43,525 nucleotides of DNA, taken from contig JAGCRH010000004.1 of NCBI GenBank assembly GCA_017964785.1, positions 1 to 43,525 on the forward strand, in the 5' to 3' direction. Shown one piece after another: positions 1-43,525 of the stretch. Position numbers and translations under genes: made by a program. This DNA comes from Prevotella sp. (lineage in GTDB: Bacteria > Bacteroidota > Bacteroidia > Bacteroidales > Bacteroidaceae). The notes under the pieces were generated by a model. That model saw only the letters and a list, made by a program, of their open reading frames with translations. It searched no databases and had not been told where the DNA came from. The number at the start of each line of letters is the position of its first letter. The first letter of the stretch is position 1.

Positions 1-124
1 GCGTCAGCAATCGCTGGGCCTCAGAGATCAGCGGCAACAACATGAGTAACCCGAGCATCGCCACTCGCGTCATCTTTGTCGAACGACTGGTACTCACCAT
101 CGCTTTCTTTCTTAACTTGTTCAT
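1..124 (-). CDS. Secreted protein, N-terminal fragment (runs off left edge)
   Basis: Only the first 41 codons are present. The protein starts at the ATG at 124 and begins MNKLRKKAMVSTS, followed by a hydrophobic core (VAMLGLLMLLPLI) and the cleavage-like ending SEAQ, a usual Sec signal peptide form in Bacteroidota. It lies 56 nt downstream of an AraC gene on the same strand and may be its target. The first twelve codons closely match a mini-ORF before the amylase gene at 7206-7244. The mature protein is outside the window, so its function cannot be given; an outer-membrane or secreted enzyme is possible. Confidence 0.7.
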   Translation of the reverse strand, partial: MNKLRKKAMVSTSRSTKMTRVAMLGLLMLLPLISEAQRLLT

Positions 125-180
125 GTTACACCTTAATTAATTAATATAATATATTTGAATTCATTTCTCTTATTATCTTT

Positions 181-1110
181 TTATGTTCCTTTATAATATT
201 TATTACGATATTCCATCGGCGTCATACCAGCATGCTCCTTGAAATATTTGCCGAAGTACGAAGGATTGGGAAAATTCAGTTCGTTGGAAATCTCCTGTAT
301 CGTCATGTCGGTAAAACGCAGTCGGTGCTCAATGGCTTTCATCGTGAAGAGCTGTATGATGGTGCTCGGCCAGCAATTCATCGTTTCCTTCAGGATGGTC
401 GAGAGATATTTGGGCGTGATGTTGAGTTGGTTGGCAAATTCCTCCACTCTGCGGATACGCCCATCGCTTTGTTCTGCCATGCGCATAAACTTGTCGGCCA
501 GCCGTCTGCGGTGGATACTGGAAGAAGTATCCTCCTGAAAATCCAGCTCTACGCCATTGGAACTTAGCATTTCTTTCCTCACCTCCTCACGACACATCAT
601 TGACAGCATTTCCAGTATCATCGTACCCACAAGCGACCTTACGATGTCGGGATAGAGAATAGGTGAATGATCCTTCATGCGGTGGAACAACAGCTGGAAG
701 TAGCCATCAATCAGGCTCATGTCATCATCCGTGAGGTGCACTTTCGGGTGTTGTTTCAGATAAACCATGTCCATAAAATTTGTATTGCTGTAGATATTCA
801 CGTTCCATATTTCACTGCGTGTGAACCATATCTGACGGCAATTGAAATCAGACGAAGCCATGAGGTTGGTGATAATATTATGCGTCATATAAAGAAACAG
901 GTCGTTCTTCTCCATCGTGTACTTCACACCGTCGTATTCGAACTGCGCCCGGCCTGCTTTACAGATCAGGCCGACTCTGTGCTCCTCCGTATAGAATTTA
1001 CCGCTGGGTATGCATCCCCAGTCGATGTCCTCTATCACTACAAAATCATCACTTTCGTCTATCCGATAAGTGCCCTCCCCATGTCGAGGCGTGAGTTTCT
1101 TAATCTCCAT
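181..1110 (-). CDS. AraC-family transcriptional regulator (copy 1)
   Basis: This 309-residue cytoplasmic DNA-binding regulator has an N-terminal cupin-like sensor region (roughly residues 20-170) and a C-terminal double helix-turn-helix of the AraC/XylS type (roughly 210-305). Family signatures include ITPKYLSTILKE in the first HTH and FPNPSYFGKYFKEHAGMTP in the second. It is a paralog of the regulator at 9508-10413: both begin MEIK, share the sensor layout and have nearly identical HTH regions. The start is the ATG at 1110, which matches the paralog's MEIK start. The ligand is unknown. Position suggests it controls the secreted protein to its left, and conserved upstream DNA suggests autoregulation or cross-regulation with the paralog. 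Confidence 0.92.
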   Translation of the reverse strand: MEIKKLTPRHGEGTYRIDESDDFVVIEDIDWGCIPSGKFYTEEHRVGLICKAGRAQFEYDGVKYTMEKNDLFLYMTHNIITNLMASSDFNCRQIWFTRSEIWNVNIYSNTNFMDMVYLKQHPKVHLTDDDMSLIDGYFQLLFHRMKDHSPILYPDIVRSLVGTMILEMLSMMCREEVRKEMLSSNGVELDFQEDTSSSIHRRRLADKFMRMAEQSDGRIRRVEEFANQLNITPKYLSTILKETMNCWPSTIIQLFTMKAIEHRLRFTDMTIQEISNELNFPNPSYFGKYFKEHAGMTPMEYRNKYYKGT

Positions 1111-1135
1111 TCTGTCCTTTATTTACTTCCTGGGG

Positions 1136-1256
1136 TGCAAAGTTCGATAAAAACAATCTATTTTTGCTGTTTGAAATGTAACCGAATATGTTCTGTTACG
1201 TTTGGCGCCTCAATAAAGACAGAAATCGATAACTAAAAAAGAAATAAAGAACATGA
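1136..1256 (-). promoter_or_regulatory. Conserved upstream region of AraC copy 1
   Basis: The noncoding DNA before this AraC gene aligns with the DNA before the second AraC gene (10454-10575). The core at 1136-1167 matches 25 of 32 positions and includes a TTTTTATCGA block directly before a TTTGCA promoter -7 box. Farther upstream lie ATGTTC (1188-1193) and GAACAT (1249-1254), an inverted pair 61 bp apart, against 62 bp in the other copy. Retention of noncoding DNA in both copies points to operator function. The -7 box is weak (GAACTTTG instead of TAnnTTTG), as expected of a promoter needing an activator. Confidence 0.6.
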
Positions 1257-1307
1257 GCCGTTGCTGGAAACGACCTATCCTATTTCAGTTTGGCAGCCAA
1301 TATATGT

Positions 1308-3200
1308 TTATTTCCTGATTCTGAAGGCTAGCATCGTGAGGTCGTCACTCTGCTCAGTGTCACCGACAAACTGGTGGACGGCGGCAGTCATGGTCTCGAC
1401 AAGTTGCTGAGGGGTACCAGAAAAAGTTGTGATAACATTGTCAATACGCTGTTTTCCAAACAACTCACGCTCGGCATTCTCGGCTTCGGTCAGACCGTCA
1501 GTATAAAGAAAAAGGGTCTTTTCGGGAACTATGTCTATTTCTTGCTCCGAGAAATTCAAGTCTGACATGACACCAACGGGCAGGTTGGAATTGCAGGGAA
1601 GCAGTGCTGTTTGGATGTATGGAGACTCATGCCCAGCATTACAATAGCGCAGATGACCAGTCTGCAAGTCAAGTACACCAACGAACAGTGTGACAAACAT
1701 ACACTCATCATTCCCCTCGCAGATGTTCACGTTCATCGTTTCTACGATATGGCTCGGTTTATCGGTATGGGCTGCTATATTGCGGAAGAGCGTACGGCTG
1801 ACGGCCATCACCAGTGATGCTGGCACACCTTTGCCAGACACATCGCCTATGCAGAAGAACAGTTTCTCATCTCGGATGAAAAAGTCATAGAGGTCACCGC
1901 CCACTGCTTTGGCTGGTGTCAGCGAGGCATAAAGTTCTATGTCCTTGCGAGTGGGGAAGGCAGGGAATGTCTTGGGAATCATCGACATCTGGATACTGTG
2001 CGCCACATTTAGTTCGCTCTCTATGGAAGCCTTGGCTGCGGTTGATGCCTTTAGTTCCTCCACATACTGCTTCAGCGACTGTTGCATGGTGCCAAACGAG
2101 TCGCGCAACTGAGCCACTTCGTCGTCGTGGTTGAATGTAGGCAATGGCGCATTGAAGTTACCCTTTGCCACCTCCTGAGCCGATTCGGAGAGGGATCCCA
2201 ACGGCTTGGTGGCGTGGCGGATACTCCGGCTTGTGAAGAAGAAGATGACTAAGCAGCCGAGACCCATGCAGGAAAGGATGAAAATGGCAAGTATGCCACC
2301 CCATGTAAATACAAGTTCGCGATGCTGGAACACAACCAATGTCCAGCCCGTACTGCCCAACTGCTTTGTATTAATATAATAAGGTGTGCCTTTCAGGTCT
2401 TTCATGTCTAACTCACCATCCACCTCTTCTTGTTCCCCTTTGAGAATACTGATGTCAAGAGAGTCAGAGCCAGTAATCCTGTTGCCCTTGCTGTCGATAA
2501 TCTGAATGGAGAAATAAATGTCATCAGAATCTTCCATCGTTTCATTATCTGCAAAGAATTCCCTTTTGACATTTACCATCGTTTCCTTGATGGCGGTGTC
2601 AAGCCATTTAAGACTCAGGTCTATGCCATATACGCCGACTTTGCGACTCTGACGGTCGAAGATGGGTATGACGTAACTGCAGAACATACCGCTGTTGACG
2701 GTGTCATCGTAGTACAAGTCTGTCAGATAACCGTCGTCTTTTCTTTCTAAGGAGAATCCTTGCTGATACCATGCTCCATTGAAATAGTCGTGCTGTACAG
2801 AACCTATCTGTCGGTGCTCAATGTGCATATTGTCTCCATGGTAAACATATGCTTCGAACCATTTGTCATTGAAGTAGTATGGCTCAAGAGCAACGAAACA
2901 ACCTGCAAGGTTATGGTTGACCTGTAGAATTTGCTCCAGGGCGTCGAAGACATGTTCAGGACTGTCTATGTTAGCCTCCACCTCGACACGGTTGTTGAAT
3001 GCAGCAGTCTTTGCCACATGCAACATAGTTTCGATATTGCTGGCAATCCCGTCGGTCACGTACAATCCTCGCACGCTGCCGTTCCCGAGGGAGAAGAGAA
3101 AGACAAACGTGATAATGGCTCCAATAATCAGCATATTGAAGAACAACATGATTCCGATGACACGCCAGGTGATGCGGCGCGATAGTTTGCTCTTTTTCAT
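1308..3200 (-). CDS. RsbU/SpoIIE-type membrane PP2C phosphatase with extracytoplasmic sensor and HAMP
   Basis: This 630-residue membrane serine/threonine phosphatase should dephosphorylate a STAS-domain antagonist. It has one transmembrane segment near residues 13-38, a large extracytoplasmic sensor of Cache type (about 40-300), a second membrane segment (about 300-325), a HAMP domain, a short helical linker and a C-terminal PP2C domain (about 400-630). Metal-binding motifs are visible: GGDLYDFF, IGDVSGKGVPASL, LYTDGLTEAEN and DDLTMLAF. Its ATG overlaps the kinase stop by 4 nt. The sensor suggests that an outside signal sets phosphatase activity; the ligand cannot be read. It is the last gene of the coupled operon. 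Confidence 0.92.
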   Translation of the reverse strand: MKKSKLSRRITWRVIGIMLFFNMLIIGAIITFVFLFSLGNGSVRGLYVTDGIASNIETMLHVAKTAAFNNRVEVEANIDSPEHVFDALEQILQVNHNLAGCFVALEPYYFNDKWFEAYVYHGDNMHIEHRQIGSVQHDYFNGAWYQQGFSLERKDDGYLTDLYYDDTVNSGMFCSYVIPIFDRQSRKVGVYGIDLSLKWLDTAIKETMVNVKREFFADNETMEDSDDIYFSIQIIDSKGNRITGSDSLDISILKGEQEEVDGELDMKDLKGTPYYINTKQLGSTGWTLVVFQHRELVFTWGGILAIFILSCMGLGCLVIFFFTSRSIRHATKPLGSLSESAQEVAKGNFNAPLPTFNHDDEVAQLRDSFGTMQQSLKQYVEELKASTAAKASIESELNVAHSIQMSMIPKTFPAFPTRKDIELYASLTPAKAVGGDLYDFFIRDEKLFFCIGDVSGKGVPASLVMAVSRTLFRNIAAHTDKPSHIVETMNVNICEGNDECMFVTLFVGVLDLQTGHLRYCNAGHESPYIQTALLPCNSNLPVGVMSDLNFSEQEIDIVPEKTLFLYTDGLTEAENAERELFGKQRIDNVITTFSGTPQQLVETMTAAVHQFVGDTEQSDDLTMLAFRIRK

Positions 3201-3598
3201 ATTACTTTTTCTATAGTCAATACATTCTTATGATTCTCGTAGGTATAACGTACATCATCCATCTTATGGCGGACGAGAAAAATGCCAAGTCCGCCGATGC
3301 GACGTTTCTTCCACGACAGTTTGGTATCGGGCATTGTCTGCTCCAGGGGATTGAAAGGTATACCGCTATCCTCAAAACGGATCGTGATGCGGTCGGTCTT
3401 CTGGATATCTACATCTAAAAAACCATCAGAACCTTTCGGATAGGCGTATGATGTCACATTCATTATGATCTCCTCACATGCCAACCGCAGCGCCAGGGTC
3501 TCTTTCAGACTACAAGAAGTGATCTCCGGCGACTTTAGGATGGCTCCGAGTATCTGACGGGCCTCTCCCTTGATCGGTTGAAAATGAAATTGGCTCAT
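3197..3598 (-). CDS. RsbW/SpoIIAB-like anti-sigma factor serine kinase
   Basis: This small cytoplasmic GHKL-fold protein (133 residues) is expected to phosphorylate the STAS antagonist and to bind either it or another partner. The N box (ACEEIIMNVTSYAY, near residues 43-56), the DSGIPFNPL loop and the glycine-rich GGLGIFLVRHKMDD motif are all present. The histidine-kinase dimerisation domain is absent, as is usual in the RsbW family. It overlaps glgX by 4 nt upstream and the phosphatase by 4 nt downstream. No SigB-type sigma factor is visible in the window, so the target released by the switch is unknown. Confidence 0.9.
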   Translation of the reverse strand: MSQFHFQPIKGEARQILGAILKSPEITSCSLKETLALRLACEEIIMNVTSYAYPKGSDGFLDVDIQKTDRITIRFEDSGIPFNPLEQTMPDTKLSWKKRRIGGLGIFLVRHKMDDVRYTYENHKNVLTIEKVI

Positions 3599-5721
3599 GA
3601 CACCGTTCTCCCCACTAAAATGATGATGGAACGTGGGCCGACAAGCACCTCATGCTGATTCTCGATGAGGGGTTCCTTGCCAGGTTCGAAAATATCGTCG
3701 GGCGAAGACATGCCGGTATTGGCAAAGATATGCCAAGACATGAATTGAGGTAATTGAGGCAGTTCGAAGCCGTGCATCTCCCAGTGCATGTTCATGGCCA
3801 CATAGATGAAGTCGTCGGGTGTACCGTCGGTTACAGCATATTGTCCGTTGAGCATGAAGGCTATCGTGAGATTGTTGTAGCCGCTTTCGGGTTGCCAGGC
3901 CTTCACCCCATGCCACGAGAAGTCTGGGTGGCCGAGTCCCAGATAGTCGCAATGTCTGAGGTTATCCTCGTAACGAAGCACCTTGTGCTGACGGCGGAAC
4001 TTGATGATCTGCTTGAAAAAGTGGAAGATGTCGGCGTTTTTCTCCAGATTGTTCCAGTCCAGCCAGGCAATCTCGTTGTCCTGACAATAGGCGTTATTAT
4101 TGCCTTGTTGGGAGTTGCCCATCTCGTCACCCGATAGCACCATGGGGATGCCTTGGCTCACCATAAGCATGGAGATGGCATTCTTCACTTGCTGGTGGCG
4201 CAGACGGTTGATGTCAGGATTATCCGTATCTCCCTCGCAGCCGCAGTTCCAACTGTTATTGTTGTTCTCACCATCGCGGTTGTCCTCGCCGTTGGCTTCG
4301 TTGTGTTTGCTGTTATACGATACGAGGTCCATCAGTGTAAAACCATCATGTGCCGTAATGAAGTTCACACTGGCCTTGATGCCCCGTCCCTGTGAAGCGT
4401 AGAGGTCGGGTGAACCGATGATGCGCTCTTTCACATCGCCCAGCACCCCTTCGTCGCTCTTCAGGAAACGACGCATGCTGTCGCGGAACTTACCGTTCCA
4501 CTCGGCCCAGCGTCCCCATGAGGGGAACGAGCCCACCTGATAGAGTCCGCCGGCATCCCAGGCTTCAGCAATGAGTTTTGTTTTGCCGAGGATGGGGTCG
4601 TGGGCCAGCGATTCGAGTAGTGGGGGATTCGACATGGGATGGCCGTTCTGGTCGCGTCCGAGAATAGCAGCCAGATCGAAACGGAAACCATCTATGTGGT
4701 AGTCGGTCACCCAGTAGCGCAGGCTTTCAACAATCATGTCGCGCACATTGGGGTTGTTGCAGTTCAACGTGTTGCCACAACCGCTGAAGTTGTAGTAATA
4801 ACCATCGGATGTCAGCATGTAATAAGTTTTGTTGTCGATGCCGCGATAGGAGATGTAGGGACCTTGCTCGTTGCCTTCAGCGGTGTGGTTGAACACTACG
4901 TCGAGTATCACCTCTATGCCGTTGGCGTGTAACCGCTTTACCAGATTCTTCAGTTCGTCCACCTGCATGGCGAATCTGCCCGACGAGGCGTAGGCGGCCT
5001 TGGGGGCGAAGAACCCCACGTTACTATAGCCCCAGAGGTTGTAGAGTTCTCGTCCGTCGACGGGCGAGAGACGGTGGTTTTCAAACTCGTCGAACTCATG
5101 AATGGGCATCAGTTCCACACAGTTCACACCCAGTTCCTTCAGATAGGGAATCTTTTCGATGATGCCGGCAAACGTACCCCGGTGCTTCACGCCAGAGGCT
5201 GCGCCGCACGTGAAGTTGCGTACGTGCATCTCATAGACGATGAGATCGTTGACGGGCGTTTCCAACGGCATGTCATCTTCCCAGTCGAAGTCGTCGAACA
5301 CTACACGGGCACGATATTGGTAGAGACTGTCCCAGTTGGGCTGCTGCCCCCACACATCACGTCCTACAATCAGTTTCGCATAAGGGTCGAGCAGTATTTT
5401 CGACTTATCGAAGCGATGACCTTCTTCTGGTAAGAAAGGACCATCCATCCGGAACCCGTATTCTATGTTCTCATAATCCAAGTCGAAGATAATCATCGAG
5501 AACACATTGCCCAGTCGGAACTCCTTGAAGAAAGGGATTTCGATAAATGGTTTCTCTTCACGGTTGTGAAAGAGCACCAATGTGCAGTCGGTGGCATAGC
5601 GGGAATAGACTGAGAAGTTCACCATATTGCCAAAGACCGTTGCACCAAAAGGATAAGGTCGGCCCGGACGCAGTTTCAGTCCCTGGTACTCATGGGTGGG
5701 AAATAAATCGACTCTATGCAT
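3595..5721 (-). CDS. glgX: Glycogen debranching enzyme, GH13 isoamylase/GlgX type
   Basis: This 708-residue cytoplasmic enzyme should hydrolyse alpha-1,6 branch points of glycogen or limit dextrins. It has an N-terminal CBM48-like domain followed by a GH13 barrel. All four conserved regions are present: DVVFNH, GFRFDLAAILG (nucleophile Asp near residue 346), AEAWDAGG (acid/base Glu near 384) and TAHDGFTLMDLVSYN (Asp near 456). An upstream in-frame Met would add 35 residues deep inside the STAS gene. I prefer the ATG at 5721 because GlgX homology begins there (HEYQGLKLRPGRPYPFGAT), giving an 8-nt overlap with the STAS stop. The gene sits between STAS and kinase genes, an unusual place for a metabolic enzyme. 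Confidence 0.93.
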   Translation of the reverse strand: MHRVDLFPTHEYQGLKLRPGRPYPFGATVFGNMVNFSVYSRYATDCTLVLFHNREEKPFIEIPFFKEFRLGNVFSMIIFDLDYENIEYGFRMDGPFLPEEGHRFDKSKILLDPYAKLIVGRDVWGQQPNWDSLYQYRARVVFDDFDWEDDMPLETPVNDLIVYEMHVRNFTCGAASGVKHRGTFAGIIEKIPYLKELGVNCVELMPIHEFDEFENHRLSPVDGRELYNLWGYSNVGFFAPKAAYASSGRFAMQVDELKNLVKRLHANGIEVILDVVFNHTAEGNEQGPYISYRGIDNKTYYMLTSDGYYYNFSGCGNTLNCNNPNVRDMIVESLRYWVTDYHIDGFRFDLAAILGRDQNGHPMSNPPLLESLAHDPILGKTKLIAEAWDAGGLYQVGSFPSWGRWAEWNGKFRDSMRRFLKSDEGVLGDVKERIIGSPDLYASQGRGIKASVNFITAHDGFTLMDLVSYNSKHNEANGEDNRDGENNNNSWNCGCEGDTDNPDINRLRHQQVKNAISMLMVSQGIPMVLSGDEMGNSQQGNNNAYCQDNEIAWLDWNNLEKNADIFHFFKQIIKFRRQHKVLRYEDNLRHCDYLGLGHPDFSWHGVKAWQPESGYNNLTIAFMLNGQYAVTDGTPDDFIYVAMNMHWEMHGFELPQLPQFMSWHIFANTGMSSPDDIFEPGKEPLIENQHEVLVGPRSIIILVGRTVS

Positions 5722-6031
5722 AATTATCAATTGCCGACAGGCATTCTTCCATGGTGTTGAAAATATCGAAGAAACTATTGAAGCCTGTGACATCCATGAT
5801 GTCTTTGACCTCATCATTGATTCCAACCAAATAGAGTTTCAGTCCTTTCGAGGCTGCCACCTTCTTGGAATAGAGCAACACGCGTAAACCTGTACTGGAG
5901 ATGTAGTTACAAACAGTCATATCGACCACCGCATTCGAGCCTTTCTTCAGAACGGCCAGAATGTCGTCCTGCACTTGTCCGTAGTTGAAAGAGTCCAGCG
6001 ATTCACCTATTTTATATACTTCAATACTCAT
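5714..6031 (-). CDS. STAS-domain anti-sigma factor antagonist (RsbV/SpoIIAA-like)
   Basis: This 105-residue single STAS domain is the phosphorylatable switch protein of a partner-switching module. The conserved loop reads VVDMTVCNYISSTGLRVLL, with the likely phosphorylated serine at residue 45 or 46. The start at 6031 forms an ATGA overlap with the amylase stop; a longer in-frame version beginning inside the amylase gene is less likely because the STAS fold starts at MSIEVYKIGE. The kinase and phosphatase acting on it are encoded two and three genes downstream, separated from it by glgX. Confidence 0.9.
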   Translation of the reverse strand: MSIEVYKIGESLDSFNYGQVQDDILAVLKKGSNAVVDMTVCNYISSTGLRVLLYSKKVAASKGLKLYLVGINDEVKDIMDVTGFNSFFDIFNTMEECLSAIDNYA

Positions 6032-7209
6032 TTTGTTGGCTTTTTGGTTAGTAGTTGTGGTGACACCGACCAATCCATGCAGTTGCGCACCCGGAGATCG
6101 GCGTAGGGCTCGGCATTGAAGATGGTAGACTTGATAGTCATCAGTTGCTCTGTGCCGTAGAGGAAAGAGAATGGACGAGATAGCCCCATCGTCAGGTCAA
6201 TGGCTTCCTGCAACAGGTTCACATCGTCATGACAGTCAAACATAAACCTGTCTGTATCGTGGTTGTCGAGAAACAGCACCAACTTGAAGTCTTTAGGATA
6301 CTTGGCGAAGTGGTCGGTGATTTTGCTGCGCAGGGTCTGATTACCCTTGATACCTCGTCCAGCACGAATCTCCTCCAAGAGAATGTCGCGATAGGCAAAG
6401 TCTAAGACACCATCCAATGTGCCTACATAGTCGGCCTGCAGGTCATCTTGGCTAAATGGCTTGGTATCTTGTGCCAGAAACTCCTGTAATCTGGCATCTG
6501 TCTTGAAGTATAACTGACCAGCCAACTGTGGGCCAATACCGAATGCCCATACCTCGCCAAATATCACGATGTCGCTGCGGATGGCCTGTAATTGTTCGCG
6601 AAGCCTTTTCAGGAAACTATGTGGCTGCCCCAAAGCATGGTCGATACGGAATGCATCCACTCCCATGCGGGCGAGTGTTTCCGCCTTGTCAATCATGAAA
6701 CTGGCTACCTCGGGGTTGGTCAGATTGAACTTGGGCAAGTCACCGAAGCCTAAGAACGAAACGAACTCGTCGCTGTCTTTCTTAGGGAAGAAGAACCAGT
6801 CGCGGTGCTTCCCGCCATGGGTAAGCAACGACTCCTCGAAAATAGGTGCCTGATACCAGCAATGGTTGGGCACGAAGTCGCAGATAATCTTTAGTCCTTT
6901 GTTGTGAGCCAGGTCGAGCAACTGCTGATAGTCGTCCCACGTACCGAAGTGTGGATCGATATCTTCGAAATTCAGGGTATGATACCCATGATAGTTTGCC
7001 GACTTGAAAATCGGTGAGAGCATGATGGCATTAAAACCAAGATCCTTGATATAGTCAAGTTTCTCAATCACTCCTTGCAGGTTACCCCCGCAGAAGACGT
7101 TGGTGAGGTCCAAACGTCCGTTCTCACTCTTTGGCGGCGTCTGCCAGCCACCGTTGAATCTGTCAATCAGCAGATGATAGATTCGGATGTTATCAAACCA
7201 GTTTTTCAT
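6028..7209 (-). CDS. Cytoplasmic GH13 alpha-amylase-family enzyme
   Basis: This 393-residue glycoside hydrolase lacks a signal peptide, so it should act on intracellular maltodextrin or glycogen. GH13 motifs are visible: CDFVPNHCWY (region I), AFRIDHALG (nucleophile Asp), FGEVWAFG (acid/base Glu) and LFLDNHDTDRF (transition-state Asp). It is short for the family and seems to have little or no C-terminal beta domain. The ATG at 7209 overlaps the stop of a 12-codon mini-ORF, and its own stop overlaps the STAS start. Hydrolase and transglycosidase activities cannot be told apart by reading. Confidence 0.9.
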   Translation of the reverse strand: MKNWFDNIRIYHLLIDRFNGGWQTPPKSENGRLDLTNVFCGGNLQGVIEKLDYIKDLGFNAIMLSPIFKSANYHGYHTLNFEDIDPHFGTWDDYQQLLDLAHNKGLKIICDFVPNHCWYQAPIFEESLLTHGGKHRDWFFFPKKDSDEFVSFLGFGDLPKFNLTNPEVASFMIDKAETLARMGVDAFRIDHALGQPHSFLKRLREQLQAIRSDIVIFGEVWAFGIGPQLAGQLYFKTDARLQEFLAQDTKPFSQDDLQADYVGTLDGVLDFAYRDILLEEIRAGRGIKGNQTLRSKITDHFAKYPKDFKLVLFLDNHDTDRFMFDCHDDVNLLQEAIDLTMGLSRPFSFLYGTEQLMTIKSTIFNAEPYADLRVRNCMDWSVSPQLLTKKPTK

Positions 7210-7244
7210 ATACTTACCGTCATCTTCTTTTTTAACTTGTTCAT
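7206..7244 (-). CDS. 12-codon mini-ORF overlapping the amylase start
   Basis: A short reading frame, MNKLKKKMTVSI, occupies most of the 52-nt gap between the phospholipase and amylase genes. Its TGA overlaps the amylase ATG, the same coupling seen across the rest of the operon. The start matches codon for codon the beginning of the secreted protein at 1-124 (MNKLRKKAMVST). It could be a translated leader that couples ribosomes into the amylase gene, or the remnant of a duplicated 5' end. Translation is unproven. Confidence 0.4.
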   Translation of the reverse strand: MNKLKKKMTVSI

Positions 7245-7261
7245 GTTATACATTATTTATA

Positions 7262-9511
7262 TTAGAATTCATATCCGAGATTGATGAAGAAATAGCCCTT
7301 CTTGGTATGGTTGCTATAACCCAGGGTAGCACCGACAGGGCCAAACATCGTATTGTAATAGTAGGCGACCTGGGCACCTATCATCGTGCGATAGTCAAGG
7401 AGTTCCTTCACCTTTGCTGCATTTTGCCCGGCGGTCACACGTAGTAGCACGTAATTGCTTTTGCCTATTTGCTGCTGTGCCTGAAGTTGGGCTGCCACGA
7501 ATTGGTTGTTGATGTACTCCAAATTGCCGATACCGGCGAATGGCATCTGCTGCTCGATATAGTGACCGAACCACTCGCCTCCGAGGGTGTTGTAGAATCC
7601 GGCAGGAACGACTGAACCAAAGAGCAGGCGACCATAGAGCATAGGCTGTATAGTGAATCGGTTGCCGATAGTAAACGACATACGCCAGTTGGCACTGACA
7701 TCACTCATACCCATAGTCTTACCCTGTTTGTTACCGTTGGCATCACGGACATTGAGTTTGGCGAAGTCGTTGATGTTATAGGCGTATTCTGCATGAAAGC
7801 GGGCACCACGCTTGGGGAAGTTCCAGTTGTCCTCGTTGTTAAAGACCAGACGGGCACGGTAACTGAAGAAATGTTCGTTTTCAAGTACCCCCAGTTTAAC
7901 CGCTTCCGAGCCAAGTTTATTGCGGTAGTGGAAATAGTCCCAGCGCAGCCCCATCTGTAGGTTGAAATGGCGCAGGTCGAAATTGATTGGCAGGAATTCT
8001 GCCTGTGACTGGTTATAACGGATATTATAATCCAGATTACCGGTAGTATAAATGTCAATATCGTTTCTGTAGAACGTATATCTGAATGTCGGGCGTGTAA
8101 AAGATCGGGGGTGAACGGTGATCTCGCCACGGGCCATCAGACGCTTACCCAGACGAAGCGTGATGTCGGTTTGAATGGGAATAGCCGTCTTCAGCGGTAT
8201 GTCGATTCCCAATTGAATGGCGGCATTTTCTTCCGTATCGTAGCGCACACCGGCATGTAGTTGCAACGACTTGCGCTTACCAGCCGAGAGAACGACACGC
8301 ACACCATCGCCTTGAGGAACCAGTTGGCACTCTGCTGTCTGGTAGAAGAGGTCCATGCGCATACTCGTCGTGAGTTCCTGTTCCATCTTGGCATCAATAC
8401 TGTCAACCTTGTTCAGATGGAATTTCTGTCTCAGGAACCGCTCTGCCTGCGGGGTCATGTTTTCGAAAGAGAAACCTGTGACACGCTGACGCTCTGTCAT
8501 GGCGTTCGGGCGCAGGGGATGATAGATGATAGGACGGAATGAGTCGTCAATACCGATGCGCTGCTTCAGGGCAATAATCTCGTCCCAGTGGCGCATGGCT
8601 TCCTCCTCGCCATAGCGTATCAGTGAGTCGATGGCCTCTGACGTAAAACTGGCGGTAGTAAAACCGTGAGGATCCACATTCATCCACAGGTCGCTGAGGG
8701 CCTTGTTCTCGTCGTACTTGTTCACACAGTTCACATCGATAATCTGACCCACTATTTTCATGGTGCCTGTGATGTCATCAGCCGTCTTCGGCTTGCCATT
8801 CAGTGTAACGCCAATGATGATTTCTGCCCCCATCTCACGAGCCACATCAACGGGATAATTATTCTTCAGACCGCCATCGACCAGTACCATGTCGCCAATT
8901 CTCACAGGTGAGAAGGCGGCAGGAATGGACATTGAGGCGCGTATGGCCTGCGGCAACCGGCCACTATGGAACACCACTTCGCTGTTGTCCATGATATTTG
9001 TAGCCACACAGGCGAAAGGTATCTTCAGGTCCTTATTAAAGTCGAGCGAGTCGGTGTAGCCCACAAACAGTTTCTGGAAGAGTTCAGCCAGGTTCTTGCC
9101 CTTGATGAGGCCTCCTGCATCCGAGGCATGCTTGCCGATGGTCAATCCCGTGGTTAAAAAATAAGTGTTCGCTTTCTTACGGTCGAGATAACTCTGATTG
9201 TGCAGGTCTTCTTTGTCGGTAATCACGTAGGTCCAGTCCTGTTTCCTTACCATCGAGTCGAGTGAATGAGCGTTGTAGCCGATGGCATAGAGTCCACCGA
9301 CGATACTGCCTATCGATGTGCCGGTAACGATGTCGACGGGGATGCCCGCCTTCTCCAATACCTTCAGCACACCAATGTGTGCCATACCTTTCGCGCCGCC
9401 GCCACTGAGTACGACACCGACTTTTTTCCTTTTAACCGTTGTGCTATCTGTCTGGGCATTAGCAGCACCACTTATTAGTACAGCAACAATCAATAATACT
9501 ATCTTTTTCAT
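7262..9511 (-). CDS. Patatin-like phospholipase with outer-membrane beta-barrel (PlpD-like)
   Basis: This 749-residue envelope protein has a Sec signal peptide (residues 1-19, ending NAQ) and a patatin hydrolase domain (about 30-300). The oxyanion motif GGGAKG lies at 37-42, the nucleophile elbow GTSIG carries Ser66, and a DGG motif completes the Ser-Asp dyad (VDGGLKNNYP). A POTRA-like linker follows, then a C-terminal 16-strand BamA/Omp85-type barrel ending in Phe (INLGYEF). Family knowledge suggests phospholipase A activity delivered at the outer membrane. It overlaps the AraC stop by 4 nt, which makes it the first enzyme of the operon. Confidence 0.92.
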   Translation of the reverse strand: MKKIVLLIVAVLISGAANAQTDSTTVKRKKVGVVLSGGGAKGMAHIGVLKVLEKAGIPVDIVTGTSIGSIVGGLYAIGYNAHSLDSMVRKQDWTYVITDKEDLHNQSYLDRKKANTYFLTTGLTIGKHASDAGGLIKGKNLAELFQKLFVGYTDSLDFNKDLKIPFACVATNIMDNSEVVFHSGRLPQAIRASMSIPAAFSPVRIGDMVLVDGGLKNNYPVDVAREMGAEIIIGVTLNGKPKTADDITGTMKIVGQIIDVNCVNKYDENKALSDLWMNVDPHGFTTASFTSEAIDSLIRYGEEEAMRHWDEIIALKQRIGIDDSFRPIIYHPLRPNAMTERQRVTGFSFENMTPQAERFLRQKFHLNKVDSIDAKMEQELTTSMRMDLFYQTAECQLVPQGDGVRVVLSAGKRKSLQLHAGVRYDTEENAAIQLGIDIPLKTAIPIQTDITLRLGKRLMARGEITVHPRSFTRPTFRYTFYRNDIDIYTTGNLDYNIRYNQSQAEFLPINFDLRHFNLQMGLRWDYFHYRNKLGSEAVKLGVLENEHFFSYRARLVFNNEDNWNFPKRGARFHAEYAYNINDFAKLNVRDANGNKQGKTMGMSDVSANWRMSFTIGNRFTIQPMLYGRLLFGSVVPAGFYNTLGGEWFGHYIEQQMPFAGIGNLEYINNQFVAAQLQAQQQIGKSNYVLLRVTAGQNAAKVKELLDYRTMIGAQVAYYYNTMFGPVGATLGYSNHTKKGYFFINLGYEF

Positions 9512-10413
9512 TTTCTTTTGTGATATTTAATTCGATATTCCAGCGGTGTCATGCCCAAGTGCTCTTTGCAGTATTTTCCGAAAAATGAAGCATTGGGGAA
9601 ATTCAGGTCATTGGCTATCTCCTGCATCGTCATATCCGTGAAGCGCAGGCGGCGCTCAATGGCCTTCATTGTATAGAGTTGGATATAGGTACTCGGTCTG
9701 CGATTCATCACTTCCTTGAGAATGGTAGAGAGATATTTCGGTGTGATGCATAATTGATTGGCAAATTCATCCACCCTGCGGATGCGACCGTCGCTCTTTT
9801 CTACTAACTTTATGAAATTATCAATAATCCGCTTTTTATGAAGGCTGGAATTGGGCTCTTCCTGCAGATCTTGCTCAATCTTATGCGCCGCATTACGCCG
9901 CATGATAGACAGTAATTCCAGCAGCATGGTGCCTAAGAGCGAACGTATGATATCAGGGGCGAGTTCAAATGATGTGGAGGATTTCATCCTGTCGCACAGC
10001 AACTGGAAATAGGTGGTAAAGAGTTTGACCTCGTCGTCGGTGAGATGGACGACTGGATGCAATTTAAGCTGTGACATATCGGCCACACTGATTGCTTTGT
10101 ATATGTCGATATCCCAAAGTTCACTGCGTACAAACCATATCTGTTTGCAATTGAAATCCGATGAAGCCATAAAGTTACAGGCAACACTGTGGACCATGTA
10201 GAGAAACAGGTCATTCTTTTTAATCTGAATAGTGGCACCGTCGTATTCGAACTGCGCCCTGCCTTCGGTACAAAATATAATGATACCATGATTTTGCAGA
10301 CATACGCCGCCGGAAGGTATGGCACCAATGCTCTCCATCATGACCAGGTCGTCACTATCACCTATCCGATAGGTGTCGTCCCCTTTTCGAGGGTTTAAAT
10401 CCTTTATTTCCAT
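9508..10413 (-). CDS. AraC-family transcriptional regulator (copy 2)
   Basis: This 301-residue paralog of the regulator at 181-1110 has the same N-terminal sensor layout and C-terminal double HTH (ITPKYLSTILKEVMNRRPST, and later FPNASFFGKYCKEHLGMTP). The start is the ATG at 10413 (MEIKDLNPRKGDD), which matches copy 1; a longer in-frame start would include promoter-proximal DNA. It is the first gene of the phospholipase-amylase-STAS-glgX-RsbW-RsbU operon and overlaps the next gene by 4 nt, so it probably controls its own operon. The effector is unknown; the operon content suggests a glucan or envelope signal. Confidence 0.92.
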   Translation of the reverse strand: MEIKDLNPRKGDDTYRIGDSDDLVMMESIGAIPSGGVCLQNHGIIIFCTEGRAQFEYDGATIQIKKNDLFLYMVHSVACNFMASSDFNCKQIWFVRSELWDIDIYKAISVADMSQLKLHPVVHLTDDEVKLFTTYFQLLCDRMKSSTSFELAPDIIRSLLGTMLLELLSIMRRNAAHKIEQDLQEEPNSSLHKKRIIDNFIKLVEKSDGRIRRVDEFANQLCITPKYLSTILKEVMNRRPSTYIQLYTMKAIERRLRFTDMTMQEIANDLNFPNASFFGKYCKEHLGMTPLEYRIKYHKRK

Positions 10414-10453
10414 GACACACACTTCAAATTGTTCGTTTTCTTCTGTTTTTGGT

Positions 10454-10575
10454 TGCAAATATCGATAAAAATATCCGATTTTTACTGTCCGATATTTCCC
10501 AAAATATGTTCAATTATAAAAAAAGCGTCATAAAAAGCCATAAATATGCGATAAAAAGATGAATATAGAACATGA
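10454..10575 (-). promoter_or_regulatory. Conserved upstream region of AraC copy 2 and operon promoter
   Basis: This region aligns with 1136-1256. It has the TTTTTATCGA block, a -7-like GATATTTG box on the minus strand, and the inverted half-sites ATGTTC (10506-10511) and GAACAT (10568-10573) at nearly the same spacing as in copy 1. It is probably the promoter and operator of the eight-member operon. Confidence 0.6.
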
Positions 10576-10645
10576 ATTGTTATTTTCTTGATGGAAGGGA
10601 ATGAGTGCTGGAATTGTAAATTTTGCATAAATATTATGGCTTTTG

Positions 10646-10676
10646 TTGGGGGAATGGGGAAAAGTGACTATCTTTG
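10646..10676 (+). promoter_or_regulatory. Bacteroidota-type promoter before the M3 peptidase
   Basis: TTG at 10646-10648, a 20-nt spacer and TATCTTTG at 10669-10676 match the Bacteroidota consensus exactly. It lies about 25 nt before the peptidase ATG. It is the only strong plus-strand promoter I see before the long gene run that continues to 38309. Confidence 0.75.
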
Positions 10677-10699
10677 CATCAAACTAACAATATAGACAA

Positions 10700-12829
10700 A
10701 TGAAAATTAAGAAGACTTTTATGATGATTGGAATCGCATCAGCCGTGATGATGCAAGTTTCGTCCTGTAAAGAGGCACAGCGTGAAAATCCCCTGTTGCA
10801 GGAGAGTACATTACCTTTCGGGGCTCCCGATTTTAGTAAGATTGACAGCACCGACTATCTGCCTGCCTTCGAGACCGCCATCCAGCAGACGCACGATGAT
10901 ATTAAGCAGATTGTGGACAATCCGGATTCTGCCACCTTCGAGAACACCATCCTCGCCTATGAGGAGAGCGGACGGTTGTTGGATCGGGTAAGTCGTACGT
11001 TCTTTGCCCTCATCGAGGCCGACAAGACCCCTGCGTTGGGAGAGATTGAGAAGAAGGTACAGCCTATGTTGACAGACCTGTCGAATGAGATCATGTTCAA
11101 CAAACAACTCTTTGAGCGCATCAAACAGGTGTATGATAAGGAATACCAGACCCGGCAAGGTGAAGACCAGAAACTCTTGGAGGAGATCTATAAGGAGTTT
11201 GTGCGTAATGGCGCACTGTTGTCAGACGACAAGATGGAGCGCATGAAGGAAATCAACAAGCGCATCTCCGACTTGCAGACGGAGTGGGGTGATATGTTGC
11301 CTGACGCAACCAACGAGGCCGTCGTGTGGGTGGACAAGAAGGAAGACCTGGCAGGTCTCTCTGATGCTGACATCGCCCAGTGTCAGAAGGATGCCGAGAG
11401 TCGTGGGGGGAAAGCACCATACGCCATCGTGATTGTCAACACCACCCAGCAGGCTCCTCTTGCCAGTCTCGACAATCGTGAACTCCGTAAGAAGGTCTTT
11501 GAGGCTTCTGTCCATCGTGCTGACGGCACAGGGAAGTTTAATACTTTCCCCCTTGTCAGCGAGATTGCCAAGTTGCGTGCCGAGAAGGCCGAGATCATGG
11601 GTTATCCTAACTACGCTGCCTACTCACTGGAGAATACGATGGCCAAGACCCCTGAGAATGTCTATGCTTTCCTGATGAACCTGATTAAGGCCTATGTGCC
11701 CAAGGCTGATGCCGAGACCAAGGCCATCGAAGACTATGCCCGCAAAACTCAGGGTCCCGAATTCCTGTTGCAGGCCTACGACTATTTCTACTATTCCGCT
11801 AAGATGAAGAAGGAACTGCTCAACGTGAGCGACGACGAGGTGAAACCCTATTTCAATGTCGACAGCGTGCTTCTCAATGGTGTCTTCTATGCCGCCAACC
11901 GTGTCTACGGCCTCACCTTCAAGGAGCGTACGGACATTCCCACCTACCATCCTGACATGAAAGCCTTCGAGGTGATTGACAAGGACGGTAAGACCAAGGC
12001 CCTTTTCTATACCGACTACTACCGTCGTCCCACGAAGCGTGGTGGTGCCTGGATGGACGGTTTTCAGAAGCAGAGCCGTCAGCGCGGCACGATGCCAATT
12101 ATCTTTAATGTGTGCAACAACGCGAAAGCCCCCGAGGGCAAGCCCTCGTTGATCACCTGGGACGAGGTCACCACCATGTTCCATGAGTTCGGACACGCCC
12201 TGCACGGTATCCTTTCCGATTGTCAGTACAACCGTCTGAGCGGTACCAGCGTGGCCCGCGACTTCGTCGAGATGCCCTCGCAGTTCAATGAGTCGTTTGC
12301 CTCCATCCCCGAGATCTTCGACCACTATGCCCGTCATTACGAGACCGGTGAGCCCATGCCTGCCGACCTGAAGGAGCGCATGCTTAAGAGTATCAACTTC
12401 CAGCCGTGCTACGCCTTGGGTGAGAACCTCGCTGCCACCTGTGTCGACCTCGCCTGGCACATGCTCGCCTCGAAGGATATTCCCACAGCCGACAAGGCTA
12501 TGGATTTCGAGACAGAGTCGTTGCGTAAGGTGGGACTTCTGAATCCTTTTATTCCGATTCCGCCACGCTATCATACCAGTTACTTCAATCACGTGTGGGG
12601 TGGGGGCTATGCCGCCGGCTATTACAGTTATCTGTGGACGGAGGTGCTGGCTGTGAACATCGCTGATGTCTTCGCCAAGCGTGGTGCCCTGAAACCAGAG
12701 ACGGGTCAGGAGTTCCGTGACAAGATCCTGAGTCGGGGTAATACTGGCGATCTCATGCAGATGTTCACCGACTTCACTGGCATGCAGGAACCCGATGCCT
12801 CCAGTCTACTCAAAGCAAGAGGTCTCTAA
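10700..12829 (+). CDS. dcp: M3-family peptidyl-dipeptidase (Dcp-like) lipoprotein
   Basis: This 709-residue zinc metallopeptidase removes dipeptides or degrades oligopeptides, and should act in the periplasm as a lipoprotein. The signal peptide ends in a lipobox, VSSC, with Cys near residue 23. The mature start PLLQESTLPFGAPDFSKI is typical of Dcp. The zinc motif HEFGH lies near residue 495, with the downstream glutamate ligand in FVEMPSQFNE near 522. Length fits the family. It has its own promoter and is 38 nt upstream of the iron-sulfur/terpenoid genes, so read-through into them is possible, but a functional link is not obvious. Confidence 0.95.
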   Translation: MKIKKTFMMIGIASAVMMQVSSCKEAQRENPLLQESTLPFGAPDFSKIDSTDYLPAFETAIQQTHDDIKQIVDNPDSATFENTILAYEESGRLLDRVSRTFFALIEADKTPALGEIEKKVQPMLTDLSNEIMFNKQLFERIKQVYDKEYQTRQGEDQKLLEEIYKEFVRNGALLSDDKMERMKEINKRISDLQTEWGDMLPDATNEAVVWVDKKEDLAGLSDADIAQCQKDAESRGGKAPYAIVIVNTTQQAPLASLDNRELRKKVFEASVHRADGTGKFNTFPLVSEIAKLRAEKAEIMGYPNYAAYSLENTMAKTPENVYAFLMNLIKAYVPKADAETKAIEDYARKTQGPEFLLQAYDYFYYSAKMKKELLNVSDDEVKPYFNVDSVLLNGVFYAANRVYGLTFKERTDIPTYHPDMKAFEVIDKDGKTKALFYTDYYRRPTKRGGAWMDGFQKQSRQRGTMPIIFNVCNNAKAPEGKPSLITWDEVTTMFHEFGHALHGILSDCQYNRLSGTSVARDFVEMPSQFNESFASIPEIFDHYARHYETGEPMPADLKERMLKSINFQPCYALGENLAATCVDLAWHMLASKDIPTADKAMDFETESLRKVGLLNPFIPIPPRYHTSYFNHVWGGGYAAGYYSYLWTEVLAVNIADVFAKRGALKPETGQEFRDKILSRGNTGDLMQMFTDFTGMQEPDASSLLKARGL

Positions 12830-12867
12830 TTTGAAAGGAGTCTTCGGATTATTTCTTTAATTGGAAA

Positions 12868-13491
12868 ATGAGTGATAGATTAACTATTTGTGCATGTCGC
12901 TGGCGTGGTTTGATTCCTCCGGAGAGAGTCGCCGACTTGGCTGAGCAAGCCCAAAGAGAGGGTCTTGAGGTGGAAATCATAGACGATTTGTGTGCGGTGA
13001 TGCAAGAAGGCGACGAGGCGACGATGAACCAGATTGGAGAAGGCAAGATTGCGGCCTGTCATGAACGGGCTATAAAGAGTCTGTTGGCTTGGCGAGGACT
13101 GCAAGCAAAAGAATTGATAAACCTTCGTGAGGGCTTCGGGCATCCAGGACCAGGCAATGATGCTTGGTACCCAACGATTGACAAGGATCGTTGTACGGAA
13201 TGTGGTAAATGCTTCGATTTTTGTCCGTTTGGCGTTTATGAGATGATAGATGACCGTGTGCGAGTGACACATCCTGCCAATTGTAAGAACAATTGTCCGG
13301 CCTGTGCACGCAACTGTCCCTCGGAGGCGATCATTTTCCCCAAATACGGACGAAGTCCCATTAATGGTGGCATGGAACAGGAAGAGAATGCTCTTCGGGT
13401 GGACCACTCGACACTTTATGCCGATGCCCTCAGGACGCGGCTGATGGAGAGACGAAACGCAGGAACACCCTTGTATAAGATAAAAAAGTAA
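12868..13491 (+). CDS. Dicluster [4Fe-4S] ferredoxin-like protein
   Basis: This 207-residue soluble protein has an N-terminal domain I do not recognise (about 1-95), with scattered cysteines (C8, C10, C42, C64), and a ferredoxin domain. C109, C112, C115 and C119 form one binding set; C139, C143, C146 and C150 form a second, spaced somewhat irregularly (NCKNNCPACARNCP). No signal peptide or membrane segment is visible, so it should be cytoplasmic. It starts 3 nt before the radical SAM gene and is the likely electron donor to that enzyme or to the DUF116 protein. Confidence 0.85.
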   Translation: MSDRLTICACRWRGLIPPERVADLAEQAQREGLEVEIIDDLCAVMQEGDEATMNQIGEGKIAACHERAIKSLLAWRGLQAKELINLREGFGHPGPGNDAWYPTIDKDRCTECGKCFDFCPFGVYEMIDDRVRVTHPANCKNNCPACARNCPSEAIIFPKYGRSPINGGMEQEENALRVDHSTLYADALRTRLMERRNAGTPLYKIKK

Positions 13492-13494
13492 AGG

Positions 13495-14712
13495 ATGGGA
13501 CTGAGTGACTATACATCTCTATTGAAGATTACTGGACGTGTGGTTCGTGGGACGACGCCCCGATTGCTGTGGAAATTCGTCAGGAACTTCGGATTGCGGA
13601 ATCTTTCGAACATGGCTGCTTTCGAACGCAGAATGCGAAAAGGTGAGCCGTTCTTCCCCGCCTTTATGATGATATCGGTGACAGAGGCCTGCAACTTGGC
13701 CTGCTCTGGCTGTTGGGTGACGAAAGGCGGCAAAAAGAGTCTGACACCTGAACAATTGGACGGTATCATCCGTCAGTCGAAGTCACAGGGTAGTTATTTC
13801 TTCGGAATCCTTGGCGGTGAACCACTGATGTATCACGGACTCTTCGAGGTGTTGGAGAAACATCCCGACTGTTATTTCCTGTTGTTTACCAATGCTACTC
13901 TCATTACACCTGAGTTGGCGCAGCGGATGAATAAGTTGGGTAGCGTGACGCCACTGATCAGTATCGAGGGCCTGCGCGACGAGAGTGACCGTCGGCGAGG
14001 AAAGGATGACGTGTATGAACGGACGTTGCGAGGACTGAGGGCCTGTCGTGATGCAAAACTGATCTTCGGTGTCGCTGCCAGTATCTGCAAGTCGAACTTT
14101 GACGAGTTGGTAAGTCGCAAGCATCTGGAGGACTTGGCCCATGAAGGGGCCGCCTTCATGTGGTATTATATCTATCGTCCTGTGGGGGCTGATGCCCATC
14201 CGGAAAATGCACTCAGTAAGGAACAGATACGGCAACTCAGGCAGTTCATCGTGGAACAGCGTCGTCAGGCGCCGCTCATCATCATCGATGTCTATTGGGG
14301 AGCCGACGGCAAGGCCATCTGTCCGGGAGCCACGGGTATGAGTCATCATATTTCGCCATCGGGCTATGTGGAGTTCTGTCCACCTCTGCAGATGGCAATG
14401 GAGCAGCTGAATGCCGATGGGAGTAATCTTGTGGAGATTTGTCGGAAGTCAGAGTTCTTGGCAGACCTGCGTAAGATGATTGCAGACACGACACGGGGGT
14501 GTATCTTGATGGAAGATCCAGAGAAACTGGCTGACTTCCTTGAGCAGCATGGTGGCTTCGAGACCACTTCTCGGGCTACGTTCATGGATGAACTGAAGCG
14601 GATGCACCATGTGCCTGGTCACGATATGAAAGATGAGGCTATTCCTGAGAAGAGTCCGCTCTACAGGATGCTACAGAAACGTTATTTCTTTGGATTCGGT
14701 GCTTATGGATAG
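13495..14712 (+). CDS. Radical SAM enzyme, possibly modifying a terpenoid
   Basis: This 405-residue enzyme has the radical SAM cluster motif CNLACSGC (C66, C70, C73), followed by the SAM-binding GGEPL motif. Later cysteines (AICPGA, EFCPPL and RGCILMEDP) resemble the auxiliary-cluster region of SPASM/twitch proteins. It overlaps the DUF116-prenyl synthase by 8 nt, and a squalene-hopene-cyclase-like gene lies three genes downstream. The known precedent for a radical SAM enzyme next to such a cyclase is HpnH, which adds adenosine to a hopene. A similar tailoring role is my inference; peptide or cofactor modification remains possible. Confidence 0.9.
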   Translation: MGLSDYTSLLKITGRVVRGTTPRLLWKFVRNFGLRNLSNMAAFERRMRKGEPFFPAFMMISVTEACNLACSGCWVTKGGKKSLTPEQLDGIIRQSKSQGSYFFGILGGEPLMYHGLFEVLEKHPDCYFLLFTNATLITPELAQRMNKLGSVTPLISIEGLRDESDRRRGKDDVYERTLRGLRACRDAKLIFGVAASICKSNFDELVSRKHLEDLAHEGAAFMWYYIYRPVGADAHPENALSKEQIRQLRQFIVEQRRQAPLIIIDVYWGADGKAICPGATGMSHHISPSGYVEFCPPLQMAMEQLNADGSNLVEICRKSEFLADLRKMIADTTRGCILMEDPEKLADFLEQHGGFETTSRATFMDELKRMHHVPGHDMKDEAIPEKSPLYRMLQKRYFFGFGAYG

Positions 14713-16216
14713 GGCAATTCCTACGACATATAAGGAGCGCACTCGGTTGCGGAAATTGGCGCACGACTTCGTGAGCGATAAGGCACTGCAACCGCCTGTG
14801 CCATTGAGCGACTTGGAGGCGTTGGCTTCTGAGTTCATCAAGGTGTACCAACTCGATGAGGGGCTGCGCGATTGGCTGATGGTGGAACTGCACAATGGAG
14901 TGTGGTTGCCTATGGTGGCGAGTATCCCTTACGAGCGCCGGTTGCTGTTGTTACCGAAATGTCTTCGTGACAGTCAACGTTGCGAGGGTGAGATGGATGA
15001 TCTGGGATTGCTCTGTCATCGTTGTGGACGCTGTGTCATTCCTGATCTGCAGACCTTGGCTGATCGTCATGGCGTACTCTCTCTGGTGGCGGAGGGCTTT
15101 ACTTCTGTCATCGAGTTGATCCGACAGCATGTGGTAGATGCCGTCATAGGTGTCAGTTGCCTCGACTCGTTGGAAAAGGCATTCCCATTGTTGGTCAGTC
15201 ATGCAGTACCAGGTATTGCCGTGGCTCTGAACGATGGGGGGTGCAAGGACACACATGTGGATATAGACTATGTGATGGAACTATTGCCGCAGTTAAGTGC
15301 GGAAACCATAACGCTCCTCGACTACGACGCTATCCGCGAAAAGGTAAATCAATGGTTTACCCCTGAGGCATTGGCTTGTGTAATGACACCTGCCACCGAC
15401 ATCACTACACGGGCTTCGTTGGAGTGGATGCTCTGTGGGGGAAGTCGTTGGCGACCGTTCCTTCTGGCTGCCGTCTATGCTGCTATCACCCGCTCGAGCT
15501 CTGCTTGCTTGCTACCGAAGGGACGCAAGAAACCGTGTCCGCTGGTATTGCCCGACGAGGTGATGCGGGCTGCCGTGGCAGTGGAGTGTTTCCACAAGGC
15601 CTCATTGGTACACGACGATATACAAGATCACGATCCTGAGCGGTATGGACAGCCCACTGTGCATATTCGCTATGGAGAGGCGATGGCCATCAATATCGGC
15701 GACCTACTGTTGGGCGAGGGCTACAGGCTACTTGCTTCGTTGAAGAACAAGGAATTGCAGGGCGTAGTAGCCAATGCGCATGTCAGCCTTTGCCTTGGAC
15801 AAGGGGCGGAGTTGGCATGGCGGTCTGGTCAGAAGGTGACCATCGACGAGGTGTTGCAGATCTTCCGCGAGAAGACGGTGCCGGCCTTTGAGGTGGCATT
15901 GTCGCTGGGTCTGCTCTCTGCAGGTGGTGATCAGCATACGGCACATGTGTTGCATAACTATTCTGAAGCCCTTGGCATTGCCTATCAGCTGAAGGACGAT
16001 TTAGCCGATATCTACCGTGAACAGACTGAGAAACCGTCGGCTGTGCATGCCATGAGAATGCAGTATCCCGATGCTTCGGATGAGGATATTAAGAACAAGG
16101 TGAATGTGCTGATCGAGGATTACCATACAAGAGCCCTCTCTTCGTTGGCCGAGATCGACTCCTTCGAGTTGAAGCGACTGCTCTTCCAGGCCACAGAGAA
16201 AATATTGGAAAGATAA
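14705..16216 (+). CDS. DUF116 domain fused to polyprenyl diphosphate synthase
   Basis: This 503-residue two-part protein starts at the ATG at 14705, overlapping the radical SAM stop; a longer in-frame version lies inside that gene. Residues about 1-210 look like DUF116, a cysteine-rich domain of unknown function (LLPKCLRDSQRC, CHRCGRCVIPDL, IGVSCLDSLEKAF, ALNDGGCKDTHVD). Residues about 230-503 form an all-helical trans-prenyl synthase with both aspartate motifs: DDIQD at 304-308 and DDLAD at 431-435. The residue five before the first motif is Ala rather than aromatic, which argues for a C20 or longer product. The synthase would supply substrate to the cyclase downstream. Fusion of these domains is unusual. 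Confidence 0.88.
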   Translation: MDRAIPTTYKERTRLRKLAHDFVSDKALQPPVPLSDLEALASEFIKVYQLDEGLRDWLMVELHNGVWLPMVASIPYERRLLLLPKCLRDSQRCEGEMDDLGLLCHRCGRCVIPDLQTLADRHGVLSLVAEGFTSVIELIRQHVVDAVIGVSCLDSLEKAFPLLVSHAVPGIAVALNDGGCKDTHVDIDYVMELLPQLSAETITLLDYDAIREKVNQWFTPEALACVMTPATDITTRASLEWMLCGGSRWRPFLLAAVYAAITRSSSACLLPKGRKKPCPLVLPDEVMRAAVAVECFHKASLVHDDIQDHDPERYGQPTVHIRYGEAMAINIGDLLLGEGYRLLASLKNKELQGVVANAHVSLCLGQGAELAWRSGQKVTIDEVLQIFREKTVPAFEVALSLGLLSAGGDQHTAHVLHNYSEALGIAYQLKDDLADIYREQTEKPSAVHAMRMQYPDASDEDIKNKVNVLIEDYHTRALSSLAEIDSFELKRLLFQATEKILER

Positions 16217-16226
16217 ACAAGTAAAG

Positions 16227-16949
16227 ATGGGAAAGTCGATATCGTATCATCTATTGCAGACGCTGAAGCGTGGGGCTGAGAGACTCAGTGATGAGGCTCG
16301 GCAACAGGTATGCCACTACGTCTTGAGCCAGCGCGATAAGAGCGAGGCTTTCATGAACCGTGGCAGACGGGTAGATCTTTACTATACTTTGTTCGGATGG
16401 ATGCTATGCTATGCACTGGGCATCAGTTCAGACGGCGTTCGAAGGAAAGCCTATTTGGCAGCCTTTGATATGTCCCGACTCAATGAACTCTACCAGACGG
16501 TGATGACGCTCTGCCAGATGCTCGACCGTCTGTTGTCGTTACCGCGCTTTACGCCAGATGCTGTCCTTCGGTTGATGGCTGATGACGAACCGCTACGCCG
16601 ATTCTTTGAGTCATATCAGCGGCATGGTAGCGGAGGAGGCACCAACGCATGGTCAGCCCGCTTGATGATGGTGGATGGAGGTGATGCTGTGCTTGTACAG
16701 CGACTGTTGGCTGTTCAGCATGAGTCTGGCGGATTTCTGGCTCATGAGAGTGCACCCATGCCCGATTTGTTGAGTACAGCAGTAGCGCTGTTCGCCCTCA
16801 GCCAACAGCACGTCAGTCTGCCATATGATGTGCATCCGTTTATTGAAGCCCATTGGCAGAAAGATGGTAGTTTTGTAGCCACTCTACTCGATGAATACGG
16901 TGATGTGGAATATGTGTTTTATGGATTATTGGCCATAGGGAGTATATGA
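16227..16949 (+). CDS. Small alpha/alpha-toroid (prenyltransferase/cyclase-like) protein
   Basis: This 240-residue protein has no signal peptide. The C-terminal half carries repeats like those of the squalene cyclase and protein-prenyltransferase beta fold (AVQHESGGFLAH, then HWQKDGSFVATL followed by DVEYVFYGLLAIG). I see no DXDD acid motif and no clear zinc ligands. It overlaps the larger cyclase by 4 nt. It may be a partner subunit that completes the toroid of that cyclase, or a separate prenyl-binding protein. Family assignment is moderate and activity unknown. Confidence 0.65.
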   Translation: MGKSISYHLLQTLKRGAERLSDEARQQVCHYVLSQRDKSEAFMNRGRRVDLYYTLFGWMLCYALGISSDGVRRKAYLAAFDMSRLNELYQTVMTLCQMLDRLLSLPRFTPDAVLRLMADDEPLRRFFESYQRHGSGGGTNAWSARLMMVDGGDAVLVQRLLAVQHESGGFLAHESAPMPDLLSTAVALFALSQQHVSLPYDVHPFIEAHWQKDGSFVATLLDEYGDVEYVFYGLLAIGSI

Positions 16950-18637
16950 CGACGAAGGAGAAGATAGAGGTGATGCTCAACGACGCGACGGAGCGGTTGC
17001 TATCGATGCGACGTGAGGACGGCATGTGGGAAGGCCATTTGTCGAGTTCCGCCATATCTACTTCTGTGTCGATATTCGCACTGAGTGTGATAGACCGTCA
17101 GGAGTATGCTCACGAAATACAGTGTGGCACCCGGTGGCTACTCGACACCATAAAACCTGAAGGGGCATGGGGTGACAGTGTGGAGAGTCCTGTGAATATG
17201 ACGGCAACACTCCTGTCGTACACGGCACTGACCCATCTCGGGCAAGTACCAGTGGCAACGGAAAAGTATATCCGAGAGACATTAGGTTGGCGCAACGAGG
17301 AGCAACTCGTAGAAGGTGTGCTCGGTTACTATGGGCGCGACCTGACTTTCTCTGTCCCTATTCTGATGATGTGTGCTTTGGCGGGCATTGTCAGCGACTG
17401 GAAACGTATCCCGCCATTCCCGTTTGAATTGGCAGTGCTGCCACAGAGTACGTTCCGTTTCCTGAATCTTCCAGTGGTCAGTTATGCCATACCTGCTCTT
17501 ATCGCAGTGGGCATCCTACAAAACCGTCGTCGCCACACATGGTTGACTGGCGTGCGTGAATGGTTCGTCCCGAAAGCCTTGCGAGTACTTACGAAGTTGC
17601 AGCCAGAAGATGGTGGTTTCTTGGAAGCGGCACCTCTGACGGCTTTTGTATCGATGTGCCTCGCGGAAGCGGGTCTGAAGGAACATCCTGTGACATTGGC
17701 CTGTGCCAGATTCCTGCGTCATACACTTCGTGAGGACGGCGCATGGCCCATCGATACCAATTTGGCTGGATGGGTGACGTCACTGAGTTGTCGGGCTCTC
17801 GGCAACCTGTTACCTGAGACCGAACGCAAGACTCTTGCCGATGTGATACGTTCAAATGCCACAACACAAAAACACCCGTTTACGGGAGCACCTAAAGGTG
17901 GTTGGGGATGGACGAACCTGAGCGGCAGTGTGCCTGATGGCGACGATACTTCAGGAGCACTTGTGGCTCTTCATACGCTGCTCGACGGACAGTATGTGCC
18001 TGAGGTAGGGGCTGGTATCGACTGGCTCATCCATCTACAGAATAGAGATGGTGGTATGCCCACCTTCTGCCGGGGATGGGGGAAACTGCCCTTCGACCGC
18101 AGTACGCCCGATATCACTGCCCATGCTATCTTGGCTATGAGTCTATGGGTCGAACACCTGCCGTCCGACCAGCAGTCCCGTTGCCAGAGAAGCATCGACC
18201 GTATGACAGCATGGATAAAAAAGACAATGTCGAAGGAGGGGGCGTGGATTCCCCTATGGTTTGGCGACCAGGATGCTTCCGACGAAAAGAATCCGGTCTA
18301 TGGTGCTGCCACCATCATAGACTATTTACAAACTGCGGGTATCCCAATGGAACCAGAGGCAAAGGATTTTTTGTTGTCGTGCCAGAATGCTGACGGAGGC
18401 TGGGGTGGTAACAAGGGTGTCGGTTCGAAGGTGACACTCACAGCCAAGGCTCTTTGTGCCCTCAGACATTATCAGACGGAATGCAACGAGGCTATCCGCC
18501 GAGGCGTAGATTATTTCTATGCTCAATTTGAAGCGGGAACGTTGTATCAGCGCGAGCCTATCGGTCTTTACTTCTCGAGACTCTGGTATTCGGAGCAACT
18601 CTATAACTACACTTATTTGATTCAAGCACTAAGGTAA
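16946..18637 (+). CDS. Class II terpene cyclase, squalene-hopene cyclase-like
   Basis: This 563-residue cyclase is built of alpha/alpha-toroid repeats with several QW-like motifs (REDGMWEGH, KPEGAWGD, REDGAWPID, QNRDGGMP, CQNADGGWGG). The catalytic acid motif DXDD is present as DGDD at 331-334 (SVPDGDDTSGAL), the position that protonates the substrate in squalene-hopene cyclases. It is shorter than typical SHC enzymes, which run above 600 residues. Neither squalene synthase nor hpnCDE genes lie in the window, so the substrate may be the linear prenyl diphosphate or alcohol from the preceding synthase. Membrane association is expected from the family but not visible. Confidence 0.88.
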   Translation: MTTKEKIEVMLNDATERLLSMRREDGMWEGHLSSSAISTSVSIFALSVIDRQEYAHEIQCGTRWLLDTIKPEGAWGDSVESPVNMTATLLSYTALTHLGQVPVATEKYIRETLGWRNEEQLVEGVLGYYGRDLTFSVPILMMCALAGIVSDWKRIPPFPFELAVLPQSTFRFLNLPVVSYAIPALIAVGILQNRRRHTWLTGVREWFVPKALRVLTKLQPEDGGFLEAAPLTAFVSMCLAEAGLKEHPVTLACARFLRHTLREDGAWPIDTNLAGWVTSLSCRALGNLLPETERKTLADVIRSNATTQKHPFTGAPKGGWGWTNLSGSVPDGDDTSGALVALHTLLDGQYVPEVGAGIDWLIHLQNRDGGMPTFCRGWGKLPFDRSTPDITAHAILAMSLWVEHLPSDQQSRCQRSIDRMTAWIKKTMSKEGAWIPLWFGDQDASDEKNPVYGAATIIDYLQTAGIPMEPEAKDFLLSCQNADGGWGGNKGVGSKVTLTAKALCALRHYQTECNEAIRRGVDYFYAQFEAGTLYQREPIGLYFSRLWYSEQLYNYTYLIQALR

Positions 18638-18647
18638 AAAGTAAAAT

Positions 18648-20072
18648 ATGAATAAAACCAGAACTATTACCCTCGCCACCGTTGCCCTGTGGACGGCAGT
18701 CCTCATAGGTTGGCATTGGTATGATCCCAGTGGGGGATTCACCAAGTTTGTGCCTGGTGCCGACAAGCGTCCACCAGGCAGTGAGCGCAAGGCTGACGAT
18801 GTAGTAATAGGTGAGTTTTTTATGAAAGGCAATGCCTCTGCCAGTGAGGGACTGATTGACAGTTGGCCCGGCTTCCGTGGTCCTGACCGTTCGAATATCG
18901 TAAACCATGCCTCGCCTATCCGGCTTGCTGAGGGCGATTTCAAGGAACTCTGGTCGATAGAGACGGGCGAAGGTCATGCGGCACCAGCAGTATGGCGGGG
19001 GCGTGTCTATGTGCTCGACTACAACGAGCAGTTGTCGAGTGATGCACTGCGCTGCCTCGATCTCAAGACGGGCGAGGAACTGTGGCGACGCTGGTATCGC
19101 GTCCCGATGAAGCGTAACCACGGATTCAGCCGTACCATCCCTGCAATTACTGCAGATGGACGGGTGGTCACCATCGGACCAGAAGGACACGTGATGTGCT
19201 GCAACGGTGAGACAGGCGACCTGTTATGGACGATGGATTTGAAGAAACGTTTTTCAACCGAGGTTCCCTTCTGGTATGCAGGACAGTGTCCTCTTATTAT
19301 GGGTGATGAACTTGTCTTGGCACCTGCGGGTACAGACACGCTGATGGTAGGACTCGACGTGGCGACAGGTCATGTGCGGTGGGCAACTCCCAATGAAAAG
19401 AAATTGAAGATGTCGCACTCGTCGGTGATGCCGATGACCTTAGGTGGCAAGCCGACTTTAGTCTATGCGGGTATTGGAGGTGTCTGTGGTGTTTCGGCAG
19501 AGGGAAGCGACAAGGGTAAGATGCTCTGGTTTGCCGATGCTTGGCAACCTTCGGTCATTGCGCCGTCTCCCTTACAACTGAGTAGCAATCAGATCTTCCT
19601 CGTGGCGGGCTATGGTGCCGGCGGTGGACTGCTACAGGTAAACCCTTCGGGAGGAGGTTGGCAGGCAAAAGTCGTCGATCAGTACAAGGCTGACAAGGGC
19701 ATGAGTAGTGAACAGCAGACGCCCGTCCTTTATAAGGGTAGTATCATCACGATTCTGCCTAAGGATGGTGGCGGTATGCGTGAACGTATCAGCATCTATC
19801 AGCCTTCAGACCTGCATCGTGCCGTATGGAACTCTGCCAGCGATGAGCGTTTTGGACTGGGGCCCTATCTGATTATCGACGGCAGACTCTTTGCATTGAA
19901 AGAAGATGGGCAATTGTTTGTCTATGAGATCGGTGAGCGGCAGATGAAACTTCTGCGCAAGCAGACGGTTATTGAGGACGGAGCCGATGCCTGGGGACCG
20001 ATGGCCTATGCCGACGGCATGCTCATGCTGAGGGATGCCAAGAATGTGAAATGCTTTAGGATTAGTGAGTAG
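18648..20072 (+). CDS. Membrane-anchored PQQ-like beta-propeller protein
   Basis: This 474-residue protein has one N-terminal membrane segment (about 7-23), which should place the rest in the periplasm. The body is a PQQ/BamB-like propeller with repeats such as GRVYVLDYN, CLDLKTGEELWRRW and CNGETGDLLWTMDL. It includes the WPGFRGPDRSN sequence that often opens such domains. No quinoprotein dehydrogenase active-site loop is recognisable, so it may be a scaffold or binding protein instead of a PQQ enzyme. It is one of five propellers in the cluster. Confidence 0.88.
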   Translation: MNKTRTITLATVALWTAVLIGWHWYDPSGGFTKFVPGADKRPPGSERKADDVVIGEFFMKGNASASEGLIDSWPGFRGPDRSNIVNHASPIRLAEGDFKELWSIETGEGHAAPAVWRGRVYVLDYNEQLSSDALRCLDLKTGEELWRRWYRVPMKRNHGFSRTIPAITADGRVVTIGPEGHVMCCNGETGDLLWTMDLKKRFSTEVPFWYAGQCPLIMGDELVLAPAGTDTLMVGLDVATGHVRWATPNEKKLKMSHSSVMPMTLGGKPTLVYAGIGGVCGVSAEGSDKGKMLWFADAWQPSVIAPSPLQLSSNQIFLVAGYGAGGGLLQVNPSGGGWQAKVVDQYKADKGMSSEQQTPVLYKGSIITILPKDGGGMRERISIYQPSDLHRAVWNSASDERFGLGPYLIIDGRLFALKEDGQLFVYEIGERQMKLLRKQTVIEDGADAWGPMAYADGMLMLRDAKNVKCFRISE

Positions 20073-20106
20073 TTAAGAAGTTAGGAAGTTAAGTAGTTAA
20101 GGAATT
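20067..20106 (+). repeat. Octamer tandem repeat between propeller genes
   Basis: Five degenerate 8-nt units (consensus AAGAAGTT) run from the last codons of one propeller gene to the ATG of the next, filling the whole junction. Changes in copy number would alter spacing before the Tat-signal propeller gene. Confidence 0.8.
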
Positions 20107-21141
20107 ATGGAACAGGAGAAGAAGACGATGACGCGGCGCAGGTTTCTGCAGGTGGGAGGCTCACTGGCTTTGGGTGCGGTCTTTATGGGAATCATGGGAC
20201 GCAGCGTATGGAAAATGTTGACTAATCCAGCGGACATCTTCTACGATGCCAAGGGGACTAAGCGTACGAAGGATGCTTTAGAGCGGGCGCAGTTTGTGTC
20301 GCCATACCGTCGCACGTTCGGTTTTATGACTCCCGACGAGATTGTTGCGCTAGAACTGATGAATAACCAGATTGTAGTAGCCACACCTAATTATATATAT
20401 ATATATGGTATAGATGGTGATCTGAAAGAGAATATCTCCGTTCGCAGCGACGTACGTGATATGGCGGTGTATGATGGACGACTCTATCTGCTCTTCCCGT
20501 CGCGCATAGAGGTGTATAGTGGTTTCTCCGACATTCACGAAGAAACCATCATCGAGGCCTGTAGCGACGATGCCGACTACTGTTCAATAACGGTGTTTGA
20601 AGGTGGCATTTTCGTCACTGATGCCAGTGCCAAGAATATCTGTCAGTATCACCTCGACGGTTCGTTGGCACGGTTCATCAAGAGTCCCAATGGATTCGTG
20701 GTGCCCAGTTATTCGTTTGGCATTACGAACATGGATGGGCGTGTGTTCTGCTCGAATCCCGGTCGGCACCTCGTGGAGCAATATACGGCTGAAGGAGAGT
20801 ATGTCGGCTCCTTCGGGAAGTCTGGTGCCGGGGCAGGGGAGTTTAGTGGCTGTTGTAATCCTGTGCAGATTACCACGACGGCGGCTGGTGAATTATTGAC
20901 AAGCGAGAAGGGACTGCCCCGCATCAGTTGTTATGGTGCTGACGGCACGTTCCGTAGTATTCTGCTTGATGACAAGGCACTTGGCGGTGGTCATGCCGCC
21001 TATGATGTTTGTGTGATGGATGACAAACTCATCGTCACGGGAGGAAAGAAGGTGTCGGTATTCCAGTATGATGATCGCCGCTCGGCTCAGACACTTTGTG
21101 GTGCATGTACGGTTGATTGTCCGATAAAGGTAAAAGCATAA
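20107..21141 (+). CDS. Tat-signal beta-propeller (NHL-like) with C-terminal cysteine tail
   Basis: This 344-residue exported protein begins with a twin-arginine motif, TRRRFLQVGG, followed by a hydrophobic stretch that may stay as an anchor because no clear AxA site is seen. The body consists of propeller-like repeats (GRLYLLFPSRIEVYSG, GIFVTDASAKNI, GEYVGSFGKSGAGAGEFSG) typical of NHL proteins. The last 20 residues hold CGACTVDCP, half of a ferredoxin motif. Tat export implies folding, and perhaps cofactor loading, in the cytoplasm. The iron-sulfur partner gene follows 11 nt later. Confidence 0.85.
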   Translation: MEQEKKTMTRRRFLQVGGSLALGAVFMGIMGRSVWKMLTNPADIFYDAKGTKRTKDALERAQFVSPYRRTFGFMTPDEIVALELMNNQIVVATPNYIYIYGIDGDLKENISVRSDVRDMAVYDGRLYLLFPSRIEVYSGFSDIHEETIIEACSDDADYCSITVFEGGIFVTDASAKNICQYHLDGSLARFIKSPNGFVVPSYSFGITNMDGRVFCSNPGRHLVEQYTAEGEYVGSFGKSGAGAGEFSGCCNPVQITTTAAGELLTSEKGLPRISCYGADGTFRSILLDDKALGGGHAAYDVCVMDDKLIVTGGKKVSVFQYDDRRSAQTLCGACTVDCPIKVKA

Positions 21142-21152
21142 TAAAGGTAAAG

Positions 21153-21728
21153 ATGAGTGATAATAAGAAACTGAATAGTCCGATGGCGCGGCGCGACTTC
21201 CTGCGCAAGTGCGGCACCTTGTTGGCTGGCGGTTCACTGGCAGCCGTTGGAGGAGTACTTGCCACGAAAGCATCCGCCAAGGAAGGCGAGATGATGTGGC
21301 AGATCGACCCTGAAAAGTGTCTGCAGTGCGGGCGTTGCCAAACGGAGTGTGTGCTGCCTGTTTCGGCGGTGAAATGCTTCCACGCCAATCAGGTATGCGG
21401 CTATTGTGACCTCTGTGGAGGCTACTACCGAGCCAATGTGAAGGAACTAAACACAGCGGCGGAGAATATGATGTGTCCTACGGGAGCCATCACGCGGTTG
21501 TTTGTCGAGGAACCGTATTTTGAGTACACCATCGACGAGAGCCTGTGCAATGGCTGCGGCAAGTGTGTCAAGGGCTGTTCGTCGTTTGGCAACGGCTCAC
21601 TGTTCCTTCAGATTCAGCAGGAACTTTGCCTGAACTGTAATGAGTGTAAAATTTCGAAGGTCTGTGTCAGCGGGGCTATCCAGCGGGTGCCCGTCAGTCA
21701 GGGCTATAAATTGAAGGACCATGCTTAG
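21153..21728 (+). CDS. Tat-exported polyferredoxin, NapG-like
   Basis: This 191-residue periplasmic iron-sulfur protein has a twin-arginine signal, ARRDFLRKCG, ending near ATKASA. Cysteine sets for about four [4Fe-4S] clusters follow: CLQCGRCQTEC, CGYCDLC with MCPTGAI, CNGCGKCVKGC and CLNCNECKISKVC. The start at 21153 gives the Tat signal near the N-terminus; an earlier in-frame start lies inside the preceding gene. Together with the overlapping downstream gene it resembles the NapGH quinol dehydrogenase pair. No nitrate reductase genes are in the window. Confidence 0.88.
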   Translation: MSDNKKLNSPMARRDFLRKCGTLLAGGSLAAVGGVLATKASAKEGEMMWQIDPEKCLQCGRCQTECVLPVSAVKCFHANQVCGYCDLCGGYYRANVKELNTAAENMMCPTGAITRLFVEEPYFEYTIDESLCNGCGKCVKGCSSFGNGSLFLQIQQELCLNCNECKISKVCVSGAIQRVPVSQGYKLKDHA

Positions 21729-22962
21729 ACTATTATCCATTGTTCGATTCCCGAAACCAGACTTTACTTCGGGTTACCAGTATCCTGAGATTATCCACGG
21801 GATGCCATGGGAGACGTTCTGGTCATGGCTCGACGTGGTGCTGCTTGTTGGACTGATGAGTCTTGTGGCATGGGCGGTACAATTCCCGACGCTCCGTCGC
21901 TTTCGTTGCCCCAGCCGTCGTATCATCTTCTCCATCAGTATCGTGTCAGTACTTTATTTCGGTTTTTTCCGTACGGGTTGTGTATGCAGCATTGGAACGA
22001 TACAGAATGTGGTATTGGCATTAACCGACAGCAGTTATCGGTTGCCGTTCGTTGTAGTCCTGCTATTCTTGTTGCCCCTCGTTTTTGCCTTGTTCTTCGG
22101 AAGGGTGTTCTGTGCTGGTGTCTGTCCGATGGGTGCACTGCAGGAGTTGGTCAATGTGCGCAATTTCCGTATCTCTCGCGCTGTGGCCTCGGCACTGGGC
22201 TTCTTCCCCTGGATCTATCTGGGCTTTGCCATCCTCTATGCCGCCACGCGCAGCCAGTTTATCATCTGCCGTTTTGACCCATTCATCCCCATCTTTCGAC
22301 TGAGTGGTGATATTGGAATGATTGTCTTTGGCGTCTCTCTGTTGGTGCTGTCGGTCTTCGTCGGTCGTCCGTTCTGCCGGTTCCTATGTCCTTATGGTGC
22401 TATCCTTGGTGTCGTGAGTAGTGTAGCAACCAAACGGGTGGAGGTGACCAAGAAACCGTGCATTAACTGTACGCTCTGCCACAATGCTTGTCCGGTGGAT
22501 GCCATTCGTGAACCCTATGCCAACAAGGGCGGAGAGAATCGTATGACAGGTGTACGTCGTGTACTGCTCTATCTTGTGATGCTTCCTTTGCTCACCGTTG
22601 GTGGTGGTTGGCTGCTGTCGAGTCAGAGTGATACGCTGAGCATCGCCCATCGTGATGTCTATCTCTATACCTTGTTGCAGAGTGACCTCGACACAGAGGA
22701 TATGCCAGCCGAGGTGGAGGCTTATCACGAGATGGGACGTTCTATGGAGGATTTGGAAACATCTGTGATCAGTGTACGCGAGAGTTATTACCATTGGGCG
22801 TGGTTTGCTGGCGCACTTATCGGCTTTGTGTTAGGATGTAAACTCATCCGTCTTTCTGTGAAGCGCACCCGTAAGACTTACGAGATAGAACCGTCGGCCT
22901 GTGTGGCTTGCGGCAAGTGTTTTGATTATTGTCCACAAAATATAGCTGTTAAAGATGAATAG
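21721..22962 (+). CDS. NapH/NosR-like membrane iron-sulfur protein
   Basis: This 413-residue inner-membrane protein has about five or six hydrophobic segments, two CxxxCP motifs typical of NapH/NosR (CAGVCPMG near residue 131, CRFLCPYG near 219), a ferredoxin set CINCTLCHNACP near 246 and a C-terminal set CVACGKCFDYCP near 394. Proteins of this family pass electrons between the quinone pool and iron-sulfur centres on either side of the membrane. It overlaps the neighbouring genes by 8 nt on both sides, suggesting a stoichiometric complex with the Tat ferredoxin and the next propeller protein. Confidence 0.9.
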   Translation: MLRLLSIVRFPKPDFTSGYQYPEIIHGMPWETFWSWLDVVLLVGLMSLVAWAVQFPTLRRFRCPSRRIIFSISIVSVLYFGFFRTGCVCSIGTIQNVVLALTDSSYRLPFVVVLLFLLPLVFALFFGRVFCAGVCPMGALQELVNVRNFRISRAVASALGFFPWIYLGFAILYAATRSQFIICRFDPFIPIFRLSGDIGMIVFGVSLLVLSVFVGRPFCRFLCPYGAILGVVSSVATKRVEVTKKPCINCTLCHNACPVDAIREPYANKGGENRMTGVRRVLLYLVMLPLLTVGGGWLLSSQSDTLSIAHRDVYLYTLLQSDLDTEDMPAEVEAYHEMGRSMEDLETSVISVRESYYHWAWFAGALIGFVLGCKLIRLSVKRTRKTYEIEPSACVACGKCFDYCPQNIAVKDE

Positions 22963-24730
22963 AAACGTATATAGAAATGTGGCCTTGGTGACAGTGGTGT
23001 TCGCACTGGCACTATTGGTGATGATGGGGGTGAGTTGGGTGCAGATGCGTCAGTCCACACCATTACAGACCGAGGTGATGGAAACGTTGAAGCAACTCAA
23101 TGAGAGTAATACGGAGAATGCGGAGTTGGCAGAACAGATACGCCAACTGGATCTACTGTCGAGGAAGGCTTACTTCACGCAGGAGAGCCATCTGAAGACT
23201 GGCGCATGGATACTCTGTGCGATGGCGGTGGTCATCGGTCTGAGTCTCCGCATGTACTTCAAAGACACGAAAAATCTACCAGAGAAGGAACTCAATCCCA
23301 TCGACGAGTGGATGACCAAGAGTCGTGCCCGAAAGTATATCGGGTGGGGTGTCGGCGGACTGGCTGCAGCGTCAGTGCTCTTTGCCGTATTCACGTCAGA
23401 TACTGTACAGGGATGGATGAATGGCATAGGTAATACGTCTTTGTTGGCAGCTACAGATTCTATCAGTGTTACTGATTCTACCAGTACAGTTGCTGTGTCT
23501 GAGACTGTTACTGCCGATACACTGAAAACAGACAGTACACTTGTGGCTGATGCCGAGGAACCCACAGATTCATTCCCCACGCCAAAGCTGACCTCCAACG
23601 CCTTCAGAGGAAACAACTCATCAGGTCGTTCTTCTGCACGGGGCATTCCCACGTCGTGGAACCTGAAGAGTGGCAAGAACATCCTTTGGCAGAAGTCTGT
23701 TCCCAAACATGGTTATAATTCGCCAGTAATCAACGGACGGAATATCTTCCTGACCGGTGCAGATGCTCAGGCCCGGGAACTCTATTGCTTCGATCTGTGG
23801 ACGGGAGAGTTACGCTGGACGGTAAAGGCTGATGGTATCAGTGGATCACCATCGTCAATGCCTCGGGTGAATGACGATACTGGATTAGCCGCCTCGACCG
23901 TCGCCACCAACGGCAAACAAGTGTGTGCCATCTTTGCCACGGGTGATGTCATCTGTGCAGACATGGATGGCAAGCGACTTTGGGCGAAGAATCTCGGCGT
24001 TCCCGATAATCACTATGGTTTTGCCTCTTCGCTGCTGATGTATGGAAATGAACTCATTATCCAGTACGACAACAACTCGAATGCCAAACTTATCGCCCTC
24101 AGTGTCGCCAACGGCAACCAACTGTGGAGCAAAAGCCGCAAGGACAAGATTGCGTGGAGTTCTCCGATTATCGCCAAGGCAGCAGGACAACAGGCCGTCA
24201 TCGTAATGGGCAATCCGGCCATTACGGCGTATAGCGCTTCGAATGGCGCGGAACTCTGGCGAGTGGAATGCATGAGCGGTGAGGTGGGCAGCAGTCCATG
24301 TGCTTCAAACGGGGTCGTCTATGGTGCCAGCGAGTATGCTACATGTGTTGCCATCAATGCCGAGACAGGTGAGAAGATTTGGGAGGCAAGCGACTGTCTG
24401 CCTGAGTGCTCCAGTCCGGTGGCAACGAAGGATATGCTCTATGTCGCTACAAGTTATGGTGCCGTCTGTGCCTATAATACTGAAGATGGCAGCGTGGTGA
24501 AACAGCATGAGTTGACGACACCTTTCTATTCGTCGCCTATCATTGCTGACGGTAAGATTTATCTGTTCAGCAACAGTGGCAAGTGCTACATCTTCTCAAC
24601 GGGCAAAGACTTCAATCTCATCACCAGTTTTGAAACTGGGGAGAAAACTTTTGCCACGCCAGCCTTTACCGATGGCATTATGGTAGTACGTACCGATAAG
24701 AGTCTTTACGTGGTTAAAAAGGAATCATAA
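22955..24730 (+). CDS. Multi-pass membrane protein with PQQ-like beta-propeller
   Basis: This 591-residue protein has three membrane segments (about 8-27, 83-101, 131-150) separated by a predicted coiled coil (about 32-70), then a Ser/Thr/Asp-rich linker (about 165-205) and a periplasmic PQQ/BamB-like propeller (about 220-590). Propeller repeats include LYCFDLWTGELRWTVK, VICADMDGKRLWAKN and CVAINAETGEKIWEASD. The gene overlaps the NapH-like gene by 8 nt. The membrane-plus-propeller layout suggests a structural or sensing partner of the redox complex. Confidence 0.87.
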   Translation: MNRNVYRNVALVTVVFALALLVMMGVSWVQMRQSTPLQTEVMETLKQLNESNTENAELAEQIRQLDLLSRKAYFTQESHLKTGAWILCAMAVVIGLSLRMYFKDTKNLPEKELNPIDEWMTKSRARKYIGWGVGGLAAASVLFAVFTSDTVQGWMNGIGNTSLLAATDSISVTDSTSTVAVSETVTADTLKTDSTLVADAEEPTDSFPTPKLTSNAFRGNNSSGRSSARGIPTSWNLKSGKNILWQKSVPKHGYNSPVINGRNIFLTGADAQARELYCFDLWTGELRWTVKADGISGSPSSMPRVNDDTGLAASTVATNGKQVCAIFATGDVICADMDGKRLWAKNLGVPDNHYGFASSLLMYGNELIIQYDNNSNAKLIALSVANGNQLWSKSRKDKIAWSSPIIAKAAGQQAVIVMGNPAITAYSASNGAELWRVECMSGEVGSSPCASNGVVYGASEYATCVAINAETGEKIWEASDCLPECSSPVATKDMLYVATSYGAVCAYNTEDGSVVKQHELTTPFYSSPIIADGKIYLFSNSGKCYIFSTGKDFNLITSFETGEKTFATPAFTDGIMVVRTDKSLYVVKKES

Positions 24731-24733
24731 AGG

Positions 24734-27124
24734 ATGGCTTGCGAGAATTGTAATATTACATCACCAGAAGAGGCTCGCGAGGCGATTCGCACCAGGACCG
24801 ATGCCATCGTAGAGCGGGTAGGGCGGAGCCGTGAGCATATTATCCCTTTGCTTCAGGCGTTGCAGGCGGAGTTTAGTTACCTGCCCACCGATGCCTTGGA
24901 GCGCGTCTATGAGACAACAGACATTGACCGCGCACAGGCCATTTCCGTGGCGACATTCTACGCGCAGTTCCGAATGATTCCATACGGAAAGCACACTATT
25001 CGCGTTTGCTGTGGAACGGCCTGCCATGTGAAGGGTGCCAACATTGTCTATGATGCTTTCCGACGAGAACTGAATATGGGTGAGGATACAATCACCACCG
25101 ACGACCAGCAGTATTCGATAGAAAAGATTGCATGCCTGGGTTGTTGTGCCCTCGCTCCCGTGGTACAGATTGATAATAAGATATTCGGTCATGTACAGCC
25201 GGGCCGTGTCAACGAGGTCTTAGCCGAGTTTGAGCAACTGATGGGTGAATCCGGAAATTCCGGAGACTCAGGAAAATCCGGAGCTATTCAAGGCGAAGTA
25301 CGCCTGGGCATGGAGAACTGTTGTCAGGCCAGCGGCACTGCCGAAGTGCGTGAGGCTGTGGAGCAGGCCTGTCGTGAATTAGGTATCAATGTTGCTATCA
25401 AACCCGTTTCGTGTGTCGGTGCCTGCAACTTAGTACCTCTGATAGATGTCGCCATGCCTGACGGTCAGATCACCCGTTATCCGAATATCCGTCCCGAAGA
25501 GGTGAAGGAGGTCCTGCTCCATCATTTCCGTCCTGCCTCTCGTTTGCGCCGCCTGCGTAATGCCCTACTTAATCAGGTCGATACATTCCATACCGATCAG
25601 ACGTGGGATAATATTGTCTTCCAGAGCGATTTCCAGCGTAATCAGAATATCAATACCTTCCTTGAGGGTCAGCACCGCATCTCAACAGAAGGCTACGGTC
25701 TGATGAATCCCCTTGACATTGAGGAGTATATTGCTCATGGCGGTTTTGAAGGTCTGCGTAAAGCCCTCACGATGGAACGGTCTGCATTGATTGACGAAGT
25801 CTTGAAGAGTGGTCTTCGAGGTCGTGGCGGTGGCGGTTTCCCCTCAGGGCGCAAATGGCAACTTGTGGCTGCGGAGACTGATTCGGAGAAGTATGTTGTC
25901 TGCAATGGTGATGAGGGTGACCCAGGAGCCTTTATGGACCGTATCCTTTTGGAGAGTTATCCGTTGCGTGTCATCGAAGGCTTGGTGATTGCCGCCTATG
26001 CCGTTGGAGCCCGCAAAGCCATTCTCTATATCCGTGCGGAATATCCTCAGGCTGTCATCCGGGTGCGCCGGGCCTTGGAGATGTGTCGTGAACGGGGATT
26101 TATTGGAGCGCGTGTACTCGATAGTGACTTTTCCATCGACGTTAGTCTTTTCGAGGGTGCCGGTGCTTTTGTCTGTGGTGAGGAAACGGCGCTCATTGCA
26201 TCTATCGAGGGAAAGCGTGGCTTCCCGCATTTGCGACCACCTTATCCCGCTCAGCGTGGCCTCTTTGGTCGTCCTACCCTAATTAATAATGTAGAGACAC
26301 TTAGTCAAGTACCATATATCGTCCGTCGTGGTGCTGACGCCTATCGTGCTGTTGGCACTGAGGGCAGCAAAGGAACAAAGGTGTTTGCCCTCGCCGGAAA
26401 AGTGAAGCATGGCGGACTGATTGAGGTACCGATGGGTACCACCTTGCGACAGATTGTAGAACAGATAGGTGGTGGGGTAGAGAACGACGAGAAGTTAAAG
26501 GCCGTACAGACGGGAGGCCCCTCGGGTGGTTGTATTCCTGCCGAGTTGTGCGATGCCTCTGTTGATTTCGATGCGCTCAACGAGATGGGAGCCATCATGG
26601 GTTCTGGCGGTCTCATTGTCTTGAGTGAGAGTGACTGTATGGTTGACGTGGCCCGATACTTCCTCAATTTCATCAGCGGAGAGAGTTGTGGTAAGTGCAC
26701 TTTCTGTCGTGTGGGAGCCCGTCGGATGTTAGATATCCTTGATCGTCTGTCGTCCGGCAAAGGTACGATGAAGGATATTGACCGTTTGGAAGAACTGGCA
26801 CTGGCTGTAAAGAAGTCTGCCCTCTGTGGATTAGGCAAAACGGCTCCGAATCCAGTGCTGTCAACATTGCGTCATTTCCGTCATGAGTATGAGGAACATG
26901 TGCAGGGTATCTGTCGGACGGGTAGTTGCAAGCAGATGGTGAGTCTGAGGGTGACCGATGACTGTATCGGCTGTACGAAATGTGCCCGTTGCTGTCCTGC
27001 TGATGCCATCCCCTTCGTGCCCTACGAGAAACATACCATCGACACCGAGCGCTGCACCCTTTGTGGACTGTGCATCGACGAGTGTGACTTTAATGCGATA
27101 AAGTATGAGAATAAGCGTCAATAA
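24734..27124 (+). CDS. NuoE-NuoF fusion, NADH-oxidising diaphorase
   Basis: This 796-residue cytoplasmic flavo-iron-sulfur protein has four parts. Residues 1-170 are NuoE-like with a [2Fe-2S] site (CCGTACHVKG, CLGCCALAP). Residues about 185-280 form a second thioredoxin-like [2Fe-2S] domain (ENCCQAS, CVGACNL), joined by a Gly/Ser linker. Residues about 290-710 are NuoF, with the NADH/FMN motifs RGRGGGGFPSGRKW and NGDEGDPGAFMDR and the N3 cluster set CGKCTFC. The C-terminus has two [4Fe-4S] sets (CIGCTKCARCCP, CTLCGLCIDECD). The layout resembles HydB of electron-bifurcating hydrogenases with NuoE fused on. No hydrogenase gene is present in the window. Confidence 0.93.
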   Translation: MACENCNITSPEEAREAIRTRTDAIVERVGRSREHIIPLLQALQAEFSYLPTDALERVYETTDIDRAQAISVATFYAQFRMIPYGKHTIRVCCGTACHVKGANIVYDAFRRELNMGEDTITTDDQQYSIEKIACLGCCALAPVVQIDNKIFGHVQPGRVNEVLAEFEQLMGESGNSGDSGKSGAIQGEVRLGMENCCQASGTAEVREAVEQACRELGINVAIKPVSCVGACNLVPLIDVAMPDGQITRYPNIRPEEVKEVLLHHFRPASRLRRLRNALLNQVDTFHTDQTWDNIVFQSDFQRNQNINTFLEGQHRISTEGYGLMNPLDIEEYIAHGGFEGLRKALTMERSALIDEVLKSGLRGRGGGGFPSGRKWQLVAAETDSEKYVVCNGDEGDPGAFMDRILLESYPLRVIEGLVIAAYAVGARKAILYIRAEYPQAVIRVRRALEMCRERGFIGARVLDSDFSIDVSLFEGAGAFVCGEETALIASIEGKRGFPHLRPPYPAQRGLFGRPTLINNVETLSQVPYIVRRGADAYRAVGTEGSKGTKVFALAGKVKHGGLIEVPMGTTLRQIVEQIGGGVENDEKLKAVQTGGPSGGCIPAELCDASVDFDALNEMGAIMGSGGLIVLSESDCMVDVARYFLNFISGESCGKCTFCRVGARRMLDILDRLSSGKGTMKDIDRLEELALAVKKSALCGLGKTAPNPVLSTLRHFRHEYEEHVQGICRTGSCKQMVSLRVTDDCIGCTKCARCCPADAIPFVPYEKHTIDTERCTLCGLCIDECDFNAIKYENKRQ

Positions 27125-28073
27125 TAATACGATAGAAGTGAACGGCATGCGTCCTCTCATCGAGGAACTGCGTGAGGTGGGCATCCAAGTACCGTCAATG
27201 TGCTATGCTGAGAGTTATGAGCATCACCCGTCGTGTATGGTCTGCATGGTGAAGGATGTCAAGACGGGGCAGATGATACCTTCCTGTTCAACAAAACCCT
27301 ACGAGGGGATGCAGATAGAGACCGATACTGATGAGGTGAAGGATTTGCGCCGTCTTTCTCTCGAACTTCTGTTGAGTGACCATCGTGCCGACTGTGAGGC
27401 ACCTTGTACGATGGTGTGTCTGCGCGGTATTGATGTGGCTGGTGTCATCCGTCTCTATGATATGGGAAAGATGGACGAGGCCCGAAAGTTGTTGCATAAT
27501 GTATTGTGCGATGATTGTAAGGCTCCATGTGAAAAAGCCTGTCGGCGCGTGACGGTGGATGAGGGTGTCAAGATCCGTGAGATATTAAAAGAAGTTGCTT
27601 TTAGTTCTAAGGGTGATGTGCCCACATCATCTCAGGCTCCCGAACAGTGGAAGGAAACAGGAGGTGAAGTTCTTTTCAACAGTCGCCTGGGTCGTTTTAC
27701 TGACAGAGAGAAACAACGCATGAAAGAGATATACACCCAGCCAAGTCGTTGCCTGCATTGTGCCTGTGACGGCAAGGCTGATTGTAAGTTGCGCTCCCTT
27801 TCCACCAAAGCCGGTATCAAGGTCACTCGTTACGGAGTACAATCATCATTACCTATCAAGGAAGAGATTCCTGTCACGGGGCGTCTGGTCTATGAACCTG
27901 CCAAGTGTATTCGTTGCGGTCTCTGTGTCTATAATACACAGGATGGTTTCACTTTTGAACGTCGTGGCTTCGATATGCGGGTAGTGATTCCAGAGGAGAG
28001 CAAGAAACATGTCAGTGAACAGATTGCCAGACTCTGTCCTACGGGGGCGTTGACATTGAAGATTGAACATTGA
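27105..28073 (+). CDS. NuoG-like iron-sulfur protein lacking the molybdopterin domain
   Basis: This 322-residue electron carrier opens with a plant-type [2Fe-2S] ferredoxin domain (cysteines in VPSMCYAE, PSCMVCMV and PSCSTKP). A helical cysteine-rich segment follows (HRADCEAPCTMVC and CDDCKAPCEKACR), closer to the N-terminal domain of GltD/dihydropyrimidine dehydrogenase than to standard NuoG. The C-terminus has ferredoxin-like sets (CLHCACDGKADC, KCIRCGLC, ARLCPTGAL). It overlaps the NuoEF gene by 20 nt. It probably carries electrons from the flavoprotein onwards, for instance to the NapH-like membrane protein. Confidence 0.88.
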   Translation: MRISVNNNTIEVNGMRPLIEELREVGIQVPSMCYAESYEHHPSCMVCMVKDVKTGQMIPSCSTKPYEGMQIETDTDEVKDLRRLSLELLLSDHRADCEAPCTMVCLRGIDVAGVIRLYDMGKMDEARKLLHNVLCDDCKAPCEKACRRVTVDEGVKIREILKEVAFSSKGDVPTSSQAPEQWKETGGEVLFNSRLGRFTDREKQRMKEIYTQPSRCLHCACDGKADCKLRSLSTKAGIKVTRYGVQSSLPIKEEIPVTGRLVYEPAKCIRCGLCVYNTQDGFTFERRGFDMRVVIPEESKKHVSEQIARLCPTGALTLKIEH

Positions 28074-28085
28074 AGATTGAAGATT
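28058..28085 (+). repeat. Heptamer tandem repeat at a gene junction
   Basis: Four 7-nt units (GAAGATT, GAACATT, GAAGATT, GAAGATT) span the stop codon of the NuoG-like gene at 28071-28073 and the space before the next ATG. A change of one unit would alter the end of the upstream protein and the spacing to the lipoprotein gene. Confidence 0.85.
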
Positions 28086-28094
28086 GAAATATTA

Positions 28095-29195
28095 ATGGTG
28101 AAACACTTTATATATATATGTGTGGTGGTTCTGATACTAACAGGTTGCCGTGCTTTGCCTGAAGGAACAGGGACAAATGCCGAACTGCCTGAGCATCCAC
28201 AGTTGCTGTGGGAGCATCGTCACAATGTGAGAACTGTGGCATCACCTTTGGCTTACAACGGCATGATTCTCTTTTGTGATAAGCACGGGGAGATGAGAGG
28301 CTTGGATACGGACACTGGCGAGGAACAACTCAGTCTTTCGCTGGGGTCAGATATGGAGGCATCATTTACGATTGAAGATTCCACTCTCTATGTCGGTATG
28401 ATTGACGGACAAGTCCGTTCACTTTCATTGACTGATGGTTCGGAACAATGGAGTTATGAGACTGAGGGGCAGATTGCTGCCACTCCAGTGTTGACTACCA
28501 TCAACGGACAGCGGCGTCTCTTCGTGGGCAGTTATGATAATTACATGTACACCCTTTCTCCCCAGACAGGAAAACTGATTCATCGTGTGGAGACAGGTTA
28601 CTACATCAATGGCACCGTTGCCCTTTGGCAGCATTATGCCATCTTCGGCGGTTGTGATGCATGGGTACGTATTGTAGATGGCGCAACAGGTGAATCAACG
28701 GACTCACTGAAACTTGATGCCTATATCCCAGCCTCACCGGTAGTCGTTGGTGATAATGCTTACGTTGCCGACTATCGTGGTGATATCTATGAACTGACTT
28801 TTTCTGATGGGCGTATTGTCAGCCATCGGAAGTTGTTGACAGCATCAGATGATGACGGTGGAATGCTTTCTGTGCCTGTGGTCACTGATGATGCTGTATT
28901 CCTGTTGACACCTAATCGCCGTTTGGTATGTCTGAGTCGTAAGGACGGACAAGAGAAATGGCATGTAGCCCTCAAAGGCGAAACAGGGGAAAGTTCACCA
29001 GTATTGGTTGATGAGCGTCTGTTGGTATGTACTAAGACGGGTGTTGTTACGATTCACGATGCCACAACAGGACAACAACTCTGGGAATATGAGACTGGTG
29101 AGCAGATTATTGCTCAGCCAGTTGTTGGTGAGGATCGCTTTTACATACAGACGGCGCGTGGCACATTGTTGTGTTTTGGAGAGAAGGAAAGATGA
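28095..29195 (+). CDS. PQQ-like beta-propeller lipoprotein
   Basis: This 366-residue lipoprotein has a short signal peptide ending in LTGC (Cys18), so the propeller should be periplasmic or outer-membrane tethered. Repeats such as GLDTDTGEEQLS, SLTDGSEQWSYE, IVDGATGEST and IHDATTGQQLWEYETG mark a BamB/PQQ-like fold. An upstream in-frame TTG at 28077 would weaken the signal peptide, so I chose the ATG at 28095. It follows the NuoG-like gene by 21 nt and precedes the ABC transporter. Confidence 0.87.
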   Translation: MVKHFIYICVVVLILTGCRALPEGTGTNAELPEHPQLLWEHRHNVRTVASPLAYNGMILFCDKHGEMRGLDTDTGEEQLSLSLGSDMEASFTIEDSTLYVGMIDGQVRSLSLTDGSEQWSYETEGQIAATPVLTTINGQRRLFVGSYDNYMYTLSPQTGKLIHRVETGYYINGTVALWQHYAIFGGCDAWVRIVDGATGESTDSLKLDAYIPASPVVVGDNAYVADYRGDIYELTFSDGRIVSHRKLLTASDDDGGMLSVPVVTDDAVFLLTPNRRLVCLSRKDGQEKWHVALKGETGESSPVLVDERLLVCTKTGVVTIHDATTGQQLWEYETGEQIIAQPVVGEDRFYIQTARGTLLCFGEKER

Positions 29196-29213
29196 AAGTA
29201 AAAAAGGTGAGCA

Positions 29214-29900
29214 ATGGCATACATCGAATTAAACAACATACAAAAAAGCTTTGCCGATGGTAGTGGTGGCATGCGAAAGGTCTTAGATGGTCTTAACCTG
29301 AAGGTTGAGCAAGGAGACTTTGTAGCAGTGACGGGTGTGTCTGGAACTGGCAAGACCACATTACTGAATATCCTTGGAACGCTGTTACAGCCTGATGGTG
29401 GTAGTTATCTGTTAGATGGGGAGTGCATACCTTACGAAGATGAGCAGCGGTTGCTTCAACTGCGTAACCAGCGGATTGGCTTTATGTTTCAGGACTATCG
29501 TCTGTTGCCCCAACTGACGGCGTGGCAGAATATCCTGTTGCCAACCTTGGCAGTTCGTGAAAACCCGACGGCGGAAGATACAGCCTGGTCCGAAGAACTC
29601 ACCCAGAAGATGAATATTGATAGTGTCAGGCAACAACTGCCCGAGACACTCTCTGGTGGTGAAAAGAGTCGAGTGGCTTTATGCCGTGCTCTTATCATGC
29701 GACCCAAATTACTGTTGGCCGACGAACCGACAGGACAGTTGGATAGTCAGCATGCTGATGAGGTGGCACAACTGCTGAAAGATGTAAACCGTGAGTTGGG
29801 AACCACCATCGTTGTCGTGACCCACTCTGAGAAGTTGGCGAGGTATGCCCATCGCATCTACGAACTAAAAAACGGCTCAATAATGCATTCTGAATTATAG
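29214..29900 (+). CDS. ABC transporter ATP-binding protein, LolD/MacB type
   Basis: This 228-residue ATPase has the Walker A motif GVSGTGKTT, signature LSGGEKSRVALCRAL and Walker B LLLADEPTGQLDS, with the Q-loop in FMFQDYRLLPQ. The ADEPTG form and length fit the LolD/MacB/FtsE group, which power mechanotransmission permeases instead of membrane-crossing pores. It lies 3 nt before its permease. The cargo could be a lipoprotein, the cluster's terpenoid, or a signal to the envelope. Confidence 0.94.
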   Translation: MAYIELNNIQKSFADGSGGMRKVLDGLNLKVEQGDFVAVTGVSGTGKTTLLNILGTLLQPDGGSYLLDGECIPYEDEQRLLQLRNQRIGFMFQDYRLLPQLTAWQNILLPTLAVRENPTAEDTAWSEELTQKMNIDSVRQQLPETLSGGEKSRVALCRALIMRPKLLLADEPTGQLDSQHADEVAQLLKDVNRELGTTIVVVTHSEKLARYAHRIYELKNGSIMHSEL

Positions 29901-29903
29901 ATA

Positions 29904-32729
29904 ATGAATTCTCAGAGTCGCTCATATTATATAAAGTTCTATCGGCTTGTCGCTGTGGCGGTAGCCGTGATGACTGCTGTACTGACGGGTAGCCTTGTCT
30001 TAGGCGATTCTGTACGCGGATCATTGTCAGAACGTGTCAATGAGCGATTAGGAAATACAGAGACGCTGATACAGACGGGAACAGGGTTCCTTAGTGATTC
30101 CATCCTAAACAATTCTATATTATCAAATGCCAAAGGTTATCTATTGGCGGAAGGTTTTATTTCTTCTAACGGACAGATGATCCCTGTTACCGTATGGGGA
30201 ACAGATAACGATTCACTCAAACAAGGAGAAGCCCTCATCAATGAAGAATTATTGGACGAGTCAGGCGGCAAAGTCGAACGAGGAATGAAGAATGAAGAAT
30301 CAAGAATTGTTCTTCATCTGCCTTCGAACAATCTTGTTGGTTCTGGTTCACTGTTCATCTCGCAGAGTTATGCCACTCAATTACGGCTTTCTGTCAAAGG
30401 TGTCAAGACAGGACAGGATGGGGGCAACTTGCTTCTTCACAACGAACAAGTACGTCCACTCAATGTTTTCATGAACCGGCAGGAATTGGCTGAGGCACTG
30501 GGCGTAAAGGGAAAAGTGAATGTCATTCTATCGCCAGATCATATCTATCAGGATCAATTTAGAAGCATCTGGCGACCAGAAGATTCCGGATTACAAGTGC
30601 ATGACAGTATAGTAGGTACAGACCGCGTGTTCCTGTCCCAGGCTGTTGTTGACTCGCTGCACCCCACAGCCCGTTATCTGGCCTATTTTGTAAATAGTAT
30701 GGGCAACATACCTTATTCATTCGTGACGGCGACAGACCAGTTGCATGGCGACGAGACCATCCTGACAGAGTATGCCGCCAAGCGGATGAATGTCCATGTG
30801 GGTGACTCTGTCATGATGGAATATTATGTGTCTCATGGTGGTTTGAAACAACTGGAGACGCGAAGACACTTTTTCCGTGTGAGTCGCATCGTGCCCATCA
30901 GTGAGATTCAGGGACAGGCAGAACTGTTGTCTGCAGACTTCCCTGGTTTATCAGGCGTCAATCGTTGTACCGATTGGGATAGTGACTTGCCTATTGACAT
31001 GAGTCGTATCACTAAAGCTGACGAAGATTATTGGACTAAGTATCGGCAGACGCCAAAGGCCCTTGTCAGTCTCGATGCTGTCAGTAAGGATTGGATAGGC
31101 TCCTATGGCGTGGCCACGAAGATAGTGGTCAATAGAGGGAACTCCCTCCACCTTCAACCTTCCACCTTTAACCTTACACTTATTCAACCTCGTGAGGCAG
31201 CCCTTCGTGCAGCACAAAACGGTACGGACTTTGGCATGCTGTTCCTTGCCTTGGGTTTCTTTATCATCCTTGCAGCCATTCTGTTGATGCAGAATCCTTT
31301 ATCAGAGATGTACCAGTTGCGCCGTCCGGAGATTCAACTCTTCAGTGTGATGGGTTTCAGCAAGCGTAAGGTGTTTAACCGCCTGTTTACCGAGGCACTG
31401 CCAGTTGTGTTGATAGCCTCACCCATAGGTGTACTGTTGGGATATGCCTATGCTGCCGTTATCCTTTGGCTGTTGGCTGGTCCGTGGAGTGGAGCAACGC
31501 ATACCGATGGGTTCGCTTTGCATGCCAATCTCTTAACGGTAATTGTGGCATGTGGCATCAGCATCCTTTTATCAATAGTTGTGCTCTGGCTGACCATCAA
31601 GGCTGTTTTCAGACAGCCCAAATCCCAGATTGCCAAGCCCCAAGCAGCCTCGTTGCTACGTGCTTCCCTCAATTACTACAGGCATCAGCATCGGCTTTCA
31701 TTTTGGACATTGGCCTTGGGTGTTTTCATCGTGTTTGCCGTTGGCCTGAACCGTCCGGATTTCAGGCATTCCTCCGAGGCGGTGACTGGTGGCTATCAGT
31801 TCTATGGCGAGAGTCGCATCCCCATCCAGTACGATATGAATACGGTTGCAGGCCGTCGCCATCTGCATCTGGATGACCTGCCTGCCGGAACTCGTTTCCT
31901 CCAACTGCCTAAGCATACGGAGGATGAGGCCAGTTGTCTGAACTTGAATAAGGTAGAGACACCTTCGGTATTAGGGATGTCTCTTGAGGATATGAAGGCT
32001 TTTGGTATATCTGTCGATTCCGAGGAAAGAGAAGGAGTTGTACCTATATTTATTGACGAGGAGGCACTTCTATGGAGTATGATGAAGCAGGTTGGTGACA
32101 CCTTAACCTATCATACCAGTGATGGTAGGGAAGTGAAGGCTGTCATTGCCGCCTCTTATCCCACAGGCATCTTCCATGGGAACGCCATTATGCCCATGGA
32201 ACGTTTCCGGCAACTCTGGCCTGACGAGATGGGGAGTCGCATCATATTGGGCAACAATGCTGAAATCGCAACGCCGCTCTCTGACTATGGTGTTGTTATC
32301 ACCTCTACAGTTGATCGTTTGAGACTTTTTTTCGAGGTCACGGATACTTATCTCAATATCTTCCTCTCCCTCGGAGGTTTGGGACTGTTGCTCGGTTTGG
32401 TCAGTCTGCTGATAGTGATTCGCAAGAACCTGACGGCCCGGCGAGACGAGATCCGACTCTATCATACCCTCGGCTTCCCTACGAGATCAGTTGTCAACAT
32501 CCTGCGTCGCGAACAGATCATCGTTCCTCTCATGGCCATTCTGGCCGGAGCTGTGGGTTGTCTGGTCATCTCCTTCCTCCTGCGTTGGAGAGGATTCTCA
32601 CTCCCCGGTATCACCGACTCGGCCTGGCTTACTGCCATTGTCCTCTTTCTGTTGATGTTGGCTTTCACATGGATGATAATTCACATTAGTATAAACTCAA
32701 AAACAATTAAACAATGCGAAACTATTTAA
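29904..32729 (+). CDS. FtsX/MacB-like ABC transporter permease
   Basis: This 941-residue inner-membrane permease begins with one membrane helix (about 12-33), then a large periplasmic domain (about 35-440), a central group of helices (about 445-625), a second periplasmic domain and three closing helices (about 820-940). This is the duplicated layout of large FtsX-family permeases with two FtsX cores. It overlaps the next propeller gene by 16 nt. Two short tandem repeats lie in its coding sequence (30283-30303 and 31148-31175), possible slippage sites. Confidence 0.9.
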   Translation: MNSQSRSYYIKFYRLVAVAVAVMTAVLTGSLVLGDSVRGSLSERVNERLGNTETLIQTGTGFLSDSILNNSILSNAKGYLLAEGFISSNGQMIPVTVWGTDNDSLKQGEALINEELLDESGGKVERGMKNEESRIVLHLPSNNLVGSGSLFISQSYATQLRLSVKGVKTGQDGGNLLLHNEQVRPLNVFMNRQELAEALGVKGKVNVILSPDHIYQDQFRSIWRPEDSGLQVHDSIVGTDRVFLSQAVVDSLHPTARYLAYFVNSMGNIPYSFVTATDQLHGDETILTEYAAKRMNVHVGDSVMMEYYVSHGGLKQLETRRHFFRVSRIVPISEIQGQAELLSADFPGLSGVNRCTDWDSDLPIDMSRITKADEDYWTKYRQTPKALVSLDAVSKDWIGSYGVATKIVVNRGNSLHLQPSTFNLTLIQPREAALRAAQNGTDFGMLFLALGFFIILAAILLMQNPLSEMYQLRRPEIQLFSVMGFSKRKVFNRLFTEALPVVLIASPIGVLLGYAYAAVILWLLAGPWSGATHTDGFALHANLLTVIVACGISILLSIVVLWLTIKAVFRQPKSQIAKPQAASLLRASLNYYRHQHRLSFWTLALGVFIVFAVGLNRPDFRHSSEAVTGGYQFYGESRIPIQYDMNTVAGRRHLHLDDLPAGTRFLQLPKHTEDEASCLNLNKVETPSVLGMSLEDMKAFGISVDSEEREGVVPIFIDEEALLWSMMKQVGDTLTYHTSDGREVKAVIAASYPTGIFHGNAIMPMERFRQLWPDEMGSRIILGNNAEIATPLSDYGVVITSTVDRLRLFFEVTDTYLNIFLSLGGLGLLLGLVSLLIVIRKNLTARRDEIRLYHTLGFPTRSVVNILRREQIIVPLMAILAGAVGCLVISFLLRWRGFSLPGITDSAWLTAIVLFLLMLAFTWMIIHISINSKTIKQCETI
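30283..30303 (+). repeat. Heptamer repeat inside the permease gene
   Basis: Three 7-nt units (GAATGAA, GAATGAA, GAATCAA) encode part of a hydrophilic stretch, MKNEESR, in the first periplasmic domain. Three units keep the frame (21 nt); gain or loss of one would break it. Confidence 0.8.
31148..31175 (+). repeat. Second heptamer repeat inside the permease gene
   Basis: Four 7-nt units (CCACCTT, CAACCTT, CCACCTT, TAACCTT) encode the sequence around LHLQPSTFNLT just before the central membrane helices. Loss or gain of a single unit shifts the reading frame. Confidence 0.8.
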
Positions 32730-34000
32730 TTTTTGCGATGTTTGCAGTCTGTGCCTGCACATCGACGGCTCAGACGCCGACAGATTTTACTAAGGGTACC
32801 AGTGTCAATGGCTGGCGTGGCCCTCAGAACAATGGTACTTATCCTGACACTGGTCTGCTTAACGAATGGCCTGCTGATGGACCTCAGAAAATCTTCGAGG
32901 TCGAGGATGCTGGCAAGGGCTATTCCAGTGCCCAGGTGGTGGGTGACCGTATCTACCTGACGGGTCTCAATGATCAGGAAGATAAGGAGATGCTCAGTTG
33001 CTATAACCTTGACGGCACGAAGGTCTATGCCGTGGAATATGGCAGCCATTGGAACGGATCCTATCCCGAGGTTCGTACAACAGCCACATTCAGTGATGGA
33101 TGTCTCTATGTCATCAGTGGCATGGGTGAGATTGTTTGTATCAATGCTGCCGACGGTAAAATCCTATGGACGGTAGATGGTGGTTCTAAGTATGGTCGCA
33201 AGACGGGCAACTGGGGTACCAGCGAGTGCCCGCTGGTCTATGATGACAAGGTGGTTTATACCCCCTGTGGTGACCAGACGACCATCGTGGCCCTCAACAA
33301 GTTCACTGGTGAAGAGGTTTGGAAGAGTCGTGCTCTAGGTGACAAGAGTGGCTATGTCAGTCCCATCCTTATTGAGTACAAAGGCAAGCGCCAGATTATC
33401 GGTTCTACATCGCTCAACGTGTTTGGTGCCAATCCGGAGACGGGCGAGATTGAGTGGACCTTTGACGACTGGGGCCCCCGTCACTATGGCAACTCCAGCC
33501 GTTGGGACAATATCGCTCCCAACTCGGCTCTCTATCGCGACGGCAAGTTCTTCTTCTGTCACGGCTACGATATCAATGGTTTCCAACTGCAGTTGGCCGA
33601 CGACTTGAAGAGTGTCAAACTGGTGTGGCGCACTGAGACCCTCGACACCCATCACGGCGGTTATGTGCTTGTGGGCGACAATATCTATGGTTCCAACTGG
33701 ATCAACAACAATGCAGGCAACTGGTGCTGCATCGACTGGAACACAGGCGAGACGAAGTACGAGACTGCCTGGCAGGGCAAGGGAAAGGGCTCTATCATTA
33801 CCGCCGACGGCAAACTCTTCTGTTATGACGAGCGTCGTGGCACGGTGGGCTTGGTAAAGGCAGATCCCTCGAAGTTTGAGGTGACAAGCGAATTCCGCAT
33901 CACCAAGGGCAGCGGTCCATATTGGGCTCACCCCACCATCAGTAATGGCGTGCTTTATGTCCGTCACGCAGGCGCTTTCTATGCCTACAAAATCAAATAG
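32714..34000 (+). CDS. Secreted PQQ-like beta-propeller protein
   Basis: This 428-residue exported protein has a signal peptide (MRNYLIFAMFAVCACTSTAQ) cleaved after the TAQ-like ending; lipidation at one of the two cysteines is possible but the lipobox is poor. It opens with NGWRGPQNNGTYPDTG, the WRGP-type start of PQQ-like propellers, followed by repeats such as CINAADGKILWTVDGG, ALNKFTGEEVWKSR and CIDWNTGETKYE. It is the fifth propeller of the cluster and overlaps the permease by 16 nt, suggesting co-expression with the transporter. Confidence 0.88.
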   Translation: MRNYLIFAMFAVCACTSTAQTPTDFTKGTSVNGWRGPQNNGTYPDTGLLNEWPADGPQKIFEVEDAGKGYSSAQVVGDRIYLTGLNDQEDKEMLSCYNLDGTKVYAVEYGSHWNGSYPEVRTTATFSDGCLYVISGMGEIVCINAADGKILWTVDGGSKYGRKTGNWGTSECPLVYDDKVVYTPCGDQTTIVALNKFTGEEVWKSRALGDKSGYVSPILIEYKGKRQIIGSTSLNVFGANPETGEIEWTFDDWGPRHYGNSSRWDNIAPNSALYRDGKFFFCHGYDINGFQLQLADDLKSVKLVWRTETLDTHHGGYVLVGDNIYGSNWINNNAGNWCCIDWNTGETKYETAWQGKGKGSIITADGKLFCYDERRGTVGLVKADPSKFEVTSEFRITKGSGPYWAHPTISNGVLYVRHAGAFYAYKIK

Positions 34001-34020
34001 AACAACACAAAAACTAAACA

Positions 34021-34854
34021 ATGAAAGCATTTGTAGGTGAACTGTTAGGCACGTTTGTCCTGACACTTTTCGGTTGTGCCTGTGTGGCCTGTGCCGTGCT
34101 CTTTGGCGAATACGTCAGTATTTTCCAAGTGGGCATGGTATGGGGCATTGGTGTGACACTGGCTATTTATCTGACGCGTTATCTGTCGTGTGCCCATCTC
34201 AACCCTGCCGTCTCTGTGGCAATGGTTGTTGCTGGACGTATGAAGGCCGGTAAGTTGCCGTCTTATCTTGTTGCTCAGTTTGTAGGCGCTATCTTAGCAG
34301 GCCTGATGCTCTACGTACTCTTCTCGCCGTCGATAGCCAATTACGAGGCTATACATGGTATCGTTCGTGGTACGGTAGCGAGTGTTGACACGGCACGTAT
34401 GTTTGGTGAGTTCTATCCCAATCCTGGCGATGCCTCCGTGGCGGTGGTCTCACTGCCACTGGCAATGCTTGCTGAGGGCTTTGGCACATTCCTCTTGGCG
34501 TTGTTTATCTTCTGTCTGACGGAAGGGTGCAACGTAGGGCGTCCCAGCGAACCCCTTCAGCCGCTCTTTATCGGACTGACAGTAGCGAGTATCATCTTCT
34601 TCGTGGCACCGTTGACTCAGGCCGGTCTGAACCCAGCCCGTGATGCAGGTCCGCGACTTGTGGCTTATGTCATGGGATGGCAGTCGGCAGCGCTGCCCGA
34701 TGCAGTAGGCGGCTGGTTCTGGGTTTACATACTGGCACCTGTCGTTGGTGCGATCGTCGCAGCCCTTTGCTTCCGTTGTTTCCTTGAACCCTTGTTGGTA
34801 TCGAAAAACAAAGAAGACAAACAATGTTGTTGTGGAAAAAAAGTAAAAGAGTAA
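34021..34854 (+). CDS. MIP-family channel, GlpF-like aquaglyceroporin
   Basis: This 277-residue inner-membrane channel has six helices and two half-helices carrying the NPA motifs (LNPAVSV and LNPARDAGPR). The Asp directly after NPAR is typical of glycerol facilitators and not of strict water channels, so glycerol or other small polyols are the likely substrates. No glycerol kinase is adjacent. It starts 20 nt after the last propeller gene. Confidence 0.93.
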   Translation: MKAFVGELLGTFVLTLFGCACVACAVLFGEYVSIFQVGMVWGIGVTLAIYLTRYLSCAHLNPAVSVAMVVAGRMKAGKLPSYLVAQFVGAILAGLMLYVLFSPSIANYEAIHGIVRGTVASVDTARMFGEFYPNPGDASVAVVSLPLAMLAEGFGTFLLALFIFCLTEGCNVGRPSEPLQPLFIGLTVASIIFFVAPLTQAGLNPARDAGPRLVAYVMGWQSAALPDAVGGWFWVYILAPVVGAIVAALCFRCFLEPLLVSKNKEDKQCCCGKKVKE

Positions 34855-34863
34855 AAAAGATAA

Positions 34864-35964
34864 ATGAAAGAAATGAATCAAACACGAATCATTCTCGTGG
34901 GTGGCTTCCTCGGAGCGGGAAAGACCACCCTCATCTGGCGAGTGGCCGAAAAGTTGATGTCTCAAGGCAAAGGTGTTGGTCTGATTACCAACGACCAGGC
35001 TCCTGAACTCGTAGATAGCGAACTCCTGCGCCGTCAGAATCTGGCAGTCAGTGAGGTGGCTGGCAGTTGTTTCTGTTGTAACTTCAATGGTTTTACGGAT
35101 GCCGTAAAGCAAGTGTCAGAGCGTGCCGATTATGTATTGGCAGAGCCGGTAGGTAGTTGTGCAGACCTCTCTGCGACCATTCTCCAACCCCTCAAGAAGT
35201 ATTGGAACACGACATTGCTTGTATCGCCACTGACGGTACTGGCTGATCCCCATCGTCTGACCTCCATCCTTCAGGACGAGGAGGCCGGACTGCATGAGGA
35301 TGCGGCTTATATCTTCCGCAAACAACTCGAGGAGGCTGATATCATAGTAATCACCAAGTCTGACTCTGTATCCGCAGACGCCCTGGCACAGTTGAAGGCT
35401 GATACAGCACAGGCTTTCCCCAACAGTCAGGTGATGACGGTGAGTGCCGTCACTGGCGAAGGTATGGAAGAGTGGCTTCATGAAGTAACCACCCGTACTG
35501 ATGCCGGTAAGCGGTTGCTCGATATCGACTATGACCGTTATGCCCACGGCGAGGCTGTACTCGGATGGCTCAACGGAACGGTGATGCTCCACGCGCCACA
35601 ACCCGCCGATTGGGACAACTTGCTCAACATCCTTATCAACGACCTGAAGACTACTTTCGAACGCGAAGCATTGGCCGTGGGGCATGTGAAGATTATCGCT
35701 GAGAACGGAAAGGACTATGCCATCGCCAATATCACTGGTGCCGAGCATACCTTGACGATACGGAGTGGGGCGGGGGAGAGTACCGATGTGCGTCTCATTA
35801 TCAATGCCCGTGTGGAATGTTCTCCAGAATACCTGGATCAGTTGGTGCGTGATGCCCTCATCCGTACCATTGACGGACGCTATACTGACGAGGTCACTGC
35901 ATGGCGCTACCTGCAGCCTGGTCGTCCCAATCCCACGCACCGTTTCGATAAGGTTGTAGCGTAA
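34864..35964 (+). CDS. CobW/COG0523-family G3E GTPase (metal chaperone)
   Basis: This 366-residue cytoplasmic GTPase has the Walker A motif GGFLGAGKTT near the N-terminus, the metal-binding CXCC motif in GSCFCCNF, and a G-domain TKSD guanine-specificity motif. Family members deliver zinc, cobalt or other metals. The C-terminal half (about 230-366) differs from the usual CobW_C sequence as far as I can read. Placement after an iron-sulfur-rich cluster could suggest metal supply, but this is a guess. Confidence 0.88.
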   Translation: MKEMNQTRIILVGGFLGAGKTTLIWRVAEKLMSQGKGVGLITNDQAPELVDSELLRRQNLAVSEVAGSCFCCNFNGFTDAVKQVSERADYVLAEPVGSCADLSATILQPLKKYWNTTLLVSPLTVLADPHRLTSILQDEEAGLHEDAAYIFRKQLEEADIIVITKSDSVSADALAQLKADTAQAFPNSQVMTVSAVTGEGMEEWLHEVTTRTDAGKRLLDIDYDRYAHGEAVLGWLNGTVMLHAPQPADWDNLLNILINDLKTTFEREALAVGHVKIIAENGKDYAIANITGAEHTLTIRSGAGESTDVRLIINARVECSPEYLDQLVRDALIRTIDGRYTDEVTAWRYLQPGRPNPTHRFDKVVA

Positions 35965-35970
35965 GTCCTT

Positions 35971-36870
35971 ATGAAACCAGCACTGATCTTCCAGCAGTAT
36001 ATCTGGCTCATCAACGCCTTCCGCCGTCATGGGCGGATGACGCTTGATGAACTCAATGAGCGGTGGGTGAGAGAGGAGGTGGCAGAAGGCAATCCTCTCT
36101 CACGCTCCACCTTCAACCGCCACCGTGATGCCATTCTTGATATGTTTGGTGTCATCATCGACTGCGACGCAAAGAACGGGTATAAGTATTTCATTGCCAA
36201 TCGCGAGGTGCTCGATGATGACAGCCTCGAACGATGGATGCTCTCCACCATGACTGTGGGCGGTGTGCTCTCCGACAGCATCTCACTCAAAGACCGGATT
36301 ATCTTGGAGAATGTGCCCGCAGGCGAAGAGTTCTTGCAGACCATCATCCGTGCTATCAAGTCGGGCAAGAAGATCCTGATGACCTATCAGCGTTTTGGAG
36401 CCGAAAGTTATGAGAAGGTGGTGGCACCCTACGCCCTCAAACTCTTCCATCAGCGCTGGTATATGCTGTCGTTCACGGGTCGCCACTACGCCACCTATTC
36501 CTTAGACCGTATGCTGGCTGTCAGTCTTACCGACGAGGACTTTGAGATGCCCAAGGACTTCTCACCCCAGGACTATTTCGCAGAGTATTTCGGGGTGCTG
36601 ACAGACGAGACCCCGATGGCCCATGTCGTCATTCGCACCTATGGCAAGACGCCCAACTATTTCCGTACGCTGCCTCTCCATCAGTCGCAGCGTGAGGTGG
36701 CGAGCACGGACAACTATACGGACTTCGCCTTCGACATCCGTCCCACCGCCGACTTCATAGGAGAGTTGCTCTCTCATGACGAAGGTCTCGAAATACTTGA
36801 ACCTGCATCCCTCCGCCAGCAGTTTCAACAGCGGGTAGAGGCCATGCTTCGACGGTATAATCCTACATAA
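35971..36870 (+). CDS. WYL-domain transcriptional regulator
   Basis: This 299-residue protein has an N-terminal helix-turn-helix region (about 1-85; SRSTFNRHRDAILDMFG) and a WYL domain (about 140-215; QRWYMLSFTGRHYATYSLDR), followed by a WCX-like C-terminal extension (about 225-299). WYL regulators sense small ligands or nucleic acids. It is 6 nt after the GTPase gene and 10 nt before the transporter, so it is part of the plus-strand run and might regulate this end of it. Confidence 0.9.
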   Translation: MKPALIFQQYIWLINAFRRHGRMTLDELNERWVREEVAEGNPLSRSTFNRHRDAILDMFGVIIDCDAKNGYKYFIANREVLDDDSLERWMLSTMTVGGVLSDSISLKDRIILENVPAGEEFLQTIIRAIKSGKKILMTYQRFGAESYEKVVAPYALKLFHQRWYMLSFTGRHYATYSLDRMLAVSLTDEDFEMPKDFSPQDYFAEYFGVLTDETPMAHVVIRTYGKTPNYFRTLPLHQSQREVASTDNYTDFAFDIRPTADFIGELLSHDEGLEILEPASLRQQFQQRVEAMLRRYNPT

Positions 36871-36880
36871 AAGAAACACG

Positions 36881-37819
36881 ATGAAAAGACTTTGTAAACT
36901 GATCTCAGACTATATGGGTGTGCTGGTGCTGTTGGCTGCTGTGGCGGCACTGCTCTGGCCAGAGGTGTTCAGCCGTATCAAGCCTACTGTCATTAATCCA
37001 TTGCTGGGTGTCATCATGTTTGGCATGGGTCTGACATTGCGCTGGGAGGATTTCCGTGTGGTGTTCAGCCGCCCTAAGGATGTCATTATTGGTTGTCTGG
37101 CACAGTTTACGGTCATGCCGCTGTTGGCTTTTTTGCTGGCCCGTCTCTTTGCACTCGATGAGGCCCTGACGGTAGGTGTGGTGCTGGTGGGCTGTTGTCC
37201 GGGTGGCACAGCGTCGAATGTCATCACCTATCTGGCAAAGGGCGACCTTGCCCTGTCGGTAGGCATGACGGGTGTGTCAACCCTGTTGGCTCCTGTGATG
37301 ACACCTCTGCTGGTATGGCTCCTGGCTGGCAAGACTGTTGATGTCGATGTGGCCGCCATGTTCCTGAGCATCCTCTGGGTGGTCATCCTGCCTATTGTGG
37401 CCGGACTGGTGGTGAAGCGCTTCTTGCCCAGACTCACGGAGCGGGCCACGGCCTATCTGCCTGCGCTGTCGTCACTTGCCATTGCCGCCATCGTGCTCAT
37501 CGTCATCTCTGCCAGCGCACACAAGTTGCTTTCTGGCGGACTGGTCATCGTGGCTGTCGTGATGCTTCATAATATCGGTGGTCTCACCATCGGCTATCTC
37601 ATCGCCAGTCTGCTTGGTCTGTCTTGGCCCAAGCGTAAGGCACTCAGCGTCGAGGTGGGCATGCAGAATTCAGGCCTTGCCTCGTCGCTTGCCACCCTCC
37701 ACTTCGCAGCCTATCCGATGGCCACCATCCCTGGGGCGGTGTTCAGCGTGTGGCACAATATCAGTGGAGCCATCGTCGCCCGTATCTATGCAAGAAAAGC
37801 GAAATATGATGAAAGATAA
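36881..37819 (+). CDS. BASS-family (bile acid:sodium symporter-like) transporter
   Basis: This 312-residue inner-membrane protein has about nine or ten hydrophobic helices. Family motifs include the helix-break GCCPGGTASNVITYLAKGDLA in two parts (CCPGGTASNV and YLAKGDLALSV) and a later VEVGMQNSGLASSL. Bacterial members carry organic anions such as bile acids, pantoate or keto acids with sodium. Substrate cannot be set from sequence. It overlaps the NUDIX gene by 14 nt. Confidence 0.93.
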   Translation: MKRLCKLISDYMGVLVLLAAVAALLWPEVFSRIKPTVINPLLGVIMFGMGLTLRWEDFRVVFSRPKDVIIGCLAQFTVMPLLAFLLARLFALDEALTVGVVLVGCCPGGTASNVITYLAKGDLALSVGMTGVSTLLAPVMTPLLVWLLAGKTVDVDVAAMFLSILWVVILPIVAGLVVKRFLPRLTERATAYLPALSSLAIAAIVLIVISASAHKLLSGGLVIVAVVMLHNIGGLTIGYLIASLLGLSWPKRKALSVEVGMQNSGLASSLATLHFAAYPMATIPGAVFSVWHNISGAIVARIYARKAKYDER

Positions 37820-38309
37820 TAGTGAGGAACGTTTTCCGATTGTGGATGAGGAGGGCTGTGTGATCGGCTCTGCCACGAGGGGCGAGTGTCACAGCGGTTC
37901 AAAACTGCTGCACCCTGTGGTTCATCTCCATGTGTTTAATTCGCGAGGCGAGGTCTATCTGCAGAAGCGTCCTGAGTGGAAGGATATCCAACCGGGCAAG
38001 TGGGACACCAGTGTGGGAGGCCATATCGACTATGGCGAGACGCCTGAGCAGGCATTAGTAAGAGAGGTACGCGAGGAATTAGGTATCACCGACTTCGTGC
38101 CGGAACGGGTGGGGCAGTATGTCTTCGAGAGCCGTCGAGAACGGGAGTTCGTCTATGTCCACCGTACCATCTACGACGGGCCTGTGTGTCCTTCTGCCGA
38201 AGAACTCGATGGTGGCCGTTTCTGGACGCTCGATGAGATCCGTTCTGCCATTGGCCAGAACATTCTTACGCCTAACTTTGAGAGCGAATTCCAGAAATTC
38301 TTCTTGTAA
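37806..38309 (+). CDS. NUDIX hydrolase
   Basis: This 167-residue protein contains a complete Nudix box, in two parts GGHIDYGETPEQ and ALVREVREELGI (GX5EX7REUXEEXGU), near residues 72-94. The start is at 37806 or the adjacent ATG at 37809, overlapping the transporter end; the longer in-frame extension lies in the transporter gene. It probably cleaves a nucleoside-diphosphate-linked or prenyl-diphosphate-type substrate. It is the last gene of the long plus-strand run. Confidence 0.92.
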   Translation: MMKDNSEERFPIVDEEGCVIGSATRGECHSGSKLLHPVVHLHVFNSRGEVYLQKRPEWKDIQPGKWDTSVGGHIDYGETPEQALVREVREELGITDFVPERVGQYVFESRREREFVYVHRTIYDGPVCPSAEELDGGRFWTLDEIRSAIGQNILTPNFESEFQKFFL

Positions 38310-38339
38310 GTCATTAGCATTCTTTAACGAAAAAACTTC

Positions 38340-38368
38340 AAGGGTGTACCGACTTATGGTACACCCTT
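38340..38368 (+). terminator. Perfect 11-bp inverted repeat after the NUDIX gene
   Basis: AAGGGTGTACC (38340-38350) and its complement (38358-38368) flank a 7-nt loop, 30 nt after the NUDIX stop. It may terminate the long run, though the following T-stretch is weak (CTTCTTCT). It also covers the spacer of the promoter that follows, so an operator role is equally possible. Confidence 0.5.
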
Positions 38369-38372
38369 CTTC

Positions 38373-38380
38373 TACCTTTG
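38373..38380 (+). promoter_or_regulatory. Promoter -7 box before the small ORFs
   Basis: TACCTTTG, followed by GCAGCC, is a good Bacteroidota -7 box 41 nt before the ATG at 38422. The -33 region is occupied by the inverted repeat and is not a clean TTG. Confidence 0.5.
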
Positions 38381-38421
38381 CAGCCGTAAACAATTATGTC
38401 GAACTAAAAAAGTATAAGATT

Positions 38422-38520
38422 ATGGCTGGATTATTTCTGATGTTTGTAATGGCGATTGCCCTCGGCAGTCTGGCAGATGGTTATGTGGAAGTGCTGAATC
38501 ATGTTGATGAGACTCATTGA
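38422..38520 (+). CDS. 32-residue small membrane protein candidate
   Basis: A 33-codon reading frame starts at the ATG at 38422, a short distance after a promoter-like box. The product begins MAGLFLMFVMAIALGSLADG, almost entirely one hydrophobic helix, with an acidic C-terminal tail. It overlaps the next small frame by 20 nt. It is too short for family assignment. A small inner-membrane peptide or a type I toxin-like peptide are possible. Confidence 0.45.
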   Translation: MAGLFLMFVMAIALGSLADGYVEVLNHVDETH

Positions 38521-38659
38521 CCGCTGCCTCTCAGCCCTCTTCCGAGTGGCCGACTACGTTACCAGCAGGTGCCCCATTCTCTCCACCAAAAGCCCTGCTG
38601 GTAACGACCTCCCTCCCCGTACCATCCGCTTCTCGTCAGATGATGTGGTGATGGATTAA
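38501..38659 (+). CDS. 52-residue small ORF containing a 13-bp inverted repeat
   Basis: This frame starts at ATG 38501 (alternatively 38507) and overlaps the previous small ORF. The product, beginning MLMRLIDRCLSALFRVADYV, is amphipathic at its start and has no recognised domain. The middle codons contain the perfect inverted repeat 38557-38606. It is plausibly cotranscribed with the upstream 32-residue frame. Confidence 0.4.
   Translation: MLMRLIDRCLSALFRVADYVTSRCPILSTKSPAGNDLPPRTIRFSSDDVVMD
38557..38606. repeat. Perfect 13-bp inverted repeat, 24-nt loop
   Basis: CGTTACCAGCAGG at 38557-38569 pairs fully with 38594-38606. No T-run follows, so a simple terminator is unlikely. It would form a strong hairpin in the mRNA of the 52-residue frame. 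Confidence 0.8.
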
Positions 38660-38675
38660 AATATACGCGCTATAA

Positions 38676-38707
38676 TTTGGTGGTTTGAGAAAAAGTTGCT
38701 ATCTTTG
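38676..38707 (+). promoter_or_regulatory. Promoter of the polyvalent kinase-like gene
   Basis: TTTG at 38676-38679, a 20-nt spacer and TATCTTTG at 38700-38707 fit the Bacteroidota consensus, 17 nt before the ATG at 38725. Confidence 0.75.
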
Positions 38708-38724
38708 CACAAACTTAAAATAAA

Positions 38725-39378
38725 ATGAACAATGACATTCTTGAATCAGTTTCACAAGGAGGCTATGGAGCGTACGATGCGGAAAATCGAAGAATCAAAG
38801 AAATCTCCGATGAACTCCAAAGACTTTGCCGATTACATGAGGCGCAACCTCGAACAGGCCAAGAAGATAGAGGCCGCTTCGAAATAGAGCAACGCCTAGC
38901 CGAACAATACGCCAAATCTGTGGGGATGTGGATTCCTATGGACGAGGTGTTTGATTTGGGCACTCCTGGCCCAAGCGGTAACGAAAATGACACCTATGTT
39001 GCCAAAGATACCATCTTCAAGGTGAACAACCTGCTTAATAGTGGTAGTATTTGTAACTTGTTGGACAAGATTATTCTTCATAATCTGGTATTCCCTAATA
39101 CAGCCTACAAGTTGAAAGGTTCTGCTGGCTATGACGGCAGAAGTGTGATGCCTGTTTTGGAGCAAGAGCGCATTTGCAATGCCCAGCCCGCCACACAAAT
39201 CATGATAGACACTTATATGTCAGCCCTTGGTTTTACCAAAGAAAACGACGAAGGCCGATACTCTAATGGTACATACGTTGTATGGGATGTCGTCCCTCGT
39301 AATGTTCTGGTAGATGCCGATGGTGACATGTATGTGGTAGACGCAGAAATAAAAGGATTAAGATCACAGAGTGTCTGA
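38725..39378 (+). CDS. Polyvalent-protein kinase-like domain, orphan
   Basis: This 217-residue protein resembles the putative kinase-like domain found inside very large phage and conjugative-element 'polyvalent' proteins. Kinase-like features are the VVWDVVPRNVLVDADG stretch, comparable to a catalytic loop, and MYVVDAE, comparable to the DFG metal-binding site. The N-terminal helical region (about 20-70) leads into QYAKSVGMWIPMDEVFDLG. No export signal is present. It has its own promoter and stands alone. The assignment is from recalled sequence pattern and is moderate. A second frame, 38765-38887, overlaps its 5' end. Confidence 0.55.
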   Translation: MNNDILESVSQGGYGAYDAENRRIKEISDELQRLCRLHEAQPRTGQEDRGRFEIEQRLAEQYAKSVGMWIPMDEVFDLGTPGPSGNENDTYVAKDTIFKVNNLLNSGSICNLLDKIILHNLVFPNTAYKLKGSAGYDGRSVMPVLEQERICNAQPATQIMIDTYMSALGFTKENDEGRYSNGTYVVWDVVPRNVLVDADGDMYVVDAEIKGLRSQSV

Positions 39379-39387
39379 CACACTGTG
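39365..39387 (+). terminator. Hairpin across the kinase-like gene stop codon
   Basis: CACAGAGTGT and ACACACTGTG form a 10-bp stem with one mismatch and a 3-nt loop across the TGA at 39376-39378. An alternative stem uses TGACAC (39376-39381) with GTGTCA downstream. There is no strong T-run, so termination is only possible. Confidence 0.35.
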
Positions 39388-39862
39388 AACACAAAAGTGT
39401 CAGTAACTTTGTGAGTAATCAGCCCTAAACCTTGGGCAGACCATTTTGGAATGTCAATGATATGTCCTAATAATCAGACAAGCCGCTGCCCATTCCTGTT
39501 ATATTGTGTCGGGATTTTGTCGAGTCATTCCTCATGTGAAATGATGTGTCCTGGATTACAGAGAGCCTTTTTTCAACATGCATTGTTCTGTCTTGGATTT
39601 TAGGAAGGATTCTCTACTTCAGGAGCGTAACGACACAGAAATCATTCATACCATTGGAACGCTAAAATGGTATGCCCTCAAATCCTGACAGACCATTCCT
39701 GGCAAGAAATGGTTTGCCGCCAATTCGCCTTATTCCATTCCGTTTATAGAATGGCACTCCGCTTGAAGCGAACTGGTAGTCCCCTTCAAGGGGAGTCCTA
39801 GTCCGCCTCAAGGGGACTCCAATACTGGCATTTTTTCACTTCATTAAAAAAACCGTAAAAAA
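39379..39862. other. 484-bp gap without genes, rich in short inverted repeats
   Basis: I see no convincing coding frame here. The region holds several short hairpins: CATACCATT/AATGGTATG (39647-39655, 39666-39674), ACCATT/AATGGT (39692-39697, 39708-39713), CCATTC/GAATGG (39735-39740, 39749-39754), and palindromic TCCCCTT/AAGGGGA repeats with direct copies (39778-39820). It separates two convergent genes, so part of it may serve as bidirectional termination. Confidence 0.6.
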
Positions 39863-41722
39863 TTACTCCCCCATGATGATATTCACAATCTGTACGATGT
39901 CGGCAGCATTCACCTCGCCGTCGCCATTGGTGTCGCCAACCTTGCCGCCTGTGGCAGTAATCTCTGCTTTGGCTGTATCGGAATTCTCGTAACCAGTCTT
40001 GGAGGCATATACCGTAATAGTATATATCTGAGAGAAAGGTATGTCATTACCTACACCAGAAGCAGGAATTGGGTTGGAAACGGTATAATGATATTCCACC
40101 TCTTCCGTCTCACAACTGAATTTCAATTTTCCGTCTACAACACTGATAGTCGGTTTGGCACACTTCTTCTTCTCTAGATCCTCACCCGTTAAAGTCTTGA
40201 CAGTAGTGAACTTGCTCCAAGGATTAGTAATTTGATAACTGCTAATGGAAGTTATTGGTACATACAGAGAGATATTGTAATTGCTGAAACTGTCGTCATA
40301 AGCAAAAGGAGGATTTGTAGCCAACATCTTGACTTCGGTCAAGGCGCAATTGGCAAAAGCTTCTTGGTAAATCATTTCAACTTTTTCTGGAATGATAATA
40401 CTGGTAAGGGATTTGCAGTCTTTAAAAAGAGATTTGTTTATCGTCTTTAGTTCTTTTGGCAAAATTACGGATGTTATTTTTTTACAACTTTGGAAAACAG
40501 AAGAACCAATTGACATTACACTATTAGGAATCTCAATAGAAGATAAACTTGTACCAGAGAAAGCAGAATACTCTATACTTTTAAGGTTGTTAGATAATGA
40601 TATAGTAGTCAAGTTCTTGCAGCATAATGCATTATGGCCAATACTTAATACTTCATTATGCATTTTTACCGTTCTTATACCTTCACAACCCGAAAAAGCA
40701 CAAGCGTTTAATGTTATAATATCGTTTGGAATTACAAGATCTGTTATTTCACTACCATTTAAATACAAATGATAATCTATGGGAATACTCTCCCCAAATA
40801 TAATCTTGCACCATGCAGACAAATCATCAATATGTATAGAACGAAGTTCTGAACAATTCTGAAAGGCATTTCCATCTAAATATTCAAGACTTTTTGGAAT
40901 ATTAATCGTTTCCAGTTTCTTACAATTATTGAATACACTATATTCAATTCTTTTAAGACCTTCATGTAATATGACAGAAGCAAGATTATTACAATACTGA
41001 AAAGCCTCAGGACTAATTGTTTCTATGGAGCCAGGGATGTCAATAGTTGACAAAGAACTACATGAACTAAAAGCCCCTCTCCCTATTACCAACAGGCTTT
41101 GTGGCAATGCTATCGAATATAAATCACTAAATGCTGAAAAAGCCGACGCCGCTATACCCAATGTGCCATCTTTAATTTCTATTATTATAGGACTACTTCC
41201 TTTATAGGAGTATGCAACTTTATTAATATATATAACACCATCACTTGACTCGTTATATATTTTCTCATACCATGCCGTTTCACCAAAAGCATTCATTCCA
41301 ATACTTGTTAGCTTTTCTGGCAAGATAATCTGAGCAAGGTTATAGCAATAGCAAAATGCTTGATCACCAATACTTTCGACTTCATCAGGAATTTCAATTG
41401 ATGTTAGTTCCTTACAAGTTAAGAAACTCCCCTCGCCGATTTTTTTAATTGAATTGGGCATTTTACATGAAGTTAAATTATCACACAACGCGAATGCGTC
41501 GTCTCCAATACTGTTAACAATATAAGAAGAACTCTCATATTCAACCATCTTCGGTATTTCTATATTCCCAGAATAACATCTCATATATCCTGGTTTATGA
41601 GTTACTGTCGCAGTCTTTGTTTCTTCATTCAAATCGTAATAAAGACCACTAATTTGAACAATCTCTGAATATGCCACCGCCGGTAACAAAATCATCACCA
41701 AGTAAATTATTAGTTTCCTCAT
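39863..41722 (-). CDS. BspA-like leucine-rich-repeat surface protein with dockerin-like tail
   Basis: This 619-residue secreted protein starts at the ATG at 41722, which places a clear signal peptide (ending AVAYS) at the N-terminus; the longer in-frame version would run through a structured leader. The body (about 60-520) consists of many LRR_5/BspA repeats of the form SIEIPNSVMSIGSSVFQSC. A chitobiase-like or Ig-like domain follows (about 530-600; KPTISVVDGKLKFSCETE), then a calcium-binding dockerin-like tail, GDTNGDGEVNAADIVQIVN. BspA proteins bind host or microbial surfaces. It is transcribed from a distant promoter through a long 5' leader. Confidence 0.93.
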   Translation of the reverse strand: MRKLIIYLVMILLPAVAYSEIVQISGLYYDLNEETKTATVTHKPGYMRCYSGNIEIPKMVEYESSSYIVNSIGDDAFALCDNLTSCKMPNSIKKIGEGSFLTCKELTSIEIPDEVESIGDQAFCYCYNLAQIILPEKLTSIGMNAFGETAWYEKIYNESSDGVIYINKVAYSYKGSSPIIIEIKDGTLGIAASAFSAFSDLYSIALPQSLLVIGRGAFSSCSSLSTIDIPGSIETISPEAFQYCNNLASVILHEGLKRIEYSVFNNCKKLETINIPKSLEYLDGNAFQNCSELRSIHIDDLSAWCKIIFGESIPIDYHLYLNGSEITDLVIPNDIITLNACAFSGCEGIRTVKMHNEVLSIGHNALCCKNLTTISLSNNLKSIEYSAFSGTSLSSIEIPNSVMSIGSSVFQSCKKITSVILPKELKTINKSLFKDCKSLTSIIIPEKVEMIYQEAFANCALTEVKMLATNPPFAYDDSFSNYNISLYVPITSISSYQITNPWSKFTTVKTLTGEDLEKKKCAKPTISVVDGKLKFSCETEEVEYHYTVSNPIPASGVGNDIPFSQIYTITVYASKTGYENSDTAKAEITATGGKVGDTNGDGEVNAADIVQIVNIIMGE

Positions 41723-41761
41723 AATGCTTATTTTAATATATGTTAGTGTTTGAATATATAA

Positions 41762-41908
41762 AAGACGTGAGCAATTACTTCGCTTACGTCTTCTGAGGTA
41801 TCGGCAAACACCTAACAACCTTAAACGAGTAAAAGCCCACGCTACACAGCGTGAACCATCAACTTTACTCTTGGTTGTTTCTTTCAATTTTGCCGAATTT
41901 CAGAAGAC
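41762..41908 (-). ncRNA. Structured 5' leader of the BspA-like gene, attenuator- or riboswitch-like
   Basis: On the minus strand the leader can form a closing stem P1 from 41900-41908 with 41788-41796 (9 bp, perfect) and 41889-41895 with 41802-41808 (7 bp, perfect). Inside are nested stems P2 (41873-41879 with 41814-41820), P3 (41864-41870 with 41827-41833) and P4 (41848-41853 with 41838-41843, loop GTGT). A further hairpin, 41782-41792 with 41762-41772 (10 of 11 pairs), is followed by a U-rich run. This last hairpin shares 41788-41792 with P1, so the two are mutually exclusive, as in attenuators. The ligand or trigger is unknown, and I do not recognise a known RNA family. Confidence 0.6.
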
Positions 41909-42009
41909 AAGAATCAAAGCGATGCTTCAACTATATGTCTGTTATGTCTTTTGCTATGTTACCATACGCAGTTCGTTTTGAGGGTTCTACAATATATTCG
42001 TTTCGGTTG

Positions 42010-42040
42010 CAAATATAGGAACTTTTTTCGAGAATTCCAA
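42010..42040 (-). promoter_or_regulatory. Promoter of the BspA-like gene
   Basis: Read on the minus strand, TTG (42040-42038), a 20-nt spacer and TATATTTG (42017-42010) match the Bacteroidota consensus. Transcription would begin near 42003, giving an untranslated leader of about 280 nt before the ATG at 41722. Confidence 0.75.
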
Positions 42041-42175
42041 ATTATCGGAAGATTTTTTGATGACGAATGACGAAAGAGCCTGTTAAGACGGTGGTAATAC
42101 GGTGCAGTGAAGGGAAACAAGATATGGCCAAGAAACGGGACTGGCACGGCGTGTACAATAACAGAGGAGGTAACC

Positions 42176-42263
42176 TTTAGTCCGTTTGGATAGTCTCTTT
42201 AGTCCGTTCAGATAGGGCTTTCGAGTGAAAGAGATAATCCCTTTACCCCCTAAGGGATTATCT
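42176..42263. repeat. Direct repeat and perfect 12-bp hairpin in the divergent gap
   Basis: Two copies of an 18-nt unit (TTTAGTCCGTT followed by GATAG) lie at 42176-42193 and 42198-42215. A perfect inverted repeat, AGATAATCCCTT at 42232-42243 with 42252-42263 and an 8-nt loop, follows. The stretch from 42041 to 42340 holds no convincing gene. No gene ends here, so the hairpin is more likely regulatory or a mobile-element trace than a terminator. Confidence 0.65.
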
Positions 42264-42340
42264 GAATGACTGAAAGGAATAATCGGAATGAGTTGAAGAA
42301 AGCATCTGAATGATTTTCGTGTGCCTCAGAATCTAAAACT

Positions 42341-42382
42341 TTCCGAAATGTTTGTTCGTTTCGGAATTTTTGTATACCTTTG
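42341..42382 (+). promoter_or_regulatory. Promoter with overlapping inverted-repeat operator
   Basis: TTG (42352-42354), a 20-nt spacer and TACCTTTG (42375-42382) form a good promoter for the gene at 42419. A perfect 8-bp inverted repeat, TTCCGAAA (42341-42348) with TTTCGGAA (42359-42366), flanks the -33 element and could bind a repressor. Confidence 0.65.
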
Positions 42383-42418
42383 CATCTAGAAACTTTTAAT
42401 CAATAAGATGAAAAGCAA

Positions 42419-42994
42419 ATGGACGATAAACAGCAAAGGATACAAAGGCTAAAAGATAGCCTTCCAATTATTGCGACAGGCAACGAACATGTTGGCCTGT
42501 ATGAATTGAATAACAAATCAGCCGAGAAGTATATCCGCCAGTATCTGAGAGGTAACTATATAAATAAGGATACAGGCGATATAATCCGCATTTCCAGGAA
42601 GGGTGCTGAGAAGGTTACGAGACATGATGCCGAGAACACGGCTCATCTCCAGTCGATTGCACTCATCCCGACGATGATTAGGGAAGCGATTTACATTACG
42701 GAGGAAAGCAACGAAAAGGATAAGACCGACTACGAGTCGTTCCGCTATTACGTTGTCGGGCTCAAAATCAATGATGAAGACTATACAGCAAAACTTGTCA
42801 TTGGTGTCAAGAATGGGGAAACGTACTACGACCACGCTCTGACGAAGATAGAGAAAAGCAATCTCCTCAGAAGTATTGACGAGATAAAGCGCCCGTTTGC
42901 TTCTAAGGAGACCTCAAATGACGAAAGCCATGCTTTCGATATTCTTTCTGAGTGCAAAGATAAGAGATTAATTTCAATTCTCCAAATTTTTTAG
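42419..42994 (+). CDS. Polyvalent-protein-associated (LPD/BECR-like) domain protein
   Basis: This 191-residue cytoplasmic protein contains a central domain (about 70-150) with HDAENTAHLQSIALIP, YESFRYYVVGLKI and KNGETYYDHALTKIEK. These resemble domains of giant phage and conjugative-element polyvalent proteins, including the LPD3 and phage BECR-nuclease groups. The exact family is uncertain. A 14-codon frame begins 11 nt earlier (42408-42452) and overlaps the start. The gene has its own promoter with an operator-like repeat, which fits a controlled toxin or effector, but no antitoxin gene is visible. Confidence 0.5.
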   Translation: MDDKQQRIQRLKDSLPIIATGNEHVGLYELNNKSAEKYIRQYLRGNYINKDTGDIIRISRKGAEKVTRHDAENTAHLQSIALIPTMIREAIYITEESNEKDKTDYESFRYYVVGLKINDEDYTAKLVIGVKNGETYYDHALTKIEKSNLLRSIDEIKRPFASKETSNDESHAFDILSECKDKRLISILQIF

Positions 42995-43131
42995 GAAGTT
43001 TTTCATATTTCTTGTGTTTCTGAAAACCGTTAGTGTTCACTTCATTCCTGTCCCCTGTGTGTATCTGATTTAGATTATGGTTGCATAAGGTATGCATTAT
43101 TAGTGAAAAAACCAAATTTATAGAAGAATAT

Positions 43132-43162
43132 TTGCTTTGTATCGTTATATTTACTATCTTTG
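43132..43162 (+). promoter_or_regulatory. Promoter of the candidate small RNA
   Basis: TTG (43132-43134), a 20-nt spacer and TATCTTTG (43155-43162) match the consensus exactly, yet no credible reading frame follows before a strong hairpin. Confidence 0.7.
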
Positions 43163-43167
43163 CCGAC

Positions 43168-43282
43168 AGAATAATAAACAAAGTTCTATGTAAAAAGATT
43201 AGGGCATCCTCCTTTTCACCTTATTATAAATACAAAGCAAAGGGGGCTCGCATCAATCACTGCGGGCCCCTTTGATGCATTT
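43168..43282 (+). ncRNA. Candidate small noncoding RNA, about 110 nt
   Basis: A consensus promoter and a strong terminator-like hairpin bracket about 110 nt without a convincing coding frame. The 5' part is unstructured and A-rich; the 3' end is the hairpin at 43238-43274. The stretch between 42995 and 43131 shows nothing recognisable. A short leader for a distal gene is the alternative, though the next gene visible is on the opposite strand. Confidence 0.5.
43238..43282 (+). terminator. Intrinsic terminator of the candidate small RNA
   Basis: CAAAGGGG (43238-43245) pairs with CCCCTTTG (43267-43274). After one bulged G the stem continues with CTCGC (43247-43251) and GCGGG (43262-43266) around a 10-nt loop, followed by ATGCATTTT. 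It is GC-rich and strong. Confidence 0.75.
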
Positions 43283-43296
43283 TAGTACTAAAAAAT

Positions 43297-43327
43297 TTGG
43301 GGGGGTCTCAGAAATGTTGTACCTTTG
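43297..43327 (+). promoter_or_regulatory. Second plus-strand promoter, antisense to the right-edge gene
   Basis: TTG (43297-43299), a 20-nt spacer containing a run of G, and TACCTTTG (43320-43327) fit the consensus. No plus-strand gene follows in the window; the transcript would run into the end of a minus-strand gene. Confidence 0.55.
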
Positions 43328-43430
43328 CAGCCGATACTAGGAAGAACCGATTTGTCGGGCCTTCAAATTTAATAATTCAAACACAGTAAGCGTCTCTGAT
43401 GTTACGCCTTGCATAATCAATGACGATTGT

Positions 43431-43525
43431 TTACATTGTTGCCCATCTGTCAGGCAACAGTTCACGGTACTTGCTTAATGGTGTGTTTGGCTGCCACATG
43501 GCGGTCTTGTCAAGGATGTCTACAA
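43431..43525 (-). CDS. C-terminal fragment of an unidentified protein (runs off right edge)
   Basis: The last 30 residues of a minus-strand frame end at the TAA at 43431-43433. The visible end reads DKTAMWQPNTPLSKYRELL and then PDRWATM, which looks like real protein because of its mixed, tryptophan-containing composition. I do not recognise the family. It lies beyond the small RNA in the accessory region. Confidence 0.5.
   Translation of the reverse strand, partial: VDILDKTAMWQPNTPLSKYRELLPDRWATM

Follow-up and report, generated by a model that had tools for sequence, protein, structure and literature searches.

Bfu enzymes of anaerobes couple NADH, ferredoxin and a third partner, and NapH proteins are quinol-linked electron carriers. 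According to the accessible part of PMC9304861, Bfu enzymes react with ferredoxin and their non-bifurcating homologues are without the B2-B5 clusters; its main text makes no mention of NapH, propellers, the periplasm or Tat signals. A fusion of DUF116 with a polyprenyl synthetase, Psta_0175, has been described in Pirellula staleyi, and a role in electron transfer was proposed for it (PMC5898192, accessible part). Neither the literature searched nor the accessible part of PMC9304861 yielded a Bfu form that a NapH-like protein and an exported polyferredoxin connect to the envelope. The literature consulted on the redox cassette described below and on terpenoids in rumen Prevotella, including the accessible parts of PMC8841776, PMC8303584 and PMC12954380, contained nothing on point.

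The window analyzed here is a stretch of 43,525 nucleotides from a host related to ruminant-gut Bacteroidales, in which a terpene-lipid pathway and an NADH-driven envelope complex, both uncharacterised, lie together. Analysis of ORFs with Pfam and NCBIfam revealed sixteen codirectional genes at 12868..34000, all on the + strand. The preliminary description had counted fifteen; its statements on the single strand, on gaps of at most 34 nt and on the overlaps of several genes agree with the ORF coordinates, and every gene type that it named was found again with the same ORFs and profiles. Beyond 34000 the run extends to 37819 through aquaporin, CobW, WYL and SBF genes with gaps of at most 20 nt. 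It comprises two modules. The terpenoid cassette contains the ferredoxin, radical SAM, DUF116-prenyl synthase, toroid and DxDD cyclase genes and sometimes CobW, while the redox cassette contains the propellers, polyferredoxin, NapH-like protein, fused BfuC-BfuB core, BfuA and an ABC/FtsX pair. The features are as follows.

12868..13491, + strand: ferredoxin of the terpenoid cassette, 2x[4Fe-4S] with an N-terminal Cys domain (Pfam Fer4)
13495..14712, + strand: radical SAM enzyme of the terpenoid cassette with further C-terminal Cys (Pfam Radical_SAM, 69.5 bits)
14633..16216, + strand: DUF116 fused to polyprenyl diphosphate synthase (Pfam DUF116, 110 bits; polyprenyl_synt, 140 bits)
16227..16949, + strand: small alpha-toroid protein lacking DxDD (Prenyltrans toroid at 22.6 bits, under the Pfam cut-off; 14-row alignment)
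16946..18637, + strand: class II (DxDD) terpene cyclase, SHC-like (SQHop_cyclase N and C domains, Pfam)
18648..20072, + strand: propeller 1, PQQ_2 type (Pfam)
20107..21141, + strand: propeller-like protein 2 (weak NHL-type profile match)
21117..21728, + strand: polyferredoxin with a twin-arginine leader, likely four [4Fe-4S] (Fer4 families, Pfam)
21721..22962, + strand: NapH-like polytopic membrane Fe-S protein (Fer4_5; Cys and hydrophobic segments)
22955..24730, + strand: membrane-anchored propeller 3, prop3 (PQQ_2, 132 bits; three N-terminal hydrophobic segments)
24734..27124, + strand: BfuC-BfuB fusion (NuoE + NuoF + Fe-S), the NADH/flavin core (Pfam; NfnB match)
27105..28073, + strand: BfuA, NuoG-N-like Fe-S subunit without the NAD(P)H/FAD domain (alignment to NfnA)
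28077..29195, + strand: propeller 4, putative lipoprotein by eye (ACSF4/PQQ propeller, Pfam)
29214..29900, + strand: LolD-like ABC ATPase (ABC_tran; best NCBIfam match LolD, 192.7 bits, below the cut-off of 307.75)
29904..32729, + strand: FtsX-like permease (PF02687, 67.9 bits)
32714..34000, + strand: propeller 5 (PQQ_2, 81 bits)
34864..35964, + strand: CobW-type GTPase, a frequent neighbour of the terpenoid cassette (PF02492)

The order from ferredoxin through radical SAM, DUF116-prenyl synthase, toroid, cyclase, propellers 1 and 2, polyferredoxin and NapH-like protein to prop3 was found again in eight of nine named Bacteroidales MAG loci, mostly ruminant, so the arrangement is not due to chance; the ninth, L012, stops within the cyclase gene. 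This comparison bears out the proposal that genes of an NADH-to-envelope Fe-S chain adjoin the terpenoid genes and are conserved with them in other genomes. Scans of 12500-32400 gave 30 promoter-like sites (19.8 expected, sd 4.3) and 16 terminator-like sites (15.2 expected). As stated earlier, no terminal reductase, cytochrome or hydrogenase domain was detected by Pfam among the cluster genes scanned. On the same ground we rejected a terminal [FeFe] hydrogenase or formate dehydrogenase, such domains being absent from the cluster. Complex I, Rnf and Nqr membrane subunits likewise gave no Pfam or NCBIfam match above cut-off among these genes. Eight cassette neighbours scanned looked ordinary or regulatory (outer-membrane barrel, FGE-sulfatase-like protein, histidine kinase, LytTR regulator, cyclophilin, PheS, DEAD helicase and ArsP permease). 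Genes for GcvH-like and aminotransferase-class-V proteins adjoin the cassette in L014 and L015, and none occurs among the window genes scanned.

Cysteine conservation in the terpenoid cassette was counted after leaving out rows of 80 bits or less. The eight ferredoxin Cys are present in all 23 rows of the ferredoxin, with C8, C10 and C42 in 91% and C64 in 96%; the radical SAM enzyme has C66, C70, C73 and C126, C276, C295, C336 in 21 of 21 rows; and seven Cys of DUF116 are present in 24 of 24 rows of the fusion protein, in which both Asp-rich motifs of the synthase are invariant (13 rows). The DUF116 domain passes its Pfam cut-off clearly (110 vs 25 bits). Since homologues start near the ATG at 14705, this is the probable true start, and the 80-nt overlap with the preceding gene is probably a start-codon artefact. 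NCBIfam scores of the radical SAM enzyme were all under the cut-offs, NirJ2 being the best (77.5 bits). HpnH reached 43.1 bits, and we rejected hopanoid synthesis with HpnH-type tailoring on this score and on squalene synthase being mostly unmatched. A RiPP precursor for the radical SAM enzyme was also rejected, because the cassette, with no gap above 34 nt, offers little space for one. The DxDD motif is present in 27 of 27 cyclase homologues, which places the protein among class II terpene cyclases in the broad sense. Squalene is probably not its substrate, because a search with SQS_PSY gave no match in 16 of 24 terpenoid genomes (seven were above the cut-off); the window's own assembly, 81% complete, was among those unmatched. 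CobW relatives were found in 8 of 34 terpenoid stretches (L014, L015, L093-L095, L100, L156 and L157) and in 0 of 26 redox-only stretches; neither this gene nor the resemblance of the NADH module to the electron-bifurcating Bfu family had been pointed out before.

For the redox proteins, rows of 0.7-1.4 of the median length were kept. The polyferredoxin has 16 Cys in 26 of 26 rows, C87 in 96% and R25/R26/F28 in at least 90%, and probably starts at the ATG at 21153. The NapH-like protein scored 55.8 bits against TIGR02163, well below the curated NapH/MauN cut-off of 213. Five propellers had been described; four are supported by profiles, and the product of 20107..21141 gave weak matches only, with nothing at 0.001 in Pfam. 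This protein has a conserved GCCNP, a C-terminal Cys motif limited to the window's clade (29 rows) and, judged by eye, a putative twin-arginine leader. The start of propeller 4 is probably the ATG at 28095. In other genomes, one to four genes of the propeller 5 type stand upstream of prop1, and PQQ_2-type propeller genes lie upstream of an unlinked cassette in G515.

Judged by sequence, it is the electron-bifurcating Bfu family that the NADH core resembles most. The best PDB match of the BfuC-BfuB fusion was NfnB (9n5u, E 3e-201), and HydB was also among the best solved matches. Its NuoF-like FMN/NAD(H) part was identified by Complex1_51K (145 bits), NADH_4Fe-4S (112 bits) and the match of residues 189-792 to NfnB, and its [2Fe-2S] part by 2Fe-2S_thioredx (152 bits) and by C92, C97, C134 and C138, present in 21 of 21 rows. 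Cluster Cys in the N- and C-terminal parts of BfuB align with those of NfnB and are conserved in the 21 rows, most of them at 100%. By our own assignment of Cys to clusters, these would supply B2-B5. BfuA (322 aa) aligns to NfnA 11-189 and 581-702, and NfnA ~190-580 is without a counterpart, so that the NAD(P)H/FAD domain which marks BfuA of Nfn-Bfu (type 1) is absent. Pyr_redox_2 was above cut-off in all three long BfuA homologues scanned and absent in the short L069.

The distribution of the cassettes was analyzed in 344 genomes of 194 genera of the order (Bacteroidales, a name taken from named relatives), a prop3 match being scored as redox-positive. The redox cassette was found in 54 genomes (38 genera) and the cyclase in 16. 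Redox-positive genomes made up 14 of the 16 terpenoid-positive vs 40 of the 328 others (p = 1e-10), and in a fifteenth cyclase genome, G567, the cyclase adjoins propellers. All 12 terpenoid genera fall among the 38 redox-positive of 194 (p = 6e-10), as do all 12 terpenoid families among 33 redox families of ~119, a total inferred from labels. Of the 16 genomes, 7 have the two cassettes side by side, 5 do not within the stretches fetched and 4 are unsettled; the association holds also where the two lie on different contigs. Among genomes searched individually, DUF116-prenyl synthase was present in 16 of 16 cyclase-positive vs 0 of 22 redox-only genomes. Four Acidobacteriota loci have the terpenoid cassette with no redox cassette alongside. 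The cassette carriers include a named isolate, Acanthopleuribacter pedis. A search for NuoEF in 11 genomes at 1e-40 gave a match in eight and none in G398, whose cluster contig ends in prop3, or in the Acidobacteriota G404 and G405, which carry the terpenoid cassette and also had no NapH match at 1e-5. G926 and G820 gave only distant NapH-like matches (30-32% identity). G569, 97% complete and with the full terpenoid cassette, had neither prop3 nor NapH matches. The single system envisaged in the preliminary description is thus only partly upheld: one indivisible operon was rejected on account of the 40 of 54 redox-positive genomes of the order without cyclase and the 22 of 22 tested without DUF116-prenyl synthase, as well as the Acidobacteriota loci, but the terpenoid cassette occurs almost only in redox-positive genomes of the order, in some of them unlinked.

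The best explanation, which we put forward tentatively, is that two conserved modules act together and the terpenoid serves an envelope-linked Bfu complex. Module 1 would be an envelope electron-transfer complex. In the electron path that we infer, the Bfu-type core (the NuoE-NuoF fusion with the NuoG-N-like BfuA) would exchange electrons with NADH and probably also with ferredoxin. Since BfuA has no NAD(P)H domain here, NADP(H) would not be the third partner; the NapH-like membrane protein would take that place and pass electrons to the exported polyferredoxin, which several propeller proteins would hold beyond the inner membrane. Module 2 would make a cyclic terpenoid: the DUF116-fused synthase would build a linear polyprenyl diphosphate, the DxDD cyclase would protonate and cyclise this or a derivative rather than squalene, and the ferredoxin, radical SAM enzyme and DUF116 domain would then tailor the lipid reductively or by radical chemistry, CobW perhaps supplying metal. 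The lipid would most likely be used in or around the envelope complex as a lipid cofactor, anchor or membrane modifier, and the complex would run without it in many species. A bolder version is a long shot: the terpenoid would be a non-quinone, lipid-soluble redox carrier or cofactor, radical-tailored, that couples a bifurcating NADH/ferredoxin core to the exported Fe-S and propeller apparatus, and part of the Bacteroidales would thus trade electrons with the envelope via an undescribed lipid.

It is less likely, and we consider it doubtful, that the modules merely share a habitat or ancestor and render each other no service. In that case the terpenoid would be a lipid that modifies membranes or is exported, the redox cassette would form a respiration-like device of its own, and the joined transcription unit of some lineages would be a matter of co-regulation. 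Each module does occur alone, G569 being a case of terpenoid without redox, and shared ancestry and habitat may explain part of the co-occurrence. As the cyclase tree has no root, it is compatible with one entry into the order and later losses; part of the association is then explicable by ancestry, and two separate entries, which we had considered, were dropped. In the same direction, the link of a control lipid gene, squalene/phytoene synthase, to the redox cassette was weak (10 of 19 vs 29 of 98 among 117 genomes searched individually, p = 0.06). However, the terpenoid cassette in the same 117 genomes gave 5 of 19 vs 0 of 98 (p = 7e-5), all five of its carriers being redox-positive vs 10 of 39 for the control, and this rival does not account readily for an association that persists on different contigs. 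Also in favour of joint action, the terpenoid label needs 9 changes on the prop3 tree (42 of the 54 positive genomes and 7 named MAGs), at least 7 of them forced by starred branches. Against it, nine distant genomes showed no correlation between cyclase and prop3 distances (Mantel r 0.13, p 0.28); the overall value of 0.95 thus stems from the linked clade.

We regard as unlikely a non-bifurcating NADH module, in which an ordinary NADH dehydrogenase would deliver electrons via the NapH-like protein to quinone and the propellers would be assembly factors. The quinol-linked character of NapH proteins and the lack of an NAD(P)H site in BfuA would fit this reading, but the exported polyferredoxin points outward, and nearly all rows retain the extra cluster Cys at both termini, whereas the non-bifurcating homologues in the accessible part of PMC9304861 have no B2-B5. 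That the dependence is reversed, the Bfu core providing the tailoring steps of radical SAM enzyme, DUF116 and ferredoxin with reduced ferredoxin or other low-potential electrons, would suit the terpenoid cassette's own ferredoxin and Fe-S enzymes, the reaction of Bfu enzymes with ferredoxin (PMC9304861, accessible part) and the nearly constant redox-positive state of the order's terpenoid-positive genomes, but is improbable given that the redox cassette is mostly found without cyclase, that its membrane and exported parts would be superfluous and that NapH is unmatched in G569, G404 and G405.

With the terpenoid cassette, DUF116 acquires a definite pathway context, and the cassette hints at ring-closed prenyl lipids in bacteria in which no squalene synthase was detected. 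Should the modules act together, a lipid and a bioenergetic complex could be tested jointly in anaerobic bacteria of the rumen and elsewhere.

Compared with known systems, the locus shares with Nfn-Bfu (NfnABC; PDB 9n5u, 9bov) the core of NuoE, NuoF and extra Fe-S with conserved cluster Cys, and the ends of BfuA match NfnA on both flanks of the missing domain. It differs in the fusion of BfuC with BfuB, in the loss of the NAD(P)H/FAD domain from BfuA and in the joining of the Bfu genes to NapH-like, polyferredoxin and propeller genes. As in NapGH and NosR-type ferredoxin pairs, a polytopic Fer4_5 protein adjoins an exported Fe-S protein; here, however, the NapH-like protein has an extra C-terminal ferredoxin domain, its NapH score is 55.8 vs 213, and nitrate or N2O reductase is absent among the window genes scanned. 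The DUF116-prenyl synthase has the same domain fusion as Psta_0175, for which no cyclase, radical SAM enzyme or redox cassette is mentioned as a partner in the accessible part of PMC5898192. Finally, the cyclase resembles squalene-hopene and other class II cyclases in its SQHop N and C domains and in DxDD, kept in all homologues examined. It differs from squalene-hopene cyclase in scoring 75.7 bits against a curated hopene cyclase cut-off of 431, in the lack of a detected squalene supply in the window assembly and 15 further terpenoid genomes, and in occurring in the order in the same 16 genomes as DUF116-prenyl synthase.

ORF analysis of the window identified 16 genes on the forward strand between 12868 and 34000, some of them overlapping and none separated by more than 34 nt. 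The draft assembly (G000; 2.9 Mb, 81% complete) holds the window as its contig C146. The main features are as follows.

12868-34000 (+): run of 16 genes; domain scans detected ferredoxin, radical SAM enzyme, DUF116-polyprenyl synthetase, small toroid, DxDD SHC-like cyclase, propellers (four clear, one weak), polyferredoxin, NapH-like protein, NuoE-NuoF fusion, NuoG-N-like protein (BfuA), ABC ATPase and FtsX permease
beyond 34000, to 37819: extension of the run through aquaporin, CobW, WYL and SBF genes
181-1110 (-) and 9508-10458 (-): AraC-type regulators, bordering a block of genes that by eye appear glycan-degrading and signalling
39863-41887 (-): large protein carrying leucine-rich repeats of the BspA type (LRR_5) and, by eye, a dockerin-like C-terminus

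The preliminary description had reported a close-packed, overlapping one-strand run of 15 genes with five propellers. The arrangement and the other gene types it named were confirmed; the gene number was not, and one of the five propellers is weak. The nearest named relatives of the DUF116-prenyl synthase come from Prevotella, Prevotellaceae and Bacteroidaceae MAGs, mostly ruminant, and on this basis the order of the window is here named Bacteroidales. Two small contigs of the same assembly, C81 (L089, 6576 bp) and C85 (L090, 4201 bp), carry parts of both halves of the run in a divergent second copy (58-76% identity): either the genome has two such clusters or the assembly mixes strains.

Genome contigs searched with the DUF116-prenyl synthase yielded 24 loci, in 11 of which most of the fusion was matched: nine Bacteroidales MAG loci and two from Acidobacteriota. 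Of the former, 8/9 keep the full gene order, starting at ferredoxin and reaching at least propeller 3; the ninth, L012, stops within the cyclase gene. The acidobacterial loci L014 and L015 contain, in this order, CobW, ferredoxin, DUF116-prenyl synthase, toroid and cyclase genes; a radical SAM relative lies close by on the opposite strand, and the flanks hold no redox genes. Genes for an aminotransferase of class V (cysteine-desulfurase-like) and a GcvH-like lipoyl carrier lie upstream of both cassettes (L014:5839-7785, L015:5663-7770). A survey of 199 acidobacterial genomes found three carriers. Two of these, G926 (L156) and G820 (L157), have CobW, ferredoxin, radical SAM, DUF116-prenyl synthase, toroid and cyclase genes ordered as in the window; their vicinity holds single propeller-like matches (26-27% identity) and no redox cassette. 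Judged by comparison across genomes, the run is separable into a terpenoid and a redox module: the proposed conservation of the two together holds in eight of the nine MAG loci, but each also occurs alone.

Conserved residues suggest that the terpenoid cassette is catalytically intact. DxDD is present in 27/27 cyclases, all seven DUF116 cysteines in 24/24 synthases, eight cysteines in 23/23 ferredoxins, and C66, C70, C73 and four other cysteines in 21/21 radical SAM proteins. At least 95% of the 24 synthase sequences have the first Asp-rich motif together with the two leading Asp residues of the second, and both motifs are invariant in a 13-row alignment. Small residues preceding the first motif may point to a chain length of about C20. 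Squalene/phytoene synthase (PF00494) had no match in 16/24 terpenoid genomes, including G607, G515 and G504, whose completeness is 98% or higher. It was above cut-off in 7/24, and in G737 a match below cut-off overlapped the prenyl synthase gene itself. The cyclase substrate is therefore probably a linear polyprenyl diphosphate or a derivative rather than squalene. CobW relatives occur in 8/34 terpenoid stretches versus 0/26 redox-only stretches (nine genomes counting the window's own).

Within the order Bacteroidales, propeller 3 was matched in 54/344 genomes (38/194 genera) and the cyclase family in 16/344, 14 of them with propeller 3 (Fisher p 1e-10 for genomes, 6e-10 for genera). All 12 terpenoid-positive families fall among the 33 redox-positive ones, of about 119. 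The DUF116-prenyl synthase was found in 16/16 cyclase genomes versus 0/22 redox-only genomes tested. The two cassettes are adjacent in G000, G428, G540, G567, G607, G659 and G737, and non-adjacent within the fetched stretches of G504, G515, G599 and G669; short or split contigs leave adjacency unsettled in G421, G463, G729 and G731. In G567 (82% complete), one of the two cyclase genomes lacking propeller 3, the cyclase adjoins prop5-prop5-prop1, but NapH is matched only weakly. Upstream of the unlinked terpenoid cassette of G515 lie two genes resembling propeller 1 (L141:730-3331; 25-26% identity), the one scanned being a PQQ_2 propeller.

Placing the terpenoid label on the propeller 3 tree takes 9 gains or losses, at least 7 of them required by starred branches; label-shuffling gave a mean of 15.9, which shows some clustering of the label as well. 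Squalene/phytoene synthase served as a control gene in 117 genomes, each from a different family: it was only weakly associated with the redox cassette (10/19 against 29/98, p 0.06), compared with 5/19 against 0/98 for the terpenoid cassette in the same genomes. The weak control signal hints that the association may in part be due to habitat. In the unrooted cyclase tree, G421 and G729 group with Acidobacteriota (support 100/97). With the root on the acidobacterial branch, the cyclase could have entered the order once and been lost later, and co-occurrence is for that reason not a tally of independent events. When 395 genomes of the window's phylum were searched at 1e-60, nearly all of the listed ones belonging to other orders, the cyclase was matched in the window's own assembly only. 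Also counting against a link, distances of the terpenoid and redox modules showed no correlation in nine genomes that are distant from one another (r 0.13, p 0.28).

The redox cassette without terpenoid genes is common, as judged from the genomes surveyed. Its order in fetched regions is prop5 (one to four copies), prop1, prop2, polyferredoxin, NapH, prop3, NuoEF, BfuA and prop4, then often a glycosyltransferase (one scanned), ABC and FtsX; some regions are incomplete, whether through contig ends, missed ORFs or real losses. A C-terminal cysteine motif of propeller 2 occurs in 10/29 rows, every one from the window's clade. The Prevotella MAG L006, from goat abomasum, has a partial second NuoEF homologue in its genome (G396:C22:2-1168, L038; 52% identity). 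G644 (L042/L071) groups with the terpenoid-linked clade of the propeller 3 tree, the stretch read showing NapH, prop3 and NuoEF only; cyclase and DUF116-prenyl synthase were unmatched in this genome, which at 68% completeness does not prove loss.

Conversely, terpenoid genes can persist without this redox cassette, as in Acidobacteriota and in the cyclase-positive G569, where propeller 3 and NapH were unmatched. Since such genomes exist and 40/54 redox genomes lack the cyclase, the link is best read as accessory: a terpenoid lipid would serve an envelope-wired Bfu complex that could also work without it. The single system first proposed would survive as an accessory link, not as one unit, its modules being separable.

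The individual protein families are already known, and the DUF116-prenyl synthase fusion is reported from Pirellula staleyi in PMC5898192. In the literature searched we found neither a Bfu variant linked to genes for a NapH-like protein, a polyferredoxin and propellers nor its pairing with a DUF116-type terpenoid pathway. Compared with solved structures, the NuoEF fusion matched NfnB of the Nfn-Bfu complex best (9n5u, E 3e-201), then 9bov and HydB chains. PMC9304861 defines the electron-bifurcating Bfu family through its six-cluster BfuBC core and reports that B2-B5 are absent from non-bifurcating homologues. The corresponding cysteines are conserved across 21 aligned NuoEF sequences, most in every row, and these comparisons assign the NADH module to the Bfu type. 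Among complete BfuA genes in the stretches checked, 13 encode 507-541 aa and nine, including the window's, 319-366 aa. Pyr_redox_2 was above cut-off in 3/3 long proteins scanned and had no match in the short BfuA of L069. The window's BfuA (322 aa) aligns to residues 11-189 and 581-702 of NfnA, and hence the Pyr_redox_2 domain is missing. Short forms occur in the window's clade and in L072 and L086, placed elsewhere on the propeller 3 tree, so this form probably arose more than once. We infer that this Bfu core would have as its third partner not NADP(H) but the Fe-S chain formed by the membrane and exported proteins.
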